Assembly (NCBI GenBank): GCA_025617745.1
Contig: CM046854.1
Span: 59,616,721-59,680,720 of the forward strand
Length of the DNA stretch: 64,000 nucleotides
Origin: Heliocidaris erythrogramma
Lineage: Eukaryota > Echinodermata > Echinoidea > Camarodonta > Echinometridae
Direction of reading: 5' to 3'
Position 1 is the first letter of the stretch. Each line of letters opens with the position of its first letter. Made by a program: the position numbers and the translations under genes. Below are positions 1 through 64,000 of this stretch, in pieces. The notes below the pieces were generated by a model that ran no database searches, was not told where the DNA came from, and was given only the letters and a program-made list of their open reading frames with translations.

Positions 1-1078
1 TGGAATCATACTGAACAATATCAGATTTCAAAGGGCGTTTGATATGCGTTCATGAACACAATCCTTTAGACATGAATAGCAATCCCTTTATCGTGATGAT
101 GAATGAGGCTGCCATTAATTTTGTTTGTACGGTTATGACAAAGAGATGACTGAACAATTGACATGCATGTTTAGTCAAAATAGGGAACTCATGACTTCTA
201 TTTTTTAGAGCGCGGTTCATAACACCAGGTCCTCTATTGATAATGTGCGTGTGTGTGTGTGTAATTGGGTTTTTACAGGCGTGTATCAATCAGATATGAT
301 TATTTACGTCTGGGACCGACCTTTAACGTCACCATCCGAAAGACGTGACTCAGTCTCGAACCTGGGTCCGCTGAATCAGTTTATAACTTCCACTGGTAGC
401 TGGATTACAGGCGCACGCCACAACGCCCATAACGCCCAGTGATGTAATGATGTAATGTCGTATATTTACTCTATGATACTGGATATGATTCTGACATTAA
501 CCTTCGTGACACTTTCCGGAGGATTCACGAGAAATATCTCCAACTGAATTGAACTCCCATCAAGCCCTTCTAGGGTAAACAGTACATGTCATAAAATTCA
601 TGAAAATATGTCTGTAAGAAAGAAAAGAAAGGAAAGTAAAATACAACAAAAATAGGAAGAAGAGGAGGGAGGAATAAGGAAGAGAAAGAGAATTTTATTT
701 TTTTATAAAAGCTCAGTATTAAAAAGCATGCCATGCTTGTTATACACGTTCTCAATGTCATTTACATTAAGACAGCATTTCTCATTATCCCGAAAACGTG
801 AATTGAAAAAAAGGAAAATACATTATTTACAAATCAAATTTCAAATTTCAAATTTTCCTACATTTACTCCGTTTTTTGGTAACGAATAAGGCTATATAGT
901 CGCCAGGCCCATTTCAAAAAGTAAGGCCATTATCTTTGATATTATTTGTTATCATATATTTGGCTTCAACTGCTCCTGGGAGGGGACTCATCTTGGTATG
1001 ACTTAAAGGTGTGTACTACAACGGGATTTCCCTCACAATCGGTATCGCATGAAGGCCCGATATTGAGAGCAAAAAGGA
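1..1078. other. no gene recognised; possible repeat at 245-450
   Basis: I see no supported gene here. A short GT microsatellite lies at about 244-262. The stretch 270-440 has a mixed GC-rich composition unlike its flanks and contains CGAACCTGGGTCC, which resembles a Pol III B box. That suggests a dispersed repeat, but no ends or second copy are visible in the window. 600-700 is purine-rich. Confidence 0.3.
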
Positions 1079-1430
1079 AACGGGGTCATCCCAGTAGAAC
1101 GACAGCCCATGAGACCAACAGCCTATAAAACCGACAGCCTAAAAAGACCGACAAAACAGCTAAGAAAAACCATTAGGAGATACAGATAAAAGAAAGTTTC
1201 AGAAGGTCCCAAGACCGACAGCTCTCGAGACCGACAGCCCACGACACCAACAAAACAATATAAATATGTTGTTCCCGTGGGCCGTCAGTCTAATAACCCT
1301 CTGAAAATGAATAACAGGCCCACGAGACCGACATTGTTAGTCTAATTGGCTGTTGATCTCGTAGGATATCGGTATAGTTGGATATCGGTTCAATAGGCTG
1401 TTCGTCTAGTGAAAATCTCACTGATAATAA
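1079..1430. repeat. short-repeat cluster on the motif GAGACCGACAGCC with inverted copies
   Basis: Variants of ACCGACAGCC recur at about 1130, 1150, 1210 and 1223. Reverse-oriented variants (GGCTGTTGATCTCG, GGCTGTTCGTCTAG, GGCCGTCAGTCT) occupy 1277-1410. Direct copies on the left and inverted copies on the right give a foldback layout, as in a small non-autonomous element. Its superfamily is unknown. Confidence 0.45.
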
Positions 1431-2584
1431 TATTGTGCACATCTAACGAGAGTACTAATTTGTGGCATTGCACCACTGTATTTCTCCAACAATGGAACTA
1501 ACATCTCCAAGGAAAATTTTGTTTTAAGTACTAAAAATTGTCCCTACCGTGTACATCAAAATTCAAGAAGAAGTCATGGTAGGGCCAAGTACATGTATGA
1601 TATTATAACACTAAGCATGAGTGACTGTATTCTGGCTTTAGTAATTTGTTTACAGTTGTATGTGTGGTGTGGTGGGTGTGTGGATGTGGGTGGATAGTGT
1701 GTTTCTGTCTATATGCAGGGCAGTCTAAAAGACATAATGAGGGGCACCCCTGTTATGTATACGTTTTCTGATTTCAACATCAAGGCCTCCCTCTTGTGTT
1801 GAGATACAGTTAAATACATGAGTCATGGTCCAACTCATCGATCTCTACTTCGTGGATATACCGGTAGCATCATACGCACATCTCTATTCGAACAGTTGCT
1901 TACTTTTAAATTAGGAGCCCTACACTCAAACACAGTACGTGGGACATCGTCTGATGGGTACGATTCTAGTGTACTCCTATGCAAAAGATGCGTGATTTGA
2001 TTTTTGCTTAAATAAAGATATTTAGTGATTGCCACATTAAATCGCCTTTAGGATTTGTTTTGCCTGTTTGTGCAGTTAATTTGTGGAAAAGACTTCACAG
2101 CTCTGAATTATTTGATTCTAAATATAAATAAAATTGTATTGAAACAGTACAGCGGGGGTGTTTTCTGAGAGCCCTAAAATGGCGACATGTCCCATCAAAC
2201 ATAGAGGGCGTTGCTTTATCCACTATAGTAGAGATTGATGGTCCACCTACATCATTTTTTTTGTCTCTGACTATATCTCTCTTATTTTTCTTTTAGTCAT
2301 TAAGAAAATAAATAATATTAAAATTTTGATCAGTATGGGCCTTTCTTTCATTTTTTTAACATTAATTTTATGAATACCATAGCATTAAGTTTTCTTACCT
2401 CTCAATTTGTTTAACACTCTCCTTCTGTAGAAAAAAAAATGTATACAGAGCTCAGTACTGCGAGTACCATTTTTCTATTCATCCACAAATGGCAACAAAA
2501 AAGTCTTGCAGAAGTGGGCTGATAACAAAGTAATAATCGTCCATAACATTTATATATAATTTTCTTGTCTGCTTCTATTTTAAG
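1431..2584. other. no gene recognised; probable intron/5' flank of the EGF exon
   Basis: AT-rich sequence with no exon I can support and no recognisable repeat. If the EGF exon at 2585 belongs to a longer gene, this is intron, and the upstream exons lie outside the window. Confidence 0.3.
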
Positions 2585-2737
2585 CTGTGAATGAGTGCAT
2601 CAACAATCTGCATAACTGTAGCCCGAACGCACTCTGCATCGACTTGTCAGAACATGGCTACACGTGCCATTGCAATGCTGGTTTTAACGACTCTGATCCT
2701 ACCTTACGCGGTAGATACTGCATTAAACATGCTAAAG
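2585..2737 (+). CDS. EGF-like domain exon of a type I membrane protein (internal exon)
   Basis: This exon starts after an AG acceptor (TTTTAAG|CT) and ends at a GGTAAGTA donor; both boundaries are phase 1, the usual arrangement for a shuffled EGF exon. It encodes about 51 residues beginning VNECINN. Six cysteines are spaced as one EGF domain: NEC, HNC, ALC, YTC, HC, RYC. The NEC start resembles calcium-binding EGF domains, but the preceding split codon cannot be Asp (its last two bases are CT), so calcium binding is doubtful. The next exons in phase are the 24-nt exon at 3491 and the transmembrane exon at 4960. The gene therefore probably ends in this window and begins outside it. The full protein is not identified. 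Confidence 0.6.
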
Positions 2738-3490
2738 GTAAGTATTATGTAATGAAATCAGTCATAAAATGGTTAGATTATACAGGAAAAATACAAGTTT
2801 TTATTTTTTTTTATTCAGGGTAAGACTTCCTCCTGGTATTAAAAAAATGTCAAAACTGTGTTTGATTTCAATAATATTTCAATGAGTCAGCCGTGTGAGG
2901 AAAATAACACATTGTATTATTTTCTATCTATAGGGGGCACTAGAGTCTCCACCCCCCCCCCCCACCACCACCACCATTGTGTTGTAAATATATTCCCGTT
3001 GATGCATTACCTCCCCTGCATGCTATTGATCCACGCCCCTTTGATCGGCATCCCCACTAGCGAAATTGTTATTATTGTCTTGTTTATCATCGTATTTCAC
3101 TTAACAAAATATCACAAAGTCTCCTTATACAGGTTTATCTAATACTTTAAGGACTCTTTAAGGACTAGCTACTATTTTCTTGAAGTTCGGGCTAGCCAAT
3201 GATGAACAATAATCGCTCAGGTTCCCCTGCTTAAAGTGATTTTTGAACTATAAATGGAATATTTCATCTGAAATGACCGTGAATGGAAATGTACAATGAG
3301 AACTGAGACTTCACCTCCATTATCATAATTTTCCGTACATGCCATAACAAATTTCTATGATAATGATGATAACTTTTCAGAGCTGGATGGACCAATCGAT
3401 GATATTAGTTGTCTTCATTTCTTTAGGTGGTAATCTTCATCTCTTTTTCTTTTGTTCCCCTTTACTTTTTTTTCTTTCTTTACATTGCAG
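2738..3490 (+). other. intron of the EGF-TM gene
   Basis: 753 bp between the EGF exon and the micro-exon. It contains a short C run followed by CAC repeats near 2951. It ends in a strong polypyrimidine tract and TTGCAG. Confidence 0.45.
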
Positions 3491-3514
3491 AGACCGAAAC
3501 TAACTTCAATCAAG
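3491..3514 (+). CDS. 24-nt juxtamembrane micro-exon (ETETNFNQ)
   Basis: The segment is bounded by TACATTGCAG and GTATGC, both good splice signals, and is 24 nt long. Read in the phase left by the EGF exon it gives E-T-E-T-N-F-N-Q and leaves phase 1 for the transmembrane exon. It would be a short acidic/polar stalk between the EGF domain and the membrane. The call depends on signals and phase only, because a micro-exon has no domain evidence. Confidence 0.42.
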
Positions 3515-3824
3515 GTATGCATGCACAAAACAAATAAAACAAACAAGACAAAACAAAACAATAAGTCTTTTTGTTTTGTTTTGTTTCGTTTTTGTTATTT
3601 TTTAAAGACAAACAGAGAGTAGGGAGAGAAAAAGGATAGAAAGGGAAACAGACAACCTTTTCCCGTAATTATGTCAAACCGCCCGCTAACTTGCCGAGTA
3701 CAAACCTGGAATATATGAAGATGATATGATATTCATACGTAACTGGAAAGGCGCTATATGTAGAAAAAAAATAAACAAAAAAATAAACAAAAATAAAACA
3801 AAATAAAACAAAACAAAAAGCAAG

Positions 3825-4392
3825 TTTGTAAACAAATTTTTAGGCATTTTACTCCCAGTGTTAAAGATCGTAAGCTCGATCTGTAATGAAAAACACAAGT
3901 CAGAAAAAATTGGAACCAGCGGGATTCGAACCTGTCATCTACTGCTTGCCGGGCAGCGACTTAACCACCAGGCTATTCTGGTTCACGGCCAAGTCACGAT
4001 GAACTGGAATCAAATACCCAAGATCCTCTTCTTCCTGACTCATTAATATTCAACGGTCCACCGTAGACAATGGTTAGTAAACGAAGAAGCTTGATGGGAG
4101 GAATTTAATTTGTAAACAAATTTTTAGGCATTTTACTCCCAGTGTTAAAGATCGTATGCTCGATCTGTAATGAAAAACACAAGTCAGAAAAAATTGGAAC
4201 CAGCGGGATTCGAACCTGTCATCTACTGCTTGCCGGGCAGCGACTTAACCACCAGGCTATTCTGGTTCACGGCCAAGTCACGATGAACTGGAATCAAATA
4301 CCCAAGATCCTCTTCTTTCTGACTCATTAATATTCAACGGTCCGCCGTAGACAATGGTTAGTAAACGAAGAAGCTTGATGGGAGGAATTTAA
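3825..4392 (-). mobile_element. two tandem 284-bp copies of a tRNA-derived SINE
   Basis: Two almost identical 284-bp units (3825-4108, 4109-4392) sit head to tail. On the minus strand each holds a tRNA-like head: GAACCAG and CTGGTTC form a 7-bp acceptor stem, GGTTAAGTCG lies in the A-box region, CTGC/GCAG closes a 7-nt loop with GGC at the anticodon position (Ala-like), and GGTTCGAATCC is an exact B box. Position 33 is C rather than T, so this is a derived element and not a functional tRNA. Each unit begins with TTTGTAAACAAATTTTTAGG. They lie in the intron between the micro-exon and the transmembrane exon. A further copy lies at 42530-42800. Confidence 0.7.
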
Positions 4393-4432
4393 TTTGTAAA
4401 CAAATTTTTTTTTTGCATTTTAGGCATTTTTA

Positions 4433-4595
4433 GGCTGCCCGGCAAGCAGTAGATGACAGGTTCGAATCCGCTGGTTCCAATTTTTCTTACTTGTGTTTTT
4501 CATTACAGATCGAGCATACGATCTTTAACACTGGGAGTAAAATGCCTATAAATTTGTTTACAAATTAAATTCCTCCCATCAAGCTTCTTCGTTTA
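4433..4595 (+). mobile_element. partial SINE copy of the same family, inverted relative to the tandem pair
   Basis: It runs from GCTGCCCGGCAAGCAG through the B box and body to the CTCCCATCAAGCTTCTTCG terminus, on the opposite strand from the two preceding copies. It lacks the 5' half of the tRNA-like head. Together with the 4109-4392 copy it forms a large inverted repeat in the intron. Confidence 0.65.
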
Positions 4596-4959
4596 AAAAG
4601 CAAGGTATTGATCTTTTAAAGCCAAATCAAGAGAAAATTTCTTCCAGCTACAAATTCCGAAGGTTTCTTCCAGGGGCGTCGCCAAAGGGGAAGTGTGGGG
4701 GTGTCACCCTCCCCACTTAGAATTGGTGTTGCCAAATGCGCCACCTCTGTCGGCGAAAAAAATGGAGGAGGAAGGGGGAGGGAAAAGGAAATGGGAAGGA
4801 GAAAATCGGGATGTTTTTTAAGTTTCCAAACAATGTAGAATGGAGAATATATTCTCGTTTCACTCAAGATTGCGAAAAATAATGCCAATTTTATACTTGA
4901 ATTGTGTTTTATCTTTTTTTTCTTATTCTTTTCTTCTTTTCTTCTTTTTTTTTGAACAG

Positions 4960-5144
4960 TGGATTGGAAGATTGTAGTTGGTGTAACGGTGTCGATTAGT
5001 GGGACACTAATCCTTGTCCTTGCATGCTTGACATTTAGGTGGTATCGAAAAAGTCGCCAAATGAGACGGAGTTGGATTGACAACAAAAGCACGGTTACTG
5101 TCGATCCAAAAGTAATGACATCGTCAGCAATCGCTAAAGTTTGA
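4960..5144 (+). CDS. transmembrane and cytoplasmic-tail terminal exon of the EGF-TM protein
   Basis: After a long T-rich tract and GAACAG the exon continues in phase 1 with VDWKIVVGVTVSISGTLILV and ends at TGA 5142-5144. About 23 hydrophobic residues form one transmembrane segment. A basic stop-transfer patch (RWYRKSRQMRRS) follows, then a tail of some 25 residues rich in Ser/Thr/Val that ends SAIAKV. With the EGF exon outside the membrane this predicts a type I single-pass protein. The short tail has no catalytic domain and no motif I recognise. AATAAA-like signals occur downstream at 6081 and 6567. The family is unknown. Confidence 0.6.
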
Positions 5145-5521
5145 AGGATGTTCAAACCCGCCATGAATAGTGGCCTATCAGTATTTATATTTGAGGAAGA
5201 GGAATACAAATTTGTATGGGGAGGTCTTCATGCATCTTTTCCAAATGTGTATAATATCGATTTCATTTTGCTTCATTTTTATTTTCTGCAATCATGGTAC
5301 AATTTTGAAGAGATCTAAACCCTTGGCATAGTAATCGTTAAATATAATGTAAAGAAATGTATTGAAGTACACTCAAATAGCATGTCACTGAATGCTTCTA
5401 TAGTAGCATTAAGTGACAATTTAAGCAATGTTGTTTAAAAGACAGAACCTGTATTTTAAACAAACGTTGTTTAAGAATCTTTTTAACAATACTGTTTAAA
5501 AAGATTGAAAATTTGCGCTAG

Positions 5522-5629
5522 ACGGGTTTCCTTCTCCGCCAAACACGGCCCGCTACATCATGGTGGGTGACTTTGTGGTTGACATGTTGCAGAAGTTAAA
5601 AATGCCGGAGCTGATTGATACATTCAGAG
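5522..5629 (+). CDS. candidate 36-codon exon, SAM-like start (uncertain)
   Basis: This segment is open, phase 1 to phase 1, bounded by TGCGCTAG and AGAGGTAAGC. It encodes DGFPSPPNTARYIMVGDF followed by VVDMLQKLKMPELIDTFR. The second part resembles the first helices of a SAM domain (xxLxxLxMPELIDTFR). No good phase-1 donor lies in the transmembrane exon just upstream, so how it joins that gene is unclear. It may be an alternative 3' exon, an exon of another transcript, or a relic. Its 3' end overlaps a near-perfect inverted repeat (5610-5668). Confidence 0.35.
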
Positions 5630-6024
5630 GTAAGCATTTAGACTAAATGCTTACTCTGAACGTACCAATCAGCATGACAGACCATGCACGATTTTTATAG
5701 TATAGTATTCAACTGTTGTAGCCAATGTATTTTAATCAATCTGTCATCGGTGATACATTTTAGTTATCTTAGGTTGTTAGTTGTATATAAGTCTTTGGGA
5801 TTGACATATTAGACCACCCTTACTTAGCCTTTTCATCTTGTGTAACTAATTTCTTGTATATATCCATTGTCCTTTCATAGTTTTTACCTTACTACGTTGC
5901 ACAAGAATGAAATACCAAGGTCTCCCAAAAGAGCCTGCCGAGTCTTAATTCTGATTGTTACATCGATATAAATGTCACGATTTAACATTTTTCACTCAGT
6001 CCATTGACTGTATCTTGTTTGCAG

Positions 6025-6071
6025 ATGATAAAGGTATTTTTACATCCGGAAAAGATTCGAACTCATTATAA
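6025..6071 (+). CDS. candidate terminal exon following the SAM-like exon (uncertain)
   Basis: A good acceptor (TATCTTGTTTGCAG) opens a phase-1 reading DDKGIFTSGKDSNSL ending at TAA 6069-6071, with AATAAA at 6081-6086. Joined to the preceding candidate exon it would give TFRDDKGIFTSGKD, which fits a shortened SAM-like sequence. The evidence is splice signals and phase only. Confidence 0.28.
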
Positions 6072-6773
6072 CAATTGGTCAATAAACAAACAATATAAGT
6101 CAATAAGCCAATAATTCAATTGTAAACAGTGAAAAAAAAATTATTTTGGTATAATTTGTTACTCGTCAGAATAGTGATATTGATTTTTTCTTAAGTTAAA
6201 ATATAGAAATAAAGAAATAATTAAGGTTCCATATACAAATTGTTAGGCATTTGTCTAAAAGATAAACTGTCATGTTAACGATCTATGCACTTAATATGCA
6301 AAAAACATTGGCATATTGTATAATTTTCATATTTAAGGCAGAAGATATTGAATTTATTGTATTACTCTCTTGTATCGTCACATTTAAATTGCTGTAATAT
6401 GATTTAATTATTCACATCGAATTATACAATGTTTTTATTGAGAAAAACAAAAATCACTTTTGATGATAATATTCCAGAAATCACCCCCAACAACTAACTC
6501 CTTTTATTTATGAACATATTTTTGAACAAGTATTGTATATATTTTTATATTTTTAAAGAGAGACTAAATAAATGAATAATATTTTTTCAATGAAGTTACT
6601 TCCTGGTTTGCTATATACTCTCTCAGAATTTATAATTCTTTGCAAACGAGGCTACATTGCGTTGTGACACGCGCATAATAAACCTGCGCGTAAGCGGTCT
6701 TTGTTTAAAACATGGCGGATCATGGAGCTCCCAATAGTTCCCTTTCACGTACATGATCTATGGGCGGGAACTA

Positions 6774-7552
6774 TACTGACCCACAATAAAAAGTACCCAC
6801 GACTTTATAATGTTATATCATATTTATATTGACAGATACAGAATGACAATGAACCAGGGTGGAAAGATTGACCTTTTATTGAAACATTTCTCTAATTTCG
6901 GAAGACAATGCTGTCTCTTGTCAGCGCGCATTACAGCGCAGAACACAACAAGTTGAAAAATGAAAGTCACAGATCAGTAGCGTGTGTAGCCACCATTTGT
7001 TTGCAGACAGGCATTGTATCTGCGACGCATACGCGCACCAGTCTTTGAATGAAATCTTGTGGAATCCTGTTCCATTCATCTTGCAAAGTCTGGATCAGTT
7101 TTACAAGAGTCCTGACCATGCCAGCAATGCGCCTCCCAAGCTCATCCCACAGATGCTCAATGGGATTGAGGTCAGGGGACATCGCCGGCCACTCCATGGT
7201 GTTAATGTTCTCACCCCTCAGGAATGCAGTGGTTAGCCGTGCAGCATGAGGTCGGGCATTATCATGCTGAAAGATGCGCAGTCTTCGGCTGTTCTGCAGG
7301 AATGGCACCAGGTGTGGTCTCAGGATATCGTCCACATAGCGCTGTGCAGTGATGTTGCCATCCACAAACACCAGGGGTGATCTGTGACTTTCATTTTTCA
7401 ACTTCTTGTGTTCTGCGCTGTAAAGCGCGCTGACAAGAGACATCATTGTCTTCCGAAATCTTTCCACCCTGGTTCATTGTCATTCTGTGTCTGTCAATAT
7501 AAATATGATATACCATTATAAAGTCGTGGGTACTTTTTATTGTGGGTCAGTA
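6774..7552 (-). mobile_element. Tc1-like DNA transposon derivative with long terminal inverted repeats
   Basis: The element is flanked by TA (6772-6773, 7553-7554). Both ends begin TACTGACCCACAATAAAAAG and remain nearly identical inverted for about 180-200 bp (6774-6976 and 7378-7552), with one extra stretch in the left arm near 6870-6895. Between the arms lies only the C-terminal half of a transposase on the minus strand. It cannot be autonomous. It is a foldback-type derivative: the inverted repeats carry both the start and the stop of the residual frame. Confidence 0.8.
6967..7467 (-). pseudogene. Tc1/mariner-type transposase, C-terminal part only
   Basis: The 166-codon frame contains HDNARPHAA, MEWPAMSPDLNPIEHLWDEL and a basic helical C-terminus, the diagnostic second-Asp and Glu region of a DD34E Tc1 transposase. 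The N-terminal helix-turn-helix domains and the first catalytic Asp are absent. The first ~30 residues (MERFRKTMMSLVSALYSAEH and onward) are simply translation of the right inverted repeat running into transposase sequence at HRSPLVFVDGN. A full-length Tc1 transposase is about 340 residues. The product would be inactive. Confidence 0.8.
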
Positions 7553-7554
7553 TA

Positions 7555-8739
7555 TTTGAAGCTCCATGAAATGACTGACCAATCAGAAGCGACCTCCAGT
7601 GTCGCGACTGTAGCTCTGGTTATCACCTACGCCAAAAAAGCTTGTAAAGACCGTACGCCAGTAATTCAAAGCAATGTTTGCACTTTTTTTTGCAACAGCA
7701 AAAACAAATGATATGATGTTGCCCTTATGGCTCGTCGAAGACCGCAAGAGTCACTGACGCCGTCCTACTTCAAGCAAATGTCGCCTCGTGTGTATCGGAT
7801 TTAAAAGTTGTGAAGTGACACGGCACAGGCGTGTGAGTTGTCAAAGATATGAGGAGAGCAGATAGGCTGGAGAACTTCAGTTGATCCAGACTCCTTTCTT
7901 TATCGACATAGCAAATAAAATGCTCTGAAACGTGGAAAGACGCATTCCCAACGATTTAGCTAATTTTCTATAGATACCGACTTAACTTTTTGCTTAATGA
8001 ATTCTATCATCTCAATAAGCGACTATATTTTTCGTCAGGGACTTTCATTTTCCTCCTCTGACTTTAAAAACGTTCTAGGCCCCATTTCATAAAACTTTTC
8101 ATCAATGACAAGTTATAAGCTACTGTTATAAGCTACTGATATCTTGCATCCGATTGGCTGAGAGTAAATTAGTCGGTAAAAATCACTGACAAGACACTTG
8201 ATGAAACGTCCGCCCAGTTCTCTTTTGAGCGTGTACGTGGCGGGATGGTTGACGGCCATCGGCCATATCCCACTAATTCTTAGCACGTGCCGCTTCGTTG
8301 CATTAGCAATAAATAATACATATATATTATGTTATATATCCATCATGTAAAATAATATATGATATAAAATATGAAATAGGCATTTGTGAGCGAGCAAACC
8401 CCTTTATGTATCGTTTTGATAGTTTTGTTTTTTTTTTAAATCATGCCTAATCTAAAGATTTGTATGTTTGAAGATACTTCATTAATCACTTAAACAATAT
8501 CAATATTTATCAAGCTTTCAACAAATTTAGGAATACGTAGGAGAGATAATTAAAACATTACATATGATACACATTGTTTAATTACTCTCTCTCTCTCTTT
8601 CTCTTTCTTCATCTCACTCTCCCATTAGTTTAAGGAAATCTACAAAAATTAGGATTTCATATATACTCCTCTACATCACATGATCATACATTATGCTAAA
8701 AATACTGTTTTAATGTTCTGTGAGTCTGTGACAGATGAT
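7555..8739. other. no gene recognised
   Basis: Intergenic-looking sequence. A TATATA-rich stretch lies near 8320 and a TC-rich microsatellite near 8582-8612. I see no supported exon and no element with clear ends. Confidence 0.3.
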
Positions 8740-9429
8740 TTGTAGAATTTTATTGACTCTTTGACCCCACTCGGGGTATGAGAATACAAACATGAAAGTA
8801 TAGATAACAATACATGACTTTTGAATACAATTATTTTAAAAAGATAATGACATAATGATACAATGTACAAACAAAAGTTCTATAAAAACAATGTACATGT
8901 GTAGAATATAACCAACTAATAAACGCAATGTATGTATAGATAGTGTATAGTGTAAGAACATTTACAAGCTACAATGTAAACAAAACACTATCCTACCGCT
9001 ACGAGTACGTATGGGTCAAACTCTAGTTGTACTACCAGAAAATCCTAAGGTATCTTCTTTTTCTGTTTTTTGAGAAAATTGCAACATAATAAGGCGTGTA
9101 AATCTAGCTAAATTCTTCAACTGAAAAGTGTTCCTAGTATAAAATAGTTCTGTCATGTGCAAAGCACTCGGAAGCCTGGGCCTATATGTACAAAACTTTT
9201 TTGGCAAATATAAACGTCTCTCCTTTAAAAAAAAGGACAAACAAAAATATAGTGAAATTCATCGCCTAGTATCAGTATTTAGGCAGAGAGGACGCTGCAT
9301 GCCACTATGTGGTGTGTTTGCATCAAATCGTCCCTTGTTTACAGGTAGTTTATGAGATCTACACCGAAACTTACAGAGAGTAAAAGCATCAGTTTTATTT
9401 AGGGTGAGTAAATAACTTGATTAAGGTTT
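8740..9429 (-). repeat. possible LINE 3'-tail fragment, otherwise unassigned
   Basis: On the minus strand 8800-8740 reads CCCCGAGTGGGGTCAAAGAG followed by TCAATAAAATTC, like the 3' UTR of the LINE starting at 9430 (which has GGACCCCATTGG and AATAAA). 8810-9429 is AT-rich and I recognise nothing coding in it. Confidence 0.35.
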
Positions 9430-9824
9430 GATTTCATTTGATTTTATTCGTCAGGTATATTGCAATATGTACAAACACATCGAGGTACCATGACAGGATA
9501 GCCCATGAAAGCCGAAATGGCTTATTTCCAATGGGGTCCTTACCTAAATAACTGATAAAAAAATACACTAAGAAAACACATTAGTACGGCTACAAGACTA
9601 TCGTACAAGTACGACAAGTGATAAGAATGTACTAAAGTAGCAAAATAAAACATAACATTTTTATAAAGTAGGCGAAGATTACATAAATGTGAAAACAAGA
9701 CTTAACGGAAAAAAACTATATACAGAAAATCATAATGAAACTATCGATAATAAACGTTGGTTACATAAGTCATATAATATAGGAAAAAACCCTCTGAGCT
9801 ACAAAAAAGAGAGGAGAAATACAG

Positions 9825-10500
9825 TTATGGAATAGACACATTTTTCAGATGATGCTTCAATACCCTTTTAAAATGTAAAAAATTCTTAACTGACTTAACA
9901 TGATTTGGGAGGGAATTCCAGAAAAGAATACCGTTAAAATAAAAGGAATTTCCAATTTTACCTTTCCGCTTAGGCACTACGAAATTAAATTGACTATTTC
10001 TAGTGTCATGCCCATGAACACTTGAAGAGCGAGTAAAATTATTTGAAATATAGTGCTCTGCATTAGAGTAAAAAATCTTATGTACATGGTGAATTAAAAG
10101 TTGTTGTGATCTAAGGTTTATATGAAGAAGACCAGCTGTTTCAAGTTCACTCTTCCCAATGTGTGTTCTTGGTGGTAAGTGATTGATAAATCTTACAATC
10201 TTATTTTGAATTATTTTAACTTGTTTTGATCCACCTTGCCTAGAATGCAGTACCATGCCGCATTATCATAATCAAATAAACATTGTATTAAGGAAAAACT
10301 TAACTTAAAATGCGTCTTGATTTTGATAACGATACAAAAATTTTAGACGAGCATTAGCTTTTTTGACAATACTGTCAACCAAACTTGAGCAAGAAAGATC
10401 ACTAGCTATATTTAGTCCTAAATACTTCACAGAATCCTGTCTCTTAATGAGTTGATTGTTATAACTTATATTGAAATCATCAGTATACTTCAAATTAATC
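9825..10500 (-). pseudogene. LINE reverse transcriptase, C-terminal region
   Basis: The segment reads DDFNISYNNQLIKRQDSVKY then LGLNIASDLS (the KYLGL block that follows the RT palm), and after a frame break KIIQNKIVRFINHLPPRTHI and NGILFWNSLPNHVKSVKNF, typical of CR1-group C-termini (FWNSLP). It is followed by a 3' UTR containing GGACCCCATTGGAAATAAGC. The catalytic core is absent. Confidence 0.75.
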
Positions 10501-10529
10501 TTTAGCCTGTCTCACTTTTTTTTGCACCA

Positions 10530-11180
10530 AATTACGTAAAAGTTTATATTTCATTTCTAAACATAAATTACCATAAATCCTTTTTCATTCTTTTAAAAGC
10601 TATATTTCTTTGTCTTATTAACGAAATAATTTCAGCATTCATCGGTTATCGGTTCTTTGCTTAATTCTTACTTGTTTTAATGGAGCACATTTATCAACTA
10701 TAGACATGAAAATATTTTGAAAATTGACGACGCAGTATTTACTTCTTTACATTCTAATATGTCAGACGAATTGAATTGAGATAAAACATTATTAAAATCA
10801 TCTATAAAATAGTTTCTCATACACCGAATATTTATATTTCTATGCTGTCTGAATACAGGTCTTATAAGCTTCCTAGAGCAGTAGGTTAAAAAATGATCAC
10901 TTAGGCCAATTTCAATAACACCACTTTGACAAATATTTTCTTCTTTACTGCTGATTACATGGTCTATTAATGATGAAGTGGCCGATGTTGTTCGAGTGGG
11001 TTTAGTTATAAGTTGACTCAAACCATTTAAATTCAAAATATTCTTGTATTTTTTTGATAATGAAGACTGCTGCAAAAGGCAGATATTCACGTCCCCTAAA
11101 ATTATAACCTCATCATCTTTTGTTAATTTATCCAAGGTGTCAGTGAGATATTCAATAAAATAATGGTCTTTACACAACAC
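10530..11180 (-). pseudogene. LINE AP endonuclease C-terminal half and linker
   Basis: DEVIILGDVNICLL, ITKPTRTTSATSSLIDHVIS and IGLSDHFLTY are the late blocks of an AP-type endonuclease (GDxN, the T-x-x-IDH block, SDH). Linker sequence follows and is closely matched by the second copy at 12165-12477. One or more frame breaks lie between this part and the N-terminal half. Confidence 0.75.
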
Positions 11181-11215
11181 CTACAGTAATGGGTTTTTTA
11201 TGGGGTAATAGAATG

Positions 11216-12048
11216 TCAATCCAATTCAATATCATTTTGTGTAAGATCTTCTCGTACGTTAAATGCAATATCATTTCTAATATAAAGACAGACTCCACCA
11301 CCATGTTCTCCTACACGGTCTCGTCTTAAAATACAATATCCATCGATACAAACTTCTTCATCGTTCACGGAAGAGTTTAACCACGTTTCAGTGATTGCAA
11401 TTACAGAGATTCTATTTTGAGAGAAAAGGAGTCGTAGTTCAGGTATTTTAAACAGAATTGATCTAACATTCAAATGATCAAGATGCAACCCTTTACCATT
11501 AAAAGTATCATTAAATGATTCATATAAAGCGCTTTCATCAACAGTATTCTGTATTCTATCTTCAGGGATAGGAGGTAAAATTGGTTGAGTGGGTTGAATA
11601 TCTTCACAGGATTGAGTAAAAAGGGAGTCACAAAAAGGTGGTAATGAGCACGTCAAACAGACCCAATTTTCATTGGGGTTATGATATAACCTGGTATACT
11701 CACAGAGAGAGATTTCAAGACATTTTGTATGGTACCACTTTTGGCAGGTGGAACACAATAGGCCATGTTGGTTGTTTTTTACGGGTTTATCAGATTTACC
11801 GCAAGGGACTTTGTAGTTTGGACCGGGATTAGTTTCTACGTCACCAGATGGGAAAAGACGATAAAATATTTGATTATTTGTCTGAAATAACGTAGTTTGA
11901 AAGGTGGCCACAGAGTTCTGATAATACAAAATTCGGGGTGAAAGTATTTTAAGCTTTTAAATGATTTTAGCGTAACATATTCAAACCTAGAAGCAACCCC
12001 GCAAGAACATAAACATGAAATTAAAAAATAAAATACAAGAATGTCCAT
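11216..12048 (-). pseudogene. LINE N-terminus: signal-like start, 2A peptide, PHD finger, endonuclease start
   Basis: A frame from 12048 opens MDILVFYFLISCLCSCGVAS, a good signal-peptide-like sequence. A second frame carries SGDVETNPGP, then a PHD-type zinc finger (CGKSDKP, LLCSTCQKWYHTKC, WVCLTC), then LHLDHLNVRSILFKIPEL and AITETWLNSS of the endonuclease. The two frames overlap at 11836-11929, so a frameshift separates the start from the 2A in this copy. In known sea urchin elements a 2A of this kind sits just after an N-terminal signal sequence. Confidence 0.78.
11819..11842 (-). other. 2A-like ribosome-skipping motif (DVETNPGP)
   Basis: The codons read D-V-E-T-N-P-G-P, an exact match to the 2A consensus DxExNPGP. 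Ribosomes are known to skip the final Gly-Pro bond at this motif, so the upstream signal-like peptide would be released from the PHD/endonuclease protein. Preceding residues are FPSG. Confidence 0.88.
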
Positions 12049-12127
12049 GACACCTTAAATACACACAGAAACAAAAACAAAGCAGGCAAGGTCAGACTGG
12101 AAAGGAATGTTAATAGCCCTCTTCTGT
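12049..12127. other. spacer between the LINE and the split LINE fragment
   Basis: Short AT-rich sequence without a recognisable feature. Confidence 0.3.
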
Positions 12128-12477
12128 GTATATGGAGAAGTAGTGTGTAGTAGAAAGTTGTGATCCAAATTACGTAAAGGTTTATATTTCATTTCTAATT
12201 CTAAATTACCATAATCCTTTTTCATTCTTTTAAAAGCTATATTTCTTTGTCTTATTAACGAAATAATTTCAGCATTCATCCACTTATCGGTTCTTTGCTT
12301 AATTCTTACTTGTTTTAATGGAGCACATTTATCAACTATAGACATGAACATATTTTTGAAAATTGACCACGCAGTATTTACTTCTTTACATTCTAATATG
12401 TCAGACCAATTGACTTGATATAAAACATTATTAAAATCATCTATACAATAGTTTCTCATACACCGAGTATTTATATT
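12128..12477 (-). mobile_element. second LINE fragment, left part, cut by the Helentron-like insertion
   Basis: Roughly 12165-12477 is near-identical to the linker part of the LINE at 10530-10846 (shared peptides DILECKEVNTA and RCMRNY). It stops exactly at TTTATATT, where the Helentron-like pair begins, and the missing continuation (TCTATGCTGTCTG) resumes at 20347. The outer edge carries GTGTATATGGAGAAGTAGTG, which recurs beyond the right part at 20399. Confidence 0.75.
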
Positions 12478-13099
12478 GCGAGAATAAATACAGTTCACAC
12501 ATGAAATTGCCATTTTCTCAACTTTATTCCACTGGGGACAATTCCCAGGTATTAAAACCAATTTCCATCATATTTTCATTAGCACAAGATTTGTAATAGT
12601 GCAATAAGTATTCAATTGACATCAAATGACGAAAGGGGGGAATCCGGGTCACATGACTTGCCGGGAGGAAGAGATCCAGCCGGGATGCCAGGACAGGAGT
12701 TTCCTGGGGCGCGGATTCCCCTCAAACAGTTATCATCTATTCAATACAAACTTCTCAAATGTGTCAGAATATACACATGTACATGTAGGAGGGAGAGAGG
12801 CTTCAAGACGTGAACATGAATTCTAGGAGGGGAACCTGGTCACGTGACCTGCCGGGAGGAAGACATCCAGCCGGCGTCCCGGGACAGGCGTTTCCAGGGA
12901 CACTGATTCCCATCTCCCGTTTTTCTTTACCTATATAGAACCCCTCCCCCTATGATTGACCTGAACTGATGGGAAAACAATTACAAACCCATCCAAACTT
13001 TGTACTGCCCAGAGCCCTAAACCTTCATAATTTTCAGCCTAACCCGCCAACTCTCCTGACTGACTTAAGAAAATAGACACATGTACGTTGCTCAGCCAT

Positions 13100-13980
13100 C
13101 TTTCTTTTCTTTTTTGTTTTTGTTTTCAAGCCCAACCAACCAACCAATGAATAAATGAAATATATACCAGTAATCATGAATGCACACATTGCCCAGACCA
13201 ATTTTTAGGTTTTCAAGCCCAATCAAACAACCAGTTTGAAATCCTCACCAACAGATATGCATATATTATTTCGCTTTTTTTTGTTTTTTTTGTTAAAGTT
13301 TTCCAAGCCCGACCAACCAACCGATGGAAGAATGATAAAAAGAATATCATCAACAACACATGTACGTACAAGTTTAACCTTTCTGGGTTTCCAGCCCAGG
13401 TAACCAACCAATTAATTAGTGAAAAATACAATATCCTCACCAATTATATGCATACATTGTATAACCACATTTTTAGGTTTCCAAGTCCAACCAACCAACC
13501 ACTGTTTAACCTGTCTAGGTTTCCAACCAAACCAACTAACCAGTGACAATATCATCAACATATATGCATACATTGTATAACCACCTTTTCAGGCTTCCAA
13601 GCCTATTCCAACCACCCACTTTTTAACCTGTCTAGGTTTCCAAGCCCAACAAACCAACCAGTGACAATATCCTCATCAATATATATGCATACATTATATA
13701 ACCACCCTTTTAGGTTTCCAAGCCCAACCAACCAACCACTATTTAACATTTCTAGGTCTCCAAGCCCAACCAACCAACCGATGACAATATCCTTACCAAC
13801 ATATATGCATACATTATATAACCACCCTTTTAGGTTTCCAAGCCCAACCAACCAACCACTCTTTAACCTGTCTAGGTCTCCAAGCCCAACCAACCAACCA
13901 CTGACCGAAGAAATACAATGTCCTCACCAAGATTATGTAAGCCCAACCAAACAACCAACCAATGAATGAGTGAAAAAATA
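13100..13980 (+). repeat. minisatellite, ~120-bp higher-order unit built on CCAAGCCCAACCAACCAACC
   Basis: GACAATATCC with its neighbours recurs at 13544, 13663 and 13783 (119-120 bp apart). Each unit holds two AGGTTTCCAAGCCCAACCAA blocks and the phrase ATATGCATACATT. More diverged copies extend left to about 13120 and isolated ones lie at 15110-15200. Long minus-strand frames here (GWLVGLGNL repeats) only translate the satellite. Internal tandem repeats are common in non-autonomous Helentrons. Confidence 0.8.
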
Positions 13981-15613
13981 CAATGTCCTCGCCAAAATAC
14001 ATGTATATGCATACAACAATCAACTTAGGTTGAAAGTGCAAAGTGTAATTTGAACATTTACTTATGTCACTTAAATAAACTTGATTCAAACTCCATGGAA
14101 CAATATTAAAACTTTTGATTATCATACTTTGACCAAAATTACTATTTTCTGACCCATTAATTAAGGTTAACATTTTTACAGTAGAATATGGTCATCACAT
14201 ATTGAGCCATTTTCTGAAATTTCTGCTGTTATGATAAGTTAATCAAATCTGGTTAGGGCTAAGATGAATTTCGGATCTGTTTACAAAAAGTTCAAAATAT
14301 GATCATTTTTTAGATTTAAAGGAAGTCAAAGGTCAGATGGATATTCGTCCCATCCGTCACGTTTTTTAAAACTATTTTTTAAATAACTTTTACAATAAAG
14401 TGGATCCATGATTTGGAATAAAATTTTGCACTCTTGCTCTTTGTAGGGGGAAGTTCATTTCTTCTGCTAAATTGGTGGAATACAATATTGTGAAGAAAAT
14501 GATTAATCATAAACTGATGTCCCTTTGTCGCGTTTTTCATTTACAACAAAAACTATATGCGTGGGATTAAAACAAAATTTTCTGATGGATGGAAATTAAA
14601 ATCCTCTGACCTTTATACATGTATTCCATAATATCAATGAAAAAACAAGTTAGCCCCTTTAGAACAGAAGAATAGGCTATTAAATGCTGGAAATTTCGTG
14701 TACAATCTCAATGTGCCCGACTGTCACACTGACATTTTTGGCATTTCCCCCTAAAAGCCAGGCGAAATTTTAAACGTATAATGGAAGGTTTCAAGAAGGC
14801 ACAGACGAGTAATAATATGAATACACACATTTCCTATGAGCATTGATTTCTAATGAGTATCAGCGGGAATGGCTTGATAAATTCATGTCCCGTCTGACAC
14901 GCTGAAATTGTAGCCCCACCCATCAATTGTGGGCGGGACTTCAAAAAATTATGATTTTTCTCTTTGTGGACCAAATACCATCCATCGCATTATACATGCG
15001 TCATATTCAACTGAATTACAAAATATCAGTTAAAAGCATCAAACAGTGAGGGTTGGATGTCCCATTATCCAATTATTTTTTTATTTATTAATTTTTAACA
15101 TTATTATTTAGGTTTCCAAGCCTAACCCACCAACCAATGAATGAGTGACAAAATACAATACCCTTTTTTGTCCAAGAAATGTTTAGGTTTCCAAGCCCAA
15201 CCGATTGAATAAAGTTTCGTGGGTAACCAACTAATCTAGGTATTGAGATACAACGTATTTCAACTAAAAACATGAGGCCCTCCCATTCTTGCGAGGGCCC
15301 TTCAAGGCGCTCATCAATTCGTGTTTCGTTTATAAAAGGGAATTATGTCACCCTTTAATCAATCGTTTCTGCTGAATTTGCAAGTGCACCATGTTATTTT
15401 TTTGTTTTCAATTCTTTCCCTCTGACATTATTGGCCATATGACTGACTATTTCCCTGAGATTTACATGTAATACTTTTTCCTCCACCTTAACCTTGTTTT
15501 GGTAATGTAAATCAGTTATCTCTATTTTATACAGGGAGGGAGGGAGGGCAAAATAACATCCATTGTCCCCAGAGGTTGAGTTGAGACTAAAAGCATGATT
15601 CAGATTCGGAGAA

Positions 15614-15959
15614 CCATGTGCGCGTTCCTTCTGTTGATGAGCGCCTTTGATTGGCTACTCTACGCGTAGGGGAGGTGCTAACAAGAGCCTGCGCACAAGT
15701 TGATTGGCCGTCTCCAAGGACGCCGTTATACGGCGTTTAATGCGCAGTTGTCCACCAATCCCAGGCATGCGGTGGGGGGCGTGTTCTTTGCAGTGCGGTT
15801 TCCCGCGTTTGCCCCAAATCGCGCGCTTTGATATTTGGTCGTCTGCAAACACCGTGGAAACCGAATACAGCAAGCTAATGCAGTGCACACCGCCCTAACC
15901 GTGTATTGCCCTGTATTATCTCGCAAATGTAATTATTCGCTGATTCGAATAATCGTATT
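15614..15959. repeat. 346-bp GC-rich 3' block of the Helentron-like element (also 20001-20346)
   Basis: Identical as far as I can see in both copies, offset 4,387 bp. It contains GGCGTTTAATGCGCAG, CCAATCCCAGGCATGCGG and the terminal hairpin. The frames over it are shared by both copies and look like by-products of GC-rich DNA. Confidence 0.75.
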
Positions 15960-16487
15960 GCGAGAATAAATACAGTTCACACATGAAATTGCCATTTTCT
16001 CAACTTTATTCCACTGGGGACAATTCCCAGGTATTAAAACCAATTTCCATCATATTTTCATTAGCACAAGATTTGTAATAGTGCAATAAGTATTCAATTG
16101 ACATCAAATGACGAAAGGGGGGAATCCGGGTCACATGACTTGCCGGGAGGAAGAGATCCAGCCGGGATGCCAGGACAGGAGTTTCCTGGGGCGCGGATTC
16201 CCCTCAAACAGTTATCATCTATTCAATACAAACTTCTCAAATGTGTCAGAATATACACATGTACATGTAGGAGGGAGAGAGGCTTCAAGACGTGAACATG
16301 AATTCTAGGAGGGGAACCTGGTCACGTGACCTGCCGGGAGGAAGACATCCAGCCGGCGTCCCGGGACAGGCGTTTCCAGGGACACTGATTCCCATCTCCC
16401 GTTTTTCTTTACCTATATAGAACCCCTCCCCCTATGATTGACCTGAACTGATGGGAAAACAATTACAAACCCATCCAAAAAACAGTC

Positions 16488-16537
<50 letters not shown>

Positions 16538-19500
16538 CAAACTGCACTTGGATAGATTAATTTGTTATGAGGGAATTTTCGTCCTCCTTCAATGTGGCAG
16601 CAAGTCCTAGAGTATTCTGAAGTCGGAGATCAGCAGATCACTTCCGCGTTCCGAGAGGTTTACCCCGTCCCGATAGAACAGTTCGTGGTCCTGCGTGTGG
16701 ATGTTGTGTCTCAAGAAATAATAGAAGAGCTTATGGACGATTTCAGAAAAACTGATTTGGCTTTCTTGGAGCAGCTGCCTAGCCGCCCGTAGCACCTCCT
16801 CGACAGCCTACCAATGTGTTTGACAGCGTAATTCCCGATGTCGTTGGACCCTGCGTGCAACTCTACCAAGTGTGGGGCAGCGTGGCGTATTGCGCATATC
16901 ATGGGTTGTTCTACATGTAGGTATGTCATGGATTGTAAGGCCGCCCCGCCCGAACCAACGAACCTGGATGTCTGGGCGTGCCCCAAGCTGTTGGAGAACA
17001 ATGACCTCGGCTCTCTCCCCACCTTTCGGCTTCGTGCATCTGCATGGCATGAAAAACACATACTATCACAAGCATCATATAGTTTTCCTCTTGGCATGTA
17101 AATGGTAACTTGTTATGATAGTGGTGTATAGTCCAGAGTGCATTTTTTTCTTTCTTTCTTCTTCTTCTTCTTCTTCTTCTTCTGTGTGATATGGTAAGCC
17201 TTTTAGCCAATTCCTTTCTGGTCAGATATGTACTGATGGATACATGTTGTCCTTGAATGTATTATGTATGTATTTTCAGTGATTGAATGACAATAAACAA
17301 ACTTGAACTTTGAGCAATATGCCATATTGATCTGTCTTTGAGAACCTGATTGTGACCAGCATGTACGAGTAGTTAGCATACTTCCCAACATTTGGAATTC
17401 AGAAAACTGAACGCGCATATGGATATTGGCAGGGGGTGGGGGTCCGGGAGCTCCACCGCCACCGCCGGTAGGTGGGGCTCTCTGGTGTAAGGGGTCCAGC
17501 GGCCTGCATTAAGGCCCCTGGTTGACACTGTTTCTCTCATGGTTGCTTTTATTTTGACAGATTTTCACCCGAAATGGAACCAAATCACAAATCATGTACG
17601 ATTACTTACTCTACCGGACTCAATTAGTTGGTATTAGACCCTAGGCCTAATCAAATACTATTTCCCCAAAATCTGAATCCTTTATGGGACTAAAAACTTC
17701 AAAAACTGAACGGTTCAGTTAAAACTGTACGGTTGGCATGTATGAGTTAGCAATGTGGCAAACCCTGGTCACATCTTAGACATGAAGAACCCTGTCAATG
17801 ACACGAAATTTATTACCAACTGTGGCTTCGCTGACCCGTAGCAGCCCGAAAAAAATGCATGAAACAAACTGGTCTCATATTGAGAGGTACAAACAAAACT
17901 AAGATTTTATTTGCTATGTAGCCGTTCCTGGCAAAACACATTTAAAGGAACCTATTAAAAATAAGTTTGACTTCTGGTAATAGTCATGAGCTGATGGTTG
18001 ACGGAAGAGGTGAGATTTCTCATTCAATTAATTCCCAATCAGATGAACATAAGAATGTCGCCTGAAAAAGATTGCACTTGAAATACTCCCAAATATGACA
18101 AGAAATAGTTAAAATATTTGGACTAAATTTGCTCCATGTTTGTGTAGTCCCATATACATGGACTCCAGTCTGTATACAGTACTTCTTATAGTTTTTGATT
18201 TTCACCAAATTTAAATCAATGTTTTATTATTTGATGGTTCCCATTCTCCCATTACACAATTGTTTTCAGTTATGCGACTTGCAAATGATTATAAATGGCG
18301 CAAACTATGAATCATAACTATTCTGCGGTAGGTCAGCCTTATTGAAATGTATTGTGAAATAATGAATGGTTATAGGGCTTTGAAAGATATTTAGTTTGTA
18401 CAAGTTGTTCACTTTTTGCCATTGTATTCCTGAATATTGCTTGACATTTGCCATAATAATATCTAATTTCATAATTTGGAAGGAATTCCAATCCACGTTC
18501 GTACTTTTATTTTTCTAAACTTTTAAAAGATTCTGATTATGTTAAAAGAATCGGAAATTAACAATGGAGACATTATTGAACTATTGACACCAATTTCCCT
18601 TTTTATTGAGTTTTACTATATACTTTGTTTGCTAGCATGCATTATAAACTCATTTCCATAGGAGGTTTCCTTCTATTTCCACTCTATTTTGGGCATCAGA
18701 ACCCTTACGGTCAAAATGATTGATAGTGCAAGACCTGTAAGGTCTGTAAGGACAGCTCCATATACATGAATGTACAGCATCTGGACCCCTCATAATAACA
18801 GCCTTTGTGTCGAAAATAAATAAAAAATAATTTTTTTTTAAATGTAAATGTTTATTTCTATGCGGGGGGGGGGGGGGGGGGTGACCAATCCTTTTATTTC
18901 TCCTATGTTGATATAGCCTACCTCTGAAACAACCAAGGTTTTTGATCTGAAATATAATATAAATCCTGCGGAATATCAATGCAGCACTTCAGGTGCAGGT
19001 ATTTATGAATATACGGTATATATACATTTTAGGTCTATTGATCCACTGTACAAAGTCTGTGGTACATTTCATATCCCAGTCAGGTACTCACTGCTCAGGT
19101 AGCTTAACAAAATAGGGGTTCAAATTTTACCTTATCTGAATTATATACTATAGTTGGGACATCCTACCCTTTTCTACCTCAAGGCCATTTAAATAGGATT
19201 TTCCACAATTAGCGTGCTTTGCTTTCCAGACTGGTATTTTCTTGCCACTATTATGTAGTGTAGGATAACAAAACAAACCTTGATTAACAAAGACAAGATT
19301 TTGAGATAGCCTGCAAAATTTTTCAGGAATTGCTTTTGTTAAGTAAACCACTCATTAATACCTAGACCTCTATACAAATGTTAGATCTAGATCTAGTTGC
19401 ACTAACTACTTCACCTGACTATGTGGAGGGCAACTGCTGCTGGCTCGGTTGTGGCTGTGGTGTAGGACTTATTTCTAGCTGTCCCGGCCCAAAGAGCATC

Positions 19501-20346
19501 TGTTGGCCTTGGTGGGTCTCTCCCCCGTCGATCCTGGCTGCCGCCTTACCACCTCTGCTGCTGCCGTCTCCATAACTTTAGATCTGGTTTCCGTTCTGCC
19601 CGCAGTTTTCCACGCAGAGTCAGAATCGGTCCCTGCTTTGGCCGGCCTACAGCGGCCACTGACTGCTTTCCGCGTGACCATCACTTGGGTCACTAGTTAA
19701 TACTTTTCTCAATCGCAATGAAAGAAACAATGGCAGTAATTACACTGTTCGTGTACCTCCAGCGAAACTGGCGTAGATCCTATATGGTATAGGCTCGATA
19801 CGAAGCGAGGAACCAGGCAGAGCATTAAAACCGACGACTCAACTGAAATAAACCAACTCCTGAACTTAGACAATTATCAGTGAAAGCTCATCAATGTTCG
19901 TGTCCACAAAATAGGCCCACAAGAATAATCTCCGAATTAATGTCATCTTTAAAACCACGATAACCAAGGAGTGTTCATCGCGGCGCATCCAAAATAACAT
20001 CCATGTGCGCGTTCCTTCTGTTGATGAGCGCCTTTGATTGGCTACTCTACGCGTAGGGGAGGTGCTAACAAGAGCCTGCGCACAAGTTGATTGGCCGTCT
20101 CCAAGGACGCCGTTATACGGCGTTTAATGCGCAGTTGTCCACCAATCCCAGGCATGCGGTGGGGGGCGTGTTCTTTGCAGTGCGGTTTCCCGCGTTTGCC
20201 CCAAATCGCGCGCTTTGATATTTGGTCGTCTGCAAACACCGTGGAAACCGAATACAGCAAGCTAATGCAGTGCACACCGCCCTAACCGTGTATTGCCCTG
20301 TATTATCTCGCAAATGTAATTATTCGCTGATTCGAATAATCGTATT
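15960..20346 (+). mobile_element. Helentron-like element, copy 2, head-to-tail with copy 1
   Basis: It begins immediately after the CGTATT end of copy 1 with the same 520-bp 5' block (15960-16479 matches 12478-12997, offset 3,482). It ends with the same 346-bp 3' block and hairpin (20319-20340), directly followed by the other half of the interrupted LINE at 20347. The interior differs from copy 1: an oligo-T run (16493-16535), an SGNH-like retro-fragment, pyrimidine repeats (17148-17183), a G run near 18864, and about 2.7 kb (17300-19990) in which I see no functional gene. A GC-rich frame at 19475-19693 on the minus strand is unassigned. Confidence 0.6.
16493..17060 (-). pseudogene. SGNH-hydrolase-like fragment with 3' poly(A), retroposed
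   Basis: On the minus strand, in more than one frame, it reads ARPDIQVRWFGRGGLTIHDI, then LVELHAGSNDIGNYAVKHI (the conserved GxND block of SGNH/GDSL esterases), then ELFYRDGVNLSERGSDLL (the C-terminal D-x-x-H block, with N in place of H). Sequence after the last block runs into a poly(A) (16535-16493 as T on +). The frames are broken and the last catalytic His is not evident, so it is dead. SGNH domains of this type are known in ORF1 of some LINEs, which with the poly(A) suggests a retroposed fragment inside the Helentron-like element. Confidence 0.6.
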
Positions 20347-20445
20347 TCTATGCTGTCTGAATACAGGTCTTATAAGCTTCCTAGAGCTATACGGAGAAGT
20401 GTATATGGAGAAGTAGTGCATGTGTAGTAGAAAGTTGTGATCCAA
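20347..20445 (-). mobile_element. second LINE fragment, right part
   Basis: TCTATGCTGTCTGAATACAG through CTAGAGC matches the LINE at 10847-10878 (peptide RKLIRPVFRQHRN) and continues precisely where the left part stops at 12477. After AGAGC it leaves LINE sequence and carries a direct repeat (20399-20445) of the outer flank at 12126-12168. Confidence 0.72.
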
Positions 20446-21490
20446 GTTAGAGAAAATGAAGTATGGTCTTGAAGAAACAAAAGAGCAAGGCGAATATATT
20501 CCATGCCGTAGTCCGTAACCGTCTGGCATATGTAATCATATGTAATAAATATCAGCTAAAATATAGCCAGAAAAAAATAGCTTGGTTGCAAGACAGGACG
20601 GAAAAGAAATAAAATAAACACTGGACAGTAGAGCAAACACACACACACACACAAAAAGGTGTTCCTGGGACCGGTATGATTTTGTTCTGCAAAACTATGA
20701 AGGATATGATGAAGAAAATGACTCGCAAAAAAAAAGATGAAGTTCTGTAAAATCGCAAACGAAGCTTTAGGTTATTCCAAATGTTCCCATGTATCAAATA
20801 AACATATCCAAAATAGGCATCAAAGATATTAATCAAGCAAAATGATGAAATTTTGAGCAGAGACGCCCAGCGGACGCAGCCGAAGCTGCATCACCGCACT
20901 GTGCCACTTTGTATTGAGATACATGTTACTACTGCAAAAGTAATACTTGAATTAATGTATCAATATTGATTGCTATCAGTGGTGGACTTGTTATTAGAGA
21001 GGAATGAAGTTACAAATGAGTGACTTTATCGCAATGCATTATATGAAATAGAAAATTCAATTCTCTTGTCCGTGCAGTTGCTAATTCTTTTTAGCAACCT
21101 CAAGACTGAACTACATTACACCAGGCATTGGGCAATGTTCACAATATCCTTGTCAATGACGACTCTGAAAATAGTCAGACGCCTTTGACTCATATAGGCT
21201 TGCCCTGGACTTTTCAGTTCCCCTAAGAAGATCTCTGCTCAAAATCTCTTTAATACTTTGCTCTTCTTACTTCTTTGATGGGGCTAAGAGTATTTTTTTC
21301 AAGCCTATTTTAAAGGCATGTCATAGATAGACAGATAAATTGCTAATTGATAAAAACATCATTCCGGCAAAGCCGAATTGCAATGAATTTACATGAAATT
21401 GCAGAAATATATAAAAGAGATTACTTAACACTCATCAAAAATAACATAATAACGAACAATAGCCTATATTTCTTGATTTGATAATTAAGA
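20446..21490. other. no gene recognised
   Basis: Single-copy-looking AT-rich sequence with a short CA repeat near 20638-20655. I see no supported exon or element. Confidence 0.3.
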
Positions 21491-21493
21491 AAT

Positions 21494-22349
21494 GGCTTGT
21501 CTCGAATGGGTGGTTGCGGGAGCGGGATGGGAGCGGGAACGGGCACACCCTTTCGAGACATGCGCTTTGACTTTTGATAGTGGGTATTGATAGAATGATA
21601 GTGGCATTAAAACGTGTTTCTAACTTTGGAAAGATGATAAACACACCTTGGCTTATGTCAGCACATGTCTGTAACACAATTTCACAATATTTAACAGGTC
21701 ACGCCAAAAAAAAAAAAATAAAAAAATAAAAAATCCTAGCTACGCCACTTGCCCTTTCGTCCCCGTGTGTTTTAATACATAATTATTCAATTCTCCTATT
21801 TATTTTGCACAAATAATGATTTCCTTGTCAAAAGTTTTTTTTAGATACAGTTTTATTATATTTTCTACATCTCAGACACAACACAATTTCACAATATTTA
21901 ACAGGTCACGCCAAAAAAAAAAAAAATAAATAAATAAAAAATCCTAGCTACGCCACTTGCCCTTTCGTCCCCGTGTGTTTTAATACATAATTATTCAATT
22001 CTCCTATTTATTTTGCACAAATAATGATTTCCTTGTCAAAAGTTTTTTTTAGATACAGTTTTATTATATTTTCTACATCTCAGACAAAAAAAGAAAAAAA
22101 AAACCAGCAAGAGTACATTTTTCAAAAATGTCTAAAACGTCTGTTACAAAAGTCTACTCAACACACCCATTCGAGGAAAGCCCCCCCCCCCCCCCCCCCC
22201 GGTTGTCTCGAAGTGGCGCGTTCATTGAACTTCTCGCTGGGAACGCGTCCATTCGAGATAACCGGGGGCTTGTCTCGAAAGGGTGTGCCCGTTCCCGCTC
22301 CCATCCCGATCCCATGCCGCTCCCGCAACCCACCCATTCGAGACAAGCC
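21494..22349. repeat. inverted-repeat element with GC-rich termini (CTTGTCTCGAATGGGTG)
   Basis: The GC-rich block 21494-21570 (GGCTTGTCTCGAATGGGTGG ... CCCTTTCGAGACA) reappears inverted at 22265-22349. Further partial copies of CATTCGAG and TGTCTCGAA lie at 22165-22265 around a C run. The ~700 bp between includes a tandem duplication. No coding capacity is seen. This is probably a composite of small foldback elements. Confidence 0.6.
21673..22086 (+). repeat. tandem duplication of a ~207-bp segment
   Basis: AACACAATTTCACAATATTT to CTACATCTCAGACA occurs twice back to back (starts 21673 and 21880), differing only in the A-rich tract. It is recent, or an assembly duplication. Confidence 0.75.
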
Positions 22350-22852
22350 TTAGGAAATTGTATTTGTGTGAAAGGAAAAAAAAATGAAACTCTATATCCA
22401 AGTTTTAGAAGCAACAATTTAACAATATTTTAATATTGCAAATTCATTTTTACTAACTCAATTTTCTGAGATATGAAAACCATTGTAATGCGAGAAATAT
22501 GTTATTTTCCATTGGATTTTGGCAACCAGTAAGAAATCGGTATTTTAATGACGTTGTTTGTATTTGAAAATATTTTCAATGGATTTTACGGGGTAGAGTA
22601 CCCATAAACCCATCATCTAAGTTTAAATTTTCAGTAAAACTACGTGAATATGAATTTTGGCGCACTTTGGAGCCATTCTGGCCCACTGTGCGACGATTCG
22701 TAATTCCAAAAATGAAATAGGGTTCATATTTCCTAAAGTTCGTTATTCCGAAAAGTTATGTAGGGCTCTTTTCTTCAACTGAGTTGTGAAGATGAATAAG
22801 AAGGTGCATACAATACAGCTTAGATACTTAAGCCAAAATCACGAAAAATACC
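22350..22852. other. flank of the Tx1-like LINE; dispersed 'TTCGTAATTCC' repeat at ~22690-22770
   Basis: No ORF1 of the LINE is visible. Around 22690-22770 lies GATTCGTAATTCCAAAAATG ... CCGAAAAGTTATGTAGGGCT, a dispersed repeat that also flanks the element at 27955-29122. Confidence 0.45.
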
Positions 22853-23596
22853 ATGAAATCAATGGAATTAAATGTCTTTACTATAAATTGTCAAGGGTTA
22901 AGAGAAAGGAAAAAACGACTGATATTGTATAAATGGGCTAAAGACAAAAATATTCAAATTCTATTTCTTCAGGAAACTCATTTCACAGATGATATTATTC
23001 GGGTTCACGATAAGTTTGATTGGCACGGTCAGTCTTACCATTCAGTGGGTTCATCAAACAGTTGTGGTACAAGTATTTTGATAAATTTTCATTCCATTGA
23101 AATTGTAAACAATATTTCTTTTCATGAAGGTCGATCAAATGCTGTAAATATTTTATATGGTGGAGAGTCACTATGGTTACTTAATATTTATGCTCCAAAT
23201 ATTTTGACAACCAGGAGAGAATTTTTCAAATCATGTTTTGAATTCCTAGACGATTATATCCTTCCTAGTGATGGAGTTATTTTCGGTGGCGATTTTAATA
23301 CTGTTTTAAACTATAAATGTGACAAAAAGGGTGGAGTTTTAAAAGATTTCTCAGACGCTATTTACTTAAGAGAACAGTCTGTGTTAAGAAAGCTTGTTGA
23401 CATTTGGAGACACAATCATCCCAATTCTCTTGAGTTTACTCATCAGCAAATGCGCCAGTCTCTTATTGAAACCAGAATAGATTATTTCTTATTATCAGAT
23501 TGGTTGAAGAATAACATAAGTAACTCCCATATAATGGGAAGATTTATATCTGATCATAACCCAGTATTATTGAAAGTGGAGTTTAAAAAAAATTAG
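22853..23596 (+). pseudogene. Tx1-like LINE AP endonuclease
   Basis: This 247-codon frame has all the main APE blocks: FTINCQGLR, LFLQETHF, GTSILINF, WLLNIYAPN, IFGGDFNTVLN, RIDYFLLSDWL and SDHNPVLLKV. The catalytic Asn, Glu, Asp and His positions look present. It is separated from the RT by stops at 23594 and after. Confidence 0.82.
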
Positions 23597-23746
23597 AAAA
23601 GGAAAAGGTTTATGGAAAATAAATAACTCTTTATTAGAAGATTCCGAATACAAGAAAAATAGTTTTGCCTTAATAGAAAACCTTAGAAAGAATATTTGTC
23701 ATCAAGAAGATTGCATTGGGATTTATTTTAAAAAGAAGTAAAACAA

Positions 23747-24715
23747 ATGTCAATAAAATATTGCATAGATAAATCCATTAAAACAAAGCAATTATATCTA
23801 CAAGATAGACTAGACTATCTTAATAAAGTGAAAGTTTTATCAGAGGAGCAAAAACAAGAAATAAGAGATATAAGGAGAGAGTTGAATAGCCTGTATGATT
23901 ATAAAGTTCACGGAGCTTTGGTTAGATCAAGGATAAAATGGTATGAAGAAGGAGAACGAAACAACAAATTTTTTCTGGGTCTTGAAAAAAGAAATTATCA
24001 ACAGAAGAATTTGTTTAAAGTTGAACACAAAGGTAAAGTTTACAGAAGTCAAACTAATATTTTGACAGCTGAAGTGAATTATTTTACTGAGCTTTATTCA
24101 CAACACGACAATAATAAAAATAATGATAATGTAAACGACTATTTAAACAATATTCATATAGAAAAAGTCCTAAATGAAAAACAAAAAGTAATGTGCGATA
24201 GCACACTGTCGCTTTATGAATGTAACAAAGCTATTCAGAATTCAAAACTGGGTAAAAGCCCAGGTCCAAATGGTTTAAAATTTGTATTATATAAATGTGC
24301 TTGGAACAGTTTGAAAGACATTATGTTAAAGCTATTCAACTATTCCCTATATGATGGGAAGTTATCGGTTAGCCAGAGTAGGGCCGTTATAACACTCTTG
24401 CATAAAGAAGGTCGAAAAGATTTATTAACCAATTGGAGGCCTATAAGTCTGTTAAATACTGACTACAAAATATTGGCATCAGTTTTGGCAGATAGGTTAA
24501 AATCAGTCCTTGGTTCATGTATTTCCTTTGATCAAAATGCTTATTTAAAAGGTCGTTTTATAGGTAACAATATACGGTTAATAGACGACTTGATTAATTA
24601 CATGCAACAACGTGAAAAGTCTGGGGCGATGTTATTTTTAGACCTAGAAAAGGCCTTCGATAAGGTTAATAGAGAATTTCTTTATGAAGCACTTGAGAAG
24701 TTTAATTTTTGGTGA
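23747..24715 (+). pseudogene. Tx1-like LINE reverse transcriptase, first half
   Basis: 322 codons covering the linker (RSRIKWYEEGERNNKFFLGL) and RT blocks: GKSPGPNGLKFVLYK, NWRPISLLNTDYKILASVLA, DQNAYLKGRFIGNN and LFLDLEKAFDKVN (catalytic Asp). It ends where the frame changes at about 24715. Confidence 0.82.
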
Positions 24716-24771
24716 GAAGTTTATAGGATATATAAAATCTTTATAATTATGCTGATGCAGAAAGTTGTATA

Positions 24772-25373
24772 ATGAATTTAAATTGGCAGTCGGTTTATTT
24801 CCTTCTAGAAAGAGGGGTACAAGGCTGTCCAGTGTTTGCCCTTTTATTTTTAGTAGTTGTGGAGTTTTTGGCGATTGATTTAAATAAAAGTATTGATGTG
24901 AAAGGTATAAATCTACCTGGCAAAGCAAATGAAATCGTTGAGGTTAAAATTAGCCAATTCGCTGATGACACAACAGTCTTTGTAGCTGATGAACAGTCCT
25001 TAGTAAACGTTATGGAAAAGGTAGAAAGTTTTTGTAAAGTAGCTGGACCATCATTAAATATTTCTAAAAGTAAGGGTTTTGGTTTTGGAAATTTTAATTG
25101 TAATCTTTTCAAAGAGATAGATTGGACCAGTGCTTTTATAAAAACGCTAGGGTTTATTTCAGCAAAAACATGTATGGTGCATATGAAAAAACTTGGAATG
25201 AAAAAGTAGAAAAAATTAAAAACCAAGTATTGCTATGGAAATGTCGAAATTTAACTTTTTTCGGGAAACTTACAATATTAAAATCTTTAATTCTTTCAAA
25301 CATAAATTATATTATGTCAGTATTTCCCCTGCTCGATTACATTAATAAAAATGCTGAAAAAAATCATATTTAA
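24772..25373 (+). pseudogene. Tx1-like LINE reverse transcriptase, second half
   Basis: It contains GVQGCPVFALLF and FADDTTVFV, the FADD catalytic box, followed by thumb-like sequence. A further frame change near 25200 leads to SKNMYGAYEKTWNEKVEKIK and NINYIMSVFPLL. Confidence 0.8.
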
Positions 25374-26634
25374 TTTTATATGGAACGGACGAGATAGAAT
25401 AAAAAGAAAAACTATGATTGGTAATACTGGAAGAGGCGGAATAAATATGCCTGATTTTGTCATGCAAAGTAATGCATTGAAAACCGTTTGGTTACAAAAA
25501 CTATACGAAAACAACGATCATAATTTTTCGATGGAAAATTCCTCCAAATCTACATCTCAATTGTTTTGGAGAAAATGCACTTGTTCTTAAAATGTCTTTT
25601 GAAAAAAGAAGGTGAATTGCCTGAAATTAAACAACTTCCATTATTTTATCGCCAATGTATAACAGCTTGGAAAATATGTAACAGCTGGTCTTTTTCTGTA
25701 ACACGGCTGAACATATAAGGCAGCAGTATTTATGCGGTTATAAACATATTAATAATAAAAAGAAGTGTTTTCATTGGAAACACTGGGTATGTGCTGACAT
25801 TGGAGATTTTGTAAGTAAAAACGGACTAATTGATTTATCCTGTATTCAAGCAAAATTAAAGAAGAGAGGAAATTTCTTATGTGAATCCCAGTTAATTTGG
25901 AGTTGTATACCTGAAAAATGGAAAAACATTTTGCTTCAAAAAAAAATAATAAATAATGATCCCACTGTAAGTTATTTTCATTTAAAGAATCAAAACACTG
26001 TTTTAAGTATGAAACAAAGTACAAACAAGAATTGCAAACTCTCGAAACAATTATATAATATTTTAGTAAATAAGAAATTAATTACCCCTAATGTAGAACA
26101 ATATTGGTCATTATATCTAAAAAAAAAACCTGAACTGGAACAAGATAATGGAAAGAAAAGATTACTTTCATTAAGGAACTTCGTTTAGCTCAATTTAATT
26201 TTCAATTTGTATATAACCTATTGATGTCTAATGAATATTTATTTCGTTTTAAATTGTCTGAATCTGCACTTTGCTATAATTGTAATACTATTGAAAATTA
26301 TTATCATTTGTTTTATGATTGTTTTTTGTCAAGACTCTTTTGGAGTAAATTTAGTAAATTTTGTGTTGATATCGAAATAACTGTTAAAAATGTTGTAATA
26401 GATTATGACGATATAGTTATAGGTAGACAAGGGGGAAGTGAATGTAAGCATATTGCTTGTTATAATGTATTGATTAATTTAGGCACACATACAATATTTA
26501 AAGAAAAAAGACAATTAAATTTTAAAGGGATTTTCGACGAATTCATAGAAGAATTAAAATGGAGATCAAACCTTCAAAAGGATGTGTTCTGGAAAAAATG
26601 TGAAAAGAAAATGATAGAACTTAAATACTGAATA
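25351..26634 (+). pseudogene. Tx1-like LINE C-terminal region with Cys/His knuckle
   Basis: Successive short frames carry FNFIWNGRDRIKRKTM (the conserved FIW-G block of L1/Tx1), then lysine-rich sequence, then ALCYNCNTIENYYHLFYDC, the C-x2-C...H...C knuckle found at the ORF2 C-terminus. Several frame breaks are present. Confidence 0.75.
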
Positions 26635-26684
26635 TTATGTAAAACGAAGTGTTTTGTAACACTTTGAAATCAATATTTTATTAT

Positions 26685-26830
26685 TTATTCAATGGTTTAT
26701 TATGTACACAATAGCAGATACATTTTGCAGCCTCGTGGCTGAATTGCATGTTCTGTTACAATCGCACGAGTACATGTATAAATACAAATCTAAAACAGTT
26801 AATACAGTAATGGTAGGAACGGTAGTAACA
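26685..26830 (-). repeat. LINE/SINE 3' tail, inverted copy of 62990-63140
   Basis: On the minus strand it reads TGTATTAACTGTTTTAGATT ... CACGAGGCTGCAAAATGTAT ... CATAATAAACCATTGAATAA, ending in a polyadenylation signal. The same sequence occurs in + orientation at 62990-63140 with small differences. Confidence 0.65.
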
Positions 26831-27590
26831 GAATGATAGCTAGGCAGGGAGGGAGAGGGAAAGAGAAAGAGAGAGAGAGAGAGAGAAGATTAACAGAATG
26901 TGTATAAAATACAAATGCATAGTTGCATATTTACATATTCATGTAGTAAATGTACAAAGCATGCACAATTGTTGACATCAGTATTGAGAAATATGTGGAT
27001 TCTGTGATAGGTAGAATTGAACATAAGCTTCACTGCATATTATATACTTTTATGTTTTGTCTGGATATTAAATTAAATTAGAGTAGAGAAGTTTGGTAGT
27101 TGTGTGGAACGTCTCACATCCCTGCTACTCTGGCATAGAGAGTGACATTGGAGAGGTCTCTGCCCACCCTACTAACAGACTTGTACTATAGTAATACATA
27201 GTTTAATATAATAATAAGAGCATGCTACAGTTTGCTCAAACCTCAACATAAACAGAACAGAGCAGTCACATTCCAGAAGAAGACATGAAAGAAGCGTTTG
27301 AAATAAAACATGAATGACAAGAATTTCTTTTTTTTTGTAAGGTTTAAATGTAAGGAATAACATTCAGTCAGAGTGCAAATTGCAACTGCACAATTTAGTT
27401 TGTAGTCATTCAATGAGTTATGAAGTAATTACCAAAAAAAGTTATGCTTCATTCATAAGGTCAACTAGGAATGGAATAGGGCTTTTCCTATATCTGTTAA
27501 TTCTAATAACACATGCATATGCGGTGACTCTTCTGAGAGACCCTGAGTATCGGTGTTCCAATTTGGCAGGTAGCCAGTACCGGAAATGAG
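26831..27590. other. no gene recognised; GA microsatellite
   Basis: A GA-rich microsatellite lies at about 26850-26887. The rest is AT-rich with no supported exon. Confidence 0.3.
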
Positions 27591-27954
27591 GAGAGGTAGT
27601 AATTGACTTCGCAAACTTTTTATATATCTGTTACGTTTCGTAATTTAATTTTAAAAAATGTAGGGCTCTATTGCTTTTTCGGAATTATGAACCTCCGGAT
27701 AAACGAACCTTTGGAAAAACGCCGGAAAACGCTGTATGTCTCCTGGTTGTTATCACCTCGCCCTCTCTCTCTCTCTTTTTAACGTCATTCGATTTGGAGG
27801 CACTTGTACCCTTCGCCACTGTAGCTACACCACTATGGGTTACATGTCGTTTTTCCGAAGGTTCGTTACTCCGACGGTTCGTAATTCTGAAAATGAAATA
27901 GGGTTCATAATTCCGATAATGAAAAAGGGTTCATACTTCCGATGGTTCGTAATT

Positions 27955-29122
27955 GGGTAATTTCACCAGGTTGGGACACGCTTGAAAATTTTGGATGAAA
28001 AAGCTTGTATCATTGAAAATATCAGTAGAATCAATGCAGTTATCGTATGTAATATTAAGATTAGGGTAATCAATCATTTCATATGTTTCTCTCCATGTGT
28101 ACACATGATTTATTTTAAAAATACCTTAAGAACCTATAAATCTGACGTAACATTGACACGGTGTCAATGTTACATCAGAATTTGGGCTGGTCAAGTTTCT
28201 CTTTGTTTTTCCTATAACTAACAACTTAAACTTAGCTTATCTGACTCAATATGAACACTCTATCTAAAACACCTGCTTTGATGATATTCAGCATCTTTGT
28301 ACAAGAGAAATAGCAAATTTGTTACTATTGTGGTGTCATGTTACGTCATCACCTTCATTTTATACTTTTCTCATCTTTCTGCTCTTTGTGTACCCCAATT
28401 TCTGGAGAAATTACTTTTTTTTTTCTGTCCAGATGTATCCTCAAGACAACACATACAAAATGTTTCTAAATCATGCGAAACAAAATAAAAATATTTTCAT
28501 CTACATCGTTTAGATTTTTCATGTCACACCACAAAGTGGAAAATGTTAAGTCAGAGATTGTTTTATTTTAGAAAATCCACATAAACCCCTGGAATTTAAA
28601 CATATTAATTATGTAGAAGAGAGAGGATTCTACCTGAAAACCACTTAAGTTTGATGGATAATCCTGTGACTGGACCACAAATTACATACTAATCAGCATG
28701 TGTGTGCTGACGTAACATTGACACTGTGTCAGCATGTCTTACGTCAGCATTCAAATTTTGTTTGAAACAAGTTTTCCACCATATTATGATATCAATTATG
28801 AAGGATAAAGGTTTCATCTGTTGTCGAAGCATGTATTGTAAATAATTTTAATTAATATGTCCCTAACTGTTGGTTACATTCCAGAAAAACAAAGGAAATG
28901 TGTTTTTCATGACGTAACACTGACACCGCGTCAATGTTACGTCAGAGGCGACACTTTTAATCATATCTTTGTGATAGCTTAACTTTCCTGACTGAAAACA
29001 ACTTAAAATATTTAAATACTCGGATATGAATATTTTATGAAATAAAATCAAGAAAACCTGCTGATAATTTTAATGATACAAGCCATGTCACACAAATGTG
29101 CCCCAACCTGATCAAATGACCC
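27955..29122. mobile_element. 1.17-kb TIR element with AATT flanks and three internal palindromes
   Basis: The left end GGGTAATTTCACCAGGTTGG and the inverted right end GGGTCATTTGATCAGGTTGG are imperfect terminal inverted repeats of about 28 bp, flanked on both sides by AATT (27951-27954, 29123-29126). The surrounding repeat (TTCGT-AATT-CCGAAAAG) is restored when the element is removed, matching the uninterrupted form near 22690-22760. Inside are three palindromes built on TGACGTAACATTGACAC (28143-28178, 28707-28746, 28909-28946). No transposase is present. The superfamily is undetermined. Confidence 0.68.
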
Positions 29123-29198
29123 AATTCCGAAAAGTTATGTAGGGCTCTATAGCATTTTCGGAATTATGAACCTCTGGAAAAACGAATTGCACCCCGTC

Positions 29199-29238
<40 letters not shown>

Positions 29239-29410
29239 TAGGACAGTCTTTCAAGATTTAGAGCCATCTGTCCGTGGGTTTATGTTTAGGCCTATCCTCA
29301 CACTGAATTCATGCCAATAATTCTAACAATCAACTCCTAGGCTAAGACTGAATTGAAGAGCGCCATCTAAAACCTCGAATCTACCAACCGTCAAAGCAGT
29401 TTTGTGCCAA
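29123..29410. repeat. right part of the interrupted dispersed repeat and a C run
   Basis: CCGAAAAGTTATGTAGGGCT and TTTTCGGAATTATGAACCTC match the copies near 22740 and 27660. A run of about 33 C follows at 29201-29233. The last ~120 bp are probably the proximal promoter region of the receptor gene. Confidence 0.5.
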
Positions 29411-29413
29411 GCG

Positions 29414-29420
29414 TATATAA
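29414..29420 (+). promoter_or_regulatory. TATA box of the Ig/death-fold receptor gene
   Basis: GCGTATATAAATG is a strong TATA element. A start site about 30 bp downstream (near 29445) would give a 5' UTR of about 90 nt before the ATG at 29534. A short upstream ATG (29421) opens only a brief frame. Confidence 0.55.
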
Positions 29421-29533
29421 ATGAGTACATCAAATTTTTCTAATCATAATCTAACAAACATTCAAGGACTATTGTACACACTACAACCACTCTATGCCAT
29501 ATTTTCTTGAATCTGTACGGGACGCTTGGAAAC

Positions 29534-29597
29534 ATGTCTGTAATTTCCATCATACCGATTGTTGGATTCATGGGATTGCTCATCTGCCTTTTTCCTG
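29534..29597 (+). CDS. Ig/death-fold receptor, exon 1: signal peptide
   Basis: From ATG 29534 it encodes MSVISIIPIVGFMGLLICLF then P and the first base of Gly, ending at GGTAAGTT (phase 1). The 15-residue hydrophobic core without charges is a good signal peptide. I preferred this ATG to the in-frame upstream one at 29507 (MNLYGTLGN-) because it gives a compact signal sequence directly after the TATA box. The next exon in phase is the V-like Ig exon at 31187. Confidence 0.62.
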
Positions 29598-31186
29598 GTA
29601 AGTTCATATCGGACGACGACAAACGTGCAAAAGCCATGACAACTGTCAGAAAGCCTTTAGTATGCATTACTTTTAGGAGTCACAGGTCACATTTACACTC
29701 ACAGAATAAATGCACAAACTTTGCAGATATACACAATAAAGAATTTGAATCAACCTGACAAAAAACAGTTGTAACAACGTTATAAAAATATATTAAAAAC
29801 AAAATGACAAAAGTCCCATCACTTTGTGAAAAACTTTTGTTCATATTTGTAGACAAAAAATCTCTCTCACTTATTACACTGTTTGTACTTACAAAATTTG
29901 TGGTAAGCGAAAGAAACTTTTTACATATATGTTATTTCCTTAAAACATTTTAGCCTAGGGCCAAGTAGGGAGGTGTAGGTACACTCAAAGAAAGAAAGAC
30001 AATTTTTAATGCGCATCACATTAGAATTTCGTTCTTTGAATAAAATCATTATATTGAGGTTAAAAATCGAAGGGAAGAGCTTGCACAGGGTCCTGGGAGT
30101 GATTTTGCCTTTTGGGTACAAAGTACTGCCCCACGAGTGGCGGATCCAGGAATTTCATGTCGGGGTGGTGGCACGAGTCCGTAAGTTCTCTGACAAGGAA
30201 GTCCCTCAGTACTTTTCATTTTTGCGCAGGGGATTTTCCTTCAGTGAACCCTGAAGGAAAAAAAATGGGGAAAAAATGGGTGCTCCAGCATCCCGGTACC
30301 CGTGGATTCCAGGTCCAGTGGGTAGTACCGAAATAAATGGATGAATGATTCAGCAAACTTACTTTATTTTTGCAGAATTAAGATATTCCTCTAATGTGCA
30401 TCCTTGTTAATTGGCATTTCATCTACCTCGTAAGAACGGTGCCTCCCCCCGCCATCATAAGAGTACCCGTCAATGACCAGACCCACGCTACGCCACTCTA
30501 GGATATTCTTTTTATTATTATTTTAAAGTAATTATTATCTTTTTTATCCCTCGTTTAATACATTTAGATGCACTTTGAATCATAAATCATATTATTTTAT
30601 TTTCTATTTAACTCAGCTGGATTACTGCTTTCATGGATATTGCATGTTTTCTATTGAACAATCACAGACCTGGAGGAAGATTACTTTAGTCAAAACGGGT
30701 GTGTCATATAGAACACTTAAAATCATGGGCGAACTAGCTAGGACAAGTGGGCTGAATCCCAACCCCCTCCACTCCCATCCCTCCACAAGGATTGTTTAAA
30801 TTCCATATATTCTGGAAACCATCACCTCTTATTCGGGGATCGAGGTGCCCAAATTTGGAATTTATGTACATTTTCACTTTTAAAAAAGTGTCCAAATTTT
30901 CGCTAGCTTGCTTCGCTCGCTCTCAAAAAAAAAGACACTGGAAATATGATATTCAGTGGGAAAGGGCGTCAGCCTCTCCGCCCCCCCCCCCCTCCCCTCG
31001 CGAGAAGGTGCCCCTATACGCATATGCTTAAACTGAAGGTATATTATTTTAAGCATTCATTCATACCCTGCAAATTTGGATAATTCAAAATTGTTGTATT
31101 ACTCTGTTACTTATCATTTCCTTATTGAGGGCTGTTTCTAGGATGTAAATTGATATACGGAATTATTTAAATCTTCACTGATCTAG
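29598..31186 (+). other. intron 1 with degraded repeats
   Basis: It contains a GTGGCGGATCCAGG-type element end at about 30139 (related to 58831 and 41860), an A/T-rich stretch, a block near 30890-31020 (CGCTAGCTTGCTTCGCTCGC and a C run) similar to the repeats at 46300-46490, and the acceptor CACTGATCTAG. Confidence 0.45.
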
Positions 31187-31528
31187 GCATTGGTATATCT
31201 GAGCAGACTGTTGGCACAGAGCCACATATTCTCCTGGAGGTGGGAACAAGAGGTACTCTTCCATGTCCTATCCAGAGAAGATCCTACGGAGTACAGTGGA
31301 AAAGACAGAGGACATCCAACTTTGAGCTCCTTGTATCGCTTGACCTATACTTTGACGTCGGTGCAAGAGATGGGCCTGGTTATAAGGCAGGCTTGTTCAA
31401 TATCACAGATTACCACTCGCTGGTCATCAATGACGTCAAAGTGCAGGACGGAGGAATGTACTTGTGTACAGTCTCTGACTACGAAACGGGGAAACTCATT
31501 CTGAAATGGACACGAGTATCCGTGCAAG
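31187..31528 (+). CDS. Ig/death-fold receptor, exon 2: V-like immunoglobulin domain
   Basis: 342 nt, phase 1 to phase 1, about 114 residues: one Ig domain per exon. The key residues are in order: Cys in GTLPCPIQ, Trp in YGVQWKRQ, then FNITDYHSLVINDVKVQDGG and MYLC, i.e. the DxGxYxC signature of V/I-set domains, then a G-strand-like KWTRVSVQ. NIT is a likely N-glycosylation site. It follows the signal peptide directly, so it is the membrane-distal domain. The specific ligand is unknown. Confidence 0.8.
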
Positions 31529-33050
31529 GTGAGACAGGAGGGGTCGAATAGAGAATGAGATTTGATGTGAGGGGGAGAGGAAATTGTTCGAAAGAAATTA
31601 AGGTAGAGAGAGAGAGAGGGAGAGAGAGAATATGAAAATATGTACGATTTTATCTTTCTGCGTCACAGCATGCAATCGACGAAATCATTCGATAATTCAG
31701 GCTACTCTTAATCTATATCTTCAATTATAAAGATATTATTTCTGGGCTGAAACTATTTTTTTTTTGCTATTCCTGCACCGCAGGCTTGATACTATTTTAA
31801 AAGCAGGCTTGAATCGAAAAAAAAAATAATTGACAATTAAGTGACGTGATTGTATTGGTTCTTAAGCTCAGATAAAGAAGCCAAGCGCTTTCACGATGGG
31901 GGTGATTGCTTCATATACTCCCGACTGCAAACCATTTGTTTAAACAAAATATCATTTCATTTGTTTTACATGTTAAGCTTTTCATAAAATTAAAATAAAC
32001 ATTATTGGGATACCGATCATATTACGGATTCAAAATTAATATTAACATTCGCATTATCATGATTGCAGTGGATAGATATAATGTACTGTTTTGTCTGCTT
32101 TACCTTGACTGGACAGCTGCGTTGATAATTATCAGCAAAGTGATAGATCAACTAAAATTTCATGAAATATTGCATGCTCCACAGTTCGCTGTAACATATT
32201 TTGTGAACCAAAAAAAGATCAGAATTTCTCCTTATGGCGTGATAAACACCGAGACCGCAGTCAGATGTTGCAACATCTTACCTTATCTTTTAGAATTTTT
32301 ATAATATACTGTGTATTGGGTAGTTGGGGGTTTCTGTTCTACTCGTTCTATGAAAGATCAATGTTCATGTTTACTGTACATTTTTACATGAGTAGACACT
32401 CAGCTCACTCAATTTACTCATTAAATCCTGTACCATCAAATTATTTACCATCACCAGGGTGCAAAAATGGCGCATTGTATGGGTCACAGCCTTATTGTAA
32501 TGTCCCTGCCATGACGCACCTGGGTATAGGTTGCGTCATTTCAATGGACAGTGCATTATTCATCTTGTTCTGGGTCATTTTTTTTAAAAGTGTTTTTAAT
32601 GAAATTAATTTTGTTTGTTTGTTCTGCAGAAAATATATTTATATATCCACACCCCTCAGTGTATCGGATTTCAGTTTATATTTTATTTTATTTTATATTT
32701 TTTTAAATGTCATTTTATCTTTTATTCTATTTTAATTTCTTTTATTATATTATACGTGCGCCTTATACCGTATATAGTGTAGTTATGCGCTTTCTTTTAT
32801 TATCACGAGATTGAAACGTTAACATGTAGGTTTCAGGCATTGAATTTTTCTGCAACCATTCAATACTTCACCATTAAAAATTAAATCAAATAAATACTAG
32901 AAATTACGTTCAAATTTAATTTATATGAAACGCCCTATTGAGACTGATAAAATAAATTACTATTCTATTGCGACTACATCTTGTATTTGAATTTCCCTAC
33001 CACTGAAATTTATGATCAGCTCCTCGACCCTGCCTAGTCAATGGAACGTC
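31529..33050 (+). other. intron 2, first part; nothing coding supported
   Basis: AT-rich sequence with an AGAGAG microsatellite near 31605-31630. A 156-codon frame at 32265-32735 has composition like its AT-rich surroundings and no recognisable domain, so I do not call it. Confidence 0.35.
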
Positions 33051-33430
33051 CCCTAGTTATAACAAGGCTTTAATACACAAATACCAACCTCTACGAACCT
33101 TGAGATCTTCAACTTCTCATCTTTTGCAAGTTCCAATTTCAAAGAAATCGTGGGGGGATCGTGCATTTGCTCATTCGGGGCCAACTCTGTGGAATTCCCT
33201 TCCACAGAACCTGAAAACTTTGACATCAGTGGCTTCCTTCAGGCGCAACCTAAAAACGTATCTGTATAAGAGTGCCTTTTGACAGACATTCATTATTCTT
33301 CCAGTGTTAATAATTTTTACCTCTCATTCTTTTTGTATTAATTTGCTCTGGAGCGCCTTGAGCATCTAATCAGGATGGAAAGTGCGCTATACAAGTCACA
33401 TGTATTATTATTATTATTATTATTAATGAT
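33051..33430 (+). mobile_element. 5'-truncated LINE 3' end (CR1/L2-like) with (ATT)n tail
   Basis: It encodes the last ~60 residues of an RT polyprotein (RSSTSHLLQVPISKKSWGDR, GPTLWNSLPQNLKTLTSVAS, FRRNLKTYLYKSAF, stop). A short 3' UTR with GGAGCGCCTTGAGCATC and AAAGTGCGCTATACAAGTC follows, ending in an ATT microsatellite (33410-33425), as in L2/CR1-type tails. Confidence 0.78.
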
Positions 33431-33920
33431 TTTTACATTTGCAGTTGACGTGTTTTTACATTTGTGGTAACAGGTAAAGGGTCTTTCGATATTTTAAGGA
33501 TTTTAATGGTCAGGAAACCTCACACACACGCATACACACGTACACACACACGCATCTCATAATAACTGATCTTACATGGGTGCATTATGCAAGCAACGAG
33601 TTTTTACATTTTCGGTTGTCATGTTATAAAATTTGAGGTAAAAATGGGCATTTTTACATTTGCAGGCGAAATATTTTTACATTTGTGGTTAAACCGATTT
33701 TTAAATTTGTGGGCGATTTTTTTTTTTTTTTTTTTACATTTCTGGTTACTTTACACTTGTGGTTGTCATGTAATGACATGGTAGTTATTTTGACATTTGC
33801 AGGTGCAATGTTTTTACATTTGTGGTTATTTTTACATTTGTGGTTATTTTTACATTTGTGGTTATTTTTACATTTGTGGTCGATTTTTACATTTTTTGGC
33901 TCTACAGCCCCCCCCCCCCC
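33431..33920 (+). repeat. minisatellite of TTTTTACATTTGTGGTTA
   Basis: Variants of TTTTTACATTTGTGGT recur from about 33440. They become a regular ~18-bp array at 33805-33885 and are followed by a C run. This array lies in the long intron 2. Confidence 0.75.
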
Positions 33921-35109
33921 CCCCGAAAAACATAGTATCTGTATTTTGCACAAACTGAGATATTGACAATCTTATGTTTCTACCAAAGGCACTCGAAAAT
34001 CAAATATTTTTTAAGATTCCTTCATTATGTAGTTATAGTCTATCTAGCTGTCTATTTTTGCATACATTTGTTTTGTTTTTAAGATATTAATAAAAATATA
34101 AATACTTTGTGGTTTCCCCTTGGAAAAGCGCAGTATCTACAAGTGAGTGAGAAATAAGGGTTGATTCGAATCCTTATAATTATTGATTAACCAAACAATA
34201 ATGCCTTGGTACCCATTCATTATGTACGTTTATATACCTTACTTTGATAATCTTTCCTAATCCTGTCATCTGATTGGTTGAAAGTGAAGGCGTGTTTTTA
34301 ACCATGCCCTCAAAAATGAACGATGCCCACGGGCAAAGTTAAATGTTGCTGCGATCCCCATTGGTTTACGTGTAAAAAAATCCTTTGTGCGAGCGCGAGG
34401 GCGGATACAATAATCGCCGTGCGATTTGATTGCTAAATTTAGAAGACCGTCGATCTTCTGTCTCGATTTATCTCCGATTTTTGTTTAGTTTATTAACAGT
34501 TTGATGATAATTTTTAAATGTGAGGACCCCATAAATGGTTTGACGCTTACCTGACTTTGTTCGGTATATAAAAGATAGATTGACTGCTTTAACATTTTAA
34601 TATTTACATTTCATTTCTTTTCTTCCTTCTTCATTTCTTTTTAAGATAGATGTTTTCCCTTTCCTTTTTGAAAAGTATTTTACTGTATTCCTTTGAAGTA
34701 TTCTTATTTTCTTTTTAAAAAAATCAAGATGCTATGTCATTCCTTCTTTGAAAGGTATTTTATTGTAATCATTTTGGTATAGCTCAGCATGGGGCTGCTT
34801 CTCCTTTCATCTTTTTTCTTACTTTTTTTTAGCTGCTGTCTGTTCTTAAGTATGTTTTATGTGCAAGGTATATTACTCTTTACATCTCCCTCGAAGGGTT
34901 TTATGGCCAGTTATTTATCTTTTTTATTCTGTACTTTTTAATTATTCTTTTTTGACTTGATATCGTTTTTTTTTTCTTCTACTTTTCTTGTTCATGTGTT
35001 TCTGTTTCATGTTTATTTCTTACGATGTATGCTGTTTTGTACGCTGTGACAGGTTTTCCCTACCCCAGTCCCCACCCCTTTCAATTTTCCTTACGATTTA
35101 CATCTTAAC
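33921..35109. other. intron sequence, T-rich; possible 5' UTR of the following LINE
   Basis: 34600-35100 is T-rich with partially repeated phrases (GAAAAGTATTTTACTGTATT, GAAAGGTATTTTATTGTAAT). It may be the LINE 5' leader. No exon is seen. Confidence 0.35.
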
Positions 35110-35129
35110 GGTTATGATTATCTTGATCC

Positions 35130-36188
35130 ATGGCGGTTGATGACATTCCTGGCTATGACTTAACCAATGACGAATTTTTAGATGCCTTTCAAACATTACT
35201 GCATTCCCATTATATCAATCCCGATAGTAATTTTGTCAATCATATGATCACTGCTCTAAATACTTATTATAAAGATTTTGAAGTCCCTTTTGATGATAAC
35301 GAACATGAGCAAGTTAACCCATCTTGTTACTAGACTGAAAATCAAGTTGTTCCTCACTTCTCAGACCCAAATGAGACTGTGTTTTCTTTGTTCCACACTA
35401 ACATCAGAAGCCTGAATAGTAATTTTGATTCCTGAAGTAATCTTCTTAACAGGTTTAGGTTAAATTGCTCCGTAATTGGCCTAACCGAAACTTGGCTCTC
35501 TGACACACCTCATTCATTATACCCCGTGGTTATGACCTAATAGTGAGTAATAGACCCAACAGATCTGGAGGAGGGGTGGCTTTGTATATTTCTTCTGATT
35601 TCAATTTTAATAATATAACTCTTTTAAACAAAATTAATGATTCGATTGAAACACTTTTTGTTGAAATTGATTTTGTAGGTAGAAAAAATATCGTAATTGG
35701 ATTAGTATACAGACCTCCCAATTCCAGTCACAATGATTTTTTGTTAAACATTCAAAACATTATCTCAAACCTATCCTACGTGGTAAGGATTGTTTTTTTT
35801 AAGGGGGATTTTAATGCCAATTTGTTGAAATACGACTCCGATGCCTTTATTCATGAATGTTATGAAACGTTTCTCTCGTCATCATTTGTACCACTAATAT
35901 TTAAACCAACTCGTATCTCAGAAAAATCTTCCACTCTAATTGACAACCTATAATACAAACATGCATCCTTTTCCACAAGCTGGAGTTGTAGTCTCCGATA
36001 TCACGGATCACTTCCAAATATTTGCGAACTTCCCCATTTTACAACAAACTCAACAACCCTCTAAAATTTATTCTAGGAATTTTTCTGAACGCAATATTAA
36101 CACTCTCAAAAACAGATTAGAGGAACTGGATTGGAGTAGTTTATATAATATTACTGAAGTTAATAGTTGTTTTGATGGGATAAATTAA
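35130..36188 (+). pseudogene. LINE N-terminus and AP endonuclease
   Basis: It reads FSLFHTNIRSLNSNF, SVIGLTETWLSDTP, RSGGGVALYISSDFNF, IVIGLVYRPPNSSHNDF, FFKGDFNANLLKY, FKPTRISEKSSTLIDNL and SDITDHFQIF. These are the complete series of AP-endonuclease blocks, spread over frames interrupted by stops and frame changes near 35330, 35430, 35540 and 35950. Confidence 0.78.
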
Positions 36189-36372
36189 CTACTTTATTTA
36201 ATGAATGTATCCCGATTAGAAAAATATATCATCGCAGTCGAAAAAGAACCCCCAAAACGCCTTGGATTACGGCAAGCTTACTCAGATCTATAAATAGGAA
36301 AAATAATCTTTATTTAAAATATAAAGCGAAGCCGACTGAAAGTTCCAAATCTAAATATTTAAATTACAAAAA

Positions 36373-37012
36373 TGTGACCCTCCACGACAAAACGACCAAT
36401 AAGTCGGAATTTTTCTAATTTCAGCATAGTTTGAAAGCTTAGATTCTTAGCTTTAAAATGATATATAACTTGTGTTGTATAGGCTAAGCAAACCCTTATA
36501 AATTACAGTGAGAATGTCCGAGTGTCAGACAATAGAAAAAACGGGCTCCAAAGAAGAGTGACCATTTAAGAGCGCCTAATCTGTGTCCTATTGTTTGTCG
36601 CACAAAAGGTTGAGTCAAAACTCCAAAGCCTACACTGTGAAGTACTCATTGGATTGGGTTGAAACTTTTCATACCTTTAGAATAGATATATTTCTTTCTT
36701 TCTGTAAATTTTGAATATCAGACAGTGCATAGTTTTTGAGCTATACCAGAAAACCGATGTGAAGTACGATCCCAGCAAGCTGACTCACAAAGTTTGAATA
36801 TGCAGGAAAAAATGGTCATTTTGAACGAGAGTAAAAACATATTTCAGCATGGTATTTTACCCCGAAATTTTGTCAGATGGTAGATTAATGAATTAACTTT
36901 CAGAAAATACCAAAAACTTAAACTTGAAATTTCCACCCAAACAACCTTTTTCAGCTGTTTACTCTAAAACTCCCATTGCGACTTATTGGTCGTTTTGTGG
37001 TGGAGGGTCACA
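36373..37012. mobile_element. 640-bp TIR element (TGTGACCCTCCAC ends) inserted in the LINE
   Basis: The ends TGTGACCCTCCACGACAAAA and its inverted counterpart (GACTTATTGGTCGTTTTGTG ... GAGGGTCACA) form terminal inverted repeats of about 33 bp. No transposase frame is present. The flanking LINE sequence (TTACAAAAA / AATACACTC) resumes on each side. The target duplication is unclear, so the superfamily is left open. Confidence 0.75.
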
Positions 37013-37084
37013 AATACACTCACAGGATTATTACGTAGAGAAAAAAGAAATTATTTTCACGCCAATTTATTCACTGTAAAATAA

Positions 37085-37630
37085 ATGCAAAATGTACATG
37101 AAAAAAAAATAATGAATGAAGTTTTAAATAAACATGATAGAAAAGACACAGTTTCTAAGATACAAATCGGTGATAAAACTGTTAACAATTTACAAGAAAT
37201 TTCAGATCACTTTAATAAATATTTTGTGGAGTTGGGTCCAAATTTAGCTAGCAAGATACCCGACAGTGATAAAAATTTTCTTGATTACTGACAAAACCCT
37301 AACCCTAATTCTATGTTTTTTTGCTCCTGTAATTGAAGGTGAAATTCTTGATATGGTGAATAACTTCACAAACAAACGTAGTTGCGGGCACGATGGTACT
37401 GATAATTTCATTACGAAGAAAACTATTTCATGTAGTATTGAACCATTTACTTATGTAATTTGTCTTTGAGAACAGGCGTTTTTCCAAATAGAATGAAATT
37501 AGCTAAAATAATACCCATTTTAAAGAAAGGCGATCCTCTTGTACTATCAAATTACGGGCCAATATCTTTATTGACTACATTTTTCAAAATATTAGAAAAA
37601 TATTGTTTTTTTTCTCGAACAGTAGTTTTT
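37085..37630 (+). pseudogene. LINE reverse transcriptase, N-terminal part
   Basis: It reads KIQIGDKTVNNLQEISDHFN and KYFVELGPNLASKIP (pre-RT), KRSCGHDGTDNF, then FPNRMKLAKIIPILKKGDPL and SNYGPISLLTTFFKILEKY (RT blocks 1-2), until interrupted at 37631. Confidence 0.78.
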
Positions 37631-39257
37631 AGCTCACCTGAGCCTAAGGCTCGAGTGAGCTATTGCGATGGAAATTTGTCCGTCGTCCGTCGTGCGTCGT
37701 GCGTCGTCCGTTAACTTTTTACATTTTCATCTTCTTCTCCAAAACCCATGATCGGAATTCAACCAAACTTGGTAGGAATCATCCTTAGGGGTAGGGGACC
37801 CAAAGTTGCTAAAATGGTACATGTGGCCCCCAGGGGGGGGGGGCCAGGGGGAAGGCCCCCAATTGTAGAAGCTATGTAAATTTCAAACATCTTCTTCTCC
37901 AGAACCAGGCATAGCTCAGACTTGGTATTGTGTATGGAGATACCTCTATAGATGAAGAATGAATGTTGTTCAGGAAATTTCTCTGAGTGGCCCTATAGGG
38001 GCCCTGTGGGGGTAACATACTGGAGGGGGGGCGCTGCCAGGCAAAATGTACATTCTGATCTTCTTCTCCAAAACACATGATCGGAATTCAACCAAACTTG
38101 GTAGGAATCATCCTTAGGGGTAGGGGACCCAAAGTTGCTAAAATGGTACATGTGGCCCTCAGGGGGGGGGGGGGCCCAGGGGGAAGGCCCCCAATTGTAA
38201 AAGCTATGTAAATTTCAAACATCTTCTTCTCCAGAACCAGGCATAGCTCAGACTTGGTATTGTGTATGGAGATACCTCTATAGATGAAGAATGAATGTTG
38301 TTCATGAATTTTTTTTCTGGGTTGCCCTATAGGGAGTCTGTGGGGTAACATACTGGAGGGGGGGGGCGCTGCCAGGCAAAATGTACATTCTGATCTTCTT
38401 ATCCAAAACACATGATCGGAATTCAACCAAACTTGGTAGGAATCATCCTTAGGGGTAGGGGCCCAAAGTTGCTAAAATGGTACATGTGCCCCTCAGGGGG
38501 GGGGGGGGGGGGGCCAGGGGGAAGGCCCCAATTGTAGAAGCTATGTAAATTTCAAACATCTTCTTCTCCAGAACCAGGCATATCTCAGACTTGGTATTGT
38601 GTATGGAGATACCTCTATAGATGAAGAATGAATGTTGTTCATGAAATCTCTCTGAGTGGCCCTATAGGGGCCCTGTGGGGGTAACATACTGGAGGGGGGG
38701 GGCGCTGCCAGGCAAAATGTACATTCTGATCTTCTTCTCCAAAACACATGATCGGAATTCAACCAAACTTGGTAGGAATCATCCTTAGGGGTAGGGGACC
38801 CAAAGTTGCTAAAATGGTACATGTGGCCCCCAGGGGGGCCCAGGGGGAGGGCCCCCAATTGTAAAAGCTATGTAAATTTCAAACATCTTCTTCTCCAGAA
38901 CCAGGCATAGCTCAGACTTGGTATTGTGTATGGAGATACCTCTATAGACGAAAAATGAAAGTTGTTCATGAATTTTTCTCTGGGTGGCCCTATAGGGAGT
39001 CTGTGGGGGTAACGTACTGGAGGGGGGTGGGGGTGTGGGGCAAGTTGTCCGCCATCCATAAACTTTTTACATTTTCAGCTTCTTCTCCAAAACCCATGAC
39101 TGGAATTTAACCGAACTTGGTAGGAAGCTCAGACTTGGTATTGTGTATAGAGATACCTCTATAGATGAAGAATGAAAGTTGTTCATGTGCTAGAGAGAAC
39201 ATGCACCAGATGTGAATTGATCCACCTCAGGTGAGCGTCGTTCCCCCTGGGGCTCTT
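37631..39257. mobile_element. non-autonomous element with ~330-bp tandem array, inserted in the LINE
   Basis: The left end AGCTCACCTGAGCCTAAGGC-TCGAGTGAGCT is itself palindromic. It is followed by GTCCGTCGTGCGTCGTCCG and by about four units of ~330 bp (AGAACCAGGCATAGCTCAGA at 37901, 38233, 38570 and 38897; spacing 332, 337, 327). The right end CACCTCAGGTGAGCG ... GGGGCTCTTG echoes the left inverted. Each unit contains a G run and AAAATGGTACATGTGGCCC. Minus-strand frames over it merely translate the array. LINE coding resumes at 39258. Confidence 0.78.
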
Positions 39258-39817
39258 GTTTCTAAATCAGAATGAAATTTTACCCGACTGTCAATTTGGT
39301 TTTAGAAAAAGTCATAATACATCACAAGCAATCTTGTCTTTCAACAACAAAGTTGCAACCTCTATTGACGATGGTACTCACACAATAGGAATGTTTTTAG
39401 ATTTTTCTAAAGCGTTCGATAAGATCGACGACAGAATTCTTTTACATAAACTGTCCCATTATGGAATTAGAAGCATCGTTTTAGATTGGTTTTTTAACTA
39501 TTTCTATGAACGCCAAAAATACGTTTCCATCGAAAATAAGATGTCAGACCTAAGAAATATTGCTTGTGGTGTACTTCAGGGGTCCATTCTTGGCCCATTG
39601 CTGTTTATTTTATTCATCAACGATTTCCCTAGATCATCGAATCTACCTTACCCAATCTTAATAGATAACATTCAAATACACCAGGTTACTACAACAAAAC
39701 TTTTAGGATCACTAATTGATGACAAACTTTCATGGAAGCATCACATTGATAACATATGTAAGGTTATTTCTAGAAATATTGGCATAATTAACAAACTAAA
39801 ATGGACATTGTACCGAT
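39258..39817 (+). pseudogene. LINE reverse transcriptase, central and thumb part
   Basis: It reads DCQFGFRKSHNTSQAILSFN, MFLDFSKAFDKIDD (catalytic Asp block), GVLQGSILGPLLFILFINDF, then directly LIDDKLSWKHHIDNICKVIS (thumb). The YADD block between them is missing, so an internal deletion has removed the second catalytic motif. The frame ends where a SINE begins. Confidence 0.8.
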
Positions 39818-40085
39818 GTGTTGGCTCAGTCAGTAGAGCGTCTGCCTCACTATCGGGAGGTCGTGGGTTCGAACCTCGGCCGCGTCATACCAAAAGACGT
39901 TAAAAGATGGGAGTTGCTGCTACCTTGTTTGGCGTTCAACAATTGAAAGGATAGAACAACGTCGATCTGGCGCTGCACAGTGGCTGCCGGGCCCACGATC
40001 AATTGGGCAAAAAGAATTTTCATTTCGGTTAATAAAATTTGGAATGGACTCTAATTGGATTATTATTATTATTATTATTATTATT
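39818..40085 (+). mobile_element. tRNA-derived SINE with (ATT)n tail
   Basis: The tRNA-like head has TGGCTCAGTCAGTAGAGCG (A-box arm), CTGCCTCACTATCGGGAG, and GGGTTCGAACC (B box, 39865-39875). A body and a 3' ATT repeat (40060-40085) follow. It is inserted at the end of the LINE copy. Confidence 0.75.
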
Positions 40086-41530
40086 TCCCCCAATATTCTT
40101 AAATCTTTATACTCCACGTAGTTCTTCCCTACTGAAACTACAGAATAAGCCACTTCGGGATGCAATCTGCGCATGAGCAGATAAAGGTCATCTGTACCAA
40201 ATTCTAAAACCCACTGACACTAATATTCGATATGTGCTCATGAATGTCATGTAATCATTATTCAATTATGCACTAATGGTGCATTACATGATATCCAGGT
40301 GGAAGTATTCTTTTTAAAGGGGGAAACAAAAGCTATTCATGAGGCACCTCTATCACTCCCAGAGTTATTTTTCTGAAGTGCGCATAAAGGGACCCTCCAT
40401 GTCTAAAATATCTGTGGATATTTGGGGTCATTTGTACAATCTCAGTACCATGCGCTAACCCCGAACTGGCTTATTCTTGCATGGGGGAACAGCGCGGCAC
40501 GCCTATTAGATAGAATTAAATTACTACAAAAAAAAAACTATGCGTATCATAATCAAGTACATTTTATTTTATACTAATAATATATTATAATAGTGTTTAT
40601 TAAAAAAATAAACTTACAAAACTCGACTTTTAACTTTCCCTCCGCCCCCCCCCCCTTCGCCCCTGTCACTATGTCATTTGTTATTGTTTGTTTTTGTTTC
40701 GTTTTTGTGTTGTTTTTACCGCCGCGCGAAGCAAGTGCGGTACTAATTTCAGTCGATTCTGTCCCCATGTTTGCTTGTTTGTTTCCTTGTTTGTTTGCTT
40801 GTTTGTTTGTTTGTTTGTTTGCTAGTGCTCTAAATTTTGAATGGTTCCATTTCAGTTCACCAAACTTTCAGCGAATCTTCATCTAAGTAATATGCGATTT
40901 CTTATTGAATTCCACGGTCACAGATGCATCTGATTTTTTTTAATTAATTTTTTTAATTATTTTTTTGGATTTTATAGCACCGAAGGTACAGCCCTTTATA
41001 TACACGTACCGTCATTGGACTGTGCATGGTATGTATTGAGTTATCGTATCCGCGCGCGCAACGGTGTGGATCAAAACTATTTTTGAGAGCTGTACGTAAT
41101 CTGCATAACAATCGCCGAGAGCTCAGAGCTCAAGGAGCTCAAGGAAACGTGATAGACAGTGACCGTGAGTAAGACGATAAAAAGGAAGCAAGAACCAAAA
41201 TCAGATATTTTCTTGAATGCAATGGGTGCAAGAACAGCATGATGTGATAAGGTAAGACACGTAGACTCTCGTTGATGTCGTTAGTGTGTAGTCCCACACG
41301 TTTTGTTTCACAGCCAAGGATAATAACGGCGCCCTGAGTGGGCCTAACTTACAGCCGAGTAGATCTAGACATAGACAGGAATAACTGTCTTTTCTGGGGA
41401 TTTATTTAAGACTTTCTGATATTTTTCGATTCTATCCCTAGGACATACAGTAGTTCGTTACCGCAGGCCTAACCACTCAGAGCACTCGGAGCTTTCATTT
41501 CAAAGATGATTTTTAGGTCTAGTTCATACG
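40086..41530. other. intron sequence; C run, TGTT microsatellite, GC-rich patch
   Basis: It contains a C-rich stretch near 40645, a TTTG microsatellite (40765-40825), and a GC/CpG-richer patch at about 41040-41400 with AGCTCAAGGAGCTCAAGGAA. That last patch could be a regulatory or untranslated exon region (a donor-like GGTAAGAC lies near 41250), but I have no coding evidence. Confidence 0.3.
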
Positions 41531-41720
41531 GCTTAGTCCGAAAGGGTGGGTAGCGTCGCGTCGCGTCGTGTTGACGCGAACGCAACCATTCGTCCAAAGC
41601 CCCCCCCCCCCCCCGTTTGGCCGAAAGGGTGCGTTGGGAGCGTCGGGTCGCGTCGCGTTGACTGGAACGCCACCATTCGTCCAAAGCACCCCCAGTTTTG
41701 CCGAAAGGGTGCGTTAATTT
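41531..41720. repeat. ~90-bp direct repeat (CCGAAAGGGTG...CCATTCGTCCAAAGC)
   Basis: Two full units and a third partial one: TCCGAAAGGGTG ... GCGTCGCGT ... ACCATTCGTCCAAAGC with a C run between. CG-rich and non-coding. Confidence 0.65.
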
Positions 41721-41774
41721 TTGTTTCTTCTAAATACAGTGTATTATTAGTGTTATTATTATTATTATTATCAG

Positions 41775-42260
41775 CGGTTCCACGATTTTGTAAAGGGAGA
41801 GGGGCAGAAATGCAGGGCTGTCATCAAGAGGATTTTGTAAAAGGGGGGGGGGCAGGATTGCAGGGCTGTCATCAGGGCGGATCAAAGATTTTGTAAAAGG
41901 GGGGGCACAGAAATGCAGGGCTGTCATCAGGGGCGAATCCAGGATTTTATGAAAAGGGGGAGGCACAGAAATGTAGGTCTGTCAGGGACGGATGCAGGAT
42001 TTTGTGAAAAGGGGGGGGCACAAAAATGCAGGTCTGTCAGGGCGGATGCAGGATTTTGTGAAAAGGGGGGCACAGAAATGCAAGTCTGTCAGGGGCGGAT
42101 CCAAGATTTTCTAAAAGGGGGGGGGGGCACAGAAATTCTTTGTCATCAGGGGCGGATCCAGGATTTTGTAGAAAGGGGGGCATGGAAATGCAGGTATGTC
42201 ATCAGGGGTGGATCCAGGATTTTGTAAAAGGGGGCGCACAGATATGCAGGTCTGTCAACT
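41775..42260. repeat. minisatellite of ~55-65 bp from a GGCGGATCCAGG transposon end
   Basis: About eight units of GGGCGGATCCAGGATTTTGT-AAAAGGGGGG-CACAGAAATGCAGGTCTGTCATCAG, varying mainly in the G run. The unit start matches the terminal inverted repeat of the element at 58831-59032, so a transposon terminus seems to have been amplified in tandem. Confidence 0.72.
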
Positions 42261-42384
42261 TTGGAAGGAGATCTGTATTTAAATTTCTCAGCAGTGGTTG
42301 GGGGGGGGGGGGGGGGGTGACGAGAATTTTTTTTTGCAAGCCCTCCAATTTTCCTCCCATAATTGTCTGACAAGCAACAACAAC

Positions 42385-42478
42385 ATTTTTACCTCTGGCA
42401 TTTTTACCTCTGGCAATTTTTTCCTCTGGCATTTTTACCTCTGGCATTTTTTCCTCTGGCATTTTTACCTGGCACCAG
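42385..42478 (+). repeat. short minisatellite TTTTTACCTCTGGCA
   Basis: Six to seven copies of a 15-17-bp unit alternating TTTTTACCTCTGGCA and TTTTTTCCTCTGGCA. Confidence 0.8.
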
Positions 42479-42529
42479 CGCATCAGCAATTAATTCTTAT
42501 TGAATGGTAATGAGGTGGGACACTACATC

Positions 42530-42800
42530 GCGCAGGCGCGGCGGTTCACTGTTGCTAAACAGTATCAGTCGTGACTTGGCCGTGAACCAGAATAGCCTGG
42601 TGGTTAAGTCGCTGCCCGCAAGCAGTAGATGACAGGTTCGAATCCCGCTGGTTCCAATTTTTTCTGACTTGTGTTTTTCATTACAGATCGAGCATACGAT
42701 CTTTACCACTGGGAGTAAAATGCCTAAAAATTTGTTTACAAATTAAAACTTCCTCCCATCAAGCTTCTTTGTTTACTAACCATTGTCTACGGCGGACCGT
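42530..42800 (+). mobile_element. tRNA-derived SINE, same family as 3825-4392
   Basis: It carries GTGAACCAGAATAGCCTGGT, the B box GGTTCGAATCC, and the body through AAATTTGTTTACAAATT and CTCCCATCAAGCTTCTT, to GACGGTCCGCCGTAGACAA-type 3' flank (inverted relative to copies 1 and 2). One base of the CCCGGCAAG loop is missing. Confidence 0.72.
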
Positions 42801-43318
42801 TTGGCCTTTATTTTACTTCCTTGTGGATCCCTCATGTATAATTGCTTACAATTGCCTACAGTTTCCTGCTAAAATAATTAATGAACTCGAAATAATTAAT
42901 TAATAATTGATAAGCTCAAAACAATGATGCACCCGAAATCCATTTTCTTTTATTACAATTGTGTATGTGATTAAAAAATAACGTCTTCCCGTATTTTTTG
43001 TTTGTTCAAATATTTTACAATCTAACCATTCCAGCGGCCAGTGTTTTGTACAAGCTCTGCTTCTTTTGCTGGTCTTTTTTTTTTCATTTCTTTTCTTTCT
43101 TTAAATCACACACTTGAATAACTATGTACATGTATTCAAATCGTTTTATAATCTAAATTGATTCTAATGAGTAATATTGTTGTCATGCGTTTCTCCGGTA
43201 TTCATGATTACTTGCTGATTTGTGTTTTTATTATTACTGATTTGTATTTACATAAATATTGATTTGTATGTTGACTGCTGAAAAGAATTGAAATAAAATA
43301 AATCTAAAAAATATTCGA
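42801..43318. other. intron sequence; possible retroelement 3' end
   Basis: AT-rich. Around 43250-43310 TTGTATGTTGACTGCTG ... AATTGAAATAAAATAAATCT resembles a transcript 3' end with A-rich tail, immediately before the hairpin at 43320. Confidence 0.3.
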
Positions 43319-43319
43319 G

Positions 43320-43436
43320 GCACAGTTGTTTCTATAGGCTCTCGGAGACCTTACATCCTGCTATGACCCCGATGCGCGCCGAGGGGTCATAGCAGGATTG
43401 TAAGGTCCTCTTGATCCTGAAGAAACAACTGTGCTT
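43320..43436. repeat. ~50-bp-arm hairpin (GCACAGTTGTTTCT...AGAAACAACTGTGC)
   Basis: The left arm (GCACAGTTGTTTCT ... CCTTACATCCTGCTATGACC) and the right arm (GGTCATAGCAGGATTGTAAG ... AGAAACAACTGTGC) are near-perfect inverted copies around a ~12-bp loop (GATGCGCGCCGA). TTGACTGCT at 43271 and AGCAGTCAA beyond the right arm may be an outer pair of arms split by the A-rich stretch. Confidence 0.7.
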
Positions 43437-44873
43437 CTCATAGCAGTCAATATATCTATAATATATAATTTAAAAGAAATATTAGACTCACTCACTAGAT
43501 TAGTCACTTTATGAATTAGAGGTCTAGACCTAGATTAGATAGAGATTCTGTCTCTGACTGATCTAAACGATTACACAATTGATACAGTCTGACTACATTA
43601 GATCTAACAGTTAGATTTTTGACACCATTATAATATTAGATAAGAGTACCATGCTTGCAAAAGTTAAAGTTAATATTTGTAAAAATGTAATGGCTCACTT
43701 ACACACAACAGTGTTTTCTCAGAATCATTTCACCAGAGTTGCTATGTATCCAATGTTGGATAAGGCTTAACTCTTACTGTGCCAAGGGGTTAAACTCTCT
43801 TCAAAATTTTACCAAAATGTGATCAATGCTTACTTTTCAAATGTCTGCCCTTCATTAACCATCTATTATTTCACAAAATATTGTGTACAAAATTTGTAGG
43901 AAACTATTACCATTTCTTATGATACCGAACATTACTTTACCCAACTATATGCATAAGAATTAATGAAAATTACATTTGAGTTCCCCCCCCCCCCCCCCCC
44001 CCACTATTTTGGAATTTCTCATTACTTTGTTTACTGGTGTTAATTTTGAAGTAAGGTAATATCTTTTTTTAAATCTGCAATTTTCTCTGAAAGGCAACAT
44101 ATAATCATAATCATATATTTAGAATGCTTTATTTATGCTCAAAGTTTTGATATACATTGACCACCATATACCTTTCCTGTGGTCGAGCAATTGGAGAATG
44201 AAAATGACAAGTCTATCTGTCACAATATGTGACATCGGCACTGAAAGAGTTAAAATAGCAATGTAAAATGCTCAACTTTCGAAAGAAATCGCGACTGTTG
44301 ATTGCTTTTGCTAAATTTCTCGAATATATTTTTTCTGGATTTTCGTTAATTTTGCGTCCCAGATACAGGAAGAAGTGAAAAGAATAACGTTTTTCAATAT
44401 TCCAAAGAAACTGTAACGTTCCATAAGGATTTTTTTCTATAGGATGTGATCAAGTTCCGGTTTGAGCTGTGAAAATGCCAAAAATAAAAATAAATCAATA
44501 TAATAATATGTTTTTTAAATTAAAAAAATCATCACTCTGTCGCTTTACTCCGTCGCTTGTATAATTATTTTATGATCAAACTTTGGCTACTTATCCAGGG
44601 TTAATATAATTTTTAACTTAATGCCATTACTTTTTTCTTTAAATTGAATACCAGAAATAATAATTATATGCTTATAAGTTTGGGCTGGGGTGCAAATTGA
44701 TTGTTTGCTCTGGGCGCCATAACGGAAGAAGGTTTGAAGAAAAAGATACCTGGTCAACATTTTTGTTGCGGTCAGCATTCTTGAAAGACCTATGTGTTTT
44801 TAAGATAATTTTTATTTATGGTATAATTTCCCATAATACTATATACTAGCTTCTCCTGATGAACCTTTTCCAG
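43437..44873 (+). other. end of intron 2; nothing coding supported
   Basis: AT-rich, with a C run near 43984 and repeated AGATCTAG/TAGATTAGA phrases near 43520-43600. It ends with the acceptor AACCTTTTCCAG. Confidence 0.35.
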
Positions 44874-45215
44874 TCATCCAAGAATGTATTGGAAAATATA
44901 TACACCCTGGAGCTTGCACTATCAACGTCGATTCAACATCAAACCTTACCTGCCTTGTGGAGGGATACTATCCGGACATCGAGCTCTTCTTCCTGCATGG
45001 ATCTGAAAAAGTGGCATCCCTTGAATATCTAGAATGGAACAACACAGTTGGGACGAAAAATAAGCATGTATCAGTTAGTATCAGCGTAAGTGACGAACCC
45101 TACCAATGCGTGGCCTCAGCATTGCCAGGAATTGATGGAAACAGAACCGTTTCGGTCTTTGTCCAACATTTCCAAGCAAATTCTCAACCACACCATGCTG
45201 CATCAGTTGCTATTT
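44874..45215 (+). CDS. Ig/death-fold receptor, exon 3: second Ig domain, C1-like start
   Basis: 342 nt, phase 1 to 1, the same size as the first Ig exon. The codon split across the intron reads G|TC (Val), continuing IQECIGKYIHPGAC, then NLTCLVEGYYPDIELFFLHG, then HVSVSISVSDEPYQCVASAL and a G-strand-like RTVSVFVQHF. Cys in NLTC and in YQC are the expected disulphide pair. LTCLVEGYYPDI resembles the B-C strand signature of C1-set domains (L-x-C-L-V-x-G-F/Y-Y-P), although the C-strand Trp is replaced by Phe. NLT, NNT and NRT are possible N-glycosylation sites. This is the membrane-proximal domain. Confidence 0.75.
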
Positions 45216-45786
45216 GTAAGTCTTTATCCATGTTATAGCAATAGTTATAGCCTTGCTAGAACAGAATGTTGTACATAATGTTATACATATTTAATTGTTT
45301 GTTATAGATATGACTATTTAAAGTGAAAGACGATTGTATTAATAAGACTGACAAAACATCACTGCGGATAACGCAGGTGATCTGGTTATGCAACATATTC
45401 CGAAATACAATATCAAATGGCATAAACATCAAGGGCATAATTTGGTAATTATGATCATAATATCTCATTTCAACCATTTATAGTGTAAATTATGAAAAAA
45501 AGTTCAACTTAACTAGTAAATAATATTCCACGTATAACGTTTTTTCATGAAAAGTATTTAGTGAATGTGGATTGAGCTCAAGTTATCCAGAGTATGTAAA
45601 CTAATCAGGCCACACATTTAGCAAAACCCATTAGTCTCGTTGGTCAGTTACACGGTATTCACCGTACCACTTTTTAGCCTAAAAATAAGGCGGAGGAGCG
45701 ATGGAGAGGGAGAAGAAAAGAGAAGAGAAAAGGAGAGATAGAGGAGGAGAGAGGGAGAAGAATAGAGAAGAAAAAAGAAAAGAGCA

Positions 45787-45955
45787 GGGGGTGTTTCATA
45801 AAGATGTTCGTAAGTTACGCACGACTTTACTCACGACTGGTGATCAGTTTTTGTGCAAAATGATTGAGAATCTGATTAGTATAGCACCCAAGAACATGTT
45901 CCAGTCGTTCGTAAAGTCATTCGTAACTTTACGAACAGCTTTATGAAACACCCCC
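45787..45955. mobile_element. 169-bp MITE (GGGGTGTTTCATAAAG ends)
   Basis: GGGGGTGTTTCATAAAGATG at the left and its inverted form (GCTTTATGAAACACCCCC) at the right are terminal inverted repeats of ~35 bp that include TTCGTAAGTTACG / CGTAACTTTACGAA. It has no coding capacity. A second copy starts at 45957 and stops at AGAATCTG (about 46042). Confidence 0.75.
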
Positions 45956-45956
45956 A

Positions 45957-46042
45957 GGGGGTGTTTCATAAAGCTGTTCGTAAGTTACGCACGACTTTAC
46001 GCACGACTGGTGATCAAAGTTCTTGTGCTAAATGATTGAGAA
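45957..46042. mobile_element. truncated second copy of the GGGGTGTTTCATAAAG MITE
   Basis: It directly abuts the complete copy, matching its left half up to AATGATTGAGAATCTG and then switching to another repeat (TACATTTTC). Confidence 0.7.
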
Positions 46043-46490
46043 TCTGTACATTTTCACTACGAAAAGTAAAAAGGCGTCCCCATTCGGCAATGGGCTGCAA
46101 CCCCTCTCCCCCGAGGAACTTCAAAGTTCCGATATTCGGACAACCTCCACTTCATTTTCGGGCAGCGAGGAGAACAAAATATTCAAATATTTGGGCAGTG
46201 AGGTTCCGAGATATTTATGTAACTTCTGTATGTAAATTCTGTACATTTTCTTGAGAAATTGAAAAGTTGATACTCGGGCAAAAGGCGTCACTTCTGTACA
46301 TTTTCTTAACAAAAAGCTCCAGAAAATTTTCCCCACTCGCTTCTCTCGCTGGAAAAAAATAGAAATTGAAAAGGTGATACTCGGGAAAAAGACGTCACTT
46401 CTGTACATTTTCTTTACAAAACGCTCAAAAGAATTGCTCGCTCGCCTGCCAAAAATTAGAAATTGAAAAGTTGATATTCGGGTAAAATGC
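46040..46490. repeat. ~120-130-bp direct repeats (TTCTGTACATTTTC...TTGAAAAGTTGATACTCGGG)
   Basis: Three diverged units share CTTCTGTACATTTTCTT, GAAATTGAAAAG-TGATACTCGGG and a GCTCGC-rich segment. A related stretch lies in intron 1 at 30850-31000. Confidence 0.6.
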
Positions 46491-46839
46491 GTCAGCCCCC
46501 TTCCTGAGAAAATGGGCCTGTATGACCAAGATCTCTGCATCTGTGATTTTCTATGTTGTGAGGGCACCCCCACGAGGGGTTCTGCCCCTTCGAATCCCAC
46601 TGGGGGTTTTACCCCAGATCCCCACTGAAACCGTACCACTTTAAAATTCCTTCCGACGGGCCTGGTCAGTTTTAAGATATTACGTTTTCACATCTCTATA
46701 GTGTAGACATGAATTAACACTGCTCATTTCCCTCAGAAAGGAAGGGGCATGTTCATTGATAGCACACATGTATTTTCAATCAGAATCGCATGCTAGTTTT
46801 TTTTTATTTATTTGTTTCTATTTTGTTTTGTTGATCAAG

Positions 46840-46911
46840 CTGTACTTACGGTTCTTGGAGCATGCATTACCATAGCTGTAATTTTCAAACGTTATCGTCG
46901 ATATGGCAGAG
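46840..46911 (+). CDS. Ig/death-fold receptor, exon 4: transmembrane segment
   Basis: 72 nt, phase 1 to 1. It completes Ser across the junction and reads VLTVLGACITIAVIF then KRYRRYGRG. Together with the end of the previous exon (AASVAI) it gives about 22 hydrophobic residues followed at once by a basic cluster KRYRRYGR, a clear stop-transfer signal. This fixes a type I orientation with the Ig domains outside. Confidence 0.75.
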
Positions 46912-47513
46912 GTAAGGATTCTAATCAAGAGCATGCCGGTAAAATTTAGATGTAAGAACTGATATTGTAAAATTGTTTCAGGAGTTTATTATGTATGTTC
47001 ATTTTGGCACATCACGCAGGACTTGGTAGAATTCCGATTTGATACCTAAAAATCGTATAGGCATCATAGTCAAATTTGTCGTTGGGAATCTTTTGGAGTC
47101 TTGGAGATGTAACCGCATTACGTCAAACATCTTAGTCGTTAAATGAACTTTACTTGAAGTGATCTACTGATCATCTGTTATCCCCGGCAACCGTCCGTAA
47201 CTAATTATAATTCATTTACAAATGTGATTGTGATAGATTGAACCCTAATTCGATCCATTAGTCCAAACAATATTTATTTATATACCCATATGTAATGTTA
47301 GTACACGTTACAACTCCAGCCGATGGCGTATTCAGCTACTTGAATAGGACCCCCGCCCCTCATTTTTAAGGACCACAAAAAATGGGCACATAGTCCAGAC
47401 CCTCCTATACCCCCACCCCCTCCCCCGGAAGATTTTGCTACCTATTAACAAAGTTCTGGATACGCAACTGCACATCTTCTGCACATTAAACCTTTGTTCA
47501 TTTTACTGTTTAG

Positions 47514-47567
47514 TTCGGTGTAGTGGACATGGCTTTACGCACATACCCACGGAGACGCAAACTGAAG
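47514..47567 (+). CDS. Ig/death-fold receptor, exon 5: juxtamembrane linker
   Basis: 54 nt between TTTACTGTTTAG and GGTGAGAT, phase 1 to 1, encoding VRCSGHGFTHIPTETQTEG. A short, polar, Thr-rich cytoplasmic linker with no motif I recognise. It is supported by signals and phase. Confidence 0.55.
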
Positions 47568-48228
47568 GTGAGATATCATTAAAAATCTTGGATATAGTCT
47601 TCAAAGAGAAACATTGCAGGTCTATCAATTAATCAATTATTCCTTTGCCATGTTCGTGAGATAATACGCTTAGTGATCTCTACGATTCAATAAACATTTA
47701 CCCGATGTAAAAAAGGGGAAGAAAATTAAAAATTTACTGGTATAGGCTTTTTTTTTCTAGAAAATTTTAAGATTGTTTCTTAATGAACGTACATATATAC
47801 CTGTATATCACATCGATTCAGCAAAGCTGGAGGTGATAATTACTTTGAAGGTTAAAATTGTAACCAATCATTAATATTTTTTCATTGTCATTTGATTTTG
47901 TTGTAAATCTAAGGAGAAGTAATAAAAACCTACATATAGAGCCAAATGTAAATTTTCAATTTCGTTTACAAATGCTTTAATTTCACGTGACAGTAACATT
48001 TTCATTAAGTATAACCATGTAGCTCCATGGGATAACAATCTACACACCTATGTGAAACGAAGACTTGATTAGCAATGGCCCATTTACGTATCACCACAAA
48101 TTCTTGTTATATGAATGAATGTATATTTTAATCATTTAAAAATGATAAAGAGAGTGTCTTTTCATTATACTCTTCAGTATCGTGTAGAAGTGGTATCTTT
48201 TTGTTTACATCATTTGCAATCCCAAAAG
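47568..48228 (+). other. intron 5; left part of the duplicated A-B module
   Basis: From about 47745 it is homologous to 54257-54778 (shared TTTTTTTCTAGAAAA, CACATCGATTCAGCAAAGC, AAGGTTAAAATTG-AACCAATCATT, TTACAAATGCTTTAATTTCAC), showing that the duplication included intronic sequence. Confidence 0.6.
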
Positions 48229-48486
48229 AACCTATATCTAATCTTGAACTGTGGACATTGGTGACAAAGGCTAAAGACAAAAACGCATTCGGGAAACTGA
48301 GAAAAGCTATAGGTCTTCTCAGACGTCTTCCGGAAACTGCCACATCAAAATTGCTCAAGGTCAACGACTTTTACGAAAGTCTCTGCACGTGGAAAATTCA
48401 AACGCCTTCCCACTCTAATCAGCGAAACATGATATATACTGCCTGTTGTAATGTCGGAATGTCCGACATTACCATGGAACTCAAAG
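48229..48486 (+). CDS. Ig/death-fold receptor, exon A1: death-fold-like module
   Basis: It encodes about 86 residues: NLELWTLVTKAKDKNAFGKL, LLRRLPETATSKLLKVNDFY, ESLCTWKIQTPSHSNQRN and ACCNVGMSDITMELKG, ending at AAAGGTATGT (phase 1). Late blocks resemble a death domain (core Trp, then L...VGxxDIxxEL). It is the paralogue of exon A2. At the position of A2's acceptor (TTTCTAG) this copy has TTGCAAT, so that AG is lost; the nearest in-phase AG is at 48227-48228 (CAAAAG), which I used. Either a shifted acceptor is used or the exon is skipped; symmetric phase keeps the frame either way. Confidence 0.5.
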
Positions 48487-48913
48487 GTATGTGGGCTGAA
48501 TTGAATGGATCAAATTGTATACACTGTAGTTACATAAGTGTGGAAGGTCTGGGAATGTGATGTAGTTTAGCACTGTGACTTTAAAAAGCCGTGTGGCTGG
48601 AAAGCTCTCCAGGGAGTGGAGAAGGTGCATACATTGCATGCGGGCAAGCCGGATTCCGATGGCAGGGGTGAATTTTATATATATCTTTAAATTGCTTATA
48701 GACATTATTGTAGATGCAACAGGCAATGAATAAACCTATAATATTTAATTTATTATGTTATCAGGCCGTTAATTCAAATGACTAGATTCTAATTTAACCC
48801 CATATATACATGATACATGATTATCCATTTACAATAAAGGAATATAAAAATCGGGTCTATAAATAGATTTGCTTTCGTGTGTGAGAAAATAATCTATGCA
48901 TATAATATATATA

Positions 48914-49124
48914 CAGCCGTGGAAAAAATTATTAGACCAAGAATGGTTACTGATAGTGATATTTTTTGTGGTAAGAATGAAATGAATATCATAAAAGCAA
49001 GGTATAATTGCTACAATTAAGTATTCATTAAATGCAATACAAAGATCTATAATTTTCATAATTTTGGTATGCATATTATAGTACCCTTATTACAGAAGCT
49101 TGGTCTAATAATTTTTCCAGGGCT
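48914..49124. mobile_element. 211-bp Tc1/mariner-type MITE (CAGCCGTGGAAAAAATTATT), copy 1
   Basis: The left CAGCCGTGGAAAAAATTATT-AGACCAAG and the inverted right end (CTTGGTCTAATAATTTTTCC-AGGGCT) match over 26-28 bp. TA-rich flanks fit a TA target. No coding capacity. A second copy is at 52426-52642. Confidence 0.75.
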
Positions 49125-49138
49125 ATATATATACATGT

Positions 49139-49169
<31 letters not shown>

Positions 49170-49173
<4 letters not shown>

Positions 49174-49372
49174 AGTGTAAGGAAATAACATATACAACAG
49201 CTTTGGCAAATCTCGTGGAAATAAATACAAATGTGAAAGAAATTGCGAGAATAACGTTGCGTAGCTCAATCAAAGTTCCCCAGAGCTGTCCTCCCTTTTT
49301 GAAATTTTTGCAAAGGCTGAAAAAATGTCTCCGCCGGGAATCGAACCCGGGTCGTTGGCTTAGAACGCCAAT
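49170..49372 (-). mobile_element. SINE with truncated tRNA-like 3' half, copy 1
   Basis: On the minus strand 49372-49326 reads GGCGTTCTAAGCC, then CCGGGTTCGATTCCCGG (a perfect T arm) and CGGAGACA. The tRNA 5' half is missing, replaced by a TA microsatellite. The body (TTTGCAAAAATTTCAAAAAG, GGGAGGACAGCTCTGGGGAA) is shared with copy 2 at 52672-53490. Confidence 0.65.
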
Positions 49373-49707
49373 ATATATGTATATATATATATATATATGT
49401 ATTTATATATAAATATACACATATATAGTATATTTGAATTTTCACCCATAAGGCTTCATCAGGAAATGATGAAATTTATTTAAACAGCATCCAACATAGC
49501 AACGCAGTGCGCTAAGCGCAAAGCGCTAAACATGTTAAAGGATACTCGCGCAACAAAGCAAGAGAGTAGTATTAGGGGAAAGGAGAGAGAGAGAAGGGGG
49601 AAGAGAGAAGAGGGAGAGAGGGAAAGGATGGAAGACCATCCACAAGGAGTAAAGACGGAAAACATTAAGAAAGAAAAGAGAGAGAAAAAAAAAGTAAAAG
49701 AAAAGAG
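49373..49707. other. TA microsatellite, hammerhead-like motif, GA-rich tract
   Basis: 49373-49430 is a TA/TGTA microsatellite. 49440-49462 on the minus strand contains CTGATGA and GAAA around a short stem (see findings). 49560-49707 is GA-rich. Confidence 0.4.
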
Positions 49708-51637
49708 AGAACACTCTTAAAAATGCGGGGTCACATATTGCGTGGTCGAATTTATTCGACCACGTTTCGGGTTGTTTTCGATCAATAATGCTCCCGCTGC
49801 ATTAAAATGACCAGTTTTTGCGTGGTCATTATGACCACGCAAAAACTGGTCATTTTAATGCACTCTAAAAAAGGACTGGTCAAAAAATGTACCAATGCGA
49901 TTGGTCAACACCATTATGGGTTATTTCCAAAACTATGTTGGTCACAATGTTCCAATTTCACTGGTTAATCACTAACCATTTGAAATATTGCTTATTCATC
50001 AGCAAAGTATTGGTCCGACTTCTACTTGGTTAAACGTTGGGCCATTGTCATGAATATTCATGATGTATCCTGAATACGCATGAGCAACCGTAAAGCCCAG
50101 TCCCATATAGGCCCCGGATAACCCCGGATTAGTCCGTAGCGATCCGGGGTCCGATCCGTTACTTGGCCGGAATGGTCCGGAATGGTCCTTGTATGTCCGG
50201 GATGATCCTTGGGCATCCGCCAACGTCCTGGGGGTAGTCCCGGAAGTTTCTGACTGTCAAAAACTTCCGGGATGATCCGTGACGAGCGTTCATCCGTAGT
50301 CATCCTGGACAAAACCGGGACACATCCTGGAATCCGCCGGGTAGGTCCGTATCGGTCCTGGAAGGTCCGTGAAGCCGCCTGCATGGTCCTGGACGATCCT
50401 AGACAGTCCGGGAAGGAAAAATACATGCCGGATCATCCCGTTTGACATACGGACTGTTACGGAATGTTCAGGACCATGCCGGCGGCTTCACGGACCTTCC
50501 AGGACCGATACGGATTCTAAATGAATTTCATGTTTTACAGGCCGGAAAAGTCACGGAAAGTCACGGGACCATCCGGGACTATCCGTAACTCTGCCTGGAT
50601 GGTCCTGGACTCTGCCGGGATGAACCGGGATGATCCGGGCCTGTCCGGGACGGTCCGGGGTCACATCCGGGTGGTCCTGGACTCTGCCGGGATGATCCTG
50701 GACTCTGCCTGGAAGGTCCGTTACTCTACCGGGACTATCCGGGCCGGTATGCAACTGAGAGGAAATCTTGCATTTTTTCGTGGTCCGGGATGAAAATCAT
50801 CCCGGATTAGGTCCCGGCAGTCCGTGATAGATCCGGTGCTTCAGATCCGGGTGTCCCCATATGGGACTGTAGCTTAAACAATCAGAATTTATATATATAA
50901 ATGACACTTGATTTTTAAGTTTTTATGCAATGATTGCACTTTGAAATGTGATGAAAAATGTATGTATACTAATTATTATGTTGTACATATTCAAACATGT
51001 AATTAGGTTTAAGATCTAAAAATCTACATTAGAAAATTAAATTAAAATCTTTAACCACTTTTAGCAAGCACTGCAATACAGTCCCTATATAATAAAGTAA
51101 AGGTTTTCATGATATAGGTATAGGGTAGGATGTAGGACTATAATAGGAGTAGGGTTAAAGTAGGATGATAGGTGTATATGATAGGTGAAGATAGGTTATA
51201 GGTCATAGTGAGCAAAATATACAAAATATGTTATGTTATGATATTACTTGACATTAGCTTCTTTTTTTTAATCTTTGAAACGTGGATGGTACACGCGCAT
51301 CTGGCAGAAGTATCAACCCCGTCCGACGGGAAATGACCACGTTGCGTGGTCGGAAGAAATGACCCCGTACGTTTTGACGGGGTTATAAGGTAATGATCAT
51401 TAGTATGCGGGGTCAAATTATGCGGGGTCAAGTTATGCAGAAATGACCACGCAATCGTGGTTAAATTTTGACCACATTCGGGGTCGAAATGTAACCACGC
51501 TATGTGGTTACTTTGGGTGACCCCGCATGGCGGGGTCAAAGTGACCCCGCACGGGGTTTGTGCATAGTTGATCCCGCATGCGGGGTCATTTGTAACCCCG
51601 TTTGGGGTTATTTTTGACCCCGCATTTTTAAGAGTGA
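49708..51637. mobile_element. ~1.9-kb TIR element (CACTCTTAAAAATGCGGGGT) rich in palindromes
   Basis: The left CACTCTTAAAAATGCGGGGT (from 49710) and the right ACCCCGCATTTTTAAGAGTG are perfect inverted ends. Sub-terminal repeats of TGCGTGGTC / GACCACGC and GGGGTCA fill both flanks. A 65-bp perfect palindrome sits at 49798-49862. A second CACTCTAAAAAA start at 49861 and the foldback at 50096-50872 show nested elements. No transposase is seen. Confidence 0.65.
50096..50872. mobile_element. nested foldback element made of CCGG-rich degenerate repeats
   Basis: The ends CAGTCCCATATAGGCCCCGG and, inverted, GGTGTCCCCATATGGGACTG are imperfect TIRs. The interior is dozens of variants of TCCGGGATGATCC / GGTCCTGGACTCTGCC with ~30-bp periodicity. 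It includes a ~38-bp inverted pair (50344-50381 and 50479-50516, GGTCCGTGAAGCCGCC / GGCGGCTTCACGGACC). Frames over it are spurious. Confidence 0.65.
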
Positions 51638-51878
51638 ACGAGAGGAAGAGTTAAAGGGATAGGAGGAAGAAGAGAGAGATAGCGAATAGACACGGATAGG
51701 GAGACAGAGAAAGAAAAAAGGAAAAAAAGAAAAAAAGAAGAAAAAGGGGGCTGAGGGCCTGGAAGAAGAAAAAAAAAGGAAATAGAAAGAAAGAAAGAAA
51801 GAAAGAAAGCCCATGAAAAAAAAGAAGAAGAAAAAAGAGAGAAAGGCAGAAAGAAAGAAGAGAAGACGGGAAAAACAA
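51638..51878. repeat. GA/GAAA-rich low-complexity tract
   Basis: Purine-rich with a (GAAA)n run near 51790-51808. The same sequence type lies to the left of the TIR element at 49560-49707, so the TIR element may have inserted into one purine tract. Confidence 0.6.
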
Positions 51879-52300
51879 TTAAGTAATATGAAGAGCTCGA
51901 AATGATACGTTTATTCCACGAGGATGAAGAGTTCCTAGTTGGAAAACGAGTCTTTCTTCCTGCTTCTTCCTGGACGATTCATCGCCACGGCATGTAATGG
52001 CGCCACTCACTCTGAAATTATCAATGGAGTTGCCAGGGGCTGAAATGGTGGGAAATGGGTAGGCCACTAGTGTTGAGCCGTATAGATCGCGGGTATTCGG
52101 CTACCCGATCAGCTAGGGGTCGCGACGATTTGTCTCCCCCGCATAAAGAAGATTGCAGGCCGTGCGAGATATAATGTATATTAGGTTCCCCGTTGTGCAA
52201 GTAAAATCTCGATGGTCGACGGCTTTCTTCGCGGCACTCTCAAATATGTTTGTAGTGTATCCCCGATTGATGGAAAATGACGACAGGTACCACTGCAAGC
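51879..52300 (-). mobile_element. Penelope-like retroelement fragment (GIY-YIG endonuclease end)
   Basis: A decayed minus-strand fragment of about 0.4 kb that recalls the GIY-YIG endonuclease of Penelope-like elements: GNLIYIIS and LLYAGETNRR, then a C-terminal region with GDESSRKKQEERLVFQLGTL and HPRGINVSF. No RT is present. It is broken and old-looking. Confidence 0.65.
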
Positions 52301-52425
52301 AATAAGTTACTCTTCACCATGAAATAAATTTCAAAGTCACATCGGTTATAACATTTTAATTAGAAACTATCAAAGTTGGGTTTACCTTTTTTCTGATTCG
52401 CACTGTATATATACATACATGCATA

Positions 52426-52642
52426 CAGCCGTGGCAAAAAAATACTAGACCAAGAATGGTTATTGACAGTGATATTTTTGTGGTAAGAATGAAATAAAAT
52501 ATCATAAAAGCGAGGTATAATTTCTGGAATTTGGTATTCATTTAGTGCAATAAAAAAAGACAAATCTTTTTTTATAATTTTGTATGCATATTATAGTACC
52601 CTTATTACAGAAGCTTGGTCTAATAATTTTTTTCCAGTGCTG
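52426..52642. mobile_element. Tc1/mariner-type MITE, copy 2 (CAGCCGTGGCAAAAAAATAC)
   Basis: Same family as 48914-49124: left CAGCCGTGGCAAAAA, internal CAAGAATGGTTATTGACAGT, right GGTCTAATAATTTTTTTCCA-GTGCTG, with TA repeats on the right. As in copy 1, a SINE of the same family follows immediately. Confidence 0.75.
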
Positions 52643-52671
52643 TATATACATATATATATATATATATATAC

Positions 52672-53490
52672 AATGCGAAAGGAAATGAGAGAATAATGGT
52701 TGCGTAACTTAAATCAAAGTTCCCCAGAGCTGTCCTCCCTTTTTGAAATTTTTTGCAAAGGCTGAAAAAATGTCTCCGCCGGGAATCGAACCCCGGTCGT
52801 TGGCTTAGAACGCCTTAAAGGGAAATTAACCTCAGCGTATGAATTAGCTTATTTTGAATGGTGTAGTATATGCCTCTTATTTGATACATGCAATTTCATG
52901 TAAAAACACAGGATATAGATATAAATCACTATTTTCCAGCCAAGTTATCGTCTGCTAGCAATAATAAGGGGGCTGCCATTACTTTATGTGTACACGAACA
53001 TATTTTTCATCCCAAGTAAAATTTCCTTCATCGTTAACTTGTAATTGATTTTTAGAGGACAAATATATATTAGATAAAGTCACATATTCTGAAATGTAAG
53101 TTTAGTTTTATATATTTTTTAAAAGGTCTTAATTTGTTCATAAAAAATATACTTCATAAAAAATATACGTCAAGGACGGAGAATTGACGTCAAGGACGGA
53201 GACAATCGTAACAATACCAAAACAAAGCGAGGAATCTGCTTTACAGGATGGCTATTAGAACTCATGGGTCGTCAATTATCTAGGCCCATGGCCAATAACA
53301 ATCGTAATACAATCAGAACAAAGCGACGTATCTGTTGTAAAGGTAGGCTATTATCAATGCATATGGTACCTAATGATCCGTGTCATGCACAAAATGGCAG
53401 CCTCCATGGAAAGACGTAGCAGACAATAGGTGCATCTAGAATATCACGTGGGGTTACTTGTCCTTTAACCACTACACCACGGAGACGGGC
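52672..53490 (-). mobile_element. tRNA-derived SINE, copy 2, split by a TTAA MITE
   Basis: The 3' part of the tRNA-like head is at 52770-52814 (GGCGTTCTAAGCCAACGACC, T arm with TTCGATT, CGGAGACA) and the 5' part at 53465-53489 (GTCTCCGTGGTGTAGTGGTT-AA). Their acceptor strands GTCTCCG and CGGAGAC pair perfectly. The loop GTTCTAA places TCT at the anticodon position (Arg-like). The body continues left to 52672. Confidence 0.68.
52819..53464. mobile_element. 646-bp MITE with TTAA target duplication
   Basis: TTAA flanks at 52815-52818 and 53465-53468. The left AGGGAAATTAACCTC and the inverted right end AGGACAAGTAACCCC are weak TIRs. It lies in the D-loop region (GGTTAA) of the SINE's tRNA-like head. 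A tandem ACGTCAAGGACGGAGA-type repeat is at 53168-53200. TTAA targets suggest a piggyBac- or Kolobok-type helper. Confidence 0.65.
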
Positions 53491-53756
53491 CAGTGGTTTC
53501 GGCGACACCAGATTCAATTGACCGAGCGAAGGACAAATCTTCAACCTTATTAATTAATTCCGTTGTCGGGGGTAGGTGAGTTTGAACAAAGACAAGCCGC
53601 GTGCCTCAAGCTGGATCCAAGCGAATGCTTTGAGATACATGTATACATTAGAATAATTTGTAACAATATTGTGAGGAAATAACATATACAACAGCTTTGG
53701 CAACTCTCGTGGAAATATATACAATGCGACAGGAAATGAGAGAATAATAGTTGCGT

Positions 53757-53787
<31 letters not shown>

Positions 53788-53909
53788 CATGATTTATATA
53801 TATACATGACATAGTAACGTAGAGAGAAGTATTTTTTAAACATGTTTACAATGAGATTATCAGTTTTATACAGTCTGGAATGTAATTCAAATCGTTATTT
53901 GCATCATAG
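53491..53909 (+). other. end of the A1-B1 intron; TA microsatellite and SINE-body remnant
   Basis: 53668-53760 repeats part of the SINE body (GGAAATAACATATACAACAG, CAGGAAATGAGAGAATAATA). A TA run follows (53761-53788). From about 53800 it is homologous to 55740-55855 of the second module copy. Confidence 0.5.
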
Positions 53910-54221
53910 ATATCTGTCAAATCCCGCTGCGTTCTTTTCTCGAGTTTGTCCACCCTGAGTGCTCCAAGACAGAATGGCAAGCCAATATAGATCTCATTTT
54001 ATGGGAAATCAACAATACGACGAAAATAATTGACCTCTTAATAGCCCTGGAAATAGATCATGAAAAAGTTTCTACAGCGAATGAAGAGGGGAGAAGTGTG
54101 ATGATTGGAATGGCACGGAATGAACTATCGAAATGGCTGAAAGGAGATTTCGACATAAACCCCATGATTACCTTGAGTTTGACATTAGAAGATCTTCACT
54201 GCGAGACAAACTTCTTTAAAA
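53910..54221 (+). CDS. Ig/death-fold receptor, exon B1: death-fold-like module
   Basis: 312 nt, phase 1 to 1, starting after ATTTGCATCATAG and ending at AAAAGTAAGT. It reads DICQIPLRSFLEFVHPECSK, IDLILWEINNTTKIIDLLIA, ARNELSKWLKGDFDINPMIT and TLEDLHCETNFFK without a stop. It is paralogous to B2. Helical, with a Trp in the fifth-helix position (ELSKWL) as in death domains. The equivalent of B2's inner AG is changed to CG here, so the upstream acceptor is needed. Confidence 0.58.
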
Positions 54222-54778
54222 GTAAGTTCCCGTAATTTCTTACGGGATCAACGTAACCTGTTTTTTTTCTAGAAAAGTTGACGGTTGTTTCTAAATGACG
54301 TACATTTATATCACATCGATTCAGCAAAGCCCATGAGACAAAGTGAAAGGCAAGAGAACGAATCGTCAGTACGTAGTCACATGTCTCTTAAAAAGAGCCA
54401 TGTCCATGTATTTGTTTTGGCGACACCTCTGGAAGCGATGTATACTTTTAAGGTTAAAATTGAAACCAATCATTATTTGAGATATGTTGTAAATCTAACA
54501 TAGATAAGTAACAGAAATTTACTTCTGATAGAGCCAAAGCTAAATTTTCATTTTCGTTTACAAATGCTTTAATTTCACAAAAAAAACAGTGTGATTAGGT
54601 ATAAACAATCTACTCAGTATGTTTGTGAAAAAAGACTTGATTATCAATGGCCCATTTACGTATCACCGCAAATTCTTCTTATATGAATGAAATATATTAA
54701 ATTATAAATAGAGTGTCATTTCATTATACTCTTCAGTATCATGTAAAAGTGGTATCGTTTTGTTTACATCATTTCTAG
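54222..54778 (+). other. intron B1-A2
   Basis: 557 bp, homologous from 54257 onward to intron 5 (47745-48228). This marks the junction of the two tandem module copies. Confidence 0.6.
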
Positions 54779-55039
54779 TCCCAAGAGGTTCTATATCTAA
54801 ACTTGAACTGTGGAAATTGGTGACAAAAGCCAAAGCAAACAACGCTTTCCGGAAACTAAGAAAAGCTTTAGGCAGTCTACTGTCGGAAACTGCCCAATTA
54901 GAATTGCTCGAGGACGACCACTATTACGAGAGTCTGTGCATGTGGAAAAGTAAAAAGCCTTCCCTCTCTTATCAGCGAAAGATACTATTTTCTACCTGTT
55001 GTAATGTCGGAATGACCGACATTGCCAGGGAACTCAAAG
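54779..55039 (+). CDS. Ig/death-fold receptor, exon A2: death-fold-like module
   Basis: 261 nt between ACATCATTTCTAG and AAAGGTATGT, phase 1 to 1, 87 residues: SISKLELWKLVTKAKANNAF, LLEDDHYYESLCMWKSKKPS and ACC-like STCCNVGMTDIARELKG. The final block (CNVGMTDIARELKG) is close to the last-helix consensus of death domains, in which an x-G-x-x-D-L-A-x-x-L pattern follows the Trp helix. Clear paralogue of A1 with an intact acceptor. Confidence 0.65.
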
Positions 55040-55164
55040 GTATGTAGATTGAATTGAATAGAACAAATTGTAAACACTGTAGTTACATAAGACTAGTGTG
55101 GAAGGTCTGGGGATGTGATCTAGTTCCAGGAAAAGACTCTTTGGAGGTTTATTCGAATTATTGT

Positions 55165-55235
55165 AGAAGTATCGTAGTCGAGTGGTCTAAACACTTGACA
55201 GGAGAGGCGAAGGTCGTGCGTTCGATCACCGGCAT
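55165..55235 (+). mobile_element. tRNA-related sequence (SINE head)
   Basis: GTAGTCGAGTGGTCTAAACA resembles a class II (Leu/Ser-type) D arm with an A box. GTGCGTTCGATCACC is a B box 45 nt later. Stems are imperfect and no CCA-type end is seen, so it is a derived element and not a tRNA gene. Confidence 0.5.
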
Positions 55236-55288
55236 GTCACTTGAATAAGGCATTTTATCTACATTGCTCCTCTCCAACCACGTGTTAA

Positions 55289-55534
55289 CCCTTTCAATCC
55301 CAAATTATGGTGAAATGTTCAGATATGTTCTGTGATTTTTTTTCTGCACTATTTTCATACTAAATATGACAGAAATTTTTTAAAAAGTGGAAAAAAAATG
55401 TAGTGTTAATTAAATCACTGAATAGGGACTCAAAAGTCCCATCAGACAGGAAAGGGGTGAAGAATGCATGGCATTTTTTTACAAACAAGCTTAGTCTGAT
55501 CTGGGACTGAAAAGTCCCGTCGGCCTTGAAAGGG
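55289..55534. mobile_element. 246-bp piggyBac-type MITE (TTAA|CCCTTTCAA)
   Basis: TTAA at 55285-55288 and 55535-55538. The ends CCCTTTCAATCCC and, inverted, CCCTTTCAAGGCC match over the first 9 bp. GGGACT..AAAAGTCCC palindromes occur inside (55425-55440, 55503-55518). CCC ends next to TTAA are typical of piggyBac relatives. Confidence 0.7.
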
Positions 55535-55855
55535 TTAAATGGGTACCGGGTAAGATGCGAAAGTCATTGTAGTTTATTTAGCATTGTGACTGTCTGTAAA
55601 AAAGCGTCTGGCTGGAATGCTCTAGAGCAATAGAATTTATTGCTAATGTTGTGGGTGTATAACACGCGCACAGTGCTGATCAAACTACAGTGACTTTCGT
55701 ATCATACCCACTAACCATTTTACACCTGGGTGGAGAGAAGCAAGATATTGTGACGTGGAGAGAAGTCCCTTTTTACCTTGTTTACAATGAGATTATCAGT
55801 TGTTGTTGGTTTTTTGTATCTGGAATGTAATGTAAATCGGTATTTTGCTTTATAG

Positions 55856-56173
55856 CTATTTATCTAATGGTTCCTTTCTTGTTTTTAACTCACTGTTCAG
55901 AGTTCGTTATGGCCTCCCGTATACTAGCCATTGTCGATATAGAACACATTTTATGGGAAATCAAGGACACGAAGAAAATAACTGAACTCTTAAAAAACCT
56001 GGACATTCATCATGAAGCAGTTGCTAGAGCAAATGGAAAGGGGAGAAAAGTGGCGCTTAAAATGGCACGGAAGGAACTATTGAAATGGCGAGATCGAAAT
56101 TTCGAAATAAACCCTATAGTCACTTTGAGTTTGACGTTAGATGATCTTGGGTGTGAGACAAACTTCTTTAAAA
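55856..56173 (+). CDS. Ig/death-fold receptor, exon B2: death-fold-like module
   Basis: It starts after TTTTGCTTTATAG by homology with B1 (318 nt); an inner acceptor (ACTGTTCAG, exon from 55901, 273 nt) is also phase 1 and stronger, so alternative acceptor use is possible. Common part: VMASRILAIVDIEHILWEIK, ITELLKNLDIHHEAVARANG, ARKELLKWRDRNFEINPIVT and TLDDLGCETNFFK, ending at AAAAGTAAGT. The sequence is mainly helical with the Trp helix (ELLKWRD). Paralogue of B1. Confidence 0.62.
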
Positions 56174-56949
56174 GTAAGTTTTCTGAACGTATTACGGAGT
56201 AAAGTGTGAAAGTCTTTATCAAAGTAGCTTAGAAATTATGATGATGGTTACGATAGATACTTTATATCTTAAAGAATTCTGACAGAAATACTTTATGTTT
56301 CAATACAATGTTCGTATAAAGCATCACCTACATCAGTATAGTATTTATACATTTGGATACCCAATTCCCAATTTTAAGCACAAGGTCAGTAGTTTGATAG
56401 AATTACGTATGTTTATCTTCATTTTATTGTTGCCTTCATAATTTACATTATATATTCGATTCATTAGGTTTTTATGTTTTAAAAAAATATCAGTTTTAGG
56501 AGCACGAAATCCTTATTTGATATACGTCTACATATAATTATTATTTCGTTTGCAATTGATTATTAGGTTTGAAAATGATGGTGAGTTGCTCATTACTTTA
56601 ATACAGATCCTCATCATGTAGATATACTTCTGGCTTTTTAGGGGCTTACGGGGGCGATTCTCCCTCCCAATGATATTTTTTTTTAAACATAAACACTATA
56701 AGTATGATAGGAAGAAAATTATAAAGAATTTTCAGACACTTGACACCAAACTACAGCAAAATCTTTGAGTTTTGGAGATAAATGTAGAGCTCTCGGGAAA
56801 ATGTGAGAACTGCTCCAACCCCGCCCCACACACAGAGACACGCACCCTCACACAACATGTGCCCATTTGGGGAATGTGCTCTTTTAAAGTACTTGTCTTA
56901 AGATAAATCCGGTATTTACGATCCGTTTTCTCGTGCCTTATTCAATTAG
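56174..56949 (+). other. intron B2-C; no feature recognised
   Basis: AT-rich, with a short CACACAGAGACACGCACCC stretch near 56826. Ends with CTTATTCAATTAG. Confidence 0.4.
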
Positions 56950-57231
56950 TACCACTGAGTCAGAAGGAAGATATAGATGAAGATGAAATTATGGACATAT
57001 GTTGTCGGATGTCTAAGCAACGCTACTCGTATTTGATAGAAGCTATTCGAGATACTCATGGAGAAGAAGTACCATATCCCATGGAGAGGTTTGTCGATGA
57101 GGACATCGTTTGTCTCTTCAACACCTTTGATATGCTCGTTGACTGGTGGGAAGATGAAGAGTGCACTAATTATGAGAAAAGAAGCAAACTTCAAAATGCC
57201 GTCAAGGCTACTTCACAGAGAGATCTCAAAG
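56950..57231 (+). CDS. Ig/death-fold receptor, exon C: death-fold-like module
   Basis: 282 nt, phase 1 to 1, 94 residues: PLSQKEDIDEDEIMDICCRM, RYSYLIEAIRDTHGEEVPYP, MLVDWWEDEECTNYEKRSKL and QNAVKATSQRDLKG. MLVDWW...KLQNAVKATSQRDLKG fits helices 4-6 of a death domain (LLxxWxxx...LxxALxxxGxxDLA). Acidic at the N-terminus. Confidence 0.65.
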
Positions 57232-57653
57232 GTGAATAATGCAATAGATATATCCCTCTTTATCATTTTCTATTGGACAGTGAGAACAACAGTTACTGTG
57301 CGATAATTTTTTCACTTTAATCAATCATTTTGTTGTTTGTGTTTGTTTTTTTGTATGTTTTTTATCAATTCATCATTTCAATTGCAAACCATAAGGTGTG
57401 ATCAAAGTTTATTTAATAATGGAGGAATGAGCACTGAAAAAAAGATTAATGGAGAAATGTAATACTTTTGCTTTCTGATGTAGACAGATCGATGCATATT
57501 ATATACATGTATAAATATTTAAATATGCGAACAATTAAATCCAATTCCTGATTTATACAGGACAAATAAATCATTACAAAAATTTTACCTTGAGTTGTAA
57601 AATGATTTGACTCAATAAATTACTAGTTTGACTTTATTGTCCAATTCCTCAAG

Positions 57654-57890
57654 CAACAGATGCTAAGTGGCCTCCTGATGATGAGCTGAGAGTAATTGCG
57701 ATTTTGCTCTCTTCGACAACAATGGAACAACTCTGCTCCAAGCTTTGCATTAAACGCCCTCCTTATGAAGCTAACGAGGATGAACGATTTCAGGCACTCA
57801 CCGAGTGGAGAGACAATCATGCCTCGTCAAAAAATCTGAAGGAGAAACACAATGAGCTTTTCTCTGCACTTGAAGAGATCAAACAACCAG
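57654..57890 (+). CDS. Ig/death-fold receptor, exon D: death-fold-like module
   Basis: 237 nt between CAATTCCTCAAG and CCAGGTAAGT, phase 1 to 1, 79 residues: PPDDELRVIAILLSSTTMEQ, LCSKLCIKRPPYEANEDERF, QALTEWRDNHASSKNLKEKH and NELFSALEEIKQP. The order (LRxIAxLL, LCxKLxI, ALTEWR, LFSALEEI) is that of a death domain with a Trp in helix 5. The most death-domain-like of the set to my eye, with E. Confidence 0.68.
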
Positions 57891-58189
57891 GTAAGTGCCA
57901 CCCTTTTGTAAGACCTTTTCGACGAAAAAAAAAGAGGAATATACGCCGGCGTTTACTTTTTCACCCATTGTATTACATTTTATACACTAATGGTTTTGTT
58001 TTTTTTATTTTTGATTTGTTTTGGGGGTATTTTCATTTTTTGTTTTGTTTTGTATGTTTGGTTGATTTGTGTGTGTTGGGGGGGGGGGGAGTTTTGTTCT
58101 TTGGTAGCTTCTTAGCTTTACATGCTTTAAATTTATAACTTGACAGAAATAACTTAACAATTGATCATTTTCCCCCAATTAAACGATAG

Positions 58190-58483
58190 GCCTGTTGTCT
58201 CATACCAAGGGTCAATTAGTCTACAAAGCTGAACTAGTGGACTTGGCGTTTCACCTGTTCGCTCAGGACCTTCTTCCTTTTGCGGAGGCTTTGGGTATCA
58301 GTGCTGATAGACTCATTCCCTATAAATGTGCGTTTCGTCCTTCGGACATGAAGAAGGGTACCATTGGCCTTGTTTGTAAGCTCTTCCGTGAAGTTTTCAA
58401 AAAAGGAACTGAACAAAGGTCCCATTTCTGCAATCTTCTAAATCAGATGCCATATCCAAACGTATCTGCAGTTGGAATGCTTG
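58190..58483 (+). CDS. Ig/death-fold receptor, exon E: death-fold-like module
   Basis: 294 nt, acceptor AAACGATAG, donor CTTGGTATGT, phase 1 to 1, 98 residues: LVYKAELVDLAFHLFAQDLL, PFAEALGISADRLIPYKCAF, GLVCKLFREVFKKGTEQRSH and FCNLLNQMPYPNVSAVGML. LVDLAFHL...PFAEALGIS matches death-domain helices 1-3 (LxxLAxxLxxDWxxLAxxLGIS); the Trp of helix 5 is replaced in KLFREVF. Confidence 0.68.
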
Positions 58484-58830
58484 GTATGTGGCAGTGGCAT
58501 TTTATTTCTTTAATTTATTACAATTGATGTTAATAATATTGATTACTCTTTCCTTCTCTTTACAATATTTTGATTCATACAGTTTATAACATCTTTCTCT
58601 AGGTTTTATTTATTGAATTTGGCGATCATGTTGTTTCACAACCCTCTATTTCTAGCCTTCTCAAACAGCACCCACTCCCCTGTCTTTAACACCTCTAACC
58701 ATTTTTGCAGACTGTCCATCCAGAGTATTCTTCTTTACTCTTCTTTACTGCCAGTGCAAGTTTTCCAAACCTCTTTACGTAGGAAGTGTCGTAATATCAT
58801 CCTTCTGATGACTGTCTATATATATTAAGG

Positions 58831-59032
58831 CAGGGGCGGATCCAGGATTGAGTAAAAGAGGGGAACAAAAATGAAAGTTTGTGAAAAGGTAGACCCGTAT
58901 TTTTTTGGTCTCGCCAGCTTCTCGAAAAATAATTCCCTGACAAGCAAAAAAAGAAAAAAAGGTCTTCACTCCAAAAAGGGGGGGGGGGCACGGGCCGGTT
59001 ATGCCCCCCCCCCCCCCCTGGATCCGCCACTG
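58831..59032. mobile_element. 202-bp hAT-like MITE (CAGGGGCGGATCCAGG ends)
   Basis: The left CAGGGGCGGATCCAGG and the inverted right CAGTGGCGGATCCAGG match 15 of 16. The flanking 8-mers TATTAAGG and CACTAAGG agree at 6 of 8, compatible with an aged 8-bp duplication as in hAT elements. Interior has G and C runs. Confidence 0.65.
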
Positions 59033-59558
59033 CACTAAGGATAAGACCAATCGATTCAGCGATTCAGCGATTGGTCTCCACTTGCTGAACAATCCAGCTT
59101 GCGCACAAAGCTATGTCGACGATCAATTCTCAATTATGCGCGTCCCGGGCCAGAAGCTCAGCGCATTTACGCTTTCTGGAAGCCCTTTACATTCAATCGC
59201 ATGAACCTCTTCTGTGCAGACAAAAGGAGTTCGTCCAAGCTTTGCGATTTTTCTGATATTACGGCGTCTAGGTTGCGTCCGGGTTCACCGAGTATAATAT
59301 AGTTGATTTCAAGTAATTTGTTATATACCTGCGTGATAACCTGATGAGTGCAGATCGAAAAGCTTCGTTATCATGTCTCTTTTTCGTGCCATATTGAAAT
59401 ATGAATATTAGGAAAAATAGACAGGAAAAGAGAGAAAGAGGGTAGAAGAATAGGAAGAGAGAGAGAGAGAATAAAAATATGTCATTGAAATGGTTGAGGC
59501 CCATAGAAAACTGAGAATTTCATCATTTTGAGTATACAATAAGCATTAAAAAAATTAA

Positions 59559-60116
59559 CCCTTTCAAGACAATTGACCACATTTTTTTGTTTGGCTCAAT
59601 AACCCTTGAGCCAGAGCTCAAAAAGCATATCTGAGGCATGAGTAGAAAGATTTAGAAAATGTCCGCACACTCTGTGTCTATCTGTGTTGCATGACCACAA
59701 TGCGTTTGACGCCAGGAATTTCAAAAACGAGAAAAAGCCCCAAAATCATCGCCTATTATTAAACTTGGCAAGGTTTTCAATTTTCGACAAAATTCCCAAC
59801 CATGCATATTCAGAGTTGCCAACTGTTCCGGAATATGTATGAGGTGGATTTCAAGGCTTTCATGACAAGTGAATAGCGGAGAGCATGGTTATTGTTGTCA
59901 TGTTTTCTCTCACAAGCATTCAACCGTTGCGTAATTCACATTTTAATTTTGACCTCATGCATATTCCGGAACGGTTGGCATCTCTGCATATTGCCTTCAA
60001 CGAGACTTTACACCCCACCAGAACCATGCAGCACCAAAAGAAAAATACCATTGTTGCAAACCTGAAGGACAGAATGTGATCAACCGAGCCCCCAAATAAT
60101 TCCTGTCCCGAAAGGG
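59559..60116. mobile_element. 558-bp piggyBac-type MITE (TTAA|CCCTTTCAAG)
   Basis: TTAA at 59555-59558 and 60117-60120. Left CCCTTTCAAGACA; right inverted CCCTTTCGGGACA. Internally, sub-terminal copies of CATGCATATTC / GAATATGCATGAG occur inverted. Same TIR family as 55289-55534. Confidence 0.7.
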
Positions 60117-60594
60117 TTAACCTAACGGTGCACAATTCAGATCATACATAGCTTCTATTTAATCTAGTTGGAAAGGGAAAGAAGAATAGGAGGGAAAGAG
60201 AGGAGGCGAAAAGAGAACATGAGTAGGAAGAAAGAGAATCAGGGATAGAGGTGATATTAAATGAGATTAGGGATAAAAGAGGGAGAGAGAAAGAGCAGCT
60301 TGAGCGAGAGAGAGAGAGAGGGGGGGGGGGGCAAAAGAAATAACTTATTGTTACAAATATACGGTACGGTGATTAATTATAAACAGAGCTAGCGCCCGTG
60401 CATGTCTATGGGCTGCTTTTGCTTGTATAAAAATGTATATATTCAGTTATTATTCTGAGGTATGCGCAGTTTGTTTTTACTTTATTATATCTTTTTACGT
60501 TTTCATCCTTCAGTCAATAAACTTTTAAATAATTGATATAGAGATTCTTCTCAGTTTTATGGTACATGTACATTACAGTACTATTGGAAGGGGT

Positions 60595-60835
60595 AACCTT
60601 GCTAGTCATAAGGACTGCTATCCATAACGCGTGACTAAATGAATAGCGGATTTGTATGAATAGCTGCAGTCCTTATCAATAGCGAGCAAACCATAGACAA
60701 ATTACCTCGCTATTCATAAGGAGCTCCCTTCGTAAGGAACACTATTCATAAGGACCGCTATTCATAACTCGCGTTAATTGAATAGCGGTGTTCTATGAAT
60801 AGCGGACCTTATGAATAGCGAGCGGACCCGCGTAC
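60595..60835. repeat. foldback cluster of CTATTCATAAGGA / TCCTTATGAATAG
   Basis: About ten copies of CTATTCATAAGGA and its inverse alternate with GTAAGG and CGCGTTA phrases. 60707-60820 can form one long stem-loop with sub-hairpins. This is probably a small non-autonomous element. Confidence 0.65.
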
Positions 60836-61046
60836 TGGAAAGATGATATTGATGCTTAAAGGAATCTGACACTATTTTTTTTTATTAGGGCGGGATCTTT
60901 TTTTCTTTCTTTTTTATAGTTGATCGTCAATTGCTAAGACTCATTACTCACATACAAATGGCCTAATTAGCAATGATACATATTTTGCTGGTGTTGTTGT
61001 TATTTGGGGTAATTTTCATTTTCTTGCCCTTGAATTATGCACACAG

Positions 61047-61414
61047 GACAATGCACCAAAGGGAACATACCGCTTGCATTCCTTAATGGTATTCTCCAGA
61101 AATTGGATCCTTCCAAACGTTCCATCCTTCACAAGCTGTTTGTAGATGCAGAAGTTTTAAATGGAGTGCATAAGATCCCGCAAGGAGTTCAAGATTGGAA
61201 TAAAATGACAGATGCGGTTTGTGAAAACCTACACATCTGGATAGAAGAATGGATACAACAAATGAAGAGCAAGGAAAGCGTTCTCTGTTCTGCAGAAACA
61301 GCCAAGAAGCACAAGGAATTTAACGACAAGCTTGTAGATCATGGCTTTTACGACCTAGCACGGGAGATCATGATTTGTGAGCAACAACTAATAGCTGTTA
61401 AACATGCTACTTAA
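61047..61414 (+). CDS. Ig/death-fold receptor, terminal exon F: death-fold-like module and stop
   Basis: After TTATGCACACAG it encodes GQCTKGNIPLAFLNGILQKL, KRSILHKLFVDAEVLNGVHK, VQDWNKMTDAVCENLHIWIE, ETAKKHKEFNDKLVDHGFYD and LAREIMICEQQLIAVKHAT, ending at TAA 61412-61414. DWNKMTDAV...IWIEEWI...FNDKLVDHGFYDLAREI carries the death-domain pattern W-x-x-L ... W ... L-x-x-x-G-x-x-D-L-A-x-x-I, the best single match of the array. The acceptor has a short pyrimidine tract but the phase fits exon E. Confidence 0.7.
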
Positions 61415-62989
61415 CTGTAACATTACCACGGTGGTGTCACTTCATATTCAACAATATTCAAAGATAAATATGTGATTGTTAGCGTAGTCGAAAATGACCA
61501 CCTATTTCGCATGTACTTTCAATATCACTTTCCATAAAATATGACCTCTTTTTTGCTTTAAAACAAGTACAAAATAGGCTCTAGATATAACCTTATTTTG
61601 GGCTTATCGATTACACATTCACAAAAAAGTAGGCCCTTACCTATTTTTGCAAAACCTTGAACATACATATTCACATGTTTGCGAACGTCCTAACAATATA
61701 ACCCTTTTTCGTGGAATTTTTTGCTCTTACAAAAAAAATCACTTATTATTCAAATGAAAAAAAAATGGACACCTCTATTCTTTCAAATTCGGGAACATTT
61801 CACTGTTGGCGAACACCCCCGAAAATTACCCCTCTTTACGTGAAATTTCTATTGCACTAAGGCAATATGAATTGATACCCCTGAGAAACTTTCATTTATT
61901 TATTTTATCACGGTAAAAAAAAACTCACTTCAGCCCTCCGGCTGTTCTTCAGTTAGTCCGTACTTCCTCTACACATCTTGTTTTCTAAGTTGTTGAAGAA
62001 CTTGACTTAGTCATCTTTGGACGTTCACGTAAGGAGTTCACGGATAAAATAACATGTAACTGTGTACATTAGTACATTTTTTTAATACTTGACCATCACA
62101 TCGTTAAAAATTTTATTCTTTACTTTAAACGACTCTTTTATGATTTGAAAATAATCTAAAAAGCAATATACTCAGAGTGTTGTGAATGTGGAATTCGCAA
62201 ACCCAAGGTCATCCACCATGTCAACTGCGTACACTTTTTAAACATGGTATTCATTACATTCAAGTTGCTCTTTTTGTACAGATTCCAACCTATTACACAT
62301 TTTGTATTAAAAGACATACTGGCCACACCCTCTGAAATTCTTTTTTACATGGTATTCGGAATGACCCAATCGACAGTGAATACATGCACTTCTAAACGGT
62401 GTAAGCCTTATGGTTATGCTGGCATGAATGTTAAGGAAGCATAATTATACAGTGTGATGTATTTGTGTCATGTCTCATAGTTATTTCATCACGAGCTAAG
62501 AAAGTTTCAAGGTTAACTTATATTTACTTATGAAACATTCCATTTCAGACCACTTTTATGCACACAAGTACCGCAATGATTAAAAAAATATGAGGTTTAT
62601 ATCTTCTTCACTTTTCTTTTTTTTTCCTCTTATACGGGATAGGCAGCTTAAATCGTAATTATTTTTTTGCGACTTTCATTTTCGGGGGACGATTCCTCTC
62701 TGCCTACGCAATACCTGTTCATGGTTTTCTTTAATCTTAAGTTTAATGTGTATTAAACCAGGGAGCGGATCGACCCAGTAGGAGGATTTTCTGTTTTGAA
62801 TAGTGAAAGTTTGCATTCTAAGCACTTCGGAGCCTGAGAAGTGTGCGGTAGCATTAACTCATTATTTGCCTACCTCACTTTTTGAAAGAAATTTCACGAT
62901 AGTGAATAAGAAAATTGGGATAAACAAATATATATTGCTTGCAATAGATGCATATGGAAGGGGAGATACGAAACCCTGCCTAGCTATCA
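61415..62989. other. 3' UTR/intergenic; nothing further recognised
   Basis: AT-rich. Several phrases recur loosely (AAAATGACC, CCCCTGAGAAACTTTC) as in degraded repeats. No AATAAA close to the stop codon was found, so the transcript end is not fixed. Confidence 0.3.
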
Positions 62990-63140
62990 TTTTGTTACTA
63001 CCGTTCCTACCATTACTGTATTAACTGTTTTAGATTTGTATTTATATATGTACTCGTGCGATTGTAACAGAACATGTAATTCAGCCACCAGGCTGCAAGA
63101 TGTATCTGATATTGTGTACATAATAAACCATTGAATAAAT
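62990..63140 (+). repeat. LINE/SINE 3' tail, + copy of 26685-26830
   Basis: CCATTACTGTATTAACTGTT, CTCGTGCGATTGTAACAGAA, CAGGCTGCAAGATGTATCTG, ending CATAATAAACCATTGAATAA with AATAAA. Inverse orientation to the copy at 26685. Upstream coding remnants are not recognisable. Confidence 0.62.
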
Positions 63141-63530
63141 AAGAATATTCAGCCATTTACACGTCTTAAAAGAGGTACTACTGTAATTAATTTTTTTCCT
63201 AGCCAAGTATATAAAGTGGACGTATTTATTTTTATCTTTCTCTCGTCTTTCTTTCTTTCCTTCTCCTTTCTTTTCTTTTTTCTTTTCTTTTTTTTCTTTT
63301 TTTTGGTGGTGGAGCTTTTGGGGTGCTGCTGTAGTGGGCTGTAGAGCTCCGCCAGTGCTCACTTTGTCTTGTACTATAGAAATTTAAAGATAGATACAAT
63401 ATAAGCCTTGTGTCTGATACTAAATTCCGAGGATTTGAAGATGAACAATTTTCTAGGAACCACCATGTCAATTATTCAGTGCGCCCCCCCCCCCAAAAAA
63501 AAAAAAAACACAAAGTTTATTGTGCCCACA
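63141..63530. other. no gene recognised; pyrimidine-rich tract
   Basis: 63237-63305 is TTTC/TTCT-rich on +. A C run and A run lie near 63485-63510. Confidence 0.35.
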
Positions 63531-64000
63531 CTTATGCTTTATTCTTAAAATGTTGGTTAAATTATGTTGGGTAATCATGCTTGGTAAAAGAAAATGCCCA
63601 ATTATGAGCATTTTTTAACGAACTGATCGCCTAAGGCTTTCACCAATTTGTGGCAAATAAATGTACCCAAATAAAGTTACACTGCAAAAATAAAACCCAA
63701 TATTGTGGCAATCGTCAACCCAACCAACTGTTGGGCAATGTTTGCCTAATATTTGTCCAACTGTTGGGCAGTTTTCCGCAAATCTCTAACTTTGGGCAAA
63801 CATTGCTCAACAATTGCTCAAACACTGCCCTACAGTTGCACACTCTTAAAATGTTGGGCGAATTAAGTTGGGCAAACACGAGTTGGTTAAAAGTTTACCA
63901 AGTTATTTTAACCAACTCAGCTATAGCAAGCTTGACCAATTTGTGGCAATTGTATTCACCTAATAAATGGGCATGTATTTACCAACAGATGGTAAAGTTA
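63531..64000. mobile_element. TTGGGCAA-repeat element(s), CACTCTTAAAATG start at 63840, running off the window
   Basis: 63540-63840 repeats TTGGGCAA / TTGCCCAA and TTGGTAAA variants. CACTCTTAAAATGTTGGGCG at 63840 resembles both CTTAAAATGTTGGTTAAATT at 63545 and the TIR at 49710 (CACTCTTAAAAATGCGGGG). It is likely a TIR family whose interior is degenerate copies of its own end. The right end lies outside the window. Confidence 0.5.

Follow-up and report, generated by a model that had tools for sequence, protein, structure and literature searches.

The plus strand of the window (the whole stretch of 64,000 nucleotides of Heliocidaris erythrogramma DNA that was analysed) carries, between positions 29534 and 61414, a gene rebuilt from 13 exons, which encode in this order a signal peptide (SP), two immunoglobulin domains (Ig1 and Ig2), a transmembrane segment (TM), a linker and the modules A1, B1, A2, B2, C, D, E and F. 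AG precedes exons 2-13 and GT follows exons 1-12, providing usable splice sites throughout; all junctions (12/12) are in phase 1 and the joined frame runs for 1,083 codons, uninterrupted by stops, to a TAA. The original prediction, made from the letters alone, of thirteen plus-strand exons with splice signals that join in phase 1 and encode a single-pass Ig-Ig receptor with eight cytoplasmic modules is borne out in its order and topology; the joined exons are open as claimed, and only the length changed (1,083 instead of about 1,067 codons, with slightly different exon ends). The gene structure is confirmed as real.

Exon 1 (29534..29597) contains the start codon and a signal peptide, MSVISIIPIVGFMGLLICLFP, recognized by reading of its hydrophobic stretch, and ends at the phase 1 donor GTAAGT. 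Exon 2 (31187..31528) encodes Ig1, a V-set-like domain also found in paralogues, which matches Pfam V-set at 1.8e-7 with 31.8 bits, above the cut-off of 26; in single-exon scans Ig1 (V-set and ig) was the only product of the window exons to exceed a Pfam cut-off. A PDB profile search with Ig1 retrieved Ig proteins, its profile resembling MXRA8, OBCAM and JAML. Variability in Ig1 is highest at exon-product residues 39-47, 51-59, 90-108 and 9-15, the first three of which, by reading, appear to fall about at the C'-C'' and FG loops of a V domain. Exon 3 (44874..45215) encodes Ig2, a C1/C2-like domain with the motif CLVEGYYPDIEL, likewise present in paralogues; its PDB profile search yielded weak matches to antibody and MHC constant domains, and Pfam Ig_3 and C1-set each matched all family members (8/8, E up to 1), the window copy staying under both cut-offs (C1-set, 14.2 bits vs 21). 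Searched with C1-set, the genome yielded 22 places, which included no Ig2 exon of the paralogue list. The assignment of Ig2 as a true C1 domain, in a V-C1 arrangement of the antigen-receptor type, was dropped as unproven, its match being below the cut-off and that of Ig_3 equally good. Exon 4 (46840..46911) encodes a single transmembrane helix followed by the basic stop-transfer KRYRRYGR, with the topology assigned by reading; this exon was recovered in the paralogue P3 at 58% identity. Exon 5 (47514..47567) supplies, in the gene model, a juxtamembrane linker of 18 residues.

The eight modules are of six types, arranged A-B-A-B-C-D-E-F. The death-domain-like A1 (exon 6, 48178..48486) was annotated by Death hmmscan and the hhalign comparison of the A family, and A2 (exon 8, 54737..55039), also death-domain-like, by an own-genome Death HMM. 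B1 (exon 7, 53910..54221) rests on the gene model, genome copies and hhalign of the B family, and B2 (exon 9, 55901..56173) on genome copies. Module C (exon 10, 56950..57231) was assigned by genome copies and hhalign, the death-domain-like D (exon 11, 57654..57890) by these two and the own-genome Death HMM, E (exon 12, 58190..58483) by hhalign and paralogues, and F (exon 13, 61047..61414, including the stop codon TAA at 61412-61414) by genome copies and hhalign of its family. Since A1 and A2 are 60% and B1 and B2 59% identical, the A-B pair is tandemly duplicated.

A chance scan counted open stretches of 220-420 bases flanked by weak splice-like sites. Between 29.0 and 61.5 kb the phase 1-1 class comprised 11 distinct donors on the plus strand and 0 on the minus strand, vs 6 and 3, respectively, in the first 29 kb of the window. 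The other eight phase classes reached 2 to 7 each on the plus strand of 29.0-61.5 kb, so that the phase 1-1 excess alone is modest. The comparative recurrence of the exon types in the same order and strand elsewhere in the genome constitutes the stronger proof.

A clustered gene family in the same genome

The same exon types are clustered on several chromosomes of the genome from which the window derives, a genome that looks echinoid from its bindin gene. Counting the window, B was found at 44 places (including both window copies), C at 54, D at 36 and F at 41. Among neighbouring unlike pairs on one strand and within 15 kb, the order Ig1-Ig2-A-B-C-D-E-F was kept in 197 of 200, vs a mean of 0.50 and a maximum of 0.57 in 200 label shuffles; the B1-A2 step of the window gene is one of the three exceptions. 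Sixty chains combine an Ig exon with at least one module and 36 with at least three, and 31 of the 41 F exons have a same-strand Ig2 exon upstream within 60 kb; 37 Ig chains showed no module and 22 module chains came without a detected Ig exon.

The latter chains, together with the long introns between Ig1 and Ig2 (13.3 kb) and between A1 and B1 (5.4 kb), could be taken to indicate two adjoining genes, the first for a short-tailed Ig-TM receptor and the second for a cytosolic scaffold of several modules. This arrangement is hardly credible given that order and strand are so regularly conserved between neighbouring exons, that every junction is in phase 1 with the TM and linker exons running into A1, and that the C7 paralogue packs Ig1, Ig2, C, D, E and F into 9 kb.

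In the three nearest paralogues, 23 aligned exons (8, 7 and 8) contained 0 stops, a figure biased towards open exons by their choice as BLAST alignments. A phase 1 GT stands exactly at the aligned end in 18 of the 20 non-terminal exons and three bases further on in the remaining two, both D. In the paralogue P2 the interval from C to E shows no open D exon, and stops are present in some family hits. These two observations and the Ig chains without detected modules would suit a decayed family copy or a decoy that does not signal, an explanation that we regard as very improbable for the window gene, which is open along its whole length with complete splice sites and has open exons in all three paralogues.

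Median dN/dS between close copies was 0.50-0.91 per exon (single pairs, 0.25-1.76), suggesting that protein evolution among them is relaxed; with all exon medians below 1, domain-wide positive selection was not seen. Judged from these genomic comparisons, the window gene appears to belong to a large echinoid receptor family, clustered in tandem and fast-evolving, for which the exon structure, the kinship of the copies and their order are established. As it is one of dozens of similar genes, they may represent a family of immune receptors that has gone unrecognised. No Ig receptor family with arrays of death-domain modules was found in the literature searched.

Fold of the cytoplasmic modules

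Profile-profile comparison of the module families with 30 death domains of the same genome (hhalign) gave 92% over 40 columns for the A family, covering the C-terminal half only, 87% over 64 columns for D and 86% over 78 columns for the 16-sequence family of F. Values were 46% over 71 columns for E (21% in a first shallow run), 32% over 42 columns for C (34% in the shallow run) and 21% for the B family (4% in the shallow run, where 1/200 column shuffles scored as well). F itself had given 1.8% in the shallow run, with 11/200 column shuffles as good, and rose upon deeper alignment. In all six module types the aligned stretch keeps the register of the death-domain profile, reversed controls stayed under 1%, and the observed score was reached by 0/100 block shuffles each for A, B, D, E and F; that of C was equalled by 1/100 and 2/60 shuffles. 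The own-genome Death HMM matched A2 (E 6.2e-5) and D (E 0.0036), and A1 gave E 0.07-0.13 in the Death hmmscan, under the cut-off.

No module scanned reached the cut-off of Pfam Death (PF00531, 22.6 bits), the scans of module C covering two copies, that of the window and one from C7. Module A came closest: the window copy gave 13.6 bits, and its family reached E 0.0016, 4/5 members having a match at E up to 1; PF00531 had zero matches among D, E, F and B family members, and one E member matched DEATH_SH3BP4 (0.16). For single members, unrelated Pfam families equalled or surpassed Death: flavivirus capsid for one A (0.0009), HEPN for 2/7 D members (0.002) and VapB for 1/12 B members (0.0005). 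Death domains were absent from the results of PDB profile searches with A, B, D, E and F, the best match of B being a designed helical repeat (2.4e-5), and nine exon products gave nothing in NCBIfam at E up to 0.1. The structural check bore on E alone: a single-sequence AlphaFold model was all helical, with a pLDDT of 62 too poor to use, and its Foldseek list was noise, with nothing below E 1.

The original claim that the modules are death-domain-like holds for A, D and F (86-92%), whose death fold is well supported at the profile level; for E, C and B a death fold is suggested with weaker support. Between the module types no relationship is recognisable (best pair A-D, 10%), which, together with the values of 21-46% for B, C and E, the shuffles that matched C and the Pfam scores below cut-off, would favour a gene in which most modules adopt a lineage-specific helical fold of another kind and true or decayed death domains are confined to A, D and F. 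This alternative is somewhat unlikely considering that all six types align in register and that reversed and block-shuffled controls failed to reproduce the signal in five of them.

Proposed function and relation to known systems

The reading that we consider probable is a single-pass Ig-Ig receptor with an ordered death-domain-like array, signalling through clustering-driven death-fold assembly. The V domain would bind a surface ligand of microbial or self/non-self type; clustering would gather many death-fold modules at the membrane, where, already linked, they could seed the polymerisation first of soluble death-domain adaptors and then of kinases or caspases, with an inflammatory or cell-death output. 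The module charges, mixed and partly alternating (A1 +7, B1 -9, A2 +8, B2 +2, C -11, D -4, E +4), are counted in favour of this model. We infer an immune role, the products being most likely receptors for innate or self/non-self recognition that evolve fast and whose tails would nucleate death-fold assemblies on clustering. More tentatively, the germ line of the sea urchin may encode a repertoire of V-type Ig receptors, dozens in number, with covalent strings of different death domains as tails, each a membrane-tethered signalosome seed, module number and content varying across genes and clusters and array-less ectodomains serving as counter-receptors or decoys.

Death-fold signalosomes are usually assembled from several proteins, each bringing one or two of these domains, and, to our knowledge, every known Ig receptor has a single type of signalling domain. 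A large family with up to eight death-domain-like modules per Ig receptor would represent a new wiring from recognition to the death fold, and would add an Ig-based arm to sea urchin immunity, known mainly for expanded TLR, NLR and scavenger receptors. Whether a covalent death-domain string nucleates adaptor polymers without a separate oligomerisation step is a testable question.

UNC5 netrin receptors combine external Ig domains and thrombospondin repeats, a single pass, ZU5/UPA and one death domain. The window gene shares with them the Ig domains outside, the single pass and a death domain inside, and differs in having eight modules of six types and a large clustered family; the Pfam scan of ten exon ORFs matched neither thrombospondin nor ZU5. 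This shared logic and the resemblance of Ig1 to MXRA8, OBCAM and JAML would accord with a developmental, adhesion or dependence receptor using its death domains as UNC5 does, a role that we deem unlikely, as the many clustered, diverged copies and relaxed dN/dS suit immune or allorecognition families better and neither thrombospondin nor ZU5 was found in the ten exon ORFs. The paracaspase MALT1 also unites death and Ig domains in a single protein, which is soluble and consists of an N-terminal death domain, Ig and a caspase-like domain, whereas the window gene encodes a membrane span, and its ten scanned exon ORFs matched no caspase. No TIR of the IL-1R/TLR type was matched in the ten exon ORFs, no ITIM was found in the tail, and its three YxxL/I motifs (357, 562 and 716) lie too far apart for an ITAM by the usual spacing rule.

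The tails of the Hydractinia Alr receptors, as far as we know, lack a death-domain array, unlike the window gene. This allorecognition family, of 41 genes with V-set and I-set Ig domains, is likewise an invertebrate family of V-set Ig receptor genes, lying in one complex (PMC11999971). In the sponge Dysidea avara, an invertebrate immune-response gene set includes a gene that joins Ig domains to one death-fold domain, a single CARD as listed, vs the array of the sea urchin gene; the passages concerned mention neither a family nor a membrane topology (PMC6208332). Oysters have lineage-specific expanded HEPN-Ig-DED-TRADD-N proteins, with WD40 or cGAS parts, which resemble the present family in being expanded in an invertebrate and in combining Ig repeats with a death-fold domain; they differ in HEPN, TRADD-N and a DED-TRADD-N pair instead of an array, and a membrane span is not mentioned in the part of the source consulted (PMC8195603). 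In amphioxus, TNFR-caspase and other hybrids fuse a receptor directly with death-pathway parts, as proposed here, the fusion being of TNFR with caspase rather than of Ig domains with death-domain strings (PMC2575513).

Structure of the gene and its surroundings

The open frame anticipated by the original prediction, with all junctions in phase 1 and with two Ig domains, a membrane helix and eight modules, could be rebuilt from 13 joinable + strand exons between 29534 and 61414; 12 of 12 junctions are in phase 1 and the joined frame comprises 1,083 codons. The product contains, in this order, a signal peptide, Ig1, Ig2, a membrane helix, a linker and the modules A1-B1-A2-B2-C-D-E-F (six types), and the stop codon lies in the F exon. 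The signal peptide and the membrane helix were called by eye, the latter being directly followed by KRYRRYGR and then by an 18-residue linker, and a single-pass membrane topology is predicted from this reading. Identity is about 60% for each of the pairs A1/A2 and B1/B2, indicating that a two-module unit (A-B) was duplicated.

Several other elements were recognized by reading in the window. An ORF at 11216-11956 (-) carries GDVETNPGP, which we take to be a 2A-like motif, and a zinc-finger-like stretch, and probably marks where a non-LTR retroelement begins. Reverse-transcriptase-like or endonuclease-like ORFs are located at 9825-11180 (-), 22832-26631 (+) and 35504-39903 (+), and a Tc1/mariner-like transposase fragment at 6967-7473 (-). 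Within the Ig1-Ig2 intron, at 37759-39066 (-), a short repeat recurs in several similar copies, the ORFs of which resemble HSFFIYRGISIHNTKSELCLVLEKK.

A family with conserved exon order

Searches of the genome assembly from which the window comes (1.06 Gb in 26 contigs) detected at least 59 places with the tail as query (57 of 280 candidates scored) and at least 134 with the ectodomain (134 of 275 scored), the window's exons being counted in both. The assembly also contains a strong match to bindin (PF02084, E 2.1e-68), a sperm protein of echinoids, and is accordingly taken to be that of a sea urchin. Single-module queries matched 41 (F), 44 (B), 36 (D) and 54 (C) places. Modules are clustered on contig C2, which holds the window, at 4.9-5.5, 12-13.4, 48.3-50.4 and 59.5-60.4 Mb, as well as on C5 (19.7-20.1 Mb) and C7 (20.0-20.7 Mb), with single sites on C21, C17 and C2 (56.6 and 71.6 Mb).

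Among adjacent matches of unlike type, on one strand and no more than 15 kb apart, the order Ig1-Ig2-A-B-C-D-E-F was kept in 197 of 200 pairs, the window's own B1-to-A2 step being one of the three exceptions; in 200 label shuffles the in-order fraction averaged 0.50 and never exceeded 0.58. The same order is maintained in three close paralogues on C2 (59.53-59.58, 60.21-60.23 and 60.37-60.41 Mb), which group with the window gene in a tree of 16 F exons (support 100/99) and showed no stops in the 23 exons fetched from them. In a more distant member on C7, a single 10 kb stretch accommodates Ig1, Ig2 and the modules C, D, E and F, with one more death-domain-like exon ahead of F. The alternative that an Ig-TM receptor gene is followed by a separate gene encoding a module scaffold is very unlikely, since exon order and strand are conserved both in the genome-wide pairs and in the paralogues. 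An Ig2 exon was found upstream of F, on the same strand and within 60 kb, for 31 of the 41 F exons and was not found in that range for the other 10; an E exon lies upstream within 20 kb of F in 25 of the 41.

When exon matches were joined at up to 45 kb, 60 chains combined Ig with one module or more (36 of them with three or more), 37 contained Ig with no detected module and 22 contained modules with no Ig. Such a chain is a group of matches and not a confirmed gene, as exons that have diverged go undetected and the distance limit may have fused neighbouring genes or divided a single one. Ig chains with no A-F module found are located at C6 50.2-52.4 Mb, C17 0.09 Mb, C11 20.5 Mb (Ig1 only) and in parts of C2 59.4-60.3 Mb, and Ig1/Ig2 exons in module-less chains are 56-81% identical to those of the window gene. 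These chains may represent decoys, members of receptor pairs or receptors that signal in another way, or their tails may have gone undetected.

Module content varies within the family. In the paralogue at C2:60.22 Mb, neither an open D exon nor a match from the D genome search lies between C and E, showing that a module can disappear from a gene whose neighbouring exons stay intact as open frames. In the C7 member (C7:20427001-20437000), E and F are separated by one additional exon, at about 8038-8427 of the reverse complement of that stretch, thus module content differs between clusters. By reading, this exon begins with a coiled-coil-like segment and continues death-domain-like (hhalign 25%, from one sequence); its Pfam scan gave no Death match.

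Relationship of the modules to death domains

In single-sequence scans no module passed the Pfam Death cut-off. Module A scored best (E 0.07-0.13 in the window copy; best E 0.0016 in the family, with four of five members matching at E up to 1), and surely unrelated Pfam families matched individual module members with scores as good, namely flavivirus capsid (0.0009, one A), HEPN (0.002, 2 of 7 D members) and VapB (0.0005, 1 of 12 B members). A small Death HMM built from 30 death-domain stretches of the same genome, some near-identical to one another, was run over all six-frame window ORFs of at least 30 residues; at E up to 1 its matches were confined to A2 (6.2e-5) and D (0.0036). Compared by hhalign with the same 30 domains, A reached 92% (40 columns, C-terminal half), D 87% (64 columns), F 86% (78), E 46% (71), C 32% (42) and B 21% (58), these probabilities being single pair comparisons uncalibrated against a database. 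Reversed modules gave less than 1%. Block shuffles that kept short pieces never equalled or exceeded the score of the real A, B, D, E or F in 100 attempts each, and did so once in 100 for C; Death-side shuffles did so in 0 of 60 for those five types and in 2 of 60 for C. In a first, shallower pass F and B were much weaker. The module types are hardly alike (best pair A-D, 10%), no death domain came up when the PDB was searched with profiles of A, B, D, E and F, and the AlphaFold model of E (pLDDT 62) is too poor to inform on its fold.

Based on these sequence comparisons, A, D and F can be read with good confidence as putative death domains, E is probably one, and B and C are likely but tentative candidates. 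Death domains have undergone a strong general expansion in this genome, where at least 137 places (150 of 338 candidates scored) were found, many of them clustered and on many contigs, notably C6 and C21.

Ectodomain, possible role and known systems

Ig1 is a V-set domain (Pfam, E 1.8e-7); among the best 60 of 102 PDB sequences at E up to 0.001, MXRA8, OBCAM and JAML matched best, with CD4 and T-cell receptor alpha V domains lower. Its variability peaks near residues 39-47, 51-59, 90-108 and 9-15 (seven rows, with the C7 row left out), the first three ranges lying, in our reading, roughly at the positions of V-domain ligand-binding loops. Among close copies the median dN/dS per exon was 0.50-0.91 (single pairs 0.25-1.76), medians that give no domain-wide positive selection and a pattern consistent with relaxed or mixed selection.

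Ig2 carries the motif LTCLVEGYYPDIEL and has the look of a C1 constant domain. A V-C1 receptor is not supported, as C1-set and Ig_3 score alike, each falling short of its threshold in the window copy, and none of the 22 C1-set places in the genome is an Ig2 exon among those from the ectodomain search. C1-set clusters above the Pfam cut-off occur at C5:36.01-36.05 Mb and C2:29.9-31.1 Mb, apart from the Ig2 exons listed for the family. To our knowledge, C1-set Ig domains are unusual outside jawed vertebrates.

The modules differ in charge (A1 +7, B1 -9, A2 +8, B2 +2, C -11, D -4, E +4, F about -1). The tail contains no ITIM or close YxxL pair, and its short TRAF-like matches (one TRAF6-like, two TRAF2-like) are unremarkable for 810 residues. 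It can be hypothesized that ligand binding by Ig1 would cluster the receptor, and that the mixed-charge tail, offering several death-fold surfaces on one chain, may seed adaptor assembly with an inflammatory or lethal output. A role in immunity or allorecognition would suit the family better than one in development because the copies are many, clustered and diverged.

Among the matches listed in the open-licence literature (titles and abstract openings, with subscription papers on sea urchin immunity and apoptosis mostly outside), no Ig receptor with a death-domain array was found in echinoderms. Related combinations are Ig domains with a single CARD in a gene of a sponge (PMC6208332), families of Ig-DED-TRADD-N proteins in oyster (PMC8195603) and hybrids of receptor and caspase in amphioxus (PMC2575513). 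As in the window gene, recognition-type parts are joined in these proteins to death-pathway parts; unlike it, none is a multi-module string in the passages that describe them. An Ig receptor with death-fold signalling is of a known kind, and what appears to be new is the string of modules and the scale of the family.
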